NCBI RefSeq assembly: GCF_025244705.1
Contig: NZ_CP104207.1
Span: 1,302,001-1,366,000 of the forward strand
Length of the DNA stretch: 64,000 bases
Origin: Sphingopyxis sp. PET50
Lineage (GTDB): Bacteria > Pseudomonadota > Alphaproteobacteria > Sphingomonadales > Sphingomonadaceae
Direction: 5' to 3'
Of the stretch, positions 1 through 64,000 are shown one piece after another; the stretch's first letter is position 1; the number at the start of each line of letters is the position of its first letter. The notes under the pieces were generated by a model. That model ran no database searches. It saw only the letters and a program-made list of their open reading frames with translations, and had not been told where the DNA came from. The translations under genes and the position numbers were made by a program.

Positions 1-1956
1 ATCGGCGGCGAGCGGGCCGTAATCGGTCTCGCCGGTCGCGGCGAGACGGTAGCCGTTCGGGGCGCCGGTGATGCGCGCGACGAGCTTCTGGAGCCCGATG
101 CCGAGGCCGGGGCGGTCGGCGGTGAGGGTAGCGCGCGGATCGGTGATCGTGCCGGCGAGCTGGAGGCCGAGCGGACCGTAGTCGGTCGAGGAAGCGCGCG
201 CGGTGAGCTGGATCTGGCCGTTGGGGTCGTAGCTTCCCTGCCCGCTGGTCACGCGCATCAGCGGAGCGGTGAGGCGCAGGTTGGCGAAGCGGATGATGCC
301 GTCGGTGCCGTAGCGCACGTCGCCCGACGCCACCGCATTGCCGCCGAGCAGGTCGCGGACCCCCGAATTGAACAGCCGGGTCGAGCGCGCGCGGACGCGG
401 CCGACGATCTCGAAGCCGCCGTTCGCCGCGGTCTTGAGGTCGGCGTCGGTATCAATGTCGAAAATGCCGACGCTTTCGATGCGATAATCGTCGATCCGCC
501 CGTCGATCGCGCCGGTGTAGAAGCCGCGGTTGAGGTCTGCGATCAATATGGCCTTGGCCTCGATGCGGCTGGATTTCAGACGCATATTGTCGCTGAGCAG
601 GCGGCCGTCCTTATAGGCGAGATCGCCGTCGAGGCGGACTTGCACCAGCGTGCCACCCGCGACGGTGTCGAGCCCGCGGATGCGCGTCGCGCGGCCCGCC
701 ACGGGGATGAATATCTGGTCGGGATCGACGCGCGCCTTGCCCGACAGGTTCAGCGCCTCGATGACGATGTCGTTGACCGCGAGGCTGGCCGCGTTCGCCT
801 GATATTCGACCGTCGGTAGGCGAAACTCGCCGTCCAGCCGCGCCTGCGCGCGCAGTCCGCTGCCGCGCACGGCGGGGGCGATGGCGCCGGGCTTGAGCAG
901 CACGAAGGCGAGTTGCAGGGTGTCGTAACGGCTGGCGCCGAGATCGACGCCGCCGCTGATACCCAGGCGAAAGGCTTCGGACGAAACGCGGCCGTCGAGG
1001 TCGGCCTTGCGCTCGTCGAGGCGCGCGGTGAGGTCGATAGCGGTTTCGGAGCCGAGCAGGTCGGCGGCCGGCCCGGCGGCGAGCAGGCGCGACGGCCGGG
1101 CGGTGCCCTTGACCGCGAAGGTGCCGTCGCGGGCGGTCAGGCCGAGGCGCGCGAGCGGCTGGGTGCCGAGATCGCCGACGAGCGTGCCGTTCCACGCCTT
1201 CCAGTCGCCCTTGCCCGACAGCTTCGCGGTCAGCGGCTCCTTGAACCCGCCCATCGCGGCGAGCACGCCGCCCTGCGGCGCGTTGATATCCATGTCGATC
1301 GCGAGCCGGTTCGATTCGGGCACCGCGTCGAGGATGACGGCCAGCTTGTCGCCCTTCGCATCGGCGCCGATCGTTTCGGCATTGGCTGTGACCTGCGCGC
1401 GGCGGTCGGCGATGGCGATCTTGCCCGTCAGGCGCGCTTCCTGCCGCCGACCCGCGACCGGGGCTTCGAAGATGAAGCGGTCGACCTGCAATCGGGCGAC
1501 ATCGATGTCGATGTCGGGCAGCAGCGGCTCGCCCCGGTCGGGGACGGGCCTGAAGGCCGGAATCCGCTGCATCGTGATCGTCTGCGCGGTCGCCGAACGG
1601 ATGTCGATATGATTCCGGAAATAGGCGAAGGGCCGCCAGTCGACCTTGACCTCGGGCGAGCGCAGGAAAACGCCCTTGGGATCGGACAGCGTCAGGTCGC
1701 GGATCGACATGGCGCCGAACAGTGACCCGTCGAGGCGGCCGATGCCGATCTTCATCCCGTTTTCGAATTCATATTTCTCGATCTGGGTGACGACGAAGCG
1801 CCGCCCGGCGTCGCTGTTGAGCCCGATCAGGAACAGGCCGATCAGCGCGATCAGCCCGGCAATGCCGATCGCGGTCCAGCGCGCGATGCGGCGCGGCCAG
1901 GACTGCGCCGGTTTCGGCGGCGGCGGGCTGTCGTCGAAGGCGGCATCTTCGGCCAT
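1..1956 (-). CDS. tamB: TamB, inner-membrane translocation and assembly module subunit (C-terminus outside window)
   Basis: Partial gene of 652 codons; the 3' end lies beyond base 1. TamB is an AsmA-like inner-membrane protein that spans the periplasm and works with TamA in outer-membrane biogenesis. The start gives a short proline-rich cytoplasmic leader, then one membrane segment (about residues 28-50, rich in Ile, Leu and Gly). A long beta-strand-repeat region follows, full of paired phrases on layers, loops and 'D-L-N' turns, as in the DUF490/TamB family. The ATG at 1956 shares one base with the restored stop of tamA just upstream, so the two are translationally coupled. The beta-repeat part is low in recognisable motifs; the identification rests on architecture plus the tamA neighbour. 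Confidence 0.85.
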   Translation of the reverse strand, partial: MAEDAAFDDSPPPPKPAQSWPRRIARWTAIGIAGLIALIGLFLIGLNSDAGRRFVVTQIEKYEFENGMKIGIGRLDGSLFGAMSIRDLTLSDPKGVFLRSPEVKVDWRPFAYFRNHIDIRSATAQTITMQRIPAFRPVPDRGEPLLPDIDIDVARLQVDRFIFEAPVAGRRQEARLTGKIAIADRRAQVTANAETIGADAKGDKLAVILDAVPESNRLAIDMDINAPQGGVLAAMGGFKEPLTAKLSGKGDWKAWNGTLVGDLGTQPLARLGLTARDGTFAVKGTARPSRLLAAGPAADLLGSETAIDLTARLDERKADLDGRVSSEAFRLGISGGVDLGASRYDTLQLAFVLLKPGAIAPAVRGSGLRAQARLDGEFRLPTVEYQANAASLAVNDIVIEALNLSGKARVDPDQIFIPVAGRATRIRGLDTVAGGTLVQVRLDGDLAYKDGRLLSDNMRLKSSRIEAKAILIADLNRGFYTGAIDGRIDDYRIESVGIFDIDTDADLKTAANGGFEIVGRVRARSTRLFNSGVRDLLGGNAVASGDVRYGTDGIIRFANLRLTAPLMRVTSGQGSYDPNGQIQLTARASSTDYGPLGLQLAGTITDPRATLTADRPGLGIGLQKLVARITGAPNGYRLAATGETDYGPLAAD

Positions 1957-4288
1957 CAGAAGGCCTGTCCGATCGAGACATAGACGCTGATCCGCGATTC
2001 GCCGGGCCGCAGCGGTCGATCGGCGTCGCGATGTCGAGGCGCATCGGGCCGAAATTCGTATAGAAACGCCCGCCGATGCCGACGCCATAGCGCAGGTTCG
2101 AGAAGTCCGGGGTCGAGCCGCGGTACACCTGCCCCGCATCGACGAAACCGACGATGCCGTAGTTGCCGAAGCGATAGCGTGCCTCGACGGCCGCCTCGTT
2201 GACGCTGCGCCCGCCGATCGGATCATCGTTCGGGTCCTTGGGGCCCAGTTCCTGATAGCCGAAGCCGCGCACCGAGCCGCCGCCGCCGGCGTAGAAGCGC
2301 CGCGACGGGGCAAGGTTTTCCCGCGAGGCGCCAAGGATCGAACCGACGCGAACGCGGCCCGCGAGCACGATGTTTTCGGTCACCGGATAATAGCCGCTGA
2401 CGTCGACGCGCGCGCGGGCATAGGGCGAGAAGCTTCCGCTCAGCGAACCTTCGGGTTGCAGCAGGCCGGTGACGCGAAACCCCTTGGTGGGGTTGAGCAG
2501 GCTGTCGCTGCGGTCGATGCCGAGTTGGCCGGTCAGGCCCGCGATATAATAGACGCTGCGGTTGCGTGCGCCACGCGTGAAATCATAGTCGTCTTCGCTC
2601 GTCGCGATCAGGTCGAGACCATAGGCATAGGTGATCTTCTTTTGCCAGATCGGGGTCGATTCGCTGCTGATGCGCGCGCCTATGTGTCCGGTCAGGGCCT
2701 CGAACGCGTCGTAATCGCTATGAGAGGCTTCGGCGACCAGTGCGAAGGTGCGGTCGCGGCGCCCGGCGTTCGAGCGGCGGAAGGTCACGCCCAGCGCCTG
2801 TTCCTGCGTGCCCGCCAGCCCGCGGACGATCAGCGCTCCTTCGGGCGGGAAGAGGTTGCGGTGGGTCCAGCTGCCCTCGATGCGGATACCCTCGCCGGTG
2901 CCATAGCCCGCGCTGGCGGCGAGGGTGCGCGGCGGCCCCGCCTCCTGCGTCACCAGCATCGTGACATATTCGGTGCCGTCGCCCGCGCTTTCGCCGGTCT
3001 TTTGCGGCTCAACCGCCACCGTCGCGAACAGGCCGGTGGCGACGAGCGCCTGGCGCAGGTCGTCGGTTTTGCGGCTGTCGTAGAGTTCGCCGCGCTTGAA
3101 ACGCGCCAGCAGTTCGACATGCTCGACATCGAACGCGAGCTTGCCGGTCGTCTCGAACCCGCCGAAACGCGAACGCGGGCCGATATCGACGGGCAGCGTA
3201 TACACGCCGGCGGCGATCGCGCCGTCGAGCAAGATGTCGCGCTGGCCGACCACCGCGAAGGGATAGCCTTCCTCGGGCAATTTGAGCGCGATCGCAGCCT
3301 CGGCGCCCTGCACGCGCTCCGCGACGATCGGTTCGCCGACGGCAAGCGGGAAATTATCCTTGATCAGCGTCGGCGGTACGGTCGGGGCCGCGTCGATCAC
3401 GATATCGGACAGCGTGTACCGCTGCCCCGGCGTGACGTCGATGATCGCGGTCAGCGGGCGGCGCTGGCGCGGGCCGGTGTTGGCCGGTGCCTGGGCGCCT
3501 GTAGACGGGGCACCCCCCTGCGCGCGTTCGCCGTCATTGCCGCCGCCGCGGTCGATGCGGGTATCGACCAGCGCGTCATAATAGCCCTCCGACGCGAGGA
3601 TGCGGCGCATCAGGTCGGCGTCGGCGGTCAGGCGGGCGCGGACCATGGCGGCGTTCGCCGCCTCGCCGTCACCGTCGTGGAGCGCGGACAGATCCTCGAA
3701 GAGGTCGGCGAGGTCGGCGTGGGTGCTGTCGTCGGCGGGCGCGAGGCCGTTGACCTGGACGCTATAGGCGATCTTCACATCATCGTCGGCGGATTCGGGT
3801 TCGGCGAATTCGACCGGCTCGACGTTGAAACTGTCGAGCGGCGGCAAGGGTGCCGCGAGTTCGGCATCGTTCACCGGCGCGTCGCCGATCGCCTCGACGG
3901 GGTCGCCGTCGGCGAGCGCGGGGGTCGGGGCGGGTTCGGAGCCGGGAACGGGTTCGCCCCCGGCAGCGGCCTTCGCCGCCTGACGGCGCTCGAACTCGGC
4001 GATCGATTCGAGCGGAACGTCGAGTTCGGGGTCGTCCTCCGCCGAAATCGGCGGGATCGAACGATCGAATTCCTCATCCTCGATGATCGGCTCGACGATC
4101 GGCAATGGCGCACCGGGCGGCGGCGGCGTGGGCTTGGCCATCTCAGCTTCGGGCGCGACCGTTTCGGTGACCGGCGGCGGTGCGGGCGCGTCCTGGGCCT
4201 GCGCCGCGGTTGCGGCAAGGCCGAGCAGCGAGACCGAAAGCGCGAGCAGCGGGCGCAACGACGGCCTCGCCGCGGCCGGGCGCATCAT
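1956..4288 (-). CDS. tamA: TamA, outer-membrane Omp85-family translocation module subunit (frameshifted near its end)
   Basis: An Omp85/surface-antigen protein that forms the outer-membrane half of the TAM complex. It has a signal peptide (Leu/Ala-rich core ending AQAQD), then a long acidic Pro/Ala/Glu-rich stretch of about 150 residues. POTRA-like modules follow, then a C-terminal barrel with the typical 'GGSVRGF' motif. The reading frame breaks at about 2006-2013: after 'IATPIDR' the expected last residues, ending in the beta-signal 'YVSIGQAF', lie in another frame and stop at 1956. Removing two bases (TG on the coding strand) restores this end and a GCCGGC site. The upstream GTG at 4333 is an alternative start; the ATG at 4288 gives the cleaner signal peptide. 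Confidence 0.85.
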
Positions 4289-4466
4289 TATGCGAGGGTT
4301 TTCAGAAATTTGCATCTGCGGACTGCCAATCACCGGCTTCTGACCCGCAGCGGTCGGCGGCGCAACCGGTTTCTGGCAGGATGCGACGGATGGATGACGG
4401 TCCGCAAATCATGTCCCCTGCCGTTGTCCGCAGCAACGTCGAGCGGGCGAAAGTGGTTCCGCGCGC

Positions 4467-5628
4467 TCAGCCTTCCCGGCGCAGCAGGCCGGCCATGATT
4501 TCGGCCTGGCGGTTCACCGAGAGGTTGGCGAGGGCATAGGCGCGCGCCGCTTCGTCGGCGAAATCGCCCTTTTCGAGCAGGGTAGCGAGCAGCTTTGCAA
4601 GAGCGCCGACATCGCCTTCGTCGAAGAGATGCCCCTGTCCGCCCATCACCTCGGGAATCGCGCCCGAGCGGCTGCCGACCATGGTGCGCCCGCACGCCAT
4701 GACTTCCTGAATGACGCGGCCGTATTGTTCTTTCCATTTGGGCGTGCTGATCGACGGCAGGACGATGATGTCCGCCGCATTCATGTAGCGCGCCATGTCC
4801 TCATGCTTCGATTCGAAGAAGATCACCCTCTCGCGCAGGCCCAGCCGTTCGATTTGCGCCTGAAGCTGAGCGGTATAGGCCGAAGCGCCGATAAAATCGT
4901 CGATCAGGAACTGCCAGTTCCCGTCCCGGATGCGGTCGAGCGCATCGATCAGCAGATGGATGCCCTTTTCGGGCGTCTGGCGCCCGAAATAGGCGATCGT
5001 CGGGCGCGTCAGGCCAAGCTCGGCCCGCACCGCTTCGCGCACGGCGGGCAGCGGCTGGAACAGGCGCGGGTCGAAGCCGAGCGGGACCTGCGTCGCGGTC
5101 AGTCCCATCGCCTCGATCAGCGCGGTGCCGTCCTTGCTGAGCGTCAGGACACGATCGACCTTGCGCTTCGCCGAATGACGAAGCCAGGCTTTGACGAGCG
5201 CCGAGGCGATGCCGAGCGGGGCTGCGGGTTTCGGCGGCTTTCCGCAGGTCGCCGCCCAGGCTCTGCGGCATATTCTCGGCCGTCAGCGACCAGAGCCGCG
5301 CGTCCGGCGCGACCTGTTTCGCCTGCCGCACCATCATGCTCGCGGGGTCGCTGTCGCAATAGATGTGGGTGGGGCGGAAGGCATCGACGACCGCCTGCAA
5401 GCCCTGCAGCGTGTGGGTGCGCTGGTTGGTGCCGGTCAGGTCGAGCAAGGTCAGTTCGTAATTTTCCGGCGGGAAATCGGGTGTGTCGCGCCATTTTCCG
5501 CCGACGAAGTGGCGGCGCGGGACGACCAGATGAACCGGGATATCGAGCGCTCCGATCTCGCGGAACAGCGCGCGGTTCACCGGCTCGTGGCACGACAGCG
5601 AAATGGCGAGGAGGCGCGGACCCGTCAC
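4467..5628 (-). CDS. glycosyltransferase family 4 protein (one frameshift)
   Basis: A GT-B glycosyltransferase, probably adding one sugar of the polysaccharide repeat at the cytoplasmic face. The N-terminal half starts at GTG 5628 ('VTGPRLLAISLS') and the C-terminal half reads from about 5230 to 4467. The second half has the GT4 hallmarks: 'YFGRQTPEKGIHLLIDAL', then an 'ADIIVLPS' stretch followed by an acidic donor-site region with 'QEVMACG'. The two halves are in different frames; an indel lies near 5228-5240, and the joined protein would be about 387 residues, normal for the family. Its GTG overlaps the TGA of the upstream SDR gene (GTGA), indicating co-translation. Donor and acceptor cannot be told from sequence. 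Confidence 0.8.
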
Positions 5629-6542
5629 GCGGCAAAGGCGGCAATGGTACGGCGCGCCTCGTCGGCGATGCTCGCCGAAGGGTCCCAGCCGAGCGCGGCG
5701 AGGCGCGAAATATCGACGGTGAACGGGCTGCGGAAAGCGTCGGTGCCGTCGCCATAGGCGATAGCGGCGGGTTGCGGCGCGGCGGAGGCGATGGTTTCGG
5801 CCAGCGCCCGCATCGTGATCGCCTGCCCGGCGCCGAGGTTGAAGAGGCTGTTCCACCCGGTTTCGGCGCGAAGCAGCAGGGCGACGGCGGCAATGGCGTC
5901 TTCGAAAGGAAGAATGTCCCGGTAACTTCGCCCGTCGTTGCGCAGCGTCATCGCGCCGCTTTCGGCAGCCTGGCGGCACAGATCGAGGAAGATCAGCCCC
6001 GCCTGTTCGCCAAGGTCGCGGTGCGCGGGCGCGCCGACCATGTTGGTGGGACGCAGGATCGCGATGCGGTCGGCCACGTCGCTGGCGGTCAGTTCGCCCT
6101 CGACCGCAAGATGGGTCTGGCCATAGGGATGGCCGGGCGCTTTCGGCATGTCCTCGCTGTAGAGTTCGGCGGCATTGCCGCCATAAACGTGGAAGGTCGA
6201 GAAATGGATGAGCCGCTGCGCCCTGCCCTGCCGCAACGCGGCTAGGCATGCCGCTGCTGTGGAAAGCCCCTGCTCCATGGCGCCGCCGGCATCCTTGCCC
6301 GCCGCCTGCGCGCCCGGCATCGCGAGGTTGACGATCGCGTCGAAATCGCCGCCCGGCAGTTCCGCATCGACCTTGCTGTCATAATGGCAGGAGGCGATGC
6401 CCGTTTCACACAGCCACGCGGCGCGCGCGGGCGTATCCGAACGCACGGTGACCGCGACATCCCACTCGCCCGCCAGCGCCCCGGCCAGCCGCGCCCCGAA
6501 ATATCCGCTGCCGCCGACGAGCAGCAGGCGGCCTTCAGCCAT
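5625..6542 (-). CDS. NAD-dependent epimerase/dehydratase (SDR), candidate CDP-sugar reductase/epimerase
   Basis: An extended short-chain dehydrogenase of 305 residues. The Rossmann motif is 'LVGGSGYFGARLAGAL' near the N-terminus; the active site carries 'STFHVYG' and a YxxxK ('YGQTH' gives a Tyr with a variant Lys position, so the catalytic Lys is uncertain). The ATG at 6542 overlaps the 3' end of the cupin gene by eight bases. It sits last in a string with RfbF, RfbG and an RmlC-like epimerase, so the likely job is final C4 reduction or modification of a CDP-4-keto-6-deoxyhexose. That role is inferred from context; the family alone only says NAD(P)-dependent sugar-nucleotide enzyme. Confidence 0.75.
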   Translation of the reverse strand: MAEGRLLLVGGSGYFGARLAGALAGEWDVAVTVRSDTPARAAWLCETGIASCHYDSKVDAELPGGDFDAIVNLAMPGAQAAGKDAGGAMEQGLSTAAACLAALRQGRAQRLIHFSTFHVYGGNAAELYSEDMPKAPGHPYGQTHLAVEGELTASDVADRIAILRPTNMVGAPAHRDLGEQAGLIFLDLCRQAAESGAMTLRNDGRSYRDILPFEDAIAAVALLLRAETGWNSLFNLGAGQAITMRALAETIASAAPQPAAIAYGDGTDAFRSPFTVDISRLAALGWDPSASIADEARRTIAAFAA

Positions 6543-6984
6543 GCTTGAGATCCCAGTTGTAGGGAATCTTGTCGGTGAACGGGTCCATGCGGTCGATCTC
6601 GTCCGCACGGTGCGGGATCGTCGTGCAATTGGCGACGATCGCCGGATATTGGCCGTAACCCTTGAAGCCGTTCCACACGAAGGGCGGCACGGTGACGAGG
6701 CAATAATTATCCTCGCCCATGAAGATTTCCATCAGTTCGCCGCGCGTCGGCGATCCTTCGCGATCGTCGTAGAGGACGAATTTGATGCGGCCGTGAACGA
6801 CCGCATAGTTGAGCACCATCTCGCTGTGGATATGCCATGCCTTGATCGCGCCGGGCTGGACGCAGGAGAAATAGATTTCGCCGAATTTCTCGAAATGCGG
6901 CGCGTCGGCGCGCAGCATGTGCATGATCTTGCCGCGTTCGTCCGGAATCTGCCGCAGCGGGGTGATGATGACGCCGTCGATCAT
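6535..6984 (-). CDS. dTDP-4-dehydrorhamnose 3,5-epimerase-like cupin (RmlC family)
   Basis: A short single-domain cupin of 149 residues. It has the RmlC-family features 'DERGKI', the His-containing 'IKAWHIHSEMVLNY' segment and 'VPPFVWNGFKGYG'. RmlC-type enzymes epimerise C3 and/or C5 of 4-keto-6-deoxyhexose nucleotides. Here the partners upstream are a glucose-1-phosphate cytidylyltransferase and CDP-glucose 4,6-dehydratase, not RmlA/RmlB, so the substrate is probably CDP-4-keto-6-deoxyglucose. It is shorter than typical RmlC (about 180 residues), in line with the divergent group often found in O-antigen loci. It overlaps the next gene, indicating an operon. Confidence 0.8.
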   Translation of the reverse strand: MIDGVIITPLRQIPDERGKIMHMLRADAPHFEKFGEIYFSCVQPGAIKAWHIHSEMVLNYAVVHGRIKFVLYDDREGSPTRGELMEIFMGEDNYCLVTVPPFVWNGFKGYGQYPAIVANCTTIPHRADEIDRMDPFTDKIPYNWDLKHG

Positions 6985-6999
6985 GGTTTTTCCTTATGG

Positions 7000-8112
7000 T
7001 CAGGCCGCCCAGGCGAGCGATTTCGTCCGCGCCCGGGCAACATAGGTTTCGATATCGTGACGCGTCTGTCCGAGCGGATCGGCGCCGTCGGCGACCACCG
7101 CGCGATACCAGCCCGCGGTCAGCGCGACGCCGCCCGCGAAGTCTAGCGTCGGCGCCCATTCGAGCTTGTGATAGGCCTTGTCGATCGACAGGCCGAGCAG
7201 ACCCGCTTCGTGCGGCGCGCCGGCTTCGGCCGCATTCACCCATTCGCCGGGCCAGTGCCTGAGAAATTCGGTCACGAGCCGCTCGACCGATCCGTTCGCC
7301 TCGACCCAGGGACCGAAGTTGAAGGCTTCGGTGACATCGGTCGGCGATTTCACCCGCGCGGTCGTCGCCGCGCCGCCGAGCAGCGCCCCGACCCACAGAT
7401 AGCCGCTCAGCGATTCCAGCACATGCTGCCACGGGCGTGTCGCGCGCGGGTTGCGGATACGGATCGCCTCGCCCTTCGACAGGCTGCGCACGCAGTCGGG
7501 GACGATGCGGTCGACCGACCAGTCGCCGCCGCCGATGACGTTGCCCGCGCGTACCGTCGCCATCTTCACCGGACTGTCGGGCGCCGAGAAGAAGCTGCGG
7601 CGATAGCTGTGGGCGGCGATTTCGGCGGCCCCCTTCGACGCGCTATAGGTGTCGTGGCCGCCCATCGGGTCGTCCTCGCGATAGCCCGACAATATCTCGC
7701 GATTCTCGTAGCATTTGTCGGAGGTGACGCACACCGCGACCGCGGGCCGCCCGGCACGGCGCAGCGCGTCGAGCACATGCACCGTGCCCATGACGTTGGT
7801 CGCCATCGTCTCGACCGGATTGTCGTAGCTATAGCGAACGAGCGCCTGCGCGGCGAGGTGCAGCACATAGTCGGGCTTGTGTGTCGCAACGACATCGTCG
7901 ACGGCACCGGCGTCGCGCACATCGCCGATGATGTGCGTCAGGCGGTCGGCCAGCCCGATGCTGGCGAAATGCGTCGGGCCGTCATCGACCTTGTGCGAGA
8001 AACCGACGACGTTGGCGCCGAGCGTCAGCAGCCATTCGGCCAGCCACGAACCCTTGAAACCGGTATGCCCGGTCAGCAGCACCGTCTTGCCGCGATAGGC
8101 GTCGCCGAACAT
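7000..8112 (-). CDS. rfbG: CDP-glucose 4,6-dehydratase
   Basis: An SDR enzyme of 370 residues that converts CDP-glucose to CDP-4-keto-6-deoxyglucose. The NAD motif 'VLLTGHTGFKGSWLAEWL' is the family signature, followed by 'AAQALVRYSYDNPVET' and a 'YSASKGAAE' YxxxK active site. 'NPRATRPWQHVLE' is typical of CDP-glucose dehydratases. I chose the ATG at 8112 ('MFGDAYRGKTVLLTG') because it lies eight bases after the rfbF stop and matches the usual N-terminus; an in-frame ATG at 8157 would overlap rfbF. It is complete and unbroken. Confidence 0.93.
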   Translation of the reverse strand: MFGDAYRGKTVLLTGHTGFKGSWLAEWLLTLGANVVGFSHKVDDGPTHFASIGLADRLTHIIGDVRDAGAVDDVVATHKPDYVLHLAAQALVRYSYDNPVETMATNVMGTVHVLDALRRAGRPAVAVCVTSDKCYENREILSGYREDDPMGGHDTYSASKGAAEIAAHSYRRSFFSAPDSPVKMATVRAGNVIGGGDWSVDRIVPDCVRSLSKGEAIRIRNPRATRPWQHVLESLSGYLWVGALLGGAATTARVKSPTDVTEAFNFGPWVEANGSVERLVTEFLRHWPGEWVNAAEAGAPHEAGLLGLSIDKAYHKLEWAPTLDFAGGVALTAGWYRAVVADGADPLGQTRHDIETYVARARTKSLAWAA

Positions 8113-8120
8113 CGGGCCGC

Positions 8121-8906
8121 TTACCACGTCTTCCAGGGCGCCTGCCCATCGGCCCATAGTTCGTTGAGCAGCGAATATTCGCGCGGCGTGTCCATCGGCT
8201 GCCAGAAGCCATTATGTTCGAACATCATCAGTTCGCGGTCGGCGGCCAGGCGCTCCATCGGCTCGCGTTCGAGGATCAGATCCTCGCGGTCATCGAGATA
8301 ATGGTCGACGAAATCGCGGTTGAAGACGAAGAAGCCGCCGTTGATGTGTCCGCCCGAAACCTGCGGCTTTTCGTTGAAGCTGGCAACGACGCCGCCCTCG
8401 GTGCCGAGTTCGCCGAAGCGACCCGGCGGATAGACGCCGGTCAGCGTCGCGGTCTTGCCATGCCCCTTGTGGAAATCGACCAGCGCGCTGATGTCGACAT
8501 CGCCGACGCCGTCGCCATAGGTGGCGCAGAAATGGGTCACGTCGTCGAGATAGCGGGCGCCGCGCCGAATGCGCGCGCCGGTCATCGCATCCTCGCCGGT
8601 TTCGGCGAGCGTGACTTTCCAGTCCTCGCTCTGATGCTTGTGGAACTGCAACCGGTCCTCGCCGCGCTTCGACAGGTCGACGGTGACGTCGGACGACTGG
8701 TTCGCATAGTTGAGGAAGAAGTCGCGGATGATGTCGCCCTTGTAGCCCAGCAGCAGGACGAATTCGTTGATGCCGTGCGCGGCATAGATTTTCATGATGT
8801 GCCAGACGATCGGCTTGCCCCCGATCGGCACCATCGGCTTGGGCAGCGTTTCGGAGACTTCGCGGAGACGGGTCCCGCGACCGCCGCAGAGAATCAAGGC
8901 TTTCAT
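8121..8906 (-). CDS. rfbF: glucose-1-phosphate cytidylyltransferase
   Basis: A nucleotidyltransferase of 261 residues that makes CDP-glucose from CTP and glucose-1-phosphate, the first step of CDP-deoxysugar synthesis. The N-terminus '[14 protein letters not shown]' followed by '[12 protein letters not shown]' is the sugar-nucleotidyltransferase signature; '[10 protein letters not shown]' and '[12 protein letters not shown]' are typical of the RfbF/DdhA group. It is the first gene of the CDP-sugar block on this strand, with rfbG starting eight bases downstream. Complete, with normal length. Confidence 0.95.
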
Positions 8907-9027
8907 ATGGGTGAGCTCATTCCGTTCTGATGGTCAGGATGCAGCGGAAACAATCGGTTGGTCAGGCGCCCGGTCGGTAGCCGCAAAGCCGCGACGCTGC
9001 AACGCGCTTCGAGGCCCGAGCGGCAAT

Positions 9028-10494
9028 TCATGTGCCGCAGAAGGTGACATAGGGCGCGTCGTCCGCGGGTGCCGGTCCGGCGTAGTCCGACCAGTCGGTC
9101 CGTTCGGCATAGGGCGCACGCACGACGTCGAGCAGCGCCAGGAAGGGGGCCAGATCGCCCTGCTCCGCCGCCGCCAGCGCCTCCTCGACCTTGTGGTTGC
9201 GCGGAATGTAGAGCGGATTGACGGCGTCCATCGCGGCGGCGCGCTCGATCGGGTTGATCGGTTCGCGGTCGAGCTGCGCCCACCATTGCGCGATCCACGG
9301 CGCCATCGCATCGGGGGCCGGGAGCAGCGCCTCCATCGCCGACGAATCGCCGCGCAATATCGTCGCCAATGCCCGGAAAAACAGGGTGAAGTCCGGGCGA
9401 TGCCGCTCCAGTTCGTCGAACAGCCCGTCGATCAGCGCGGCATCGCTGGAATGCGGCGCGCCGAGGCCCAGCTTTTGCCGCATCGTCGCGAGCCAGATGG
9501 CGCGGAATTGCTCGCCGACATCGGCGACCAGCGTCTTTGCGGCCTCGACATCGCCGGGGTCGACCGAATGGATCGCCGGCAGCAGGGCTTCGGCGAAGCG
9601 GGCCATGTTCCAGTTCATGATCGCCGAGCTGGTTGCCATAGGCGTAACGGCCGTTGGCGTCGATCGAGCTGTAGACGGTGTGGACCGCGAAGCGATCCAG
9701 GAAGGCGCAGGGACCATAGTCGATCGTTTCGCCGCTGACCGCGACATTGTCGGTGTTCATCACCCCGTGAACGAAGCCGATTCCCATCCATTTCGCGACG
9801 AGCAGGCACTGGCGCTCGATGACCGCCGACAGCAGGGCAAGATGCGGGTTGGCCCGTCCGGCAAGGTCGGGGAAATGCCGAAGCGAATCGTATAGTCCGA
9901 CAGCTGGATGACATGGTCGGGACCGAAATGGGCGGCAAAGAACTGAAAGGTGCCGACGCGGATGTGGCTGGACGCGATGCGGGTCAGAACCGCGCCGGGA
10001 TGCGCGCGTTCGCGCTGGACGCGATCGCCGGTCGCGACCGCCGCAAGCGCGCGCGTCGTCGGCACATGCATCGCCGCCATCGCCTCCGAAACGAGAAATT
10101 CGCGCAGCACCGGGCCGATCGCCGCCTTGCCGTCGCCGTTGCGCGAGAAGGGCGTCGGCCCCGACCCTTTCAGCTGCACATCGTAGCGTTCGCCGCCGGG
10201 CGCGACGATCTCGCCGAGCAGCAGCGCGCGGCCGTCGCCGAGCTGCGACGAGAAATGGCCGAACTGGTGCCCGGCATAGGCAAAGGCGAGCGGGTTGGCG
10301 CCCCCCGGCACGGAATGGCCGGAGAAGAGGCGCGCGAGCGCTTCGTCATCGGCGTCGGCGGCCGCGAGACCCAGCTTTTCGGCGAGCGTCCGGTTGAAGA
10401 GGAGCAGCTCCGGGGCCGGCGGCGCCGCCGCTCCGGCGGGGGCGTAAAAGCCTTCCATCTCGCGGTGGAAGCTGTTGTCGAAGGCGATGTCCAT
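9028..10494 (-). CDS. selO: SelO/YdiU family protein adenylyltransferase (two frameshifts)
   Basis: SelO is a pseudokinase-fold enzyme that transfers AMP to proteins in redox control; it has no known role in polysaccharide synthesis. The start is '[13 protein letters not shown]', and family motifs are 'AYAGHQFG', '[13 protein letters not shown]', '[12 protein letters not shown]' and '[15 protein letters not shown]'. The frame breaks twice: at 9877-9884, where removing two bases restores '[12 protein letters not shown]', and at 9623-9629, where removing one base restores '[13 protein letters not shown]'. Both repairs recreate GCCGGC. The repaired protein is about 488 residues, normal for the family. 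It sits oddly between the CDP-sugar and GDP-fucose genes. Confidence 0.85.
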
Positions 10495-10548
10495 GAGCCT
10501 GTTCCTCGCCTTTCTATGTCGAGCCTCGCGCCCCCGAATGCAAGCGCG

Positions 10549-11478
10549 TCAGGCGTGGTGCGCGAGGAACCAGTCGTAGGTGGCGGCGATGCCGTCGCGC
10601 AATCCGACCTTTGGCGACCAGCCCATGGCGGCGAGCTTGGCGTTCGACATCAGCTTGCGCGGCGTGCCGTCGGGCTTGGTCGTGTCCAGCTCGATCTCGA
10701 CATCGGCGCCGACCACGTCGGCGACGAGGCGCGCGAGGTCGATGATCGCGATATCGGTGCCCGAGCCGACATTGACATGTCCGGCGCCGGAATAGGTCTT
10801 CATCAGGAAGACGCAGGCGTCGGCGCAATCGTCGACGTGCAGGAATTCGCGCATCGGCGTGCCGGTACCCCACAGCGTCATCGTCCGCGCGCCGCCGATC
10901 TTCGCCTCATGCGCCTTGCGGATCAGCGCCGGCAGGACGTGGCTCGACGCGAGGTCGAAATTGTCGCCGGGACCGTAGAGGTTGGTCGGCATCGCGGAGA
11001 TATAGTCGGCGCCATATTGGCGGCGATAGCTTTGCGCGAGCTTGATCCCGGCGATCTTGGCGATCGCATACCATTCGTTCGTCGGTTCGAGCGGGCCGGT
11101 GAGCAAGGCTTCCTCGACGATCGGCTGTTCGGCGAACTTCGGATAGATGCACGACGAGCCGAGGAAGCAGAGCTTGGCGACGTCGGCGCGGTGCACGGCA
11201 TCGACGATATTCGTTTCGATGACGAGATTCTGGTAGAGGAAATCGGCCGGGAAGCTGTCGTTGGCGAGGATGCCGCCGACCTTCGCCGCGGCGAGGAACA
11301 CCGCGTCGGGCTTTTCCCGCGCCACCCAGGCGCGCACCGCGGCCTGGTCGAGCAGGTCGAGCGTGTCGCGGCCCGCGGTCAGCACGTCGCAATTCTCGCT
11401 GGCCAGCCGGCGCACGAGCGCGCTGCCGACCATGCCGCGATGGCCCGCCACCCAGACGCGTTTGTTTTCGAGGTTCAT
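10549..11478 (-). CDS. fcl: GDP-L-fucose synthase
   Basis: A 309-residue SDR that epimerises and reduces GDP-4-keto-6-deoxymannose to GDP-L-fucose. It begins 'MNLENKRVWVAGHRGMVGSA', carries 'KVGGILAN', 'FLGSSCIYPKFAEQP', the YxxxK in 'YAIAKIAGIK' and 'WGTGTPMREFLHVDD', all hallmarks of Fcl/WcaG. It lies downstream of gmd on the same strand with a fucosyltransferase-like gene between them, forming a GDP-fucose supply unit. Complete, with normal length. Confidence 0.95.
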   Translation of the reverse strand: MNLENKRVWVAGHRGMVGSALVRRLASENCDVLTAGRDTLDLLDQAAVRAWVAREKPDAVFLAAAKVGGILANDSFPADFLYQNLVIETNIVDAVHRADVAKLCFLGSSCIYPKFAEQPIVEEALLTGPLEPTNEWYAIAKIAGIKLAQSYRRQYGADYISAMPTNLYGPGDNFDLASSHVLPALIRKAHEAKIGGARTMTLWGTGTPMREFLHVDDCADACVFLMKTYSGAGHVNVGSGTDIAIIDLARLVADVVGADVEIELDTTKPDGTPRKLMSNAKLAAMGWSPKVGLRDGIAATYDWFLAHHA

Positions 11479-11503
11479 AGTCTCTTTCTCTTCGCGGCGC
11501 CGG

Positions 11504-12325
11504 TTACAGGCTGATGTCGAGGCCGGCGCGGTGCGGGAAAAATTCGCGGTAGTCGAAATTGCCGTCCCAGATCGCCGGCGCGTCGCCGAGAAAGGCGCCC
11601 CACATCGAAAAGGTCGAGCGCGAGGTGACGATCAGCCGCGCGCGCGCCATGCGGGCCATCGCGGCGGCGGCCTGGCCGCTTTCGTCGAAGCGGAGGTCGG
11701 CGGCGCCGAGTCCTTCGCGCACTTCGTCGAAGCTGCCGTCGGTGAAGATGAGCAGGCGGGGGCTGGCGAGTCCCAGCTGTTTGGCCCCGGCCTCGATCGC
11801 GCCGCGGTACCAGTCGAACGAGGTGCGGGTGTTGACGTCGCCGGTCTGGCCCGGATCGGCGACGAAATCGCCGAGGCGGATATGCACGGCGATGTCGTAA
11901 TCCTCGCCGGCCGGGCCGGTGCGCATGTTGGCGGCGTACCATTGACGGACGAGCGGCTGATGACCCGCGAGATCGTGGAAATAGTCGCGCAGGCCCGAAT
12001 ATCGGATCACGCCGTCGGTGAGCGTCGCGGCGCGCTCCTCGTCCTCGCCGACCGAGGGGCCTTGGAGGCGCGAGCGCAGCCAGTCGCCCCATTCGCCGCC
12101 GCGCCGCGCCCTTGCTACATCGGTATAGAAACGCTTGTCACGCTCGCCGCGCAGCAGCGGCCCCCATTTGAACTGCGCGAAGGTCGGGTAGACGAAGGTG
12201 CCGCCGCGCTCCTGTTGCCCGATGACCGCGCGCAGGATCGGGAACAGCAGATTGCCGAGACCCGCGCCCGGCGTCCGGAACAACCCAAAATCCACGGAAC
12301 TCAGAGATGGATTATGGTACAGCAT
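11504..12325 (-). CDS. GT11-like alpha-1,2-fucosyltransferase family protein
   Basis: A 273-residue protein with the two motifs that mark GT11 and related fucosyltransferases. These are an N-terminal glycine-rich 'GAGLGNLLFPI' and a central 'VHIRLGDFV', the equivalent of the HxRRGD donor-binding motif. A C-terminal 'SRSTFSMWGAFLG' segment matches the GDP-fucose-binding end of the fold. It lies between gmd and fcl with a nine-base gap to gmd, strongly suggesting that it uses the GDP-L-fucose they make. Overall similarity to classical GT11 members is modest, so linkage type is not certain. Confidence 0.7.
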   Translation of the reverse strand: MLYHNPSLSSVDFGLFRTPGAGLGNLLFPILRAVIGQQERGGTFVYPTFAQFKWGPLLRGERDKRFYTDVARARRGGEWGDWLRSRLQGPSVGEDEERAATLTDGVIRYSGLRDYFHDLAGHQPLVRQWYAANMRTGPAGEDYDIAVHIRLGDFVADPGQTGDVNTRTSFDWYRGAIEAGAKQLGLASPRLLIFTDGSFDEVREGLGAADLRFDESGQAAAAMARMARARLIVTSRSTFSMWGAFLGDAPAIWDGNFDYREFFPHRAGLDISL

Positions 12326-12334
12326 CGCGCGTGA

Positions 12335-13408
<1,074 letters not shown>

Positions 13409-13589
13409 TCACTATGGGGCGGCAGGGGAGGCAATCGGTCGATTCTAAAGCGGCCCTTCCCTTCCCGCGCCTGACCCGCGAAGTCAACCGGCCTGTTCGC
13501 GCCTGCACAACTTCGCGCTTGTTCGCAGGGGTCTAGCTGTCTATCGCGGCGCTTCCGCTTGGGGGCCTACCCTCGTACAGGAGACATAT
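13409..13589. promoter_or_regulatory. divergent intergenic region between gmd and the main plus-strand locus
   Basis: This 181-base gap separates gmd (minus) from the first gene of the long plus-strand locus, so promoters for both directions should lie here. I could not recognise convincing -35/-10 pairs. A clear ribosome-binding site AGGAGA is at 13579-13584, five bases before the GTG at 13590. An ATG two bases upstream of that GTG is closed immediately by TGA, so it cannot be the start. Confidence 0.4.
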
Positions 13590-14587
13590 GTGACCGTGCT
13601 CATCACAGGGGCCGCTCGGCTTCATCGGTTTCCACCTTGCGCGGCGGCTGATGGGCGAAGGCTCAGCCAGTCGTCGGCATCGACATCGTCAACGACTATT
13701 ACGACCCGGCGCTGAAGCGCGCGCGCCTGGCGAAATTGTCCGAGGAATTCGGTGACCTGTTCACCTTTCGCCAGGTCGATTTTGCCGATGCGAATGCACT
13801 CGACGCCGCGCTCGTCGATCTGAAATTCGCCGATATCGCGCATCTCGGCGCGCAGGCGGGGGTTCGCTATTCGATCGACAACCCGCGCGCCTATGTCCAG
13901 TCGAACCTGGTCGGCCATCTGAACCTGCTGGAAGTCGCGCGCGAGCGGCAGGTGCCGATGGTCTATGCCTCCTCCTCCTCGGTCTATGGCGGCAACAAGG
14001 ACTTGCCCTTCCGCGTCGAGGATCGTGTCGACCATCCCATGTCGCTCTATGCCGCGACCAAGAAAGCCGACGAATTGATGAGCGAAACCTACGCCCATCT
14101 CTATCGCATTCCGCTGACGGGCCTGCGCTTCTTCACCGTCTATGGCCCATGGGGCTGACCCGACATGGCGATGTGGATCTTCACCAGGGCGATCTTCGAG
14201 GGCACGCCGATCCAGGTGTTCAACGCCGGGGCGATGCGCCGAGATTTCACCTATATCGACGATATCGTGTCTGGCGTGGCTGCCTGCATCGCCAACCCGC
14301 CGCCCGACGACGGCGAACTCAAGGCCGGCGGCAGCGCCGCGCCGCACCGGCTTTACAATATCGGCAACAACCGGTCGGAGGAACTGACGCGGATGATCGC
14401 GCTGATCGAGGAAGCGTGCGGGCGCGAGGCGATCAAGGAAATGGCGCCGCTGCAGCCCGGCGATGTGCCCGAAACCTACGCCGACATCAGCGCGATCTCG
14501 GGCGATCTGGGGTACGAACCGACGACGCCGATCGACGTCGGCATCCCCAATTTCGTCAACTGGTACCGCGACTATCACCGGATTTGA
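13590..14587 (+). CDS. UDP-glucuronate 4-epimerase family SDR (two frameshifts and one in-frame stop)
   Basis: Extended SDR of the LspL/CapI/GalE-like group that interconverts UDP-glucuronate and UDP-galacturonate or their N-acetyl forms. Motifs are 'VTVLITGAAGFIGFH' (after repair), 'YYDPALK', 'QAGVRYSIDNP', 'YASSSSVYGGNK', 'YAATKKADE' (YxxxK) and 'MRRDFTYIDDIVSG'. Three lesions are visible. An extra T at 13616 turns GCCGGC into GCTCGGC, an extra T lies at 13663, and a TGA at 14156-14158 replaces the Arg codon in the conserved 'YGPWGRPDMA'. Frame and homology resume after each. A strong ribosome-binding site supports the GTG start. The next gene is a nucleotide-sugar dehydrogenase, so the pair likely makes and epimerises a uronic acid. 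Confidence 0.8.
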
Positions 14588-14621
14588 TGCCCCGCCCCTG
14601 TCCCCCAAGGAGCTGTAGAGA

Positions 14622-15890
14622 ATGAAGATCGTCGTCGTCGGGCTGGGCTATGTCGGGCTGCCGCTCGCGGTCCAGCTTGCGAAGCATTTCGACACCGTCG
14701 GGCTCGACAGCAATGCCGGACGCATCGCCGAGCTCAAGGACGGGCACGACCGCACCGGCGAGGTCGACGCGGCGTCGCTTGCCGGTAGCGGCCTGGCGCT
14801 GACCAGCGACGCGCAGGATGGCCGCGCCGCCGACCTTTATATCGTCACCGTGCCGACGCCGATCGACGCCGACAACCGCCCCGACCTGTCGCCGGTGCGC
14901 AGCGCGACGCGCACGGTCGCGGCGCTGATCGACCCGGCCAAGACACCGACGGTCGTCTATGAAAGCACCGTCTATCCCGGCGTGACCGAGGATATCTGCG
15001 GGCCGATGATCGAGGAACTGTCGGGACTGGTCCGCGGCCGCGACTTTTTTCTCGGCTATTCGCCCGAGCGCATCAATCCGGGCGACCGCGAGCATACGGT
15101 CGACAAGATCATGAAGGTGCTGGCGGGCGAGAACGACCGGGTGACCGACCTGCTCGCGAGCGTCTATGGCAAGGTGACCAGCGGCGGAGTGTTCCGCGCG
15201 AAATCGATCCGCGCCGCCGAAGCCGCCAAGGTGATCGAGAATGCGCAGCGCGACATCAACATCGCCTTCATCAACGAAGTGACCAAGATTTTCTCGGCGC
15301 TCGACATTTCGGTGTGGGACGTGCTCGACGCGGCGCGGACCAAGTGGAATTTCCTGCCCTTCGAGCCCGGCCTCGTCGGCGGCCACTGCATCGGGGTCGA
15401 TCCCTATTATCTGAGCCACCGGGCGCAGGAACTGGGCATTGATCCGCAGGTCGTGCTGTCGGGGCGCGCGATCAACGACGGCATGGCGCAGTGGATGGCC
15501 GACGAGGTCCATGCCGCGCTCGGCAAGGACAAGGCCGACATCCTGATCCTGGGCCTGACCTTCAAGGAAAATGTCCCCGACCTGCGCAACAGCAAGGTGA
15601 TCGACCTCGTCCGGGCGCTGCGCGCGCATGGCCATGAGGTCGCGGTGCACGACCCGCACGCCGACGCCGGCGAAGCGCGGCACGAATATGGACTCGATCT
15701 GGCCGCCCTGCCGCGCGATGCGGCCTATGACTGCGTGATCGGGGCGGTGCGGCACGACGCCATCAAGGCGCTGACCCCGGCCGGGCTCGCGGCGATGCTG
15801 CGCCCCGGCGGACTCGTCGCCGACCTGCGGCGCATGTGGTCGCCGCCGCCCGGCGAGGCAGCGTCATCGGTCCGATACTGGTCAATTTAA
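14622..15890 (+). CDS. nucleotide-sugar 6-dehydrogenase (TviB/WbpA type)
   Basis: A 422-residue UDP-sugar dehydrogenase that oxidises C6 of a UDP-hexose(amine) to a uronate using NAD. The N-terminal Rossmann motif is 'VVVGLGYVGLPLAVQLAK'; the catalytic Cys is in 'GLVGGHCIGVDPYYLSH'; 'LGLTFKENVPDLRNSKV' marks the UDP-binding domain. The style matches TviB/WbpA-type UDP-GlcNAc dehydrogenases more than UDP-glucose dehydrogenase, though sequence alone does not settle the substrate. A good ribosome-binding site (AAGGAG) lies about ten bases before the ATG. It is the best local candidate for the WbpA step needed by the wbpB/D/E homologues further along. Complete. Confidence 0.88.
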   Translation: MKIVVVGLGYVGLPLAVQLAKHFDTVGLDSNAGRIAELKDGHDRTGEVDAASLAGSGLALTSDAQDGRAADLYIVTVPTPIDADNRPDLSPVRSATRTVAALIDPAKTPTVVYESTVYPGVTEDICGPMIEELSGLVRGRDFFLGYSPERINPGDREHTVDKIMKVLAGENDRVTDLLASVYGKVTSGGVFRAKSIRAAEAAKVIENAQRDINIAFINEVTKIFSALDISVWDVLDAARTKWNFLPFEPGLVGGHCIGVDPYYLSHRAQELGIDPQVVLSGRAINDGMAQWMADEVHAALGKDKADILILGLTFKENVPDLRNSKVIDLVRALRAHGHEVAVHDPHADAGEARHEYGLDLAALPRDAAYDCVIGAVRHDAIKALTPAGLAAMLRPGGLVADLRRMWSPPPGEAASSVRYWSI

Positions 15891-15959
15891 CCATCCGGGG
15901 GTGGCGCTCGCGCCAATATCTGCCTAATGCCCCGGTCAACGAAAATAATGGAAGTGTGA

Positions 15960-17371
15960 ATGTCGCGTACTCGGGAGTCCTTGTTCGACCGCTGGTTTCT
16001 GGCGATTTTTCTGGTTGCCATCCTGTTATTCGGCGGTTCCGCACGGGTGGACAGCGTCGGACTGGTGATCGTGCGCACGCTGGCGATCGCCGCGATCGCC
16101 TTTACCTTGCCCGGTTGGTGGGACGAAGCCCGGCGCAGCAAGCTGGTCGATCGTTATCGCCCGCTGCTCCTTCTTCTCGGCGCGGCGGCGGCGTGGATGG
16201 TCATCCAGCTCATCCCCCTGCCCGCGGGCCTCTGGGCGATGCTTCCGGGCCATGGCGACCTCGCCGCGAAAATGACCGCCGCGGGGGTCGAGGTCGGCTG
16301 GCGGCCGCTGGCCCTGTCGCCGGGGCGCGCGATCCATTCGCTGCTCGACCTGCTCGTGCCGCTCGCCGTCGTGCTGGTGGTCGGCCGCACCTCCGACACG
16401 AGCCTGCGCGCGCTGCCGCTGCGCCTGCTCGCCTTTCTCGCCGTCGCAGCGACCTTTGGCATGCTACAATTGCTCATGCCGACGAAGGCGCTCCCTATTT
16501 CCACCGCATCACCAATGTCGGTGCGGCGGTGGGCTTCTTTGCCAACCGCAATCACCACGCGGTGTTCCTGGCGCTTTATTGGCCGTTGCTGCTGTGGTTC
16601 ATCCACGGCCGGAACGACCGCGCGGGCAGCCATGCCGCCACCCTGCTCGGCGTATTGGGCGGCGTTGCCGTGATGCTGGCGATCATGGCGACCGGGTCGC
16701 GTGCCGGCCTCGCCATCGGCGGCGTCAGCTTCCTGGCGACGAGTGTGCTCCTCTATCGGATGCGGGGGGCCGCGGTGGGGACCGAATCGGCCGCCCAGAT
16801 CGTGCGGCTGACCCTGCTTGGCTCGATCGTCGCCACGATCGGCGGCGCGGCCGCGATGCTGGTGCTCGGCGGCGGGTTCATGGACCGGCTGGACCAGGGC
16901 GACGTGATGACCGACCTGCGCTTCGCGATCCTGCCGACGCTGAACGGCATCATCTGGGATTATGCGCCCTTCGGCAGCGGCTTCGGCGGCTTCGAGGCGG
17001 CGTACAAGATCGTCGAACCGGTCGAGCTGCTGTCGCTGCAATATCTGAATCATGCGCACAACGACTATCTGGAGCTGTTGATCGACGGCGGCCTGCCGGC
17101 GCTGGGGCTGCTCGCCGGTTGGGGTTTCATCGTCTGGCGTGCGGCAAGGCGCGGCTGGAGCAACGAGCAGGCGGCGGCGACCGATCGCGTCGGAATCGTC
17201 GCGTCGCTGATGATGCTGGGAATTTTCGCGGCGGCGAGCCTCGTCGATTATCCGCTGCGCACCCCCGCGCTGGCGTCGATGGCGACGCTGGCGACGGTCC
17301 TTTTGTATCGCCGCCCCGATATTCCGAAAGCCCGGCGCAAGGGACAACGGACCTCGGCGGGGTTCCGCTGA
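15960..17371 (+). CDS. O-antigen ligase/polymerase-family membrane protein (one frameshift)
   Basis: A polytopic inner-membrane protein. The N-terminal part begins 'MSRTRESLFDRWFLAIFL' and has several hydrophobic segments. The C-terminal part has more, plus 'LNHAHNDYLELLIDGGLPA', the motif of the RfaL/Wzy_C (O-antigen ligase-like) family. The frame changes near 16474-16475, just before 'HADEGAPYFHRITN'; removing two bases joins the parts cleanly. A second Wzy-like protein is encoded at 26922, so this one may be a ligase or act on a different chain. It precedes the export genes. Confidence 0.75.
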
Positions 17372-17476
17372 GGCGGACGGCGGGTTCCGACAGGTTTGAT
17401 TTTGCGGTTTCCTTTGCCGGGCGGGCGGGCTAGTCCCTCGCAAGCGGCCGGCAGATAAAAAAGGGAAGATGTTTCG

Positions 17477-18189
17477 GTGAATTTTCGTTTGGCTATCGCT
17501 AGCCTGACCGCCGCCTGCCTGTTGGCTAGGCTGTGGCGGTCGTCCGCAGCTCATGAGCACACCGACCTTGCAGGTTACCGACGGCAATTCGCTTCCGGCA
17601 CCGTCGGGAAGCGACTTGGTTGGCGAGACGCGGCCCTATCTGATCGGCCCGTTCGACCGGCTGAGCGTCGACGTCTATGGCGTGCCCGACCTCAGCAAGC
17701 AGGTCCAGGCCGACGCGTCGGGCAAGATCCAGCTGCCGCTGATCGGCGAGGTTCAGGCGTCCAACCAGACAACCGCGGAGCTCGCCGAAGCGATCGAAGG
17801 GCGGCTCGCCCGCTTCGTTCGCCGTCCCGACGTCAGCGTCAACGTGACCGAATCGGTGAGCCAGGTGCTGACCGTCGATGGACAGGTGACCCAGCCGGGC
17901 CTCTATCCGGTGGTCGGCAAGATGTCGCTGATACGGGCCGTCGCGCTCGCGAAGGGCACCACCGAATTCGCCAAGCTGGACGATGTCGTGGTTTTCCGGA
18001 CGGTCAACGGCCAGAAGATGGCCGCGCTCTACAATCTGAAGGCGATCCGTACCGGCCTTTATGACGATCCGGAGGTGTTCGCGAACGACGTCATCGTGGT
18101 CGGCGATCTCGCCCGCCCGCCGTCTGTTCAAGGATATTTTGGCGACGACGCCGCTGCTGGTGTCGCCTCTCGTCGCCCTCATCCGGTAA
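17477..18189 (+). CDS. Wza/GumB-like outer-membrane polysaccharide export lipoprotein (two frameshifts)
   Basis: A polysaccharide export protein of about 236 residues once repaired. It has a lipoprotein signal (Leu/Ala core, then repaired 'LLAGCGG' with the lipobox Cys). The polysaccharide-export domain ('IGPFDRLSVDVYGVPDLSKQ') follows, then an SLBB-like domain ('VDGQVTQPGLYPV'), and a hydrophobic C-terminal helix ending 'LVALIR'. At 17525-17531 GCTAGGC stands where GCCGGC would keep the frame; at 18105-18111 an extra T in GATCTCG shifts it again. Repairing both gives a continuous gene ending at TAA 18189. The GTG at 17477 has a purine-rich ribosome-binding site eight bases upstream. It is paired with the Wzz/BY-kinase that follows. 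Confidence 0.85.
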
Positions 18190-18213
18190 TCTGCAGGAAG
18201 TTCGATTAATTCC

Positions 18214-20440
18214 ATGACCGACGCAATACCCCAGCCGCCGACGATGGCCATTCCCGCGAGCCAGACCGGCGACGGCGACCCCGCCCGGCAAGGCAGCGGC
18301 TTCGCCACGGCGATGCCGTGGATCCTGCAATATTGGCGCGTCGCGCTGCGCTGGAAATGGGTGATCGTCGGCACGATCGTCGCCTGCCTGATCGGCGGCG
18401 CCATCTATACGATGCTCGCGCAACGTATCTATACCGCGAACGCGCGGATCGAGATTTCGCGCACCGAATCCAAGGTGCTCAACATAAACGGCGTCGAGCC
18501 CGAGCGCGGCGGGCGTGTCGAGCAGGAATTCTATCAGACGCAATATAATCTGCTGCGCGCGCGCTCGCAGGCGGAACGCGTCGCGAAGAGCCTGAACCTC
18601 GCACGCGACCCCGCCTTCCTCGCCGCCTTTGGCGGCAAGGCGCCGCCGTCGTCGCTGCGCGTGATGTCCAAGGCCGAACTCGATCAGGCCACCCGCAGCG
18701 TCGCATCGAAACTGGGCGGCAACGTCGTCCAGATCAAACCCGTCATCGGTTCGGCGCTGGTCGATATTTCGGTGGCGACCCCGAATCCCGAATTGTCGGC
18801 GAAGATCGCCAACAGCTGGGCCGAGAATTTCATCGCCGACAACCTCGAGCGCCGGTACGATCTCGGCGTCCTATGCCCGCCGCTTCCTCGAGGATCAGCT
18901 CAAGCAGACCAAGGCCAAGATGGAAGAGGCCGAGCGCGAGATGATGAGTTATGCCGAACGGCAGGGAATCCTGACCATCGCGCAGTCGGACAGCAGCGAC
19001 CCGAAGGCGCCGACCGTCGAACGCTCGATCATGGCGACCGACCTTGTCGCGCTGAACGATGCGCTCAATCGCGCCGTCATCGAGCGCATCGCCGCGGAGG
19101 GCGCGCTGAAAGCCGCGACCGGCCAGGCGACCGCGGTCGCCGACGGCAGCTCCAGTGTCACCGCCATGCGCCAGCGCAAGGCGGATCTGCAGTCCGAATA
19201 TGCCAAGCTGATGGTGATCTTTCAGCCTGACTATCCGCCTGCGCAGGCGCTCGACCGCCAGATCAAGGAACTCGACCGTGCGATCACCACCGAGTCCAAT
19301 CAGGTCGGCGGATCGAGCGTCGCGGCCGCGCGTTCGGCCTATGACGCCGCGCTCGCCCGCGAACAGGAGCTGCGTTCGCGCGTCGCGGGAACCAAGACCA
19401 ATCTGGTCGATGAGCGCCGCCGCAGCGTCCAGTACGGCATCCTCCAGCGCGAGGTCGATACCAACCGCGAATTGTACGACGGCCTGCTCCAGCGTTACAA
19501 GGAAGTCGGCATCGCCGGCGGCGTCGGCACGAACAATGTCGCGATCGTCGATCGCGCCCTGACGCCCGGCAGTCCGTCGAGTCCCAATCTGATCAGCAAC
19601 ATGTTCACCGCCTTGCTCGTCGGGCTGGCGCTGGCCGCGCTGCTGACGATCATCCTGGCGCAGATCGACACGACGGTCCGCGATCCGGCCGAAGCGCAGG
19701 ATGTCACCGAACTGCCTCTGCTCGGCGTCATCCCCGACACCGACAACGAACTGGCGATCGAAGAGGTGCGCGACCGCAAATCGTCCCAGTCCGAAGCCTA
19801 TCTGTCGGTCCAGACGGCGCTGCGCTTCTCGACCACGACGGGCGTGCCGAAATCGCTGATGTGCACGTCGACGCGCAAGGGCGAGGGCAAGTCGACATCG
19901 TCCTACGCGCTCGCGCTGTCGCTGCACCGGATCGGCCGCACCGCGATCGTCGTCGATTGCGACCTTCGCTCGCCGTCGGTGCATCGCCTCGCCGGGGTCG
20001 CCAACGGCGCGGGGACCAGCAACTTCCTGTCGGGCAACAACGATATCCTTTCGATGGTGCATCACGACGAATCGGACGGGCTGGCCTTCATCACCGCGGG
20101 CCCGATGCCGCCAAATGCCGCCGAACTGCTGTCGAGCGACCGCATTGCAGACCTGATCGCCGCGCTCAGCCAGCATTATCAGCACATCGTGCTCGACGCG
20201 CCGCCGGTGCTCGGTCTCGCCGACTCGCCGCTGCTCGCGAGCAAGGTCGAAGGCGTCGTCTATTGCGTCGAGGCGGAAGGCGCGCGGACCAACGCGATCC
20301 GCTACTCGCTGGCGCGCCTGCGCGCCGCCGGGGCGACCTTGCTCGGCGTGGTGCTGACCAAGTTCGACGAAAAGCGCGCCTATTATGGCTATGGGTATGA
20401 ATATGGTTATGGCTATGCCGACGCGCAGCCGGGGGAATAA
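18214..20440 (+). CDS. Wzz chain-length regulator fused to BY-kinase (one frameshift)
   Basis: An inner-membrane polysaccharide co-polymerase with tyrosine autokinase domain, about 741 residues. It has a first membrane segment at about residues 48-68 and a long coiled periplasmic Wzz/GNVR region. A second membrane segment ('MFTALLVGLALAALLTIIL') follows, then the kinase with Walker A-like 'STRKGEGKST' (about 551-560) and A' 'IVVDCDLRSP'. The tail is a tyrosine cluster ('YYGYGYEYGYGY') expected to be autophosphorylated. The frame breaks at 18859-18865 (extra T in GATCTCG), and repair gives 'YDPASYARRFLEDQLKQT'. It partners the Wza-like protein just upstream to control length and export. Confidence 0.88.
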
Positions 20441-21692
20441 GACCACAGTCGGCGGCAGGAGGATCGGTCAACCGGGCGCACGGCAAATGGTGCGCCTGCC
20501 GGACCGGGGCATCCTGATCCATGGCGCGGCGATGTTCGTGCTGTGGGTGCTCGTGACCCTGTTCACGGCGTCCACGGTGATGACCTTCTACAGCGCCCCG
20601 CGCGCGCTGGCGCTCAACCCGTTCAACGCGACCGCCAAGGCGCAGCTGGCGAACGACATGGTCTATGCCACCGGCGACGCCGGCCGGACCGGCGCCGCCG
20701 CGAAACTGAGCCGCGAGGCGCTGGACGGCAATCCGACGCTGGCGACGGCCTATCGCATGATCGGGCTCGACAATGCGCGTCGCGGCAAGCCCGTGAAGCC
20801 ACTGGTTCTTGCCGCGACCTATCTGACGCGGCGCGACTATGTCGCCAATCTGTGGCTGATCGAGGACGCGGTCAAACGCGGCCGGATGGATCAGGCAATG
20901 ACCGACGTCGACGCGTCGCTCCGCACCTCGCGGCGCGGTCAGGCCCTGCTCTTCCCGATTCTGGCCCAGGCGGTCGCCGAACCCGAGATGCGCCCGCAAT
21001 TTCAGCGGCTGTTCCGCGCCAATCCCGACTGGCTGCCGAGTTTCCTTGGCTATTATGTCAATTCGCGCGAAAAGGCGGCGCCGCTGGCGCAGATCATCCT
21101 GCCGATCCGCAAGGATTTGCCGGGCAATTATCGCGGTCTCGACCGCACGCTCATCGGCCTGATGGTCGCGCAGCAGGATTTCGACGCGGCGCGCGCCTTC
21201 GAAAGGGCGATCGCGGATCCGGTGTCCAAGGCGGGAACGCAAATCATCCATAACAGCCGGTTCGAGGCGGAAGGTCCCTACCCGCCGATCGATTGGCACC
21301 TGCTGCGCGAAGCCTCCTATGGGTCGGACATCGAAGAGACGGCGAAGGGCAATCGCCTGGTCGTCGTATCGGACCAGGAAAATCCCGCGATGGTCGCTCG
21401 CCAGCTCGTCCAGCTCGCGCCCGGCGCCTATCGTTTCGCCGCGCGCGGCCGCATGATTTCGGGCAACGACGATGCCGCGCTGCGCTGGCAGGTAGATTGC
21501 GCCGAGACCGGCGGGCCGCGGCAGCTGGCCGAACTGCGCTTCGCGCGCGGGGCGGAGCCCGAGCCGGTTGACTTCACCGTGCCCCCGGGGCCGTGCCGCA
21601 ACTACTGGATCACCTTGATCGCCGGGGCCGGCTTTGGCAGCGCGTCGCTGCAGGCCGAATTCCAGTCGGTTCAACTGCAACCCGTCCGGTGA
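20415..21692 (+). CDS. uncharacterised membrane-anchored exopolysaccharide-locus protein
   Basis: Not recognised as a named family. One membrane segment near the N-terminus ('AAMFVLWVLVTLFTAST') is followed by an Ala/Leu-rich helical region that looks TPR-like, as in 'AKLSREALDGNPTLATAYRMIG'. A C-terminal beta-type domain has 'AARGRMISGNDDAALRWQVDC' and two or three Cys that could pair. The predicted topology is a periplasmic protein anchored in the inner membrane. The start overlaps the end of the BY-kinase gene; ATG 20415 and ATG 20487 are both possible. The position next to wza and wzz genes suggests a role in polysaccharide assembly, but no function can be assigned from sequence. Confidence 0.7.
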   Translation: MPTRSRGNKTTVGGRRIGQPGARQMVRLPDRGILIHGAAMFVLWVLVTLFTASTVMTFYSAPRALALNPFNATAKAQLANDMVYATGDAGRTGAAAKLSREALDGNPTLATAYRMIGLDNARRGKPVKPLVLAATYLTRRDYVANLWLIEDAVKRGRMDQAMTDVDASLRTSRRGQALLFPILAQAVAEPEMRPQFQRLFRANPDWLPSFLGYYVNSREKAAPLAQIILPIRKDLPGNYRGLDRTLIGLMVAQQDFDAARAFERAIADPVSKAGTQIIHNSRFEAEGPYPPIDWHLLREASYGSDIEETAKGNRLVVVSDQENPAMVARQLVQLAPGAYRFAARGRMISGNDDAALRWQVDCAETGGPRQLAELRFARGAEPEPVDFTVPPGPCRNYWITLIAGAGFGSASLQAEFQSVQLQPVR

Positions 21693-21750
21693 GACCGATG
21701 CTGTCGGCCCGGACCGGTCGCCTATCCGTTTCGCAGCGGGACCCGGCTCC

Positions 21751-22614
21751 ATGAGCGAACAGTTCGGACTTCACCGCCTGCTGCGTTACGCGATGGCCCA
21801 CCCGATCGGGCGGCGCCAGCGCCTGCGCACGCTTGGCCGCATCCTCAGCTGGCAGCTGCGCTCGCGTTTTCAGCGCGAACCGATGGTGTGCGACTGGGTC
21901 GGCGGCGCCAAGCTGCTGGCACGACACGGGATGACCGGCGCGACGGGCAATCTCTATTTCGGGCTGCACGAATTCGTCGACATGGCGTTCATGGTCCATC
22001 TGCTGCGTCCGGGCGACCTGTTCGTCGATGTCGGCGCCAATATCGGCAGCTACACGATCCTCGCCGCCAAGGTGGCCGGCGCCCGCGTCGCGGCGTTCGA
22101 GCCCGACCGTCACACGATGGGTATCTTGCGCCGCAACGTCGAGCTGAACGCGATCGGCGATCTGGTCGCGCTGCACGAACAGGCGCTGAGCCACGCCGAA
22201 CATGATCTGTGGTTCTCGACCGGAATGGGGACCGAAAACCATGTCCTGCCGGCCAGCGAGCCGGGCAGCATATTGCTCCACGGCACGACGCTTGACCGCG
22301 CGCTGGACGGCGATGTGCCGATGGCGATAAAGGTCGATGTCGAAGGTTATGAACCGTCGGTCCTCGCCGGCGCCGCCGCGACGCTCGCAGCGCCCGGCCT
22401 GCGCGCGATCGAGGCCGAGACGGTGACCCCCGACATGGAAAAAATGTTCGCCGACCATGGCTTTGTCCAACGCTATTACGACCCCTTCGGGCGCGAGTTC
22501 GTCGATCAGCCGGTGGCCCCCGTGAACAACATCCTTTACGTGCGCGACGAAGCCTTTGTCGCCGAACGGCTGCGATCGGCACCCGCCATCGATATTCACG
22601 GAATCGCCGTCTAG
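21751..22614 (+). CDS. FkbM-family SAM-dependent methyltransferase
   Basis: A 287-residue methyltransferase. The SAM-binding motif I is 'GDLFVDVGANIGSYTILAA', followed by 'VAAFEPDRHTMGILRRNVELN' and the FkbM C-terminal 'IKVDVEGYEPSVLAGA'. FkbM-type enzymes O-methylate sugars or polyketides; in this locus the acceptor is probably a sugar of the repeat unit or its lipid-linked form. ATG 21751 is chosen because it directly precedes the conserved start of the fold. A second FkbM gene is at 46815. Confidence 0.85.
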   Translation: MSEQFGLHRLLRYAMAHPIGRRQRLRTLGRILSWQLRSRFQREPMVCDWVGGAKLLARHGMTGATGNLYFGLHEFVDMAFMVHLLRPGDLFVDVGANIGSYTILAAKVAGARVAAFEPDRHTMGILRRNVELNAIGDLVALHEQALSHAEHDLWFSTGMGTENHVLPASEPGSILLHGTTLDRALDGDVPMAIKVDVEGYEPSVLAGAAATLAAPGLRAIEAETVTPDMEKMFADHGFVQRYYDPFGREFVDQPVAPVNNILYVRDEAFVAERLRSAPAIDIHGIAV

Positions 22615-22699
22615 ACGGCGTAGAGCGGCGTCCGCCGCCCCTGGGCGCGCGACGAGAGTTGCCGCGGCTCGCCGCGCTGTGTAGGGAGCGGCCCGCGCT

Positions 22700-23821
22700 A
22701 TGAAAATCCTGTATATCCAATATGCAAACCCCGGCGCCTTCCCGGTCGCGATGCGGGCCGGACGCCTGTGGCGCGCGGCGGGGCACGAGGTGCGGTACCT
22801 GGGGGTCGATTTCGGCGGCGGCGACCCGCTGGCGATTCCCGCGGACCTTGCCGAAAGCTGCGACTGGGTGCGCCACGGCGGACCGGCGCCCTTTCGCTTC
22901 GCGGCGCGCGCGGCGGCGATCGTGCGGCGCTGGCGACCCGATTGCCTCTATATCGCCGACAGCATGGCGGCGCTGGCCTGCAGCCCGCTGCGCCTGCTGC
23001 ATCGCGGCGCCACCGTCTATCACGAGCATGATTCCCCCGCCCTCGCCGCCTCGTGGCGGATCCGCCTGCAATGGAACGCCCGCGGCGCGCTGGCGCGGCG
23101 CGCCGACGCCGTCGTCCTGCCCAATGCCGACCGCGCGGCACTGCTCGCGCGCGACGCCGGCCTGCCGCCCGAACGCGCGCCGATCGTCGCCTGGAACACG
23201 CCCTGCCGTGACGAGGTCGGAGCGCCGCGCCAGGGCGATGCCGAAGGGCCGGTGCGGATCGTCTATGCGGGATCGATCAATGCGCAGCGGGTGCCGATGG
23301 CGATGATTGACGCGCTCGCCGAAGTCCCCGAGGTCGAACTGACGCTGATCGGCTATGAGACCATTTCGTCGCGCGGCCACAACGACCGGCTCCGCACGCG
23401 CGCCGCCGAGCGCGGCTGCGCCGACCGGCTGCTGATCCGCGATGCGATGCCCTATCACGATCTGGTCGTTGCGCTGCGCGATTATGACGCGACCTTCGCG
23501 GCATTGCCGGTCGAGGCCGACGATATCAATTTGCGCTACATGGCGGGCGCCTCGAACAAGAGCTTCGACGCGATGGGCCAGGGGCTGGCACTGATCGTGG
23601 GGCCGGGCGAGGACTGGCGGACGATGTTCGTCGATCCCGGCTTCGCCGTCGCCTGCGACCCCGCCGACGCGGCGTCGATCGCGGCCGCCTTTCGCGGCCT
23701 CGGCGATGACCGGAAGCAGGTGCGGGCGATGGGCGAACGCGCGCGTCGGCGGATCGCGGGCGACTGGGCCTATGACGAGCAGTTGAAGCCCGTGACGCAG
23801 CGGATGGAGCGGGCGCGGTGA
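22700..23821 (+). CDS. glycosyltransferase, GT-B fold (GT4-like)
   Basis: A 373-residue GT-B enzyme. The N-terminal domain opens 'MKILYIQYANPG' with 'RAGRLWRAAGHEVRYLG', and 'YHEHDSP' lies in the acceptor domain. The C-terminal domain has 'VRIVYAGSINAQR', 'LTLIGYET' and a donor-side 'DAMGQGLALIVGPGEDW'. It lacks the full EX7E motif, so family placement is by fold style only. The stop overlaps the next start (GTGA at 23818-23821). It is the first of three adjacent glycosyltransferase genes. Confidence 0.78.
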   Translation: MKILYIQYANPGAFPVAMRAGRLWRAAGHEVRYLGVDFGGGDPLAIPADLAESCDWVRHGGPAPFRFAARAAAIVRRWRPDCLYIADSMAALACSPLRLLHRGATVYHEHDSPALAASWRIRLQWNARGALARRADAVVLPNADRAALLARDAGLPPERAPIVAWNTPCRDEVGAPRQGDAEGPVRIVYAGSINAQRVPMAMIDALAEVPEVELTLIGYETISSRGHNDRLRTRAAERGCADRLLIRDAMPYHDLVVALRDYDATFAALPVEADDINLRYMAGASNKSFDAMGQGLALIVGPGEDWRTMFVDPGFAVACDPADAASIAAAFRGLGDDRKQVRAMGERARRRIAGDWAYDEQLKPVTQRMERAR

Positions 23822-24835
23822 AAATATTGACCCCGGTCAGCGGCAATCGCTGGGCCGTTCCCGATTGCTATTTTCGCGGGCTGGTGGCGGCCGGGGCCGA
23901 CGCGGTTTCCTATGACGTCGGCGAAGCCCCGACGTCGCTCGCCGGGCGGATATTGCGCCGTTTCGAGCGGATGACGGGTTCGGCGGCGGCGAAACGGCTC
24001 GAAGCGGCGGTCGAAGCGGTCCGCCCCGATATATTGGTCGTGTTCAAGGGCTTCGACTATCCGCCCGCCCTGCTCCGCCGGATCGCGGCACGCGGGATCA
24101 TTCTCGCCAATTACAATACCGACCATCCGTTCCGCTTCTTCTCACCGGGATCGGGCAACGCGAATGTCCGCGACAGCGTGCCGCTCTATCGTCTCTACAT
24201 GACGTACAGCGGCCCGATCGGCCGCGAACTGGAAGCCGCCAATCCGGAGCAGAAGGTCCTTGTGCTGCCGTTCGGCCATGCCATCGACGACGCGCTGCAC
24301 GACGAACTGGCGACCGAAGCCGAGGTCGTGCGCGGCTGCTTCAACGGCAACCCCGACGAGGAGCGCGCCGAGGCGGTGCGCTTTCTGGCTCGGCAATGGC
24401 GTGCCGATGGACCTTTACGGCTATGGCTGGGAGAAATTCGTGACGCCGACCGCGACCTTGCGGATTTGCACGCCCGAGGCCGGGATCGACATGTTCCGCA
24501 TCCTGCGCCGTTACCGCTTCCAGCTCAACCTGTTCCGGCCGCATAACGAGGGATCGCACAATCTGCGCAGCTTCGAGGTGCCGGCGGTCGGCGGCATCAG
24601 CCTTGGCCCCGACAGCCCCGAACATCGCGATTTCTTCATCGCCGACCGCGACGCCTTCTATTTCTCCGATGCCGAGGGGATGCTGGCCGAAGCGCGCAAG
24701 CTGCTGGCCTTGCCGGCCGATGAGGCGGAGGCGATCCGCGGCGCGGCCCGCGCGCGCACCGTCGCGCTGCGGTCGCATTTCGACGACCGCGCCCGCGTCA
24801 TGCTGGCCGCGCTGACCGAACTGGTGACGCCATGA
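23818..24835 (+). CDS. CgeB-like glycosyltransferase (one frameshift)
   Basis: A glycosyltransferase with an N-terminal domain starting 'MKILTPVSGNRWAVPD' and 'ILVVFKGFDYPPALLRRIA', followed by a C-terminal Glyco_trans_1_2-type domain. The latter reads 'FRILRRYRFQLNLFRPHNEGSHNLRSFEVPA', in the style of CgeB/spore-maturation glycosyltransferases. The frame breaks at 24388-24394, where GCTCGGC replaces GCCGGC; removing the extra T gives 'VRFLAGNGVPMDLYGYGW'. The repaired length is about 338 residues. The GTG start overlaps the previous stop, and the stop overlaps the next ATG (ATGA at 24832). Confidence 0.8.
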
Positions 24836-25929
24836 ACATCGCTTTCCTGACCCCCGGCGCCTTTGGCCTCGACAACGGCAATGGCGGCATCGGCCTCTAT
24901 AACCGCGATATCGTCGATGCGATCGTCGAGGCGTTTCCGGACGCCGAGGTGACGCTGCTGCAGCGGCTGCTCGACCCGCCGCCGCACAAGCTGCCGGCGC
25001 GGACGCGGATCGTGGAGAGCGCGGCGGGCGGCAAGGCGCGCTTCGCCATGGCGATCCTGCGCGAAATGCTCGTATCGCGCTACGATCTGGTGATCTGCGC
25101 GCATATCAATTTCCTGAGCTTCGCGCGGCTGCTCGCGCGGCGGAACAATTGCCCGCTGGTGCTGATCGTCTATGGCATCGACGTTTGGGATCCGTTGCCG
25201 AAGCACATCCCCAATCTGAAAGCGTGCGTCGCGATCTGGTCGATCAGCCAGATCACCACCGACCGGATGAACGCCTGGGCGCGGCTGCCCGCATCGGATT
25301 ACGTCCAGTTGCCCAATGCGATCCGGCTCGATCGCTATGCGATGGGGCCGAAACCCGCCGACCTGGTCGAGAAATGGGACCTGCAGGGCAAGCGGATCGT
25401 CCTGACCCTCGCCCGCCTTCCCGGCCGCGACCGCCACAAGGGCGTCGACGAGATGCTCGAAATATTGCCGTCGCTGGTCGCGAAACATCCCGACGTCCAC
25501 TATGTCGTCGCGGGCGACGGCCCCGACCGCGCGCGGCTGGAGGCCAAGGCACGGGAGCTGGGCGTTGCCGGGCACACGACCTTCATGGGATTCGTGCCCG
25601 AGGACCGGAAGGCCGATATCTTCCGCCTCGCCGACGTCTTCGCCCTGCCCGGCCGCGGCGAAGGCTTCGGCTTCGTGTTCCTCGAGGCCGCCGCCTGCGG
25701 CATCCCGTGCGTCGGCAGCAAGGTCGATGGCAGCCGCGAGGCGCTGCGCGACGGCCTGCTCGGCGAGTTGATCGACCCCGACCATCTCGACGATATCGCG
25801 GACGCGGTTTCGCGCGCGCTTGCAAAGCCCAAGCAAATACCGGAAGGTCTGGATTACTTCAGCTGGCCCGATTTCGTCGCGCGCCTGAAGGCGGCCGTCA
25901 TCGCCGCAGGGACATCGAAAGCGAGTTAG
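24832..25929 (+). CDS. glycosyltransferase family 4 protein
   Basis: A complete 365-residue GT4 enzyme. The N-terminal motif 'GGIGLYNRDIVDAI' is typical; 'VYGIDVWDPLP' follows. The C-terminal donor domain has 'LTLARLPGRDRHKGVDEMLEIL', 'YVVAGDGPDRARLEAKA', and the EX7E region 'GRGEGFGFVFLEAAACGIP', a well-conserved GT4 donor site. It starts within the stop of the previous glycosyltransferase and its TAG shares a base with the GTG of the next gene. This points to one transcript and coupled translation. Confidence 0.9.
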   Translation: MNIAFLTPGAFGLDNGNGGIGLYNRDIVDAIVEAFPDAEVTLLQRLLDPPPHKLPARTRIVESAAGGKARFAMAILREMLVSRYDLVICAHINFLSFARLLARRNNCPLVLIVYGIDVWDPLPKHIPNLKACVAIWSISQITTDRMNAWARLPASDYVQLPNAIRLDRYAMGPKPADLVEKWDLQGKRIVLTLARLPGRDRHKGVDEMLEILPSLVAKHPDVHYVVAGDGPDRARLEAKARELGVAGHTTFMGFVPEDRKADIFRLADVFALPGRGEGFGFVFLEAAACGIPCVGSKVDGSREALRDGLLGELIDPDHLDDIADAVSRALAKPKQIPEGLDYFSWPDFVARLKAAVIAAGTSKAS

Positions 25930-26918
25930 TGGCCAAATCTGCGCTTATCTGTGGAATCAGCGGCCAGGACGGCAGCTTGCTCGCCCGGCATCTGCTGTCG
26001 CTGGGCTACAAGGTCGCGGGCACGTCGCGCGATGGCGACATGGTGCGCGGGGCCAATCTCGACCGGCTGGGCATCCGCGACGCGGTGACGATCCATTCGA
26101 TGGCGACCGCAGACTTCCGCTCGATCATCCAGACGCTCGACCGGCTCGAGATCGACGAACTCTACAATCTGTCTGGGCAAAGCTCGGTCGGCCTGTCGTT
26201 CGACCAGCCGGTGGAGACGATGGACAGCATCGGCGGTGCGACGCTGACCCTGCTCGAGGCGATCCGGTTCCTCGGGCGGCCGGTGCGTTTCTACAACGCG
26301 GGGTCGAGCGAATGTTTCGGCGATATCGGCGACACGCCCGCGACCGAGGACACGCCCTTTCGCCCGCGCAGCCCCTATGCCGTGGCCAAGGCGACGGCGC
26401 ACTGGACAGTCGCCAATTACCGCGAGGCCTATGGCCTGTTCGCGTGCAACGGCATCCTGTTCAACCATGAATCGCCGCTGCGCCCCGAGCGTTTCGTGAC
26501 GCAGAAGATCGTGCGCGGCGCCGCCGACATCGCGGCGGGGCGTGCCGATACGCTGACACTCGGCAATCTCGACATCTGGCGCGACTGGGGCTGGGCGAGC
26601 GAATATGTCGAGGCCATGCACCTGATCCTGCAGCAGGACGAGGCGGAGGACTATATCATCGCGACCGGACGAACGACGAGCCTCGAGGCCTTTGTCGCGA
26701 CCGTTTTCGAGGAGTTCGGACTCGACTGGCGCCGCCATGTGACGACGCATTCGGGACTGATCCGTCCTTCGGACCTGCGCTATAGCGCGGCGTCGCCAGC
26801 GAAAGCGGCCGAGCGTCTCGGCTGGCGCGCGGCGGCAGGCGCCGCCGATGTGGCGCGGCGAATGGCGGCGGCGCAGCGCGACGGCGAGGCGTGGCCCGGC
26901 AAGACAGGAAATAGCTGA
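25929..26918 (+). CDS. GDP-mannose 4,6-dehydratase homologue (second, divergent)
   Basis: A 329-residue SDR starting at GTG 25929. It has 'LICGISGQDGSLLARHLL' (NAD), 'NLSGQSSVGLSFDQPVET', 'NAGSSECFG', 'SPYAVAKATAHWTVANYR' with the YxxxK, and the Gmd signature '[19 protein letters not shown]'. It is shorter and clearly diverged from the gmd at 12335, and lacks its '[12 protein letters not shown]' loop. Substrate could be GDP-mannose or another nucleotide hexose. It lies in the glycosyltransferase string, four bases before the polymerase gene. Confidence 0.82.
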   Translation: MAKSALICGISGQDGSLLARHLLSLGYKVAGTSRDGDMVRGANLDRLGIRDAVTIHSMATADFRSIIQTLDRLEIDELYNLSGQSSVGLSFDQPVETMDSIGGATLTLLEAIRFLGRPVRFYNAGSSECFGDIGDTPATEDTPFRPRSPYAVAKATAHWTVANYREAYGLFACNGILFNHESPLRPERFVTQKIVRGAADIAAGRADTLTLGNLDIWRDWGWASEYVEAMHLILQQDEAEDYIIATGRTTSLEAFVATVFEEFGLDWRRHVTTHSGLIRPSDLRYSAASPAKAAERLGWRAAAGAADVARRMAAAQRDGEAWPGKTGNS

Positions 26919-26921
26919 CCC

Positions 26922-28325
26922 ATGTTGTTCGAGAGCCCCGAAACGACGATCGGTTTCTGGCTGGCGGTGGGCTTTGCGGCCTTTGTCGGCACGCTCGTCC
27001 ATCTGGTCAAATCGCCGAAGGGCACGCTGGGTTTCCCGCTCGCCTTCATGCTAGCCCTCTATGTCATGCACATCGGCGCGATCGTGCATCTGGTGCCGGG
27101 CTATTTCCACCAGAACAACGCCTTTCTGTTCGGTATCGGCTATACGCGGATTTCCGTCGCCAAAGGCATCCAAGTGTCGATGATCGGTTATGTCGCGATG
27201 GCTTTCGCCATCTGGCTGACCACCTACTTCCGCCAGAACTACAGCCTCGAATTCGATCGCGCGCGTTACCCCGCCCGCTTCCTGCGCACCGCGGAACGCT
27301 CGATGCTGATCGTCGGCAGCATCTTTTTCGTGGCCATTCTCGTGGCACCCGAATTGACCGCCGTGCCCAGTCTCGGCGCCGTGGTGTTCAGCAGCCGCAG
27401 CCTGCTGCCCATCGCCATCTGCTTCGCGCTGCTGCGGCGCGTCTGGCTGGGCGAGGGCCTCAGCATGTGGCAAATCGGGGCGCTGACCGCGGCAATCCCG
27501 CTCGCCAACCTGCTCGGCACCGCGATCCTGGCCGAAGCCCTTGCGACCGTCATTTTCATCGGCTGTTTCTGGCTTGCGATCGTCGGTCGGCGGCTGGGCG
27601 TGTGGCGCGCGCTGCTGGCGCTCATGCTCGGCCTTTATGTCTTCCTGTACCTGTCGATCAACTATCTGCTCGTTCGCGGCGAATTCCGCGAAATCGTATG
27701 GCAACAGACCTCGACGTTGGAACAGCGCGTCGACGGGCTGTTCGACGCGCTGTCGAAATTCACACCGCTGTCGACCGACGACGAGGATCAGCTCTTCGCG
27801 CTCGACGCGCGCCTCAACCAGGCGCTGTTTACCGGCATGGCGGTCGAAAAGCTCGAGTATCAGCCCGATACCTATGAAAATGGTTCGACGCTGCTGGCCT
27901 ACATGTTCTCCTTCGTCCCGCGCATCATCTGGGTCGACAAGCCCGTACGCGGCGGTTCGGAATTCCTGACCCGCCATACCGGCTATCAGGCGAGCCGCGA
28001 GACGACCTATGGCATCGGTCCCTTTTTCGAATTCTACGTCAATTTTGGACTGTGGGGCGTCATTGTCTTCTCGATGATGTTCGCCGCCCTGGTGCGATGG
28101 ATCGACCTGCGATGTTATCGCGCGATGGTCTATGGCCGGATGACCGAGGCGGTCCCGCTCGCGGTCGGCGCGCTGGCGCTGGTGCAACCGCTGTCGACGA
28201 TGTCGTCGGTTTTTTCGTCCTTCTATGCGTCGATCATCATCGGCTTCATCATCGCCAAGATGATGGAACGCTATCTCGACATCCGGACCTTTGCGGAAGC
28301 GCAGGCGAAAATCAGCCGCGTATGA
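26922..28325 (+). CDS. Wzy-like O-antigen/EPS polymerase, polytopic membrane protein
   Basis: A 467-residue protein with about ten to twelve hydrophobic segments and no soluble domain except a loop around residues 235-310. Examples of segments are 'GYVAMAFAIWLTTYF' and 'ASIIIGFIIAKMMER'. The loop carries 'YMFSFVPRIIWVDKPVRGG' and 'GPFFEFYVNFG', patterns common in Wzy polymerases. Wzy joins lipid-linked repeat units in the periplasm. Placement between glycosyltransferases in a Wzx/Wzy-type locus supports this. Its TGA overlaps the next ATG (ATGA, 28322). Confidence 0.8.
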   Translation: MLFESPETTIGFWLAVGFAAFVGTLVHLVKSPKGTLGFPLAFMLALYVMHIGAIVHLVPGYFHQNNAFLFGIGYTRISVAKGIQVSMIGYVAMAFAIWLTTYFRQNYSLEFDRARYPARFLRTAERSMLIVGSIFFVAILVAPELTAVPSLGAVVFSSRSLLPIAICFALLRRVWLGEGLSMWQIGALTAAIPLANLLGTAILAEALATVIFIGCFWLAIVGRRLGVWRALLALMLGLYVFLYLSINYLLVRGEFREIVWQQTSTLEQRVDGLFDALSKFTPLSTDDEDQLFALDARLNQALFTGMAVEKLEYQPDTYENGSTLLAYMFSFVPRIIWVDKPVRGGSEFLTRHTGYQASRETTYGIGPFFEFYVNFGLWGVIVFSMMFAALVRWIDLRCYRAMVYGRMTEAVPLAVGALALVQPLSTMSSVFSSFYASIIIGFIIAKMMERYLDIRTFAEAQAKISRV

Positions 28326-30205
28326 CGCGCCTGCTGCTGATCAATCCCAGCTTCCGCCTCGAACAGGGCGGCCCGGCCTATTCGGTCGGGCGGCTGGCGG
28401 GGGCGCTCGGCGGGATCGGGCATGACGTGACGGTCTGGGCGCCCGACGGCAGCGCCGAACGCGCGCGCGATTTCGATCCGACGGGGCGGGTGATCCCCTC
28501 GACCGCGCCGGTCGGCGACGTGCTGGCGTCGCAGCCCTGGGATGCCGTGCACGACAACGGACTGTGGCTGCCCTATGGCGCACAAGTCGCCCGCCATTGC
28601 CGCGAGCGCCGCATCCCGCGCCTGCTGAGCGTCAGGGGCATGATGCAGCCGTGGGCCTGGCAGCATCGCCGCTGGAAAAAGCGGCTCGCCTGGGCGCTGT
28701 ACCAGAAGCGCGGGGTCGAAAGCGCGGCGCGGCTGCACGCGACGGCGGCGGACGAGGTCGCGCGGATCCGCGAGCGCTACCCCGAGCGGCAGCCGCTGCT
28801 GATCGCCAACGGAATCGATATTCCCGATGCCGCTCCGCGCGCGCCCAAGGCAGTCGATGCGATGCGTACCGCCCTGTTCCTGGGGCGGTTGCATCCGGTG
28901 AAGGGGCTGACGATGCTCGTCGATGCCTGGGCCGAGGTGCGGCCCGCGGGATGGCGGCTCCAGCTGGTCGGCCCCGACGAAGAGGGTTTCCGGGCGCAAC
29001 TGGAGGCCCGGATCATCCAGAACGGGCTTTCGGAGGTGATCGCGATCGACGGGCCGGCGAGCGGCGACGCCAAGCGCGCCCATTATGACGCCGCCTCGCT
29101 GTTCGTGCTGCCGAGCTATACCGAGAATTTCGGTATTTCGGCCGCCGAAGCCCTCGCGCATGGCTTGCCCGTGATCACCACGACCGGCACGCCGTGGCAG
29201 GTGCTGGAGACCGAAGGCTGCGGCTGGTGGGTCGCCCCCGAGGCCGCCGCCATCGCGGGCGCGCTGGCCGACGCGACCGCCCGGCCCGACGCCGAGCTCG
29301 TCGCCATGGGTGCGACGGGCCGGGCATGGGTTGCCGATCACCTGCACTGGCCCGCCATTGCCAAGCAGTTTGCCGATGCCTATGCGGACATGCTTGCCAG
29401 CCCGTCGCCGAGCTTAATCAGGGGATTCTCGGTGGTTGTACCGAGCGTGCGTTTTACGATCGTCACTGTCTGCTACAATCCCGGCGAGGCGATCGACGCC
29501 TGCCTGCGTTCGGTCGCCGACCAGGGTTATCCGCATATCGAGCATATCGTCGTCGACGGTGCCTCGCCCGACGGTACGGCCGAGCGTATCGGCAAGCTCG
29601 ACTGGTTCAGGGGCAAGCTGGTATCGGAGCCCGACAAGGGCATTTACGACGCGATGAACAAGGGGGCGGCGCTGGCGACGGGCGATTATGTCGGCTTTCT
29701 CAACGCCGACGACTGGCTCGGCGATCCCGATGCCGTGGCGCGGCTCGCCGAAGCCGCCGCAGCCCATCCCGGCGCCGACGCGGTTCAAGGCGATGTGGTG
29801 ATCGTCGATCCCGCGAAACCGGCGCGCCAGCGCTATTATTCGGGCGCGGGCAACTGGCGGCGGCGCTTGCGCTGGGGCCAGATGCCGCCGCATCCGGGCT
29901 TTTACATGCGCACGGACCTGTTTCGCGAAATGGGCGGATTCGCGACCGATTACCGGATCGCCGCCGATTACGACCTGATGCTGCGCTTTTTCTGCACCGG
30001 TGGGCGGACGTCGGTGCACGTCCCGGCTCCAATCGTCACCATGGCGACCGGCGGCGTGTCGAACCAGGGCCTGCAGAGCCGCAAGATCATCAACCGCGAG
30101 ATCAGGGTCGCGTGCAAGCGCAACGGGGTCAAGACCAATGCGCTGATGATCTGGTCGAAATATCTGACCAAGATTTTCCAATATGTGCCGCGCCGGGCCT
30201 CCTGA
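28322..30205 (+). CDS. GT4-GT2 glycosyltransferases in one reading frame (probably two genes joined)
   Basis: The open frame encodes 627 residues with two complete catalytic units. Residues 1-365 are GT4: 'GGPAYSVGRLAGAL', 'LFLGRLHPVKGLTMLVDAW', then 'SYTENFGISAAEALAHGLP'. Residues about 375-627 are GT2: 'FTIVTVCYNPGEAIDACLRS', 'GIYDAMNKGAALATGDYVGFL', with the DxD-type 'NADDW'. Between them, AGCTTAATCAGGGGATTCTC holds a Shine-Dalgarno-like AGGGGA (29420-29425) six bases before an in-frame GTG (29432). Dropping one T at 29414-29415 would create a TAA at 29415-29417. Two separate genes, 28322-29417 and 29432-30205, are therefore more likely than a true fusion. Confidence 0.8.
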   Translation: MTRLLLINPSFRLEQGGPAYSVGRLAGALGGIGHDVTVWAPDGSAERARDFDPTGRVIPSTAPVGDVLASQPWDAVHDNGLWLPYGAQVARHCRERRIPRLLSVRGMMQPWAWQHRRWKKRLAWALYQKRGVESAARLHATAADEVARIRERYPERQPLLIANGIDIPDAAPRAPKAVDAMRTALFLGRLHPVKGLTMLVDAWAEVRPAGWRLQLVGPDEEGFRAQLEARIIQNGLSEVIAIDGPASGDAKRAHYDAASLFVLPSYTENFGISAAEALAHGLPVITTTGTPWQVLETEGCGWWVAPEAAAIAGALADATARPDAELVAMGATGRAWVADHLHWPAIAKQFADAYADMLASPSPSLIRGFSVVVPSVRFTIVTVCYNPGEAIDACLRSVADQGYPHIEHIVVDGASPDGTAERIGKLDWFRGKLVSEPDKGIYDAMNKGAALATGDYVGFLNADDWLGDPDAVARLAEAAAAHPGADAVQGDVVIVDPAKPARQRYYSGAGNWRRRLRWGQMPPHPGFYMRTDLFREMGGFATDYRIAADYDLMLRFFCTGGRTSVHVPAPIVTMATGGVSNQGLQSRKIINREIRVACKRNGVKTNALMIWSKYLTKIFQYVPRRAS

Positions 30206-31149
30206 TGGATAGGGCGCTGACGCTGGTGACCGGCGCCAACGGCTTCGTCGGAGGCGAAATCGTGCGGCAGCTTCGCGATCAGGGGGCGCCGGTCCGGTCG
30301 GCGGTGCGGCGGGCGGCGGAGCCCGGTGACGCCGCGATCGGCGACATCGGCCCCGACACCGACTGGCGTTCCGCGCTCGCCGGCGTCGAGCGCGTGATCC
30401 ACTGCGCCGCGCGGGTGCATCAGATGGACGACAAGGGCGCCGATCCGCTCGCGGCCTTTCGCGCGGTCAATCGCGATGGCACCGCGGCGCTCGCCCGCCA
30501 GGCGGCTGAGGCGGGCGTCAAGCGGCTGGTTTTCCTGAGTTCGATCAAGGTCAACGGCGAAACCACCGGGGGCCGCGGACCTTTCACCGCCGACGACCGG
30601 CCCGATCCGCAGGATCCCTATGGCGTATCCAAATGGGAGGCCGAGCAGGCGCTGCACGCCATTGCCGCCGAAACCGGCCTCGAAGTCACCGTCATCCGCC
30701 CGCCGCTCGTCTACGGCCCCGGCGTGCGCGCCAATTTCGCGCGCATGGTGTCGTGGGTCGCGCGCGGGCGCCCCCTGCCCTTCGGTCTGTGCCGCAACCA
30801 GCGCAGCCTTGTTGCCGTGAGCAACCTAGCGTCGCTGGCCGTCGCCGCGAGCCGCCATCCGGCCGCGGCGGGCACCACGCTGCTTGCGAGCGACGGCGAG
30901 ACGGTGAGCGTTCGCGACCTGCTCGCGCGCATCGGCACGGCCTTCGGCCGCCCGGCGCGGCTGTTTCCCGTTCCGCCGCCGCTGCTGCGCCTTGCCGGCA
31001 GCGTGACCGGTCAGCGCGCCGCGATCGACCGGCTCTGCGATCCGCTGGTGGTCGATGGCGAAGCAGCGCGGCAATTGCTCGGCTGGCACCCGCCGATGAC
31101 GATGGCCGAGGCGCTCGCGCAAATGGCGGCGGCGGAGGTGTCGCGATGA
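30205..31149 (+). CDS. NAD-dependent epimerase/dehydratase (UDP-glucose 4-epimerase-like SDR)
   Basis: A 314-residue SDR. It has 'LVTGANGFVGGEIVRQLRD', 'VIHCAARVHQMDD', 'FLSSIKVNGE' and YxxxK in 'YGVSKWEAEQAL', followed by 'VIRPPLVYGPGVRANF'. This subgroup of SDRs typically sits directly before a WecA/WbpL-like initiating transferase in O-antigen loci (as WbpK/WbpV types do), where it reduces or epimerises the first sugar. The same order is seen here, since the next gene is the polyprenyl-phosphate transferase, overlapping by ATGA. Start and stop share one base with the neighbours. Confidence 0.82.
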   Translation: MDRALTLVTGANGFVGGEIVRQLRDQGAPVRSAVRRAAEPGDAAIGDIGPDTDWRSALAGVERVIHCAARVHQMDDKGADPLAAFRAVNRDGTAALARQAAEAGVKRLVFLSSIKVNGETTGGRGPFTADDRPDPQDPYGVSKWEAEQALHAIAAETGLEVTVIRPPLVYGPGVRANFARMVSWVARGRPLPFGLCRNQRSLVAVSNLASLAVAASRHPAAAGTTLLASDGETVSVRDLLARIGTAFGRPARLFPVPPPLLRLAGSVTGQRAAIDRLCDPLVVDGEAARQLLGWHPPMTMAEALAQMAAAEVSR

Positions 31150-32132
31150 TCGACATCGGATTGGCGCTCGCCGGCATCTGCCTGATCGCGACGGTCATGC
31201 TGCTGAGCCTCTATGTCGGCTGGGCGAAACAGCGGCTCGTCGACACGCCCAATGAGCGCAGCGCGCATATCGTCGCCACGCCGACGGGCGGCGGCATCGT
31301 GTTCCTCTCGGTATGGGTCGTCCTGCTCGCGGCGGCGGCGTGGCTGATCCCCGATCAGGTCACTGCGGCGCTGGCGCTGGGTCCAGCGGTCGTCACACTG
31401 ATGTGGCTCGGCTGGCTCGACGACCGCACGCCCCTGCCCACCTCGCTGCGCTTCGCGGTCCAATTCGGCTGCGCGGGGCTGTTTCTGCTGCTGTGGCCCT
31501 GGCCCGAACTGCCCGCGGACTGGTTTGCGCCGCTATTCGTCGTGGCTTTGCTCTATCTCGTCTATTCGGCGAATATCACCAATTTCATGGACGGCATCGA
31601 CGGTATCGTTGCGCTCCAGATGCTCGCCTTCGTCGCGGGGGCGCTGCTGATCCTGCCGCCGACGATCCTCGACCCGCCGATCCTGTTGCTCGGCGCCGCG
31701 GTGCTCGGTTTCTTCCTGTTCAACCGCCCGCCGGCGAAATTGTTCATGGGCGACAGCGGCAGTGCGCCGCTCGGGCTGTTCGCCGCCGCCGTGACGCTGG
31801 CGGTGGCGGCGTCGAACTGGCGTTTCGGGCTCGCGCTGCTGCTGCTGCAGGGGGTGTTCCTGTGCGACAGCGCGGTCACGCTGCTGCGCCGTTTCCTGCG
31901 CCGCCAGAATGTCACCCAGGCGCATAGCGAACATGCCTATCAGCACGCAAAACGCCGCTGGGGCCATGCGCGCGTCAGTTATGTTCTGTTCGCCGTAACC
32001 CTGCTGGTGCAGATCCCGGTCGCCTATGCCATCGCCTGGCTTTACCTGCCCTTCTGGACCGCCGGCATCGACCTCGTGCTGCTCGCGATCTTCGCCGCGC
32101 TCTTCCGGGCCGGAACCGCGCGCGCCGATTGA
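31146..32132 (+). CDS. polyprenyl-phosphate sugar-1-phosphate transferase (WecA/WbpL family), initiating enzyme
   Basis: A 328-residue multi-pass membrane protein of the PNPT (MraY/WecA) family. It transfers a sugar-1-phosphate from a UDP-sugar to undecaprenyl phosphate and so begins repeat-unit assembly. Diagnostic motifs are 'RSAHIVATPTGGGIVF', 'WLDDRTPLPTSLRF', 'NITNFMDGIDG' (acidic catalytic motif) and 'LFMGDSGSAPLGL', with 'HAYQHAKRRWGH' in the cytoplasmic loop. About ten hydrophobic segments are present. It overlaps the SDR gene before it. The WbpL-like pairing suggests an N-acetylated 6-deoxyhexosamine as first sugar, but that is inference. Confidence 0.9.
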   Translation: MIDIGLALAGICLIATVMLLSLYVGWAKQRLVDTPNERSAHIVATPTGGGIVFLSVWVVLLAAAAWLIPDQVTAALALGPAVVTLMWLGWLDDRTPLPTSLRFAVQFGCAGLFLLLWPWPELPADWFAPLFVVALLYLVYSANITNFMDGIDGIVALQMLAFVAGALLILPPTILDPPILLLGAAVLGFFLFNRPPAKLFMGDSGSAPLGLFAAAVTLAVAASNWRFGLALLLLQGVFLCDSAVTLLRRFLRRQNVTQAHSEHAYQHAKRRWGHARVSYVLFAVTLLVQIPVAYAIAWLYLPFWTAGIDLVLLAIFAALFRAGTARAD

Positions 32133-32214
32133 TCTTTGCGGGAAGCTTGTCCATAGACCTTCCGCCACTATCTGCGCCGAGGCGGGGTGGTCGCAACGGG
32201 AAAATGCTGACCTT

Positions 32215-33276
32215 ATGAGCGTTGCAATTCAGCCAATTACGGGCCGCCGCCAGCGTTTCGCGCTGGTCGGATGCGGCCGGATTTCGGCCAATCATTTCGC
32301 GGCGATCGAGGCGCATTCCGACCGCGCCGAGATCGTCGATGTCTGCGACGTCGATCCGGTCGCGCTCGGGTCAGCGGTCGAGCGCACCGGCGCGCGCGGC
32401 CATGCTTCGCTGACCGAAATGCTAGCCGCGACCGATGCCGACGCGGTGATCGTCACGACGCCCAGCGGCCTGCATCCGGCGCAGGTCATCGAGATCGCCG
32501 AATCCGGTCGTCATATCGTTTCGGAAAAGCCGATGGCGACACGCTGGCAGGATGGGCTGCGCATGGTCGAGGTCTGCGAGAAGGCCGGCGTCCAACTTTT
32601 CATCGTCAAGCAGAACCGGCGCAATGCGACTTTGCAACTGCTCAAGAAGGCGGTCGGCGACGGCCGGTTCGGGCGTATCTATATGATCGCGGTCAATGTG
32701 TTCTGGACGCGCCCGCAGGACTATTACGACAGCGCGGCGTGGCGCGGGACATGGGAATATGACGGCGGCGCGCTGATGAACCAGGCGAGCCATTATGTCG
32801 ATCTGCTCGACTGGCTCGGCGGCCCGATCGAGAGCCTGCACGCTTATACCGCGACGCTGGCGCGGAACATCGAGGTCGAGGATACGGCGGTGATGAACAT
32901 CCGCTGGCGTTCGGGCGCGCTGGGGTCGATGAACGTGACGATGCTGACCTATCCGAAGAACCTCGAAGGCTCGATCGCCATTCTCGGCGAGAAAGGCAGT
33001 GTGAAAATCGGCGGGACCGCACTCAACAGGATCGAAAACTGGCAGTTCGACACGCCGCACCCCGACGATGCCGAGGTCGCGGGCGCCTCCTATGACACAC
33101 CGTCAGTCTATGGCTTCGGGCACCAGCTCTATTACGACAATGTCATCGGCACGCTGGCGGGCGAATGCGATGCCGCGACCGACGGCCGCGAAGGGCTTCG
33201 GAGCCTCGAAGTGCTGATTGCCGCCTATCTGTCCGCACGCGACGGCAAGCGCGTGTCCCTGCCGCTGGATTATTGA
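32215..33276 (+). CDS. wbpB: Gfo/Idh/MocA oxidoreductase, WbpB-like UDP-GlcNAcA 3-dehydrogenase
   Basis: A 353-residue NAD-dependent oxidoreductase. It has the N-terminal Rossmann motif '[18 protein letters not shown]', '[20 protein letters not shown]', then 'FIVKQNRRN' and '[16 protein letters not shown]'. All are typical of WbpB/WlbA, which oxidise C3 of UDP-N-acetylglucosaminuronate. WbpE and WbpD homologues follow at once with overlapping ends, giving the three-step 2,3-diamino-uronate module. The start ATG at 32215 avoids a long non-homologous extension. Complete. Confidence 0.88.
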
Positions 33277-33839
33277 TGGGCGTGAAGATCCACGACACCG
33301 CGATCGTCGACCCCGGCGCCGAGATCGGCGACGGCACCGCGATCTGGCACTGGGTACATGTGTGCGGCACCGCGCGGATCGGCGCGGGCTGTTCGCTCGG
33401 ACAGAATGTCTATGTCGGCAACCATGTGACGATCGGCGACAATGTCCGTATTCAGAACGGTGTGTCGGTCTATGACGCGGTGACGCTGGAGGACGATGTC
33501 TTCTGCGGTCCCGCGATGGTGTTCACCAACGTCTACAATCCGCGCGCGGCGATCCCGCGCAAGGACGAATATCGCGAGACGATCGTGCGCAAGGGCGCGA
33601 CGCTCGGCGCGAATTGCACGATCGTGTGCGGCGTGAAGATCGGTGAATATGGCTTCGTCGGTGCCGGATCGGTGATCAACCGCGACGTCGAGCCCTATGC
33701 GCTGATGGTCGGAGTGCCCGCGCGCCGGATCGGCTGGATGTGCGAATGCGGCGTCCGGCTCGAGGGCGACGGCGATGTGACCTGCGCCGCATGCGGCAAG
33801 GCCTATCGGATCGGCGACGACGAATGCGCGCCGCGATGA
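33276..33839 (+). CDS. wbpD: WbpD-like N-acetyltransferase, left-handed beta helix
   Basis: A 187-residue hexapeptide-repeat acetyltransferase. Repeats run through '[20 protein letters not shown]' and '[20 protein letters not shown]'; '[14 protein letters not shown]' is the WbpD/WlbB active-site region. The C-terminus has a small zinc-ribbon-like tail with four Cys ('CEC' and 'CAAC'), also seen in this family. It would acetylate the 3-amino group made by the WbpE-like enzyme. ATG 33276 shares a base with the wbpB stop and its own stop overlaps the next ATG. Confidence 0.88.
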
Positions 33840-34954
33840 GCGAAACGATCGAATTCAATGACCTGAAGGCGCAATATCGCGCGGTGAAGGACTCGGTCGA
33901 TGCGCGCATTCAGGCGGTGCTCGACCATGGCCAATATATCATGGGGCCCGAGGTCGCCGAGCTGGAGGCGAAGCTCGCCGCCTATACCGGCGCGAAACAT
34001 TGCATCGGCGTGGCATCGGGGACCGAGGCGCTGCTGATCGCGCTGATGGCGCTCGATATCGGGAGCGGCGACGAGGTCGTCACCACCTCGGCCACCTTCG
34101 TCGCGACGGTCGAGGTGATCGCGCTGCTCGGCGCGACGCCGGTGTTCGTCGACATCGACCCGGCGACCTCGACCATCGACCCGCAGGCGGTAAAGGCAGC
34201 GATTTCCGGCAAGACCCGCGCGATCATTCCCGTCTCGCTCTATGGCCAGTGCGCCGACATGGACGCGATCAACGCGATCGCCGCGCCGTACGGCGTCGCG
34301 GTGATCGAGGATGGCGCACAGAGCTTCGGTGCAACCTACAAGGGGCGGCGCAGCGGCAACCAGTCGCTGGTCGGCTGCACCAGCTTTTTCCCGGCCAAGC
34401 CGCTCGGCTGTTATGGCGACGGCGGCGCGATCTTCACCGGCGACGACGGTCTGGCGCAGGCGTGCCGCGAAATCCGCGTCCACGGCCAGTCGAAGCGCTT
34501 TCATCACACGCGCATCGGCGTCGGCGGGCGGCTCGACACGATCCAGGCGGCGGTGCTGCTCGCCAAGCTCGAAGTCTTCGACGACGAAATCGTGCGACGC
34601 CAAGCGCTCGGTGCTCGCTATCTGACGGCTTTCGCAGGGCATAACGCGCTCGAACTGCCGATGATCGCCGAGGATCGAACGAGTGTCTGGGGTTATTTTG
34701 CCGTGAAATCGCCGAACCGCGCCGCGATCCTCGATGCGCTGAAGGTGGCTAGGCGTGCCGACCGGAGTCCATTATCCCGAGCCGATGCACGTCCAGCTGA
34801 GCTTATCGGGACACATGCCGTGTCGCGGGCAGCATGGCCGAAACCGATCGCTGGGCAGCACAGGTGTTCAGCCTGCCGATGCACGCCTATCTGGCCGACG
34901 CAGTGCAGGACCGCGTCATCGCCGCCGTGCTGGCCGGGGCTGAGCGCGGCCTAG
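33836..34954 (+). CDS. wbpE: WbpE-like DegT/DnrJ/EryC1/StrS aminotransferase (three frameshifts, net zero)
   Basis: A PLP-dependent sugar aminotransferase that would put an amino group on C3 of the 3-keto-uronate. Motifs are '[17 protein letters not shown]', '[16 protein letters not shown]' and the PLP-Lys segment '[18 protein letters not shown]'. Three single-base insertions follow: at 34748-34754 (GCTAGGC for GCCGGC), about 34800-34805 and about 34935-34942. Undoing them gives '[14 protein letters not shown]', '[23 protein letters not shown]' and a stop at TAG 34952-34954. Total shift is +3, so the gene ends in its original frame. The repaired length is about 371 residues, normal for the family. 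Confidence 0.85.
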
Positions 34955-34962
34955 GGTCCGGC

Positions 34963-35655
34963 ATGGGCCGCCTTTTGAACATGCAGCTAAGCTGGCCGGC
35001 GACCCTGCTCGAGCGGGCGCGCCGCCTGTTCGAAGCGCATTGGCACCGGCTGAGCGGGCGCCGCTATTTCATCGACACCGCGGGCACGCAGGTCGAACTG
35101 CGTTTCCGCATGTGGTTTTCGCAGAAGATCCTGCGCCGCAATGCCGATGCCTATTGGCCGGTGCACCCCTCGACCCGCGTGCGCGGCGGGCGCTTTGTCG
35201 TGATCGGTCCCGAGACCTCGCCGGGCTGGAGCGTCGGCTGCGACATCGACGGGCGCGGGGGCATCCATATCGGCGATTATACGCAGGTGGCGCCGGCGGT
35301 CCGGATGCACTCGGTTCCCGATGGGCAAGAGCCCGTTGAGCCGCCCGGCGATTTCTCGATCTTTATCGGCAAATACTGCCTGCTGACGATGAACGTCACC
35401 GTCGAAGCCGGCGTGACATTGGGCGATTTCACGATCGTCGGAGCGAACAGCGTCGTCACCGACAGCTTTCCCGAAGGCTATTGCGTGATCGCCAGCAGCC
35501 CTGCGCGCATCATCAAGAGGCTCGATCCGGCGGCGTGCGAGCATTGGCGGCGCCCGAACGCCTATGTCGGCTATACGCCGCTTGGCGAAATCGCGTGTCT
35601 GCGCGCCACCGCGGTCGACGCCGCGCTTTTCGACCGCATATGGGGCGATCGCTGA
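34963..35655 (+). CDS. left-handed beta-helix acyltransferase (WbbJ/maltose O-acetyltransferase-like)
   Basis: A 230-residue acyltransferase. After a helical N-terminus the hexapeptide repeats appear: 'VVIGPETSPGWSVGCDIDG', 'GIHIGDYTQVAPAVRMHSV' with a catalytic-type His, then 'VTVEAGVTLGDFTIVGAN' and 'VIASSPARIIKRL'. It probably O-acetylates a sugar of the repeat. ATG 34963 follows nine bases after the restored stop of the aminotransferase. An apparent in-frame extension upstream is only the 3' end of the aminotransferase after its third indel. It is followed by a second gene of the same family, one base overlapping. Confidence 0.82.
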   Translation: MGRLLNMQLSWPATLLERARRLFEAHWHRLSGRRYFIDTAGTQVELRFRMWFSQKILRRNADAYWPVHPSTRVRGGRFVVIGPETSPGWSVGCDIDGRGGIHIGDYTQVAPAVRMHSVPDGQEPVEPPGDFSIFIGKYCLLTMNVTVEAGVTLGDFTIVGANSVVTDSFPEGYCVIASSPARIIKRLDPAACEHWRRPNAYVGYTPLGEIACLRATAVDAALFDRIWGDR

Positions 35656-36237
35656 TGCACGCCGTGCCCTGGAAAATCCGCTTCGCGCAGCATGTACTGG
35701 GCATCAACGGCGCGGCCTATTGGCCGATGCATCCCGACAGCCAGCTCGACTATCCGAACCGCGTCCTGCTCGGGCGCGACAGCTGGCCGGGCATCGCGCC
35801 CTTATGCTATGTCAGCGCCAATATGGGTATCGTGATCGGCGACGGGGTGACGGTCGGCCGCGAGGTCGGGCTGATCTCGGGCGACCATGATCCGACCCGA
35901 TTGACGAACTATCTCGACTCCGATCCGCAAATCATTGGCAATCATTGCATCATCGAGGACGGCTGCACGATCCTGCCCGGGGTCGAACTCGCCGAGCATA
36001 TCGTCGTGACGCGCGGCAGCGTGGTGACGCGATCCTGCCTGCAGCCCCGCGCGATCCTCGGCGGCAATCCCGCCCGCGTCGTCGGCACCCATGATCGGCT
36101 CGGCACCGGTAATCGCCGCGGATGCGCCGCACGGCTATATCCGTGCAAGCGATTTCGACAACTTCGCGCGCCGCAATCTGCGCCATCGCTATCTGGGGCG
36201 TTTCGGCGCCGCATTGGCCGCTGCCGACGGCGACTGA
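35655..36237 (+). CDS. left-handed beta-helix acyltransferase (one frameshift)
   Basis: A shorter hexapeptide-repeat acyltransferase with 'GINGAAYWPMHPDSQ', 'GIVIGDGVTVGREVGLISGDHD' and 'VELAEHIVVTRGSVVTRS'. 'ILGGNPARVVGTH' follows, typical of the end of the beta helix. The frame breaks at 36099-36105, where GCTCGGC stands for GCCGGC. After removal of one T the C-terminus reads 'DAPHGYIRASDFDNFARR' and ends at TGA 36237, three bases before the next start. The repaired length is about 193 residues. Paralogous to the neighbours at 34963 and 39706. Confidence 0.82.
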
Positions 36238-36239
36238 GC

Positions 36240-38072
36240 ATGTGCGGCTGGGGCATCCTCGTCCACCGCGACGGACGTTCCGTCGAGCGGCGGCACCTGC
36301 AGGCGATGGCCGATGCGGTCGCGCACCGCGGACCCGATGCCGAGGGGGTGATCGGACTGGGATCGGTCGGCCTCGCACATCGGCGGCTCAAGGTGATCGA
36401 CGTCCACGACCGGTCGAACCAGCCGATGCAACTCGGCGACAGCTGGCTGATCTTCAACGGCGCCATCTATAATTTCCAGGAATTGCGCGGCGAACTCGAG
36501 GTGCTGGGGCACAGTTTCCACACCCGGTCGGATACCGAGGTGCTGCTCCATGCCCTCGACGAGTGGGGCAGCGATGCCCTGCCCCGCCTCAACGGCATGT
36601 TCTCCTTCGCGTTCCACGATGCGAGGCGCGGCACCCTGCTCCTCGCGCGCGACCGGTTCGGGATCAAGCCGCTCTGCTATCATCTGTCGGGCAATCTGCT
36701 GATCGCGGGTTCGGAGGCGAAGCAATTGCTGGCGACCGGCCTCGTCGAACCGCGGCCCAATCTGTCGGCGGCGCGCATCTTCCTGGAAACCGGACGGCTC
36801 AATGTCGACGAACATACGCTATTCGCCGATATCGTGAACCTGCTTCCCGGCCATTGGCTCGAGATCGATCTCGCGAGCCATAAGGTCGAGCGGCGGCGCT
36901 GGTATGACCTTGCCGAGCGCATAGAGCCCGCACGGCCGCCTTATGCCGAGGCCGTCAGCACGATCCGCGACCTGCTCGGCGATTCGGTGCGACTGCGCCA
37001 TATCGCCAATGTTCCGCTCGGCGCGGCGCTGTCGGGCGGACTCGACAGCACGGCGATCGCGGCGCTCAGCCGCCCGCTCCTGGCCGATCCCTCGCAGCAT
37101 CCGGTGTTCACCACGTGGCACGATGCCGCGGGCCACGACGAGCGCGCGCTCGCCGCCAGCGTCGCGAACCGCTTCGGCTATCGCCATATCGAGGTGCCGG
37201 TCGACCTGCCCGGCTATTTCACGCCCGGCTGGCTTCAAACCTTCGCGCGCCTGCAGGATCAGCCGCTGCCGAGCGGCAGCCATTTCAACGAATATGCGCT
37301 GTTCGAAACGGCGCGCGGTCATGGCGTCACGGTCTTTCTCGACGGCCAGGGTTCGGACGAATATTTTGGCGGCTACGGCGAATATTGGTTCGCGGCGCAG
37401 CGCGCGGCGCTCTTGTCGGGACGGTTCGGCGAGGTCTGGACGAACCTGCGCGCGCGCAGCCTGTCGACCGGCGAACCCTTGCTGCTCACGACGCGCAAAT
37501 GGATCGCGAGCCAGCTCGGCGCCGTGCCGCGCGTCTCGGTGTTGATGGACGGCGCCTTCCCCGCCGGGATCGCGGGCACCATCGCCTCCGACAGCGAACT
37601 GCCGCGCGATTTCGAGGCACTGGTGCTGGCCGAGATCGGGCGGCTGTCGATCCCCTATCAGCTCCATTCGCAGGACCGCTTCGCAATGGCCTTCGGCGTC
37701 GAATCGCGCCTGCCCTTCCTCGATTACCGGCTCGTCGAATATGTCGCCGGCCTGCCGGTCCGCTATCGCGTCGGCGGCGGCTGGCAGAAGCGCATCTTGC
37801 GCGACGCGGTGCCCGAATTGCCCGACGCGGTGCGCTGGCGGCGGCAGAAGAACGGCTTTTCGTCGCCCGACGCCGGCTATTGGGTCGCGAACAACGGCGC
37901 GATGCGCGCAATGATCGACGATGCGCTGGGCACGCTCGCGCCGTTCGTCGATGCCGCGCTCGTAAGGCGTCGGCTGGACGGCCTCACGCCGACGGCGGGC
38001 GATTACGACCAGGCGATGTTCCGCCTGATCAGCCTCGCCGCCTGGGTCAGGGCTTTCGATGTCCGGCTGTGA
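36240..38072 (+). CDS. asnB: AsnB-type glutamine-dependent asparagine synthetase/amidotransferase
   Basis: A 610-residue class II glutamine amidotransferase. The N-terminal Cys2 nucleophile is in 'MCGWGILVHRDG'; 'AHRGPDAEG' and 'FNGAIYNFQELR' complete the glutaminase domain. The synthetase domain carries the PP-loop 'ALSGGLDSTAIAAL' near residue 265 and 'VFLDGQGSDEYFGGYGEYWF'. In polysaccharide loci such proteins are thought to amidate uronic acid carboxylates, not to make free asparagine; the uronate-synthesis genes nearby support that. It starts three bases after the acyltransferase stop. Complete. The exact amide acceptor is unknown. Confidence 0.88.
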   Translation: MCGWGILVHRDGRSVERRHLQAMADAVAHRGPDAEGVIGLGSVGLAHRRLKVIDVHDRSNQPMQLGDSWLIFNGAIYNFQELRGELEVLGHSFHTRSDTEVLLHALDEWGSDALPRLNGMFSFAFHDARRGTLLLARDRFGIKPLCYHLSGNLLIAGSEAKQLLATGLVEPRPNLSAARIFLETGRLNVDEHTLFADIVNLLPGHWLEIDLASHKVERRRWYDLAERIEPARPPYAEAVSTIRDLLGDSVRLRHIANVPLGAALSGGLDSTAIAALSRPLLADPSQHPVFTTWHDAAGHDERALAASVANRFGYRHIEVPVDLPGYFTPGWLQTFARLQDQPLPSGSHFNEYALFETARGHGVTVFLDGQGSDEYFGGYGEYWFAAQRAALLSGRFGEVWTNLRARSLSTGEPLLLTTRKWIASQLGAVPRVSVLMDGAFPAGIAGTIASDSELPRDFEALVLAEIGRLSIPYQLHSQDRFAMAFGVESRLPFLDYRLVEYVAGLPVRYRVGGGWQKRILRDAVPELPDAVRWRRQKNGFSSPDAGYWVANNGAMRAMIDDALGTLAPFVDAALVRRRLDGLTPTAGDYDQAMFRLISLAAWVRAFDVRL

Positions 38073-38399
38073 TCCCGTGCCCAATTCGGTCTTTGCGAGC
38101 GCCCCGATATCGGTATATCGCCCCCGGGTCGCGGTCGTCTTCAACGATCCGGGCTGGCCGATATGGTGGAAACGGTGCTGTTGCAGTCATGATCACGATC
38201 GTCGACCATCCGGACGCCCGCCATTTCCATCTTCCTTGCGACGATCCCGAGATCGAGCTCCGCCGCACGCGCCCCGGTTGCGAGTTCGCCGCGCGGCGTT
38301 GAATCGGGCCATGTTTCCCGGGTGCCACGCCACCCGGAACAGAGCCCGTCCTTCAGCGTGGCGGGACTCGACCGCTTCGCCGCGACCCGGGTGTAGACA
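38073..38399. other. 327-base gap without a recognised gene
   Basis: No convincing coding sequence was found. A small frame from ATG 38190 ('MITIVDHPDARHFHLPCDD') reaches a stop at 38302 but matches nothing I know. An imperfect inverted repeat lies at 38315-38339 (left arm TTCCCGGGTG, right arm CACCCGGAA) with no following T-run, so it is not a clear intrinsic terminator. The gap is unusual in an otherwise overlapping gene string and may hold a promoter for the Wzx-to-FkbM part. Confidence 0.4.
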
Positions 38400-39709
38400 T
38401 TGAAATTCCTGCTCGACCGCCTCTTTCACCTGCCGCGCATCCGGTTCGTGCGCAATTTCGCCACGCTCTCGCTGGGGCAAGGCATTTCGGCGCTGGTTCC
38501 GATCCTCGCCGCGCCGATATTGGGGCGTCTCTACCTGCCCGCCGATTATGGCATATTGGGCAGCTATATGGCGCTCGGCGTTGTACTCGGAACGCTAAGC
38601 AACCTTCAGTATTTCAAGGGAATCATCGTCGACAAGCACGACGAGGAGGCCGCTGCCACGCTCGCGCTCGCGTTGCGCGTCGCCTTCGGCACATCGGCGC
38701 TGGTCCTCGTTGGGGTCGCGCTGGCCTATCTGCTGCTGCCGGGTGGCTCGGCCATCGACGCGCTGTGGCCCTGGCTATGGTTCCTGCCCTTGACCGTGCT
38801 GGTGTCGGGCAATGCCACGACGCTGCAGGCCCTTGCCAACCGCGAGAACCGCTATCGCTTCATGAGCCGCTACCAGATCGTCAATATCGTCATCACGGTT
38901 TCGGCATCGATCCTCTTCGGCTTTCTGAAATGGGGCTCGACCGGCTTGATGGCCGCCTATTTCATGGGCCAGATCGGCGCCTTCGCCTATCTGGTCAACG
39001 GCAATCGCGCCGCGCTGCGGACCGCGCGCGCGACCTCCCCGGGCAGCGCCGCGCCGCCGCGATCCGCCACCGCAAGTTCGCGATCTGGTCGACGCCGACG
39101 TCGGTCGTCGAACAGGCCGCGATGATGGCGCCGGTCTATGTGCTGGGGCTTCAGGCGGGGATGCTCGCGCTGGTCGGCCATTTCAACCGCGCACGCGGCT
39201 TGCTGGCGATGCCGGTCCAGCTCTTCGCGCAGGCGATCGGACAGGTCTTCTTCCGCCGCGGCGCGGAGGAGATCGGCCATTATGGCAGTTGCAGCCATTT
39301 GTTCGTCCGGCTGGCGATCGGGCTGACCGCGATCGGCATTCCCCTCTTCACCCTGCTCTATTTGATCGCGCCGACGCTGTTCGTGTTCGTCCTCGGGCCG
39401 AACTGGCACGAAACGGGCGAGGTCGCCCGCATATTGGCACCGGTGATCGGGCTTCAGTTCATCACCATGCCGCTGACCAAGATCCTGTGGCTGCATGGTT
39501 ATCAGCGTCTGGATTTCTGGATGTCGTCCTTTTTCGCCGCGACGACCGCCGGCGCGACCGCGCTCAGCATCTGGCTGCACGCCGAGCCGATCGGGGCGAT
39601 CATCGCCTATGCGGTGGCGCAGGGCCTCATGTACGTCACATTCCTTGGCACGGCCTTTCTGATCGCCTACCGCCATCGCAGGACATCGAGGGAATCCGCA
39701 GCGACATGA
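38400..39709 (+). CDS. Wzx-like flippase, polysaccharide transport (PST/MVF) family (one frameshift)
   Basis: A polytopic membrane protein of about 435 residues that would flip the lipid-linked repeat unit to the periplasm. The start is TTG 38400 ('MKFLLDRLFHLPRIRFVRN'), then 'LGQGISALVPILAAPILGRLY', a typical PST N-terminus. At least ten hydrophobic segments follow. The frame changes between about 39015 and 39060. Removing TG at 39016-39017 from GCTGCGG would give 'RAAPDRARDLPGQRR' and join the two halves, with the second half reading 'FAIWSTPTSVVEQAAMMAPVYVL'. Its stop overlaps the acyltransferase start (ATGA). Confidence 0.82.
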
Positions 39710-40413
39710 TTGAAGGGCAAAGCCCCACCGACCGGCTGAACGAGCAAGTGGGGGCGACATCGCTGTTGCGCGCGACGCGCTTCCTGCCGCGCTGGCTCGC
39801 GCTGCGTGCGATGGCGAAAAATCATCCGGCGTGGCGGGTTCAGCGCGAAACCGTAGGCTATGCGGTCAGTCCGACCATCGTCCACTGGTTCGACCAGTTC
39901 GTCTTCAGCGAGGCCGACCGCGCCTATTGGCCGGTCGATCGCACCAGCAAGATCGTGAACTGGCGCAATATCCGGGTCGGGATCGATTCCGCGCCGGGCT
40001 TCATGCCCAATTGCTATATCCAGGGCATCGGGCTGATTGACATCGGCGATTATGTCTGGATCGCGCCGGGCGTCCATATCATCTCTGCCAATCACGACAT
40101 CCACGATCATCGCCAGCACAGTCCGACGAAGGTGACGATCGGGCGTCACAGCTGGCTGGGCGGCGGTGCCAAGGTCATGCCGGGGGTCGAACTCGGCCCT
40201 TTCACCATCGTCGCGGCGGGGGCTGTCGTGACACGCTCCTTTCCGGAGGGATATCAGATCCTGGCCGGGGTTCCGGCCAAGCCGGTCCGCCGCATCGAAC
40301 GCGAGCAATGTGTCGATTACAGCCGCGAGCATCGCTACCACGGCTATATTCCGGTCGAGGATTTCCCGGAATTTTCCCGCCTCGCCCTCCATTCGGAATT
40401 GCTGGACTGCTGA
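39706..40413 (+). CDS. left-handed beta-helix acyltransferase (WbbJ-like)
   Basis: A complete 235-residue acyltransferase. The helical N-terminus has 'DQFVFSEADRAYWPVDRTSK', followed by hexapeptide repeats with 'GLIDIGDYVWIAPGVHIISAN' and the catalytic-type His in 'ANHDIHDH'. 'HSWLGGGAKVMPGVELG' and 'ILAGVPAKPVRRI' close the fold. Probably acetylates or otherwise acylates a sugar of the repeat. It is the third member of this family in the locus. The ATG overlaps the Wzx stop by four bases. Confidence 0.85.
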   Translation: MIEGQSPTDRLNEQVGATSLLRATRFLPRWLALRAMAKNHPAWRVQRETVGYAVSPTIVHWFDQFVFSEADRAYWPVDRTSKIVNWRNIRVGIDSAPGFMPNCYIQGIGLIDIGDYVWIAPGVHIISANHDIHDHRQHSPTKVTIGRHSWLGGGAKVMPGVELGPFTIVAAGAVVTRSFPEGYQILAGVPAKPVRRIEREQCVDYSREHRYHGYIPVEDFPEFSRLALHSELLDC

Positions 40414-40416
40414 CCG

Positions 40417-41546
40417 ATGGAGGGTTTCTTTGGGCAGCCGCGAACGATACTTCTGATTTCCCCGCAGCGATGGGACGCGCCTGCGGTGTCGAAGCATCAT
40501 TATGCGCGCCTCCTGGGCGAACAGGGGCACCACGTCTTTTTCGTCGAACCGCCCGACCTGGCAGCGCGGGGAACGACGGTCGCGATCGAACGCTCCGTGG
40601 CGACGGGCGTCGATGTCGTACGATACCGTATCCCTTTTCCCTATCGCACGAAATTCCATGCGCGGTGGCTGTTCCAGTCGCTGATGAACCGCACCGCACC
40701 GCGGATAGTCCGGGCGGTCGGAGAGCCTATCGACCTGGTATGGGATTTCGACGACAATCTGCTGTTCAATGACCTGCGCCGCTTTTCCGCCGGGCGCCGC
40801 GTCTTTCATCCCGTCGACAATATCGCGCCCGAACTTTCGTCGGCAAAGCATGCACAGCTGATCCTGTCGAACAACGAAGCCTATATGGCGTCGCTGCCCC
40901 CGTGCGGGCGCGCAAGATATTGATCCCGCATGGTACGCAAAATGCCTATGTCGAATTCGGCAAGGCGCAGTTGGCCCGCGGTTTCCCCTCATTCCGCGAC
41001 AAGCCGCTGACGGTCGGCTATGTCGGAAACCTCGACCGCAACGATATGGACTGGGAGGCCTTGCACGCGGTCATCGAAGGCCATCCCGACCTGATGTTCC
41101 GCATCATCGGTCCCTATGGCCGGGAGGCGCCGTCGGTTCGCGAAACGGCCCGGCTGCGCGGCAACGCCAACGTCGCGCTGCCCGGCCGGATGACCAGCGA
41201 GGCGATCATCGCCGCCGCGGACAACATCGACATCTGGCTGCTCACCTATCGCTATCCGGAAGGAAGCAGCCTGATCTATCCGCACAAGGTCAACGAATTT
41301 CTGGCGACCGGAAAGCCGATCCTGTCGAACCGGCTGTCCTTCCCCTTTCCCCTCGGCGCGATCCAGCACTCCGCCTTCGACGACAATCGCGATATGGTCG
41401 AGTTGCTTGCCGCGATGCGGAAAGACTATGCCCAAATCGGGCGGCCATTCGCGGAAGTGCGTGCGCAGTTCGCGATTGCGAACAGCTATGCCGAGCATAT
41501 CGCGACAATTTCGAACGCGATATCGGAGCTGAGCGATGGGGAGTGA
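40417..41546 (+). CDS. glycosyltransferase, GT-B type (one frameshift)
   Basis: A GT-B glycosyltransferase, paralogous to the gene at 44943. It shares 'ISPQRWDAPAVSKHHYAR', 'WDFDDNLLFND' and a C-terminal part with 'VGYVGNLDRNDMDWEALHAV', 'GNANVALPGRM' and 'HKVNEFLATGKP'. The frame breaks near 40893-40904. Removing TG after TCGC, or adding one C to the run of five, joins it to 'RARKILIPHGT'. The repaired length is about 375 residues. This gene and its paralogue at 44943 bracket the HisH-sulfotransferase-HisF-WbpG block. Confidence 0.8.
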
Positions 41547-41555
41547 CCGACGGCC

Positions 41556-42164
41556 ATGATCACCATCGTCGATTATGATGCGGGCAATCCGCGCTCGATC
41601 ATCAACATGTTGGCCTATCTGGGCGTGAGCGCCGAACTGACAGGCGATCCCGACACGGTCGCCAAAGCCGGCCATCTGATCCTGCCGGGCGTGGGCAAGT
41701 TCGACTGGGGCATGCGGCGGCTCCACGACAAGGGGCTGGCGGGTCCGCTCGACGAAGCGGTGAAGCGCGGCGTGCCGATACTCGGCATCTGCCTCGGCGC
41801 GCAATTGCTGACGCGCGGCAGCGAGGAAGGCGAGCTTCCCGGCCTAGGCTGGATTCCGGCGCGTACGGTGGCGTTCGACCGCAGCCAGCTGGACGCGAGG
41901 CTGAAGGTTCCGCACATCGGCTGGGCCGATACCGAATGGGCCGCGGGTCGGCGGATGACCGTGTCGACCAGCAATCCGCGCTATTATTATGTTCACGGCT
42001 TTCATATCGTCTGCGACGATCCAACCACCGAACTTTGCCGGGCCGAGCACGGCTATGGCTTCACAGCCGGGGTCGAACAGGACAATGTCTTCGGCGTTCA
42101 ATTCCACCCGGAAAAAAGCCTGTCCTTCGGCATGGCGGTTCTCCGGCATTTTGCAGGCCTGTAA
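41556..42164 (+). CDS. hisH: HisH-type glutaminase subunit (WbpG partner)
   Basis: A 202-residue class I glutamine amidotransferase. The triad is intact: Cys79 in 'GICLGAQLL', and His/Glu in 'VQFHPEKS'. In histidine synthesis HisH feeds ammonia to HisF; here the gene is next to a HisF that lacks catalytic aspartates and a WbpG amidotransferase, as in Pseudomonas O-antigen loci. It therefore most likely supplies ammonia for converting an N-acetyl group of a sugar to an acetamidino group. A sulfotransferase gene separates it from hisF. Confidence 0.9.
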   Translation: MITIVDYDAGNPRSIINMLAYLGVSAELTGDPDTVAKAGHLILPGVGKFDWGMRRLHDKGLAGPLDEAVKRGVPILGICLGAQLLTRGSEEGELPGLGWIPARTVAFDRSQLDARLKVPHIGWADTEWAAGRRMTVSTSNPRYYYVHGFHIVCDDPTTELCRAEHGYGFTAGVEQDNVFGVQFHPEKSLSFGMAVLRHFAGL

Positions 42165-42170
42165 CAGACG

Positions 42171-43001
42171 ATGACCGACGGCGCCCTTCCCAACCTCTTC
42201 GTCATCGGCGCGATGAAGTGCGGCACGACGAGCCTCAACGACTATCTTGCGCTGCACCCGCAAATCCACATGGCGGCGGCCAAGGAAATCAACTGGTTCT
42301 CCGGCGAGCAGGCGCACCGGTCGGTCGAATGGTATCGCGCGCAGTTCGATGCCGCCTTTCCCGTGCGCGGCGAAGCGTCGCAGAATTACAGCAAGGCGCA
42401 TCATCCCTTTTACAAGGGCGCCCCCGAAAAGATGGCGCAGCTCTGCCCCGATGCGAAACTCGTCTACATCGTGCGCGACCCGATCGAGCGCTATCGGTCG
42501 CATCTGGTGGAAAATTATGCCGAGCAGCCGCCCGAGGACGTGGCCTGGGCCGTCGCCAGCGACCATTATTTCCTGACCGGCGCCTATGCCTGGCAACTGC
42601 GTTTCTTCCTCGAGCATTATCCGATGGAGCAGATACTGGTCGTCGATAGCGACGATCTGCGCCGCGACCGGCTGGCGACCATGAACCGGATCTTCGCCTT
42701 TCTCGGCGTCGAGGCGGTCGAAGATCCGGCGCTGTTCCGCTTCGAATCGAACACGAACGATTCGAATATCGCGCCGCTGCACTGGCGCCGGTCGATATTC
42801 TACCGGATCGCGCTGCGCCTCGCGCCTTTCGATTTCCACCGGTTCATGGCGAACCGTTTTTTTCGCAAATATCTGTATCGGGGCCTCAACAAGCGCGAAA
42901 TGTCGCCCGAAGAGCTGGCGGAACTGCGCGAACGCTATGCGCCCGATGTCGCCGAACTGCGCGCGCTGACCGGGCAGAAATTCGCCAACTGGCAGGTCTG
43001 A
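42171..43001 (+). CDS. PAPS-dependent sulfotransferase family protein
   Basis: A 276-residue sulfotransferase. The 5'-phosphosulfate-binding loop is 'VIGAMKCGTTSLNDYLALHP' and the 3'-phosphate-binding region is 'VYIVRDPIERYRSHL'. Both are the key cofactor motifs of this family. The C-terminus is basic ('NRFFRKYLYRG'). It would sulfate a sugar hydroxyl using PAPS. It is inserted between hisH and hisF with only six bases before it and no gap after it, so it belongs to the same transcript. No PAPS-synthesis genes are in the window. Confidence 0.85.
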   Translation: MTDGALPNLFVIGAMKCGTTSLNDYLALHPQIHMAAAKEINWFSGEQAHRSVEWYRAQFDAAFPVRGEASQNYSKAHHPFYKGAPEKMAQLCPDAKLVYIVRDPIERYRSHLVENYAEQPPEDVAWAVASDHYFLTGAYAWQLRFFLEHYPMEQILVVDSDDLRRDRLATMNRIFAFLGVEAVEDPALFRFESNTNDSNIAPLHWRRSIFYRIALRLAPFDFHRFMANRFFRKYLYRGLNKREMSPEELAELRERYAPDVAELRALTGQKFANWQV

Positions 43002-43778
43002 ATGCGCCGCGTCCGCGTCATTCCGGTGCTCACCATCGATCGCGACCGGCGGCTGGTGAAGACCGTCGGGTTCGGCAAGCGCACCTATATCGGCGATCCG
43101 ATCAACGCCGTCCGCATCTTCAACACCAAGATGGTCGACGAACTCCTGCTGCTCGATATCGACGCCACGACCGATGGGCGTGGGCCGAATTTCGCGGCTA
43201 TCGGCGACATCGTCGAGGAGGCCTTCCTGCCGATGGGCTATGGCGGCGGCATCCGCAGTGTCGAAGATGCGGCGAAGCTGTTCCAGATCGGCCTCGAAAA
43301 GGTCGTGCTGTCGAGCGAGGCACTTGCGCGGCCGGCGCTGGTCAGCGCGATCGCCGAACGCTTCGGGACGCAGGCGGTCGCGGTCTCCCTCCCCTACGCG
43401 AAGAAATTGCTCGGCGGGCAACAGGTGCTGACACATGGCGGCAAGGTCAGGACGGGCCAGTCGCCCGTTGAGGCCGCGAAGGCGATGGCCGCGGCGGGGG
43501 CGGGCGAGATCATCATCTACAGCATCGACCGCGACGGCAAATGGACCGGCTTCGACCTGCCGACGGTGACCGCGGTGGCGGAGGCGGTCGATGTGCCGGT
43601 CGTCGCGTGCGGCGGCGCGGCGGCACTTGGTGATTTCCTGCCCGCGATCCGCGATGCCGGCGCCTCGGCGGTGGCGGCGTCGAGCCTGTTCGTCTACCGC
43701 GCGCCGAATCAAGGCGTGCTGATCTCCTATCCCGACGAGGGCGATCTGCGCGAGCAGTTGTTCGCCAGGCTCGATTGA
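43002..43778 (+). CDS. hisF: HisF-like cyclase subunit homologue lacking both catalytic aspartates
   Basis: A 258-residue TIM-barrel protein of the HisA/HisF family, with 'GDPINAVRIFN', 'DELLLLDIDAT' and 'PMGYGGGIRSVEDA'. The catalytic Asp11 and Asp130 of HisF align with Thr11 ('PVLTIDRDRRL') and Leu130 ('AVSLPYAKK'). Cyclisation of the imidazole ring is therefore unlikely. HisF homologues of this type in WbpG modules act as the ammonia-passing partner. It starts directly after the sulfotransferase stop and is followed by wbpG after ten bases. Confidence 0.9.
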   Translation: MRRVRVIPVLTIDRDRRLVKTVGFGKRTYIGDPINAVRIFNTKMVDELLLLDIDATTDGRGPNFAAIGDIVEEAFLPMGYGGGIRSVEDAAKLFQIGLEKVVLSSEALARPALVSAIAERFGTQAVAVSLPYAKKLLGGQQVLTHGGKVRTGQSPVEAAKAMAAAGAGEIIIYSIDRDGKWTGFDLPTVTAVAEAVDVPVVACGGAAALGDFLPAIRDAGASAVAASSLFVYRAPNQGVLISYPDEGDLREQLFARLD

Positions 43779-43788
43779 ACGGGGCCCC

Positions 43789-44946
43789 GTGACCGAAGCA
43801 ACCTCTCCCCTGCCCGCCTCGTCGACGCGCGTCTGCACGCGCACGGTGATGGATGGGAGCGACCCCGACATCGTCTTCGACGACGAGGGTGTGTCCAATC
43901 ACTGGCACGAATATCAGGCGCTGATGGCGACGCAGCCGAACGCCGAGCAAAAGAAAGCGCGGCTCGAAAAACTGCTCGCCGACATCCGCACCGACGGCGA
44001 AGGCAAGCCCTATGACTGCGTCATCGGCCTGTCGGGCGGGGTCGATAGCAGCTATGTCACCTGGCTCGCGAAACAATGGGACCTGCGCCCGCTGATTGTC
44101 CATTTCGACAATGGCTGGAACAACGAGCTCGCGGTCCGCAATATCGAGAATATCTGCAAGAAGCTGGGCTTCGAGCTGCACACCTTCGTGATGGACTGGG
44201 AGGAGTTCCGCGATCTTCAGCGCGCCTATTTCAAGGCCTCGGTCGTCGACTTAGAGGTGCCGACCGACCATATGATCTCGGGCGCGCTCTATCGCCTCGC
44301 GGCGAAGCACAGGCTCAAATATATGCTCTCGGGCCTCAATTTCGCGACCGAATCGGTGATGCCGCCGTCGTGGAACTATGCGAAATTCGATCTCGTAAAC
44401 ATTCGGAATATTCACAAAAAATTCGGGACAAAACCGCTCAGGAAGCTTCCCGCGCTCGGCGTGTGGCAGCGGGCGTGGTACCAGCTGGTCCGCGGCATCC
44501 ATAGCGAGCCGGTGCTCGATCTGATCGACTATAACAAGGCCGAGGCGAAGGAATTGCTGATCCGCGAGCTCGACTGGGTCGATTATGGCGGCAAACATTA
44601 TGAATCGCTCTTCACGCGCTTCTATCAGGGCTACTTCCTCCCGCGGAAATTCGGGATCGACAAGCGCAAGGCGCATCTGTCGAACCTGATCCTGTCGGGC
44701 CAGATGACGCGCGAGGAGGCGCTGCGCGAGTTGCAGCAGCCGACCTATGAAGAGGCGTTGCAGGAACGCGACAAGGCCTATGTCCGCAAGAAGCTGGGCT
44801 TTACCGAAAGCGAATTTGAGGCGCTTCTTGCGTTGCCCAACCAGCGGCACGAGATTTACGGCACCGACAGCAAGGATCGGGAACGCTATTTCCGCCTCGT
44901 CGGCATGGTCGGCCGCGTCATGCGGTCGGTTGGGCTGAAGCGGTGA
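43789..44946 (+). CDS. wbpG: WbpG-like N-acetyl sugar amidotransferase
   Basis: A 385-residue ATP-pyrophosphatase-type enzyme (WbpG/PseA family) that forms an acetamidino group on a nucleotide-linked amino sugar with ammonia from HisH/HisF. The PP-loop 'GLSGGVDSSYV' is at about residues 80-90. Other family motifs are 'FDNGWNNELAVRNIENICKKLG', 'FKASVVDLEVPTDHMI' and 'LSGLNFATESVMPPSWNY'. The N-terminal CxxC...CxxC zinc knuckle usual in this family is degenerate: Cys16 remains but the other positions are Thr19, Ser36 and Trp39. The GTG start lies ten bases after hisF, and its TGA overlaps the next GTG. Confidence 0.9.
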   Translation: MTEATSPLPASSTRVCTRTVMDGSDPDIVFDDEGVSNHWHEYQALMATQPNAEQKKARLEKLLADIRTDGEGKPYDCVIGLSGGVDSSYVTWLAKQWDLRPLIVHFDNGWNNELAVRNIENICKKLGFELHTFVMDWEEFRDLQRAYFKASVVDLEVPTDHMISGALYRLAAKHRLKYMLSGLNFATESVMPPSWNYAKFDLVNIRNIHKKFGTKPLRKLPALGVWQRAWYQLVRGIHSEPVLDLIDYNKAEAKELLIRELDWVDYGGKHYESLFTRFYQGYFLPRKFGIDKRKAHLSNLILSGQMTREEALRELQQPTYEEALQERDKAYVRKKLGFTESEFEALLALPNQRHEIYGTDSKDRERYFRLVGMVGRVMRSVGLKR

Positions 44947-46103
44947 AGCCGACGATGAGCGTTCCCCGCTACGACCTTCTGGGAGAGCCACTGACCATCT
45001 TGATCCTGTCGCCGCAGCCTTGGGCGGGGTTGCAGGTGTCCAAGCATCATTATGCCCGTGAGCTCGCGGCGCTCGGTCATCGGGTATTCTTCCTGAACCC
45101 GCCGGGCGGCAGCGCGGCTATTACCGTTTCGCCGAGCGAAACGCCCGGAGTCATGGTCGTCGAGCATCCCGAACTGCCATTTGCGCGCCTAAAATTCCGG
45201 GCGCGCTGGCTGTTCGACAGGATCACCCCGCTGCGGGCCGCGGCCATCGCGAGGGCCATCGGGCCGATCGACCTGCTGTGGGATTTCGACAATGCGCGCC
45301 AGTTCGCCGACCATCGTCCCTTCGGTGCCGGCCGCTCGATCCTGCACCTCGTCGATCATATCTCGACAGGGGTACCCAGCCATCGTCATGCCGACCTGAT
45401 CCTGGCGGTCGATGCGCTCTTCCTGCAGGGAATCCCGGACGCCGGACAGCCGCGCCACGTCATCGGGCACGGGCTCGCCCCCTGGTTTGCCGAGGCGGCA
45501 CGCCGCCGTTTGGGCAGCGCGACGCGCCGCAGTCCGGACAAACCGCCAGTGGTCGGCTTTGTCGGAAACTTCGCCCAAGCCGCGCTCGACCGGCCGAGGG
45601 TGATGGGGCTCGTTACGGGCAATCCCGATATCGCGTTCCGTTTCATCGGACCGACCCAGGGCGGAATGTCGGCCGAGTTGCTCCGGATGCAGGCGTGGGT
45701 CGAGGAATTGCGTCTGCAGCCCAATGTCGCGCTTCCGGGCCTGCTGACCGGTCAGGCGCTGATCGACGCGACGGCCGATGTCGATGTCTGGCTGCTCTGC
45801 TACGATCGCGAACTCGACCCGAACCACGGGGTCAACTCCCATAAATTGCTGGAATATTTTGCGACCGGCGGCGAAGTGGTGAGCAGCCACATTCTCGCGC
45901 AAGCTAACGCGCCGGGCATCTTCATGGCCCCCGCCGATGCGCCCGACCGGATCGCGCAATGCCTCTCCGAGGCGCTGACTGCGGTTCGCGAGGGGCGCGA
46001 TACCGGCTGGCGGCAACGCATCGAACTTGCGCTCGCGAACAGCTATGCGTCCAACCTCCGCCAGATCGCCGCCCATCTTTCGGCGCTCGATCGGTCAGGC
46101 TGA
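44943..46103 (+). CDS. glycosyltransferase, GT-B type (paralogue of the gene at 40417)
   Basis: A complete 386-residue GT-B enzyme. Shared features with the gene at 40417 are 'LSPQPWAGLQVSKHHYAREL', 'IDLLWDFDNARQFADHR', 'VVGFVGNFAQAALDRPRVM' and 'LQPNVALPGLL'. The stretch 'NSHKLLEYFATGGEVVSSHI' is the donor-site region. The GTG at 44943 overlaps the wbpG stop; the ATG at 44955 is an alternative start. Probably adds one sugar of the repeat; donor unknown. Confidence 0.83.
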   Translation: MKPTMSVPRYDLLGEPLTILILSPQPWAGLQVSKHHYARELAALGHRVFFLNPPGGSAAITVSPSETPGVMVVEHPELPFARLKFRARWLFDRITPLRAAAIARAIGPIDLLWDFDNARQFADHRPFGAGRSILHLVDHISTGVPSHRHADLILAVDALFLQGIPDAGQPRHVIGHGLAPWFAEAARRRLGSATRRSPDKPPVVGFVGNFAQAALDRPRVMGLVTGNPDIAFRFIGPTQGGMSAELLRMQAWVEELRLQPNVALPGLLTGQALIDATADVDVWLLCYDRELDPNHGVNSHKLLEYFATGGEVVSSHILAQANAPGIFMAPADAPDRIAQCLSEALTAVREGRDTGWRQRIELALANSYASNLRQIAAHLSALDRSG

Positions 46104-46190
46104 CCTGGTAAGCGCTCCCGTGGGGCGCTTTCCGCTCGTGCCGGGCCAATATCGCCTTGCGCTACACCGGCAGTGCGATAGGACCGGCCC

Positions 46191-46793
46191 ATGCGAAAGG
46201 TTTTCGGAATCGGGTTTCACAAGACGGGCACGACGTCGCTGGCATCGGCGCTCTCTGTGCTGGGCTATCGCGTGACGGGCCCGAACGATGTGTCCGAGCC
46301 CGATATCGGCGAAACCTATCTCGCCCGGACGCGAGCATTGTCGGAGCAGTTCGATGCGTTCCAGGACAATCCCTGGCCGCTTGTCTATCGCGAGATGGAT
46401 GCCCAATGGCCGGATGCCAAATTTATTCTGACGCTGCGCGATCCGGCGTCGTGGATCGCATCGCAAACCGGCCATTTCGCGCATGTCTCGACACCGATGC
46501 GCGAGCATATCTATGGTATCGGGCGCGGCGCGCCGATCGGTAATGAAGACCATTATGTCGCTGTTATGGAAGCGCATAATGCCGCCGTTCGCGACTATTT
46601 TTCCGACCGTCCGGGCAAGCTGCTCGAAATGAACCTGCTGGCGGGCGACGAATGGGAAAAGCTTTGCGCTTTCCTCGACCATCCGGTCCCGGCCGTGCCC
46701 TTTCCCCATTCGAATCCGGCCGGTGGCCGAAGGCCGCTGGCCCGAGCGGTAACCAGCGGCAAGATGTTCATCAAACGCCTGATCACGCGCTGA
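46191..46793 (+). CDS. small sulfotransferase family protein
   Basis: A 200-residue sulfotransferase-like protein. The 5'-phosphosulfate loop is 'GIGFHKTGTTSLASALSVLG', and 'FILTLRDPASWIASQ' is the 3'-phosphate-binding part. It is small for the family but both cofactor motifs are present. It differs strongly from the sulfotransferase at 42171, so it may act on another position or sugar. It is followed after 21 bases by an FkbM methyltransferase. Confidence 0.8.
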   Translation: MRKVFGIGFHKTGTTSLASALSVLGYRVTGPNDVSEPDIGETYLARTRALSEQFDAFQDNPWPLVYREMDAQWPDAKFILTLRDPASWIASQTGHFAHVSTPMREHIYGIGRGAPIGNEDHYVAVMEAHNAAVRDYFSDRPGKLLEMNLLAGDEWEKLCAFLDHPVPAVPFPHSNPAGGRRPLARAVTSGKMFIKRLITR

Positions 46794-46814
46794 CCGGCTG
46801 CGGCGACCGTTCCC

Positions 46815-47681
46815 ATGACAGATGAAATTCGGTCAAACCAATGGTTCGGGAACCGCATTCTCCAGCGGCTCGGTCAATTCCATCGCTTGAACCGCAATCT
46901 GGAGACCGAGATCGGCGGCCAGCGTATCGTTCTGCCGGTCATCGCCGGGCTGATAGTCGAACTCACCGAACCCTGGATGCTCACATTGCTCCGGCGGCTG
47001 ATGCCGTTGACATCCGGCACCTTCCTGGATGTGGGCGTCAATATCGGCCAGACGCTGATCAAGGCGAAGTCAATCGACCCCGCACGGCGCTATATCGGTT
47101 TCGAACCCAACCCCGTTTGCGTCCATTATGTCGAGGAACTGGTCGCAGCCAATGGCTGGGCCAATGTACGGCTCATCCCTGCCGGACTGGGGCTGAAAAG
47201 CGGCATCGTGACGCTTCAACTTTATCACGGCCGCAGCGGCGATTCGGCGGCATCTATCGTGGAAGGCTTTCGCCCGGGCGAGGCGATCACCTTTCGCAAG
47301 ACCGTCGCCATCCTCGCCGCCGCCGATTTGCCCGACGACCTGCTCGCACCGCCGGTCGGCCTGATCAAGATCGATGTCGAGGGGGCCGAGGCCGACGTCA
47401 TCGACGCGCTCGCGCCGGTCATCGCGCGCGACCGTCCGTTGATCTCGATGGAAATCCTGCCCTGCTACGACGCAAGCCGTACCGACCGCATCGCGCGCCA
47501 GGCGCGGATCGAAGCGCGCCTTGCCGAACTCGATTACCGCATACTGCGTGTCCTGCACGAGGGCCGCGAGGGCGACTATGAACTGGCACCGATCGAGGCG
47601 ATCGGGGTGCATGGCGACCTCGCCCTGTGCGAATATGTGATGTGCCCCGCCGAGCGCGTCGCCGCGTGCCTGACGCGCTGA
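46815..47681 (+). CDS. FkbM-family SAM-dependent methyltransferase
   Basis: A 288-residue methyltransferase. SAM motif I is 'GTFLDVGVNIGQTLIKAKS', followed by 'YIGFEPNPVCVHYVEELVA' and 'GLIKIDVEGAEADVIDALAP', the FkbM C-terminal motif. It is the last plus-strand gene of the main locus; its stop is 24 bases from the end of the convergent capD-like gene. Likely methylates a sugar hydroxyl of the polysaccharide. Confidence 0.85.
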   Translation: MTDEIRSNQWFGNRILQRLGQFHRLNRNLETEIGGQRIVLPVIAGLIVELTEPWMLTLLRRLMPLTSGTFLDVGVNIGQTLIKAKSIDPARRYIGFEPNPVCVHYVEELVAANGWANVRLIPAGLGLKSGIVTLQLYHGRSGDSAASIVEGFRPGEAITFRKTVAILAAADLPDDLLAPPVGLIKIDVEGAEADVIDALAPVIARDRPLISMEILPCYDASRTDRIARQARIEARLAELDYRILRVLHEGREGDYELAPIEAIGVHGDLALCEYVMCPAERVAACLTR

Positions 47682-47705
47682 TCGGGAGCGGTCAGCGGAC
47701 TTCGT

Positions 47706-49671
47706 TCAGCTCGCGAGCGGCGCCTGGATTTCGCCGCCGGCCTGATTGACTTCTTCGGCAGGCCGAAATTCGGGCACCAGGCCGCGCAGGATCGCCAGGC
47801 ATTCGTCGGCCAGGCCGGCATCCATCGCCGCGCGCAGCGCGTCGAGCCGCACCGACAGCTCGCTCCACTCGAGCATCGCCTCGCGCGCCTGCATGATGCG
47901 GCTGTGGCTCGTCGGTTTGGGATCGTCGCCGATGAGCAGCTCTTCATAGAGCTTTTCCCCGTTGCGAAGGCCGATCTCGGCGATTTCGATGTCGCCGTCG
48001 GGATGATCCTCGTCGCGCACGGTCAGGCCCGACAGGTTGATCATCGTGCGCGCCAGCTCGATGATCCGCACCGGCTTGCCCATGTCGAGCACGAACACCT
48101 CGCCGCCCTTCGCCATCGCGCCCGCCTGGATGACGAGCTGCGCCGCCTCGGGAATCGTCATGAAGAAGCGGGTGACGTCGCGGTGGGTGACGGTCACCGG
48201 GCCGCCATTCCTGATCTGCTCGCGGAACAGGGGCACGACCGACCCGCTCGACCCCAGCACATTGCCGAAGCGCACCATCGCGAAGATGGTCTTGCTGCCG
48301 CGCGCCGCCAGACCCTGCAGCACCAGTTCGCACACGCGCTTGGAGGCGCCCATGATATTGGTCGGACGCACCGCCTTGTCGGTACTGATCAGCACGAAAT
48401 TGGTCACGCCGACGCGGTCGGCCTCGGTTGCCATGAACAGGGTGCCGCAGACATTGTTGCCGATGCCCGCGATCGGGTTCGCCTCGACCAGCGGCACATG
48501 CTTGTAGGCGGCGGCGTGGAAGATCGTCTCGGGCCGCCAGCGCGCCAGCAGGCGGCGCACGGTCGGCTGGTCGGTGACATTGCCCAGTTCCTCGATCAGT
48601 TCGGGTTGCTGCCCTTCGGGCAGGCCGCGGATCACTGCCTGCAATTCCTGCCCGATCGCGTACAGCCCATATTCCGACGATTCGACAAGGATCAGCTTGT
48701 CGGGCCGCATCGTCACGATCTGGCGGCACAATTCGCTGCCGATCGAGCCGCCGGCGCCGCTGACCATCACCGCCTTGCCGACGATCGTGCGCCCGAGCAG
48801 CAGCTGGTTGGGCGGCACCGGGTCGCGGCCGAGCAGATCCTCGATCTGGACGTCGCGCAGGTCGCTGATCGACACCTGCTCGTCGATGATCTGCCGCATG
48901 TTGGGCAGCATCCGGACGCGGATCGGCCAATCTTCGAGCGATTTCATCACCCGGCGGCGTTTCGCGCGCGTCACATGCGGCAGCGCGAGCAGCACGTCCG
49001 TGACGCCATAAGTATCGACCAGATAGGGCAGTTTCGGACGCGAATAGATGGGAATGCCGTCGATGATCTCGCCCTCGATCTTGCGATCGTCGTCGATGAA
49101 GCCGACGACGCGCAGCGCCGGGTCGCCGCGCAGCGCCATCGCGAGTTGCTGCCCCGCTTCGCTCGGCGCCGTAGATGAGCGCGATCGATTGCTGGCCGAC
49201 GTCGCGGCGCTTGAGCAGATCGACGACGGCATAGCGCGCAACGATGCGCGTGATCGCAAGGAACAGCAGAAAGACGATCGGCTGGATCACCGCGACCGTA
49301 CGCGGCACGCCTTCCATGCCGACGAAACCGAACAGCACGATCATCGGGATGGCATAGAGCATCACCGAATAGCCGAGTCCGACCATTGTCCGCCCGCCCG
49401 AAAAGCGCAGGATCGAGCTATAGGTGCCGCGAATGAGGAAGATCGGCAGCCAGCTCGACAGCGCGACCACCGATGCGAGCCCCACCGCCGCGTCGAAGAT
49501 CACCCATTGGCCGACGCGGAGCGAAAAGGCGACGAGCACGGCGGCGACGCACAGCACCGCGTCGGCGACGATCAGGATTGCGCGCTTTTCGCTGCGTCCG
49601 AGCGCGACAAGCGACGCCAGGATCGCCAATATGCGTGCTTCGACCGCTCCCCAGATGCGCGTCAGGATCAT
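47706..49671 (-). CDS. CapD/FlaA1/WbpM-type nucleoside-diphosphate-sugar 4,6-dehydratase (one frameshift)
   Basis: A large membrane-anchored SDR of about 655 residues. The N-terminal half has about four membrane segments and an atypical nucleotide-binding domain. The C-terminal half is the catalytic dehydratase: 'VSGAGGSIGSELCRQI', 'HAAAYKHVPLVE', 'LISTDKAVRPTNIMGASKR' and 'FGNVLGSSGSVVPLF'. The active-site Tyr is replaced (SDK/STDK type), usual for WbpM. The frame breaks at 49161-49167; the plus strand reads GCTCGGC for GCCGGC, and repair gives 'IYGAGEAGQQLAMALRGD'. Such enzymes make UDP-4-keto-6-deoxy-GlcNAc for QuiNAc/FucNAc. The ATG overlaps the phosphatase stop (ATGA). Confidence 0.88.
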
Positions 49672-50451
49672 GCGGCGACGCTCTCTCCGGTCTTCAGGAA
49701 ACGCCGCGCCCGTCCTTCGAGCACCAGCGCCGTGAGTATGCCGCTGCGATAGGCGCCGGTGTCGATCCCGATCCGGTTGGTGCGGCAATCGACGTCGGGC
49801 GTGATGGTGTGACCATGGACGACCATCACGCCATGATCCCGCTCATCGTCGAGAAATTCGTCGCGGATCCAGCGCAGGTCGTGGACCTGCTGCTGATCGA
49901 GCGGACGTCCGGGAAAAATCCCCGCATGGACAAAGAGATAATCGCCGATCTGCACATAATCCACCATCGAGCGGAACAAACGGACATGCGATGCCGGTAT
50001 GCTCGGCATGGATTTTGGCGACCAGAGCCTCTCTATCGCCGAAAATGGTTGCGTCTTCAAGTCCATAGCTCTGCAGCGCCTGTTCGCCGCCATAGCGGAT
50101 CCAGCCGGGAAGCTGCGAATGGGCGCCGTCAAGGATTTCGAGCAGGGCTTCTTCGTGATTGCCCATCAGCAGGTGCATCTCGTCGACGCCAGGCGGTTTG
50201 GCCAGCAGCCGCTCGACGACATGTGCCGATTGCGGGCCGCGATCAATGAGATCGCCGAGCATGACCAGATGAACCGTATCGGCCGGGTCGCGGCGGCTTT
50301 CGTCGGCGATCCGCGCAAGCAGCGCGTCGAGCAGGTCGAGACGGCCGTGAACGTCGCCGATCGCATAGACGCGCGTGCCCGGCGGCACCTGCGGCCAATC
50401 CTCGGCAACGGGCTCGGGGGCCGGCTTGCGGTTGAAAAGTCGTTTTAACAT
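49668..50451 (-). CDS. metallophosphoesterase, serine/threonine phosphatase-like (one frameshift)
   Basis: A calcineurin-like phosphoesterase of about 260 residues. It has the metal-binding motifs 'AIGDVHGRLDLL' (D-x-H-G), 'MLGDLIDRGP' (G-D-x-x-D-R-G) and 'LLMGNHEE' (G-N-H-E). The C-terminal part has 'IGDYLFVHAGIFPG' and 'VMVVHGHTITPD'. This combination is typical of PrpA/ApaH-like phosphatases. The frame breaks at 50001-50007 (plus-strand GCTCGGC); repair gives 'KIHAGIPASHVRLF'. It may act in signalling; its link to the polysaccharide is only positional, through overlap with the capD-like gene. Confidence 0.82.
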
Positions 50452-50672
50452 GGTCTTACCGATTGAATCTGATGCCCTACCCCAACCGTCGGCCTATGCC
50501 GCAGTGCAGCATTAACACGCGAACCGCGATCGGGATGCATGGATCCGTGCATTTACTCGTTGCACGCGCAATGACAAGGATCACACCCCGCCGATTTTCC
50601 CGCGCGGTTAAGCGGATAACAACCAAAATATTCTAGGGCCAGGCGCATGAACCCCCGATATACGAGCGCGCG
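50452..50672. promoter_or_regulatory. divergent intergenic region between the phosphatase and wecB
   Basis: This 221-base gap separates divergent genes, so it must hold the start signals for both. It is the most AT-rich stretch nearby, notably around 50605-50635 just before wecB. No confident promoter boxes, operator or riboswitch could be recognised by eye. Confidence 0.35.
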
Positions 50673-51788
50673 ATGAAGGTGATGACGGTGTTCGGGACGC
50701 GTCCCGAAGCGATCAAGATGTTCCCCGTGGTGCACGCCTTGCGCGCGCAACCGGGGCTCGACGTCCGCGTCTGCGTCACCGCGCAGCACCGCGAGATGCT
50801 CGACCAGGTGCTCGACATCGCGCGCATCGTGCCCGACGTCGATCTCGACGTGATGACGGCGAACCAGACGCTCGACGGACTGCTCGCGCGATTGGTGACG
50901 GGGCTCGGCGAGACCTTCGACGCCGAAAAGCCCGACCGCATCCTCGTCCATGGCGACACGCTGACGACGATGGCGGCGACGCTGTCGGCCTATTTCCGCA
51001 AGATCCCGGTCGGCCATGTCGAGGCCGGGCTGCGCAGCGGCAATATCTATCACCCCTGGCCCGAGGAGGTGAACCGCAAGGTCACCGGCGCGGTCGCCGA
51101 CCTGCATTTCGCACCGACCGAAACCGCAGCGGCGGCCTTGCGGGCCGAAAATGTGCCGGCGGCGCATATCCACATCACCGGCAACACCGTGATCGACGCG
51201 TTGCTCGCCACCAAGGCGCGGATCGACGAGGAGCCGGCGCTGGCGGCAGGTCTCGATCCGCTGCTCGCGCGCTTCGCCGGGCGGCGCATCGTCGCAGTCA
51301 CCTCGCATCGCCGCGAGAATTTCGGCGACGGGATGAAGGCGATCGCCGACGCGATCGCCGCGATCGCCGCACGAAGCGACGTCGCGGTGATCTTCCCGGT
51401 CCATCCCAACCCGCATGTGCGCGCCGCGATGGAGCCGATCCTCGGCGCGCTTTCCAACGTCGCGCTGATCGATCCGCTCGATTATCCGCATTTCGTGCGC
51501 CTGCTTGCATCGAGCGAGCTGGTGCTCACCGACAGCGGCGGGGTGCAGGAAGAGGCGCCCTCGCTCGGCAAGCCGGTGCTGGTGATGCGCGAGACCACCG
51601 AGCGGCCGGAGGGCATCGAGGCGGGCACGGCGCGGCTGGTAGGTACCAACCGCGATACCATCGTTTCCGAAATTTTCAGCCTTTTGGACGATAGCGAGGC
51701 CTATGCCGCCATGGCGCGCGCCCACAATCCTTTCGGCGACGGCACGGCAGGCGAACAGATTGCGGAGATTGTCGCGCGTGCCCGTTGA
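50673..51788 (+). CDS. wecB: UDP-N-acetylglucosamine 2-epimerase (non-hydrolysing)
   Basis: A 371-residue epimerase that converts UDP-GlcNAc to UDP-ManNAc. The N-terminal 'MKVMTVFGTRPEAIKMFPVV' is the family signature. Others are 'QHREMLDQVLDI', 'HVEAGLRSGNIYHPWPEE', 'VTSHRRENFGDGM' and 'DSGGVQEEAPSLGKPVLVMR'. The partner wecC overlaps its end by 11 bases. It is also the nearest relative in the window of WbpI, the 2-epimerase needed to turn UDP-diNAc-glucuronate into the mannuronate form; no separate WbpI is present. Complete. Confidence 0.94.
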   Translation: MKVMTVFGTRPEAIKMFPVVHALRAQPGLDVRVCVTAQHREMLDQVLDIARIVPDVDLDVMTANQTLDGLLARLVTGLGETFDAEKPDRILVHGDTLTTMAATLSAYFRKIPVGHVEAGLRSGNIYHPWPEEVNRKVTGAVADLHFAPTETAAAALRAENVPAAHIHITGNTVIDALLATKARIDEEPALAAGLDPLLARFAGRRIVAVTSHRRENFGDGMKAIADAIAAIAARSDVAVIFPVHPNPHVRAAMEPILGALSNVALIDPLDYPHFVRLLASSELVLTDSGGVQEEAPSLGKPVLVMRETTERPEGIEAGTARLVGTNRDTIVSEIFSLLDDSEAYAAMARAHNPFGDGTAGEQIAEIVARAR

Positions 51789-53074
51789 TATCGAACAGAA
51801 AGTCACCGTCGTCGGCCTCGGCTATATCGGCCTGCCGACCGCCGCGCTGATCGCGCGCTCGGGCTGCAAGGTCACTGGCATCGACGTCAGCGCGAAGGTC
51901 GTCGAGACGGTCAACAACGGCAAGGTGCATATCGAGGAGGTCGATCTCGACGGCCTCGTCCAGGGCGTCGTGTCGCGCGGCGCGCTCGTCGCCTCGACCG
52001 AAATGGCCTAGCGCCGACACCTTCGTGATCGCGGTGCCGACCCCGCACGACGACGAGCATCGCCCCGACATCAGCTACGTCCTCGACGCCGCGCGCGGGA
52101 TCGCAAAGGTTCTCCAACCGGGCAATCTGGTGATTCTCGAATCGACCTCGCCGGTCGGGACGACCGAGAAGGTCGCCGAATTGCTCGCCGCCGAGCGCCC
52201 CGACCTGAAGGTTCCGGGCCGCTGCGCGGGCACGCCCGACATCTTCATCGCCTATTGCCCCGAGCGCGTGCTGCCCGGCCGCATCCTCGTCGAGCTGGTC
52301 GACAACGACCGCTGCATTGGCGGCATCACCCCGCGCTGCGCGCGCCGGGCGATGACCTTCTATCGCCAGTTCGTGCGCGGCGCCTGCGTAACCACCACGG
52401 CGCGCGCCGCCGAAATGGTGAAGCTGGTCGAGAACAGCTATCGCGACGTCAACATCGCCTTCGCCAACGAACTGTCGATGATCGCCGACAAGATGGGGGT
52501 CGATGTGTGGGACGTGATCCGCCTCGCCAACCTCCACCCGCGCGTCAACATCTTGCAGCCCGGCCCCGGCGTCGGCGGCCATTGCATTGCGGTCGACCCC
52601 TGGTTCCTTGTCCATGGTGCGCCCGACGAGAGCCGTCTCATCCGCACGGCGCGCGAGGTCAATCTGGCGAAGACCACGCACGTCATCGCCGCGACCGCCG
52701 CGCTCGTCGCGAGCCATCCGCAGGCGAAGGTCGGCGTGCTCGGCCTCGCCTTCAAGCCCAATATCGACGATTTCCGCGAAAGTCCGGCGGTCGAGGTCGC
52801 CGCGGCGCTCGCCCGCCAGTTCGGCCAGCGCATCCGCATCGTCGAGCCCTTCGCGCGCGGCCTGCCGATGGAATTCGCGGGCAGCGGCGCCGAGCTGGTC
52901 GATCTCGACGACGCGCTCGCCGAGTGTGACGTGATGATCGTGCTCGTCGACCATGACGTGTTCAAATCGGTCCCACTCGAGGAACGCAGCGGCAAGATCG
53001 TTTACGATACGCGCGGCCTGTGGCCCGATCAGGGATGGCCGGCGGTGGCGCAGGGGCCGCGCGCGGTGGCCTGA
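51778..53074 (+). CDS. wecC: UDP-N-acetyl-D-mannosamine dehydrogenase (one frameshift)
   Basis: Oxidises UDP-ManNAc to UDP-ManNAcA. The N-terminus starts at GTG 51778 with 'VTVVGLGYIGLPTAALIARS'; the catalytic Cys is in 'GPGVGGHCIAVDPWFLVH', and 'LGLAFKPNIDDFRESPAVEV' is the NAD/UDP domain motif. The frame breaks at 52006-52012, where GCCTAGC creates a stop. Its complement is GCTAGGC, the same error type seen elsewhere, and GCCGGC there would give 'EMAGADTFVIAVPTPH'. The repaired length is about 431 residues, normal for WecC. Confidence 0.9.
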
Positions 53075-53095
53075 CGCCTCCCTCTCGATCCGTTC

Positions 53096-53166
53096 GTGTC
53101 GAGCGAAGTCGAGACACCTATCGAAACAGCGTCTGGCCCGAGGGGCATCTCGACTTCGCTCGATGC
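53096..53166. repeat. REP-like inverted repeat between wecC and hslV
   Basis: Two 16-base arms are exact complements: TCGAGCGAAGTCGAGA at 53099-53114 and TCTCGACTTCGCTCGA at 53148-53163, separated by 33 bases. The stem would form in RNA from either strand. Such elements with this 'GAGCGAAGTCGAGA' core look like the short dispersed palindromes common between genes in sphingomonads. It may stabilise or terminate the wecC transcript, but no T-run follows. Confidence 0.75.
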
Positions 53167-53233
53167 GAGCGGGATTGGGCAGCTCGATCCCCTCCCCTTG
53201 CACCCCACCAGCCCATCGCCCATATCGCGCCGC

Positions 53234-53800
53234 ATGACCGATCCTCATGCGCACAGTGCCGCTCCCTGGCACGGAACCACCATCCTCTCCGCCCGCAATG
53301 CCGACAAGGTCGTCGTTATCGGCGACGGCCAGGTCTCGATGGGCCAGACGGTGATGAAGCCCAATGCCAGGAAGGTGCGCCGCCTGCACGACGGAAGCGT
53401 CATCGGCGGGTTCGCCGGCGCGACCGCCGACGCCTTCACCCTGTTCGAACGGCTCGAAGCCAAGCTCGAGCGCCACAACGGCCAGCTGCTGCGCGCCGCG
53501 GTCGAGCTCGCCAAGGACTGGCGCACCGACAAATATCTCCGCAATCTGGAAGCGATGATGATCGTCGCCGACAAGGAGGTGACGCTCGTCGTCACCGGCA
53601 ACGGCGACGTGCTCGAACCCACGGGGGGGATCGCGGCGATCGGGTCCGGCGGCAATTTTGCCCTCGCGGCGGCGCGGGCGCTCGCCGATTATGAAAAGGA
53701 CCCGGAGGTGCTGGCGCGCAAGGCGATGGAGGTCGCGGCCGACATCTGCGTCTATACCAACGACCAGTTCACGCAGGAAGTGATCGACAGCACGGCCTGA
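53234..53800 (+). CDS. hslV: HslV, ATP-dependent protease peptidase subunit
   Basis: A 188-residue N-terminal nucleophile (Ntn) peptidase of the HslVU protease. A propeptide of about 14 residues ends in Gly, followed by the catalytic Thr in '[20 protein letters not shown]'. '[20 protein letters not shown]' and '[20 protein letters not shown]' are typical. It forms the double-ring chamber cleaving unfolded cytoplasmic proteins. A DAO-family oxidase gene stands between it and hslU, which is unusual since the two are often adjacent. Complete. Confidence 0.95.
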
Positions 53801-53840
53801 CCAGCTTGCCGCGCCACGGGCGCTGATCTAGCGTCGCGGC

Positions 53841-54947
53841 ATGACGCTGCTCCTCGACCGCCGGAAACTGATCGCCACCTCTTCGGCACTGGGCGCGGCC
53901 AGCCTGGTTTCGGGCTGCGCGGCGACCCTGGCGCGCCCGGCCGAAATCTTGCCCAATCCCGCCTGCCTGCCGCCGGTCAAGGTCGCGTCCGACCGCGTCA
54001 TCCGTACCGTAGCGGGTTTGCGTCCGTATCGCGCGCAGGGGTTCGTCGTCCGCGCCGACACGCTCGGCGACAAGCGGCTGGTCCACAATTACGGCCACGG
54101 CGGCGCCGGCATTACGCTGAGCTGGGGGACGTCGCGCCTCGCCGCCGATCTCGGCCTGCCGGGGCATCGAGGGCCGGTGGCGGTGCTCGGATCGGGCGTG
54201 ATGGGACTGTCGACCGCGCGGCTGGTGCAGGAAGCGGGCTTTCCGGTCACGCTCTACACCGCGGCGCTGCCGCCCGACACCACGTCGAACATCGCGGGCG
54301 GCGAATGGTCGCCCTATGGCCATTTCGCGGAGGATGCCGTGACGCCCGAGTGGCGCGCGCAATACAAGGCCGCGCGCGATTATAGCTGGCGGCGTTTCCA
54401 GATCATGGTCGGCGAAGATTATGGCATCCGCTGGCTGCCCGTCTATTCGGACGGCGGGCCGCGCCGCGCCAGCCCCTATCGCCCGAGCGACCGTCAGATC
54501 GCCGCCGGCGAACATCCTTTCCCGGTCGGGCAGATGAACCGTTTCGAGACGATGTTCGTCGAAACCGGGCGCTATCTGCGTCAGATGATCCGCGACGTGC
54601 AGATGGCGGGCGGCAAGATCGCGATCCGCAAATTCGCGAATCTCGCCGATGTCGCAACCCTGCCCGAAACGCTTATCTTCAACTGCACCGGCCTCGGTTC
54701 GCGCGAAATGCTCGGCGACATGGAGTTGCGTCCGGCGCGCGGCCAGATCGCGGTGCTGCTGCCGCAGCCCGAGATCCGCTACGCCTATACCGGCGAGCAT
54801 GGCTATATGTTTCCGCGGCCCGACGGGATCATCCTTGGCGGCACTTTCGAACTCGACGAATGGTCGACCACGCCGGTCGAGGCCGACATCGCGCGCATCC
54901 TGAAGGCGCAGGCCGAGCTGTTCGGCGGCTTTCGCTGTCTGGCTTGA
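53841..54947 (+). CDS. Tat-exported FAD-dependent oxidoreductase (D-amino acid oxidase/DAO family)
   Basis: A 368-residue FAD oxidase. The N-terminus 'MTLLLDRRKLIATSSALG' carries a twin Arg followed by a hydrophobic stretch and 'LVSGCA', a lipobox-like Cys, so a Tat signal or lipoprotein is likely. The FAD motif is 'VAVLGSGVMGLSTARLVQEAG'. 'NIAGGEWSPYGHF' and 'RGQIAVLLPQPEIRYAYTGE' are DAO-type. It oxidises an unknown amine or amino acid. It separates hslV from hslU on the same strand. Confidence 0.8.
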   Translation: MTLLLDRRKLIATSSALGAASLVSGCAATLARPAEILPNPACLPPVKVASDRVIRTVAGLRPYRAQGFVVRADTLGDKRLVHNYGHGGAGITLSWGTSRLAADLGLPGHRGPVAVLGSGVMGLSTARLVQEAGFPVTLYTAALPPDTTSNIAGGEWSPYGHFAEDAVTPEWRAQYKAARDYSWRRFQIMVGEDYGIRWLPVYSDGGPRRASPYRPSDRQIAAGEHPFPVGQMNRFETMFVETGRYLRQMIRDVQMAGGKIAIRKFANLADVATLPETLIFNCTGLGSREMLGDMELRPARGQIAVLLPQPEIRYAYTGEHGYMFPRPDGIILGGTFELDEWSTTPVEADIARILKAQAELFGGFRCLA

Positions 54948-55008
54948 AACGCGCGCGCGAACCGCCATCTAGCGGCGACATGAATTTCTCTCTGGAACCC
55001 TCCCACAT

Positions 55009-56310
55009 ATGAACGAAGCATTGACCCCGAAGGCGATCGTCGCCGCGCTCGACACGCATATCATCGGCCAGGACGCCGCGAAGCGGGCGGTCGCTGTGGC
55101 GCTGCGCAATCGCTGGCGCCGCCAGCAGCTCGGCGCCGACCTGCGCGACGAGGTCAGTCCCAAGAATATCCTGATGATCGGCCCCACCGGCTGCGGCAAG
55201 ACCGAGATTTCGCGCCGCCTGGCGAAGCTCGCCAACGCGCCGTTCATCAAGGTCGAGGCGACGAAATTCACCGAGGTCGGCTATGTCGGCCGCGACGTCG
55301 AACAGATCGCCCGCGACCTGGTCGAGGAAGCCGTGCGGCTCGAAAAGGACCGCCGCCGCGAGGCGGTGCGCGCCGCCGCCGAAGAAGCGGCCATGGAGCG
55401 GCTGCTCGACGCGCTCACTGGCAAGGGCGCCAGCGAGGCGACGCGCCAGAGCTTCCGCCAACGCATCCGCGAGGGCCATCTCGACGACAGCGAGGTCGAG
55501 ATCGAGGTCGCCGAAGCGCCGAACATGCCGTTCGAACTGCCCGGCCAGCCGGGACAGATGAGCATGATCAACCTGTCCGATATGCTCGGAAAGGCGCTGG
55601 GCGGCGGGCCGAAGAAGCGCCGCAAGCTGAAGGTCATCGACGCCGCGACGCGGCTGATCGAGGAGGAGCAGGACAAGCGCCTCGACCAGGACGATGTCGC
55701 GCGCATCGCGCTGGCCGATGCCGAAGCGAACGGCATCGTTTTCCTCGACGAGATCGACAAGATCGCGGTCAGCGACGTGCGCGGCGGCTCGGTCAGCCGC
55801 GAGGGTGTGCAGCGCGACCTGCTGCCGCTGATCGAAGGCACGACGGTCGCGACCAAATATGGCCCGATGAAGACCGACCATATCCTGTTCATCGCCTCGG
55901 GCGCCTTTCACGTCGCCAAGCCGAGCGACCTGCTTCCCGAACTGCAGGGCCGCCTGCCGATCCGCGTCGAACTGGGGGCGCTGACCGAGGCGGATTTCGT
56001 CCGCATCCTCAGCGAAACCAAGGCGGGCCTGCCCGAACAATATGCCGCGCTGCTCGGCACCGAGGGCGTGACGCTGAACTTCTCGCCCGATGCGATCGCG
56101 CGCGTCGCGAAGCTCGCCGCCGAGGTCAACGAGAAGGTCGAGAATATTGGCGCCCGCCGACTCCAGACGATCATGGAACGGCTGGTCGAGGAGGTCAGCT
56201 TCACCGCCGAGGATCTGGGCGGGACGACGCTCGACATCGACGCCGCTTACGTGGACCGTCAGCTCGCAGACATCGTGGGCGACACCGACCTCAGCAAATA
56301 TGTGCTGTAA
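55009..56310 (+). CDS. hslU: HslU, ATPase subunit of HslVU protease
   Basis: A 433-residue AAA+ ATPase that unfolds substrates for HslV. Walker A is '[19 protein letters not shown]' (about 58-65) with '[22 protein letters not shown]' following; Walker B is '[11 protein letters not shown]'; sensor and arginine motifs are in '[11 protein letters not shown]'. The C-terminus ends 'LSKYVL', needed to bind and activate HslV. Complete and unbroken. Confidence 0.97.
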
Positions 56311-56453
56311 TCGGGGTACCGGCGGACGGGCTTAATAACGGCCCTTTTCAGCCGGTCGTTAACCGAACTTCATTTGACTTTGCCGCGCGGTCGGTGCGAT
56401 GAACGGCGCGCACGGTCGACATGGGTCGAACACGGCTCGGCACGGAGACATTG

Positions 56454-57309
56454 ATGGCGGACGAGGAAGCCCCGGAGCAGGGCGAACTGGCGATTACCCG
56501 TACCGGTGACCGGCTGCGGCTGGCGCGCGAGGCGGCGGGCCTGTCGCTCGCCGATGTCGCGTCGCGCACGCGGATCACCCAGCGCCACCTCGAAGCCATC
56601 GAGAAGTCGGATTTTTCGGAGTTGCCGGGCCGCACCTATGTGACCGGATTCGCGCGCGCCTATGCCCGCGCCGTCGATCTGCCCGAAGCCGAGATCGGCA
56701 CGGCGATCCGCCGCGAGCTCGAAGAAGACGCTTATGGCGCGCGGCCGCTTTACGAAGCCTATGAGCCGACCGACCCGGCGCGGCTGCCCACCGCGCGCAT
56801 GGCGTGGACGCTCGTCATCGTCGCCTTGCTGCTGGTCGCGGCCTATGGCGTCTGGCGTTTCCTGTCGGTCGAGCCCAGCGAAGAGTTGATCGCGGCGCAG
56901 AACGAGGCCGCCGAAAATTCCGAAGCGTCGAGCAACCGCACCCGGCACCGCTCCCGCGACGAAGGCCGCGGCTCCGGGCCAGGCGATTCCCGCCGATGCC
57001 CCGGTCGTGCTGACCGGCATCTCGGAAGTTTGGATCGGTTTCGACGACGCGACCGGCAAGACCGAGAATTGGCGGACGCTCGACGCGGGCGAAACCTATG
57101 AAGTGCCGCCCGCCTATATTCAGCAGTTCACGCTCCGCACCAGCATTCCGCAGGCGCTGAAGGTTACGGTCGGCGGCCGCGACATCGGCGCGGTCGGGCC
57201 CGCAGACACGCTGGTCAAGAATATCTCGCTGAAGCCCGCCGACCTGATCGCGCGGGCCGAGGGGGCGGGCGCGGCGCAGACCATCCCGCCCGTCGTCCCG
57301 AAGCGCTGA
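56454..57309 (+). CDS. rodZ: RodZ-like helix-turn-helix membrane protein (one frameshift)
   Basis: A protein of about 284 residues. It has a cytoplasmic Xre-type helix-turn-helix domain ('GDRLRLAREAAGLSLADVA', 'TRITQRHLEAIEKSDFSELPG'), one membrane segment ('WTLVIVALLLVAAYGVWRF') and a periplasmic DUF4115 domain ('EVWIGFDDATGKTENWRTLD'). This is the layout of RodZ, the MreB-linked cell-shape factor. ATG 56454 is chosen because GGAGA lies six bases upstream. The frame breaks in the Ala/Pro linker near 56935-56960. Linkers of this kind tolerate length change, but here the periplasmic domain is out of frame. Confidence 0.83.
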
Positions 57310-57380
57310 TCTTTTTCCTTCGGGCGGGCCAAAGGATCGCCGCGCCGAATTGGGTTTGCGCAAGCGGGCCTTGGCGCGTT

Positions 57381-58367
57381 ATGAAACGGACAATGGTTAA
57401 TCGGATGTGGGGGCCGAAAAGGCAGATGACGATGCGTAACTATCTTCTGGGAACGGTGAGCGCCGCGCTGCTGCTGTCGCTTCCCGGCGCAGCACAGGCG
57501 CAGGACGAGGCGATCGGCAAGCGCGTCGACCGGCTCGAAAAGGAAATGCGCGCGGTCCAGCGGTCGGTCTTCCCCGGCGGCAGCCCAACCTTTTTCGAAG
57601 GCGAGATCGCGCCCGACAACACGCCGGGCGAGCGCGCGCGCAGCAACGCGCCGGTGATCGACCTGACCGCGCGCGTCGATGCGCTTGAAAGCCAGTTGCA
57701 GACGCTGACCGGCCAGACCGAACAAAATGCGTTCCAGCTGCGCGAACTCGAAAAACAGTTCATCGCCTATAAGGCCGAAATGGAAAAGCGCCTCGCCGCG
57801 CCGCCGGCGGCCGTCGAGACGACGCCCGCGAGCCTGCCGGTCACGCCGGTCGTGAAGCCCCCTGCGGTGACGGCGACGACCGCCGCCTCGACGAAGAAGC
57901 CCGCCGTGACGGCCCAGGCCTCGTCGGCAAGCGCCGCCCGCCTCGCGCTGGTCAAAAAGGTCGAAATTCCGGCGACCGGGAACGAGGTCGATGACAGCTA
58001 TAATTACGGCTATCGCCTGTGGGAGGCGAAGCTCTATCCGGAGGCGCAGACGCAGCTCAAGGACGTGGTCGCGAAATGGCCGAACCACCGGCTTGCGAGC
58101 TTCGCGCAGAATCTCCTCGGCCGCGCCTATCTCGACGAGGGCAAGCCGAACCTCGCGGTCCGGGCCTTCTACGACAATTACAAGGGTAATCCCGGCGGCG
58201 CCCGCGCGCCGCACAGCCTGATGTACATGGGAGTCGCACTCGACAAGCTGGGGCGCAAGGCTGATGCCTGCAAGGCCTTCGCCGAGCTCGAAGAGACCTA
58301 TGGCGACAAGGCGCCGCAGGACGTCCGTGCCGATGCTGCCGCCGCAAAAACAAAAGCCGGCTGCTGA
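57381..58367 (+). CDS. cpoB: CpoB/YbgF, Tol-Pal system TPR protein
   Basis: A periplasmic protein with a signal peptide ending 'AQAQD', a coiled-coil region ('AIGKRVDRLEKEMRAVQ' and 'LTARVDALESQLQTL') and an Ala/Pro/Thr-rich linker. C-terminal TPR repeats follow ('NYGYRLWEAKLYPEAQTQLK', 'GRAYLDEGKPNLAVRAFY', 'KADACKAFAELEETYGDKAP'). CpoB coordinates outer-membrane constriction with septal wall synthesis. No tol-pal genes are next to it here. Starts at ATG 57381, 57426 or 57432 are all possible; 57426 or 57432 gives a more compact signal peptide. Its end overlaps tilS. Confidence 0.87.
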   Translation: MKRTMVNRMWGPKRQMTMRNYLLGTVSAALLLSLPGAAQAQDEAIGKRVDRLEKEMRAVQRSVFPGGSPTFFEGEIAPDNTPGERARSNAPVIDLTARVDALESQLQTLTGQTEQNAFQLRELEKQFIAYKAEMEKRLAAPPAAVETTPASLPVTPVVKPPAVTATTAASTKKPAVTAQASSASAARLALVKKVEIPATGNEVDDSYNYGYRLWEAKLYPEAQTQLKDVVAKWPNHRLASFAQNLLGRAYLDEGKPNLAVRAFYDNYKGNPGGARAPHSLMYMGVALDKLGRKADACKAFAELEETYGDKAPQDVRADAAAAKTKAGC

Positions 58368-59326
58368 AGCCGACGCCGTCCAGCGGCTGTCGCAACAACT
58401 GGAATCGCTTGCCGGCCCGGATTGGCAGCGGCTGAGCTATGGCGTCGCGGTGTCGGGCGGCCCCGACAGCATGGCGCTCCTTTGGCTCATGGTGTCGCTG
58501 CTGCCGGGCCAGGTGCGCGCGGCGACAGTCGACCACGGACTGCGCGAAGGATCGGCCGAGGAAGCGCGGATGGTCGCGGGTTTTTGCGAGCGCGACCATA
58601 TCCCGCACGCCATTCTCTGCCCGCCCGTGCCGATCCGCGGTTCGTTCCAGGCGGCGGCGCGGGCCGAACGCTATCGGTTGCTCGAACAGTGGCGCGCGGC
58701 GCATGCGATCGACTTTGTGGTGACCGCGCACCATGCCGACGATCAGCTCGAAACGCTGATCATGCGGATCAACCGGAGCAGCGGCGTCGGCGGCCTCGCC
58801 GCCATCCGCGCGCGCAACGGCGCGATCCTGCGCCCCTTGCTCGGGTGGCGCCATGCCGATCTGGTCGCGCTGGCGCTCGACGCCGACCTGCCCTTCGTCG
58901 ACGATCCGTCGAACGCCGATGTTCGTTTCGACCGTGCGCGCCTACGCAAGGATCTGCAATCGCAGCATTTTCTTGATGCGGAAGCCGCCGCGCGCTCGGC
59001 GCAATGGCTCGCCGATGCCGACGCCGCGCTCGACTGGATGGTCGATGAACTCATCGGGCACTGGCCCGATGCCGGCGATCCCGCGGCGATCCGCGATGCC
59101 GGTTATCCGGCGGAAATTTTCCGCCGTATCCTGGTACGGCGCCTGTGCGCCTTCGATCCGCAACTGACCTTGCGCGGCGTGACGCTCGACGGGGTGATCG
59201 CGGCGATGCGCGAGGGCCGCGCGGGCGATGGTCGGCACGCTGCTGATCGACCGGATCGACGGGGACGACACCGGTTTCTGGCGCATTTCGGCGGCGCCGC
59301 GGCGAAAAGCGCGCCCGGCGCGCTGA
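58333..59326 (+). CDS. tilS: tRNA(Ile)-lysidine synthetase TilS (frameshift near the end)
   Basis: Modifies the CAU anticodon of tRNA-Ile with lysidine. The PP-loop 'VSGGPDSMALLW' is near residue 40; 'ATVDHGLREGSAEEA', 'HHADDQLETLIMRI' and 'GGLAAIRARNGAILRPLL' are all TilS motifs. The ATG at 58333 lies inside the end of cpoB, which is common in this pair. The frame shifts near 59226-59229; without it the protein ends 'GTLLIDRIDGDDTGFWRIS' with a stop at 59326. TilS is essential in most bacteria, so a real knockout here would be unlikely. Confidence 0.88.
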
Positions 59327-59392
59327 TCTGCTCATTGTCATTTAACACAGAGGGCCTATCTTGGCCTTAGGGCTGCTCTCCGGCCCGGCAAG

Positions 59393-61351
59393 GTGGAATC
59401 GATCGAAATGCAGGATGACAAGGAACCGCAGGGCAATCCCTGGATGAAGAGCGTGATGATCTGGAGCGGCATCCTGCTCGCCATGCTCCTCGTCGCCTCG
59501 ATGTTCGGCGGTGCGTCGCAGCCTGCGAGCAATCCGATGACCTATTCGGAATTCCGCCAGAAAATCCAGGACGGCAGCGTCAAGGACGTGGTCCTGTCGG
59601 AGGACCGCGCGACCGGCACGCTGACCAACGACGAAAAATTCAGCGCCAACCTGATCCGCGATCCCGAACTGCTGAAATTGCTGAACGAAAAGGGCGTCAA
59701 ATATGACGGCAAGCCCACCGAGACCGGCAATGTCTGGGTCTATCTGCTGATCCAGTCGCTGCCCTTCCTGCTGATCCTCGGCATCGCCTTCTTCGTTTTC
59801 CGCCAGGTGCAGAAGAACAACGGCTCGGGCGCGATGGGCTTCGGCAAGTCGCGCGCCAAGATGCTCACCGAAAAGCAGGGCCGCGTCACCTTCGACGATG
59901 TCGCGGGCATCGACGAGGCGCGCGAGGAACTGGAGGAAATCGTCGAATTCCTGAAGGACCCGACCAAATTCTCGAAGCTCGGCGGCCAGATTCCGAAGGG
60001 CGCGCTGCTCGTCGGCTCGCCCGGCACCGGCAAGACTTTGCTCGCCCGCGCGATCGCGGGGGAGGCGGGCGTGCCCTTCTTCACCATTTCGGGTTCGGAC
60101 TTCGTCGAGATGTTCGTCGGTGTCGGCGCCAGCCGCGTGCGCGACATGTTCGAACAGGCGAAGCGCAACGCGCCGTGCATCGTCTTCATCGACGAAATCG
60201 ACGCGGTCGGCCGCCATCGCGGCGCCGGTCTCGGCAACGGCAACGACGAGCGCGAGCAGACGCTGAACCAGCTGCTCGTCGAGATGGACGGGTTCGAGGC
60301 CAATGAGGGCATCATCATCGTCGCGGCGACCAACCGTCCCGACGTGCTCGACCCCGCCCTGCTTCGTCCGGGCCGCTTCGACCGCCAGGTCGTCGTGCCG
60401 CGCCCCGACATCGAGGGCCGCCAGAAGATCCTCGAGGTCCACACGCGCAAGAAGCCGCTAGCACCCGACGTCGATCTGCGCCGCATCGCGCGCGGCACGC
60501 CGGGCTTCTCGGGCGCCGATCTCGCCAACCTTTGCAACGAGGCGGCGTTGCTCGCCGCGCGCAAGGGCAAGCGGCTGATCGCCTCGAACGAATTCGAGGA
60601 AGCCAAGGACAAGGTCATGATGGGCGCCGAACGCCGCTCGATGGTGATGACCGAGGACGAGAAGAAGGCGACCGCCTATCACGAGGCCGGGCATGCGCTC
60701 GTCTCGCTGCATGTCGAGGGCAATGATCCGCTGCACAAGGTGACGATCATCCCGCGCGGCCGCGCGCTGGGCGTGACGTGGAACCTGCCCGAGCGCGACC
60801 GCTATTCGATGAGCATGAAGCAGATGAAGGCGCGCCTCGCGCTCTGCTTCGGCGGGCGCATCGCCGAACAGCTCATCTATGGCAAGGAAGAGCTCAACAC
60901 CGGCGCGTCGAACGATATCCAGCAGGCGACCGACATGGCCCGCTCCATGGTCATGGAATATGGCATGTCCGATAAGCTCGGCTGGCTGCGCTATCGCGAC
61001 AATCAAGACGAGGTGTTCCTTGGCCACAGCGTATCGCGCGCGCAGAATATGTCCGAGGAAACCGCCAAGCTGATCGATGCCGAAGTCCGCCGCCTCGTCG
61101 AGGAGGGCGAAACCGTGGCGCGCAAGGTGCTGACCGACAATATCGACCAGCTTCACCTGCTCGCCGCCGCGCTACTCGAATATGAGACGCTGTCGGGCGA
61201 GGAGTCGAAGCGTGCGATCAAGGGCGAGGATATCGGGCGCGAGGACGACCATAACAAGTCGGGCACCCCCGTATCGGGTCACGCCGGCGGCCTGCCGCAG
61301 ATCAAGCGCAAACCGCGCCCGTTCGGCGGTGCCAACCCGCAGGGCGCCTAA
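59393..61351 (+). CDS. ftsH: FtsH, membrane-bound ATP-dependent zinc metalloprotease
   Basis: A 652-residue AAA+ protease of the inner membrane. There are two N-terminal membrane segments around a small periplasmic domain, Walker A '[18 protein letters not shown]' (about residue 207), Walker B '[11 protein letters not shown]', and the second region of homology '[20 protein letters not shown]'. The zinc motif is 'HEAGH' (near residue 430). Start is GTG 59393 or ATG 59408. Complete. The order tilS-ftsH and the cpoB/rodZ neighbours are typical of alphaproteobacteria. Confidence 0.97.
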
Positions 61352-61376
61352 GCACCATCTGGTTCGGGGGAACGGA

Positions 61377-61869
61377 ATGAAGCGGAAAAAATTCCGGTTG
61401 CCGCGGTTCGGCCTCGGCGTGGCGGCGATGTTCGCCTTGGCGAGCCCCGTGCAGGCCTTTCAGCGCGTCGAATTCAGCCAGAATGTCGAGGTCGAAAAGG
61501 TCGAGACCGGTGCCGAGGGGCAGCGCAAGATCAGCTTTGCGGCACCCGAAACGGTCGTTCCCGGCGACCGGCTGCGCTTCACGCTTCAGCTCGACAATCA
61601 TACGAGCGAAGCCGCGGCGGGCCTGAAGTTCGTGAACCCGATCCCGCCCGAGGTCCGCTTTGCCAGCACCGACGACCTCGCCGGCTTTTCGGTGTCGGTC
61701 GATGGCGGCCGGACCTATGGTGACCTCGCCGGGATGACCGTTCCGGTGGTCGAGCGCCGCGCCGCGAGCCGCGACCGCCGACGATGTGACGCACGTGCAA
61801 TGGGTGCTCGCCGAACCCCTCGCACCGGGTGCCGTCAAAAAGGTCACCTTCTTTGGCACCGTCCGCTAA
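61377..61869 (+). CDS. secreted DUF11-like hypothetical protein (one frameshift)
   Basis: A small exported protein. The basic N-terminus and hydrophobic core end 'SPVQAF', a likely signal peptide. An immunoglobulin-like/DUF11-type domain follows, with 'ISFAAPETVVPGDRLRFTL', 'NPIPPEVRFAS' and the C-terminal 'VQWVLAEPLAPGAVKKVTFF'. The frame changes near 61766; repair gives a protein of about 163 residues ending at TAA 61869. A good ribosome-binding site (GGGGGAACGGA) precedes the ATG. No function can be given. Confidence 0.75.
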
Positions 61870-61878
61870 GCTGCGGCA

Positions 61879-62486
61879 ATGACGATCTATTGCGATGAAT
61901 CGGGCGGCCTCAACGCCGGCGCGATGACCTTTGCGGCGGCCATGCTGACGCCGGAGGCGGCCGCCGACATCCATGCGCGATTTCGTGCCGTCACCGGATT
62001 GCGCGGCGAGCTCAAGGGCAGCCGAGATCTCCATCGTCGAGCGGGCCTATCTGCTCGAACTGTTCGACCGCGCCGGCGGTCGCGCATGGGTCGCGGTGGC
62101 CGAGCGGGACAAGCTCGCGGCGAGATCCCGGGGGCATCTTGCCGAGCGATCTCGCGCTTTATGGCGCCCTGCTCAACAGCGCGGTCGGCCATTGGCTGCC
62201 CGAAACCGGGGGCGTGTGCACCGACGTCGTGATCGACGACGGCCGCTACGACCCCAAGATATTGTCGCTCGTCCGCGAGGAAATCCAGGTGGGCCTCGGC
62301 CAGTGGGGCCGCGCCTCGCTCGCCGACAGCCGGCGCAGCGACGGGGTGCAGATCGCTGATGTGATCGCGAACAGCCTGTTCAACATCGCGGTCAAATCGC
62401 CCCGCGCCGCGCGGATCGAGCGGATCATCGAGCCGATGCTGGCGTCGAAGGCGATCCGGGTGGCGGAGTTGACGCAGGTTTCCTGA
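61879..62486 (+). CDS. DUF3800-family protein (two frameshifts)
   Basis: A protein of about 201 residues. The N-terminal 'MTIYCDESGGLNAGAMTFAA' is the DUF3800 signature, with an acidic D-E pair in an RNase H-like fold. Later parts are 'ISIVERAYLLELFDRAGG' and 'DGVQIADVIANSLFNIA', with the conserved C-terminal Asp. These occur in three different frames; the breaks are near 62021-62028 and 62121-62137. DUF3800 proteins are small predicted nuclease-like enzymes of unknown function. It starts nine bases after the DUF11-like gene. Confidence 0.75.
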
Positions 62487-62519
62487 TTAAGTGCCGCTTT
62501 GGGGGTGGATATAAGACAT

Positions 62520-62632
62520 TCCCCTCCCTTTTAGGGAGGGTTAGGGGTGGGTAGCGAGCGTAGCGAGCAAGAGGAAGAGCGCCGCCTTCGGCGGCAACCC
62601 ACCCCCAGCCCCTCCCTTGCAGGGAGGGGAGA
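62520..62632. repeat. mosaic inverted-repeat element between DUF3800 gene and rpoZ
   Basis: A compact structured repeat. A CCCTCCC/GGGAGGG hairpin lies at about 62522-62540, a tandem GTAGCGAGC x2 at 62551-62568, a GCCGCC-TTC-GGCGGC hairpin at 62581-62595, and a CCCCTCCC/GGGAGGGG hairpin at 62610-62630. The outer arms also pair with each other, so the whole can fold as one cruciform. It resembles the intergenic C/G-rich palindromic units common in sphingomonad genomes. It lies between convergent genes, where it could slow transcription from both sides. Confidence 0.7.
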
Positions 62633-62672
62633 TAAACGTCCGCTAACGCCCGAAACCGGTCGTTTCCCAGCG

Positions 62673-62704
62673 CCAAAACAAAGGGCCGCGGTTTCCCGCG
62701 GCCC
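62673..62704 (-). terminator. intrinsic terminator of rpoZ
   Basis: On the minus strand, 26 bases past the rpoZ stop, a perfect nine-base stem GGGCCGCGG / CCGCGGCCC with a four-base GAAA loop is followed by TTTGTTTT. This is the clearest rho-independent terminator in the window. Confidence 0.88.
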
Positions 62705-62730
62705 CCTCGGTGATCCTGTATCGCGACGGC

Positions 62731-63075
62731 TTATTCGAAGTCGCTGCCGCCGCCCGCGGGGCTGCGCGGCGGCGCGGCGGCGGTGAGGCGCAGGGCCTCG
62801 GCCGAACGCGCGATCGAGCTGATTTCGTCGGGCGTGTCGTCATCGTCGACGACGACCTTCTGCAGCGAGCCGGTCAGCGATTCCTGAAGGTCCTTCGGAC
62901 GGATCGTCTGTTCGGCGATCTCGCGCAGCGCGACGACGGGATTCTTGTCGCGGTCGCGATCGACGGTCAGCTCCGAACCGCCCGAGATTTCGCGGGCGCG
63001 GTGCGCCGAGAGCAGAACCAGATCGAAACGGTTGGGGACTTTGTCGACGCAATCTTCGACGGTAACGCGGGCCAT
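62731..63075 (-). CDS. rpoZ: DNA-directed RNA polymerase subunit omega
   Basis: A 114-residue omega subunit that helps fold beta-prime. '[29 protein letters not shown]' is the conserved N-terminus (shown in part), followed by '[18 protein letters not shown]'. A longer frame starts upstream at 63114, but ATG 63075 gives the family N-terminus. The C-terminal tail is acidic with a Pro/Gly-rich end ('[10 protein letters not shown]'). An intrinsic terminator follows. Confidence 0.96.
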
Positions 63076-63220
63076 GTGTTTTCCTTGATCGAGGAGAGGC
63101 CAGCCCGGAGGCATGGCGGCAAGCGCTGCGCGCTAGCAGGCGGCCCCCGCCATGTCAATAAATCCGCGTCCCCTCCCCTCGGCCTTGCTCCCGCGGCGGC
63201 GCCCGTCCTATGAGCAGGGC

Positions 63221-64000
63221 ATGAGTGCCGAGCCCATTCCCGCCAGCGATCCCGACACGCTGCGCGCCGATGTGGCGGGCCACCGGATCGAGGTCATCGC
63301 CGACGGCGATTCCCGGCTCGAACGCGTCCTCGCGCTGCTGAACGGCGCGATCCGCAGCATCGACCTGATCATGTATATCTTCGAGCATGACGCGGCGGGC
63401 ACGCGCGTGCTCGACGCGATGACGACGGCGGCGAGACGCGGTGTGCGCGTGCGCGCGGTGATCGACAGTTTCGGGTCGAGCGACATATCGGACAATATCT
63501 TCGACCCGCTGCGAGGCGAAGGCGGCAGTGTCACCTTCTTCTCCCGGCGATGGCGTTCCTCCTATCTGGTCCGCAACCATCAGAAATTGCTGCTGATCGA
63601 CGGCGAGATCGCGATGACCGGCGGGTTCAATATCGCCGATCCCTATCTCAGCACCCACCTGACCCGCTGCTGGTTCGACCTCGGGGTCGTGGTGCGCGGG
63701 CCGACGGTGGCGCGCATGGTGCGATGGTTCGCCGAAATCCACGATTATACGATGAACGACGACGGCAAATTGCTGGTGCTTCGCCGCCTGATCCGCGAAT
63801 GGCCGGTCGATGCCGGACCGGTGTCCTGGCTGGTCGGCGGCCCGACGCAGCGGCTGTCGCCCTGGGCGCGCGCAGTGCGCAGCGACCTTGACAAGGCGCG
63901 CCAGCTCGACATGGCGATGGCCTATTTCTCGCCCGGCCAGGGCATGCTGCGCCGCCTCGGCCGCGTCGCCAGGCGCGGCCGCGCACGCTTCGTGATGGCG
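63221..64000 (+). CDS. phospholipase D-family protein, cardiolipin synthase-like (C-terminus outside window)
   Basis: A partial gene, 260 codons visible without a stop. The first PLD half has 'IDLIMYIFEHDAAGTRVLDAM' and the HKD catalytic motif 'NHQKLLLIDGEIAMTGGFNI' (HxKxxxxD, then G-G) near residues 118-137. The second half begins ('KARQLDMAMAYFSPGQGML') before the edge. The fold is that of cardiolipin synthases, which exchange or hydrolyse phospholipid head groups; length and second HKD motif cannot be judged. It diverges from rpoZ over a 145-base gap. An ATG at 63210 is out of frame and closed at once. Confidence 0.85.
   Translation, partial: MSAEPIPASDPDTLRADVAGHRIEVIADGDSRLERVLALLNGAIRSIDLIMYIFEHDAAGTRVLDAMTTAARRGVRVRAVIDSFGSSDISDNIFDPLRGEGGSVTFFSRRWRSSYLVRNHQKLLLIDGEIAMTGGFNIADPYLSTHLTRCWFDLGVVVRGPTVARMVRWFAEIHDYTMNDDGKLLVLRRLIREWPVDAGPVSWLVGGPTQRLSPWARAVRSDLDKARQLDMAMAYFSPGQGMLRRLGRVARRGRARFVMA

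Follow-up and report, generated by a model that had tools for sequence, protein, structure and literature searches.

The closest described counterpart of the restriction-modification locus considered here is the type IIE system NaeI (PDB 1ev7, 1iaw), whose recognition and cut site is given as GCCGGC in PMC7653180; the site GCC|CCG printed in a Type II review was taken for a misprint. The genome of Sphingopyxis sp. PET50 (3,796,965 bases in one contig, CP104207) similarly encodes a NaeI-family endonuclease (PF09126, 186.1 bits against a cut-off of 25; match to PDB 1ev7 at E 3.2e-28) next to a C5-cytosine methylase (PF00145), which is the only one in the genome. The locus differs from NaeI in that a Vsr gene follows the pair, and in that the GCCGGC specificity of both enzymes is predicted, from family membership. 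Among 80 genomes of the genus, the endonuclease occurs in PET50 alone. Across 80 NaeI loci, a relative of the PET50 methylase was found in 79, and a Vsr match in just 14.

A second described system is the GANTC methylase CcrM (PDB 6pbd). One PET50 gene (C1:1111207) closely matches CcrMI (E 1.5e-149) and shares its architecture, with an N6-adenine methylase domain and a RAMA domain. In contrast to CcrM, GANTC methylation in PET50 is a prediction, and the error class linked to it below is small and weakly supported.

Base modification is also a described source of error in Oxford Nanopore assemblies. The available portions of the relevant reports describe consensus errors at Dcm motifs in Klebsiella (PMC6591954), modification errors dominated by mismatches in Listeria (PMC10687267), erroneous indels in Neisseria, 74.76% of which lie at or adjoining methylated sites (PMC12506013), and GANTC-linked errors in Brucella (PMC12392509). 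As far as those portions go, the errors resemble the changes in PET50 in being concentrated at methylation motifs or sites, outlasting polishing, sparing part of the copies of a motif, and depending on the strain. The PET50 changes differ in their motif, GCCGGC, and in being insertions, whereas mismatches prevail in the Listeria text available, a class of change without excess at GCCGGC in PET50. Among open-licence PMC papers, we found none joining nanopore, methylation, indel and GCCGGC.

Insertions in the window and beyond it

The window, a 64-kb stretch of the PET50 genome, was aligned to five relatives of the genus and judged wherever at least three of them aligned (54,985 window bases). 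Every covering relative agrees on 22 insertions there, each one or two bases long, and on a single deletion (13585, apparently intergenic); the frame-breaking changes are insertions nearly throughout. When each relative was instead taken as the focal genome, the same region gave 0-2 indels. The initial annotation had named indels at 11 sites and advised comparing the same genes in relatives; all 11 are among the 22 insertions, a few bases from where they had been placed, and the insertions stand against all covering relatives. An Rfam search of the 64-kb window gave no match. The insertions are listed below, with gene names from the initial annotation; all five relatives agree on each insertion unless stated otherwise.

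2006..2013, minus strand: tamA-like gene, two bases, form GCTGCGGC
5211..5217, minus strand: one base, form GCTCGGC; GCCGGC in three relatives
9623..9629, minus strand: selO, one base, form GCTCGGC
9877..9884, minus strand: selO, second site, two bases, form GCTTCGGC
13614..13620, plus strand: epimerase, one base, form GCTCGGC; GCCGGC in three relatives
13661..13667, plus strand: one base, form GCTCAGC; GCCGGC in three relatives
16472..16479, plus strand: two bases, odd form GCTCATGC; GCCGGC nearby in one relative; classed as other
17525..17531, plus strand: wza-like gene, one base, form GCTAGGC; GCCGGC in four relatives
18105..18110, plus strand: CcrM-type site, one base, form GATCTC; GATTC in all five relatives
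18859..18864, plus strand: CcrM-type site, one base, form GATCTC; GATTC in all five relatives
24388..24394, plus strand: CgeB-like glycosyltransferase (GT), one base, form GCTCGGC
29407..29413, minus strand: one base, form GCTCGGC; GCCGGC in two relatives
34748..34754, plus strand: aminotransferase, one base, form GCTAGGC
34796..34802, minus strand: one base, form GCTCAGC; GCCGGC in four relatives
36098..36104, plus strand: acyltransferase, one base, form GCTCGGC; uneven local alignment
49161..49167, plus strand: capD-like gene, one base, form GCTCGGC
50001..50007, plus strand: phosphatase, one base, form GCTCGGC; GCCGGC in all five relatives
52006..52012, minus strand: wecC-like gene, one base, form GCTAGGC
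59216..59222, minus strand: one base, form GCGCGGC (a string frequent by chance)
61733..61759, no strand assigned: one base, without a motif form, poor alignment; three of three relatives agree; classed as other
62024..62031, no strand assigned: one base, AGATCTC; GATTC is not the relatives' reading here
62122..62127, minus strand: one base near GATCTC; placement uncertain by about 20 bases

A GCTCGGC string near the last of these insertions (62119) is present in the relatives too, and is therefore spurious as a derived form.

The excess extends beyond the window. In six regions with 128,891 aligned bases in all, PET50 has 44 insertions and 6 deletions; its relatives, treated identically, have 9 of either kind in 675,217 aligned bases. 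A codon-model scan of 400 kb of PET50 detected 88 frame switches in 340 kb of coding sequence, against 11 in 311 kb of coding sequence from the five relatives, on which the model had itself been trained. The model is insensitive: for 11 of the 22 insertions in the window it places no switch up to 250 bases away, and thus misses many.

Motifs at the insertions

The clustering at GCCGGC proposed by the initial annotation was borne out well above chance: in the relatives' sequence at the insertions of the six regions, GCCGGC ranks top of all hexamers, being their reading at 20 of 44 insertions against 1.76 expected. Forms derived from it stand in PET50 at 33 of the 44 (about 6.5 expected), one of the 33 being the spurious string at 62119, and include GCTCAGC, GCGCGGC and GCTTGGC in addition to the four that the initial annotation had recognized. 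Those four occur at 14 of the 22 window insertions against 0.72 expected, for which 13 is the fairer count given the spurious string. In sequence beyond the window, which had played no part in selecting the forms, they occur at 8 of 12 insertions against 0.36 expected, and in two further stretches at 3 of 10. In the codon-model scan, the top 7-mer at the frame switches is GCCGAGC/GCTCGGC (32 of 88, 6.7 expected).

When one or two bases were dropped from short local strings, GCCAGC ranked over GCCGGC, because one form can be reversed in several ways; GCCAGC as the original motif was overruled by the relatives' own letters, which are decisive for GCCGGC. Motif counts alone show little: GCTCGGC is not above its frequency in the relatives, GCTAGGC is somewhat commoner in PET50 (0.76 against 0.41 per 10 kb), and GCTCAGC slightly so. 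Such counts miss the effect, which becomes visible only against the relatives or with a codon model. The window holds 65 copies of GCCGGC against 97 in shuffled sequence; we dropped this shortage as a sign of a restriction system, since the relatives span 9.0 to 15.7 per 10 kb with the window within that range, and the five aligned relatives are without any NaeI-family match.

Most conserved GCCGGC sites, 15 of 26, are intact in PET50. We found no clean flanking-sequence rule for the broken ones, although the forms seem less often followed by G: with both orientations included, this holds for 5 of 24 form strings and for 426 of 852 intact readings.

A second, weaker class consists of insertions giving GATCTC where the relatives have GATTC, the CcrM site (18105 and 18859 in the window). 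In the codon-model sample this class accounts for 4 of 88 switches against 2.4 expected, and GACTC, which is also a GANTC sequence, has an indel at none of 7 conserved sites.

Origin of the insertions

We consider it very probable that the insertions are base-calling errors of a nanopore-only assembly at GCCGGC, with methylation of that motif predicted from the NaeI-type system. The assembly was made with Flye and Medaka from R9.4.1 nanopore reads called with Guppy sup at 40x, and short reads are unmentioned (PMC9872611, which gives SRR21734874 as the read accession). Its completeness is 87.04%, while 48 of the 59 relatives are listed at 99-100%. Genes of RNA polymerase are affected as well: matches to RpoC are split over two frames (residues 1-634 at 99.4% and 636-1426 at 97.5%), and the RpoB frame breaks twice, rpoB having one match in the genome. 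Breaks in rpoB, a single-copy gene, and in rpoC, present on paper, would be lethal to a living cell, and the insertions are very probably not real mutations.

The following chain of steps may account for the pattern. The C5 methylase would methylate GCCGGC at a cytosine in each strand. In certain sequence surroundings, Guppy might then call an extra base from the R9.4.1 signal of the methylated motif, mostly yielding GCTCGGC, and Medaka polishing would leave this base in place because the error would be common to most reads. The expected outcome is a consensus in which a fraction of GCCGGC sites is broken, as at 4 of the 26 conserved sites checked. Methylation of GANTC by CcrM could produce like errors at GATTC, less often.

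The initial annotation had preferred a miscall at a methylated site over a mutational hotspot. The nanopore-only assembly and the NaeI-family gene beside the sole C5-cytosine methylase support that preference, as do the hits in rpoB and rpoC and the lack of breaks at NaeI-type loci elsewhere; the last causal step is one that we infer. If methylated GCCGGC instead acquired extra bases in the living bacterium and its descendants, for instance because the adjacent Vsr repaired it wrongly, the motif enrichment would be expected equally, and the strain did undergo six months of laboratory selection before isolation (PMC9872611). Such a hotspot is nevertheless very improbable: beyond the broken polymerase genes, 17 loci of other genomes with NaeI-type endonucleases, 16 of them with the methylase and none with a sequencing method in its record title, gave 2 switches in 119 kb of coding sequence, no excess, although Vsr, given its rarity at NaeI loci, is hardly tested by this control. 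Further, base gains dominate, whereas deamination of m5C would yield C-to-T changes, and conserved GCCGGC sites show no excess of substitutions (7 of 26 in PET50, 21 of 95 in the relatives).

Equally improbable, in our estimate, are ordinary nanopore errors in GC-rich DNA, with a motif link arising from the sequence alone and methylation irrelevant. The R9.4.1 chemistry and 40x coverage of a nanopore-only assembly would fit such errors, as would the 5 of 44 insertions that match neither GCCGGC nor GATTC and the 39 of 88 codon-model switches with neither form within 30 bases. Against them stand the first rank of GCCGGC among all hexamers and the contrast between motifs, since indels occur at 4 of 26 conserved GCCGGC sites in PET50 (1 of 95 in four relatives) but at only 7 of 1746 conserved sites of 13 other motifs, a set that includes seven palindromes. 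The affected genome is also the sole NaeI-family carrier in the genus sample, in which the relatives' sequencing platforms are unstated. A decaying genome with genuine pseudogenes or with programmed frameshifts, which the numerous broken frames and low completeness might suggest, is the least credible reading of all, given the RpoC identity of 97-99% on either side of its break, the few inserted-base forms common to the breaks, and the absence, by definition, of the counted changes from the compared relatives.

Implications for the genome record

With miscalling at methylated GCCGGC as the preferred reading, the errors left in a finished genome built from nanopore reads alone may amount to a fossil record of its methylome, a generalization to which we give even odds. 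It is just as evenly poised whether the GCCGGC and GATTC scars reveal what the NaeI-type methylase and CcrM recognize, from nothing but the deposited letters and without raw signal.

The many broken genes of PET50, RNA polymerase included, and its 87% completeness very probably belong to the sequence file and not to the bacterium. Counts of gene loss, surveys of pseudogenes and searches for enzymes in this PET-enrichment isolate would go astray. The errors also hint at the likely target of a restriction-modification system that is otherwise uncharacterized, and the approach may carry over to other nanopore-only genomes; if such scars do reveal methylase specificities, archived assemblies of this kind could be searched for the targets of uncharacterized methylases.

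Frame-breaking insertions in PET50 and its relatives

The window (C1:1302001-1366000 of the PET50 genome, G000) was aligned with the matching regions of five genus relatives (G001, G059, G045, G026, and G012), counting under a strict rule only those indels whose length is not a multiple of three and on which every covering relative agrees. Over 54,985 bases, 22 insertions and a single deletion qualified, with 0–2 indels per genome when each relative was in turn the focal genome for the same region; a 75%-agreement rule gave 29 clusters, part of them intergenic. The initial annotation had named 11 indel sites at GCCGGC from sequence alone and proposed comparing the genes with relatives: all 11 are among the 22 insertions, at which the reading frames of the window differ from those of all covering relatives. 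At window 13585-13591, PET50 differs by one base from all five relatives; the position is in apparently non-coding sequence immediately 5' of the broken epimerase gene, and the difference is probably ordinary divergence.

Five more PET50 regions (the rpoBC neighbourhood, L049, L042, L040, and L036) added 22 insertions and 5 deletions. Across all six regions, insertions number 44 in 128,891 bases of PET50 vs. 9 in 675,217 bases of the relatives under the same procedure, about 26 times as many per base; deletions number 6 vs. 9. As L040 and L036 were chosen because a codon-usage model had flagged many frame switches there, we also excluded both, leaving 34 insertions in 102,672 bases of PET50 vs. 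7 in 565,705 of the relatives. For two of the six deletions (window 13585 and L049 18945), the apparent position is immediately before a start codon.

The insertion excess extends genome-wide. In 20 evenly spaced stretches of PET50 (340 kb coding), the codon model found 88 frame switches not coinciding with a gene boundary, compared to 11 in 311 kb coding of five relatives, on which the model was itself trained and which it may therefore favour; in the rpo region it found 7 in PET50 vs. 0, 1, 0, and 1 in four relatives. Completeness of the PET50 genome (one contig, 3,796,965 bases) is 87.04%; of the 59 genus relatives listed, 48 reach 99–100%.

Two of the comparison regions also carry short dispersed repeats of about 90–130 bases, mostly between longer matches, which form an interspersed repeat family with many matches across the genus genomes:
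L042 ~5435-5563, ~14327-14455, and ~19862-19992, dispersed repeats
L049 ~464-547, ~6938-7063, and ~13908-14000, dispersed repeats

Motifs at the insertions

The clustering at GCCGGC proposed in the initial annotation is borne out. Around the 44 insertions, the hexamer most enriched in the sequence of the relatives is GCCGGC (20/44, 1.76 expected from random places), and where relatives conserve it, PET50 has indels at 4 of 26 sites vs. 1 of 95 in four relatives (four regions); 13 other conserved motifs have 7 indels at 1746 sites in PET50. In PET50's own sequence, a GCCGGC-derived string is found at 33 of the 44 insertions (~6.5 expected), most commonly GCTCGGC (18 insertions), although the one at window position 62119 is spurious, being shared by the relatives, and GCGCGGC, which is frequent by chance, makes up some of the others. 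Similarly, the top 7-mer at the 88 codon-model switches is GCCGAGC, the complement of GCTCGGC (32 vs. 6.7 expected), and 49 of the 88 have a derived form within 30 bases (11.7 expected).

A second class reads GATCTC (6/44 insertions, 0.5 expected); GATCTC is present at 62119 too, and at five of these seven sites the relatives have GATTC. Conserved GAATC/GATTC has indels at 3 of 36 sites in PET50 vs. 0 of 139 in relatives, and conserved GACTC, one of the 13 other motifs, at 0 of 7 in PET50 (four regions each). The claim is weaker for this class, because it gives no clear signal at the 88 codon-model switches (4 vs. 2.4 expected).

Five of the 44 insertions fit neither class. Three of them (L049 7954, L049 8692, and L036 8922) show none of the usual forms and fall within or next to a GCCGGC-like string, which suggests that the miscall can also hit the motif edge.

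Candidate methylases

The PET50 genome (G000) encodes a single C5-cytosine DNA methylase, adjoined by a NaeI-family endonuclease (186 bits; NaeI structure 1ev7, E 3.2e-28) and then Vsr:
G000:C1:2469712-2471975 (L011:1501-3764), run of three genes: methylase, NaeI-family endonuclease, Vsr

As the NaeI family is present in only 1 of 80 genus genomes, that of PET50, this system was perhaps acquired by its lineage. GCCGGC is given as the cleavage site of NaeI (PMC7653180), and a table entry for Aeromonas hydrophila NEB724 lists GCCGGC with position 3 (PMC8565308), which we read as the methylated C. The extra base in GCTCGGC sits before that same C. The C5 methylase of the NaeI pair is likely the enzyme behind the GCCGGC errors, and GCCGGC methylation is predicted in PET50. 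A CcrM gene is also present, consistent with the GATTC class, whose sites are likewise predicted to be methylated.

A further N6/N4 DNA methylase was matched as two adjacent pieces, one with an internal stop, and may be disrupted by a similar miscall or genuinely non-functional:
G000:C1:1900379-1901102 (L134, L135), N6/N4 DNA methylase in two pieces

Miscalls or mutations

If the insertions were mutations, the cell would be unable to live, as intact RNA polymerase genes are indispensable. RpoB of PET50 has two breaks, one near residue 20 and the other at residue 1350/1351, with the rpoB family matched once in the genome. RpoC of G001 aligns to PET50 in one frame over residues 1-634 (99.4% identity) and in another over residues 636-1426 (97.5%). 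Mutation at GCCGGC is also argued against by 17 control loci from other genomes (of 80 fetched; NaeI-type endonuclease 65–74% identical), whose 119 kb of coding sequence holds just 2 frame switches; the codon model, trained on Sphingopyxis, covers the GC-poorer loci thinly. An excess of substitutions in PET50 at conserved GCCGGC was looked for in the four regions and not found.

The assembly (CP104207) is a single contig of 3,796,965 bp from R9.4.1 MinION reads, called with Guppy 5.1.12 super accuracy, assembled with Flye, and polished by two Medaka rounds at 40x, with short reads unmentioned; G+C is stated as 66.71% (PMC9872611), and is 66.5% in our 400 kb sample. It is established that nanopore consensus sequences carry errors at methylation motifs: Dcm motifs were reported to hold ~70% of errors with then-current ONT basecallers and default models (PMC6591954), low-quality Listeria genomes regained quality after amplification (PMC10687267), 74.76% of erroneous indels in Neisseria were at or adjoining methylated sites (PMC12506013), and Brucella had two potential GANTC-linked errors, with some motif copies affected and others not (PMC12392509). 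Among open-licence PMC papers, we found none combining nanopore, methylation, indel, and GCCGGC.

The insertions and deletions are real in the sequence file and very likely absent from the organism. The nanopore-based assembly with no mention of short reads, the NaeI-type pair, and the broken RpoB and RpoC uphold the long-read miscall at a methylated site favoured initially, to which this analysis adds the enzyme probably responsible, the method of sequencing, and a second, weaker motif.
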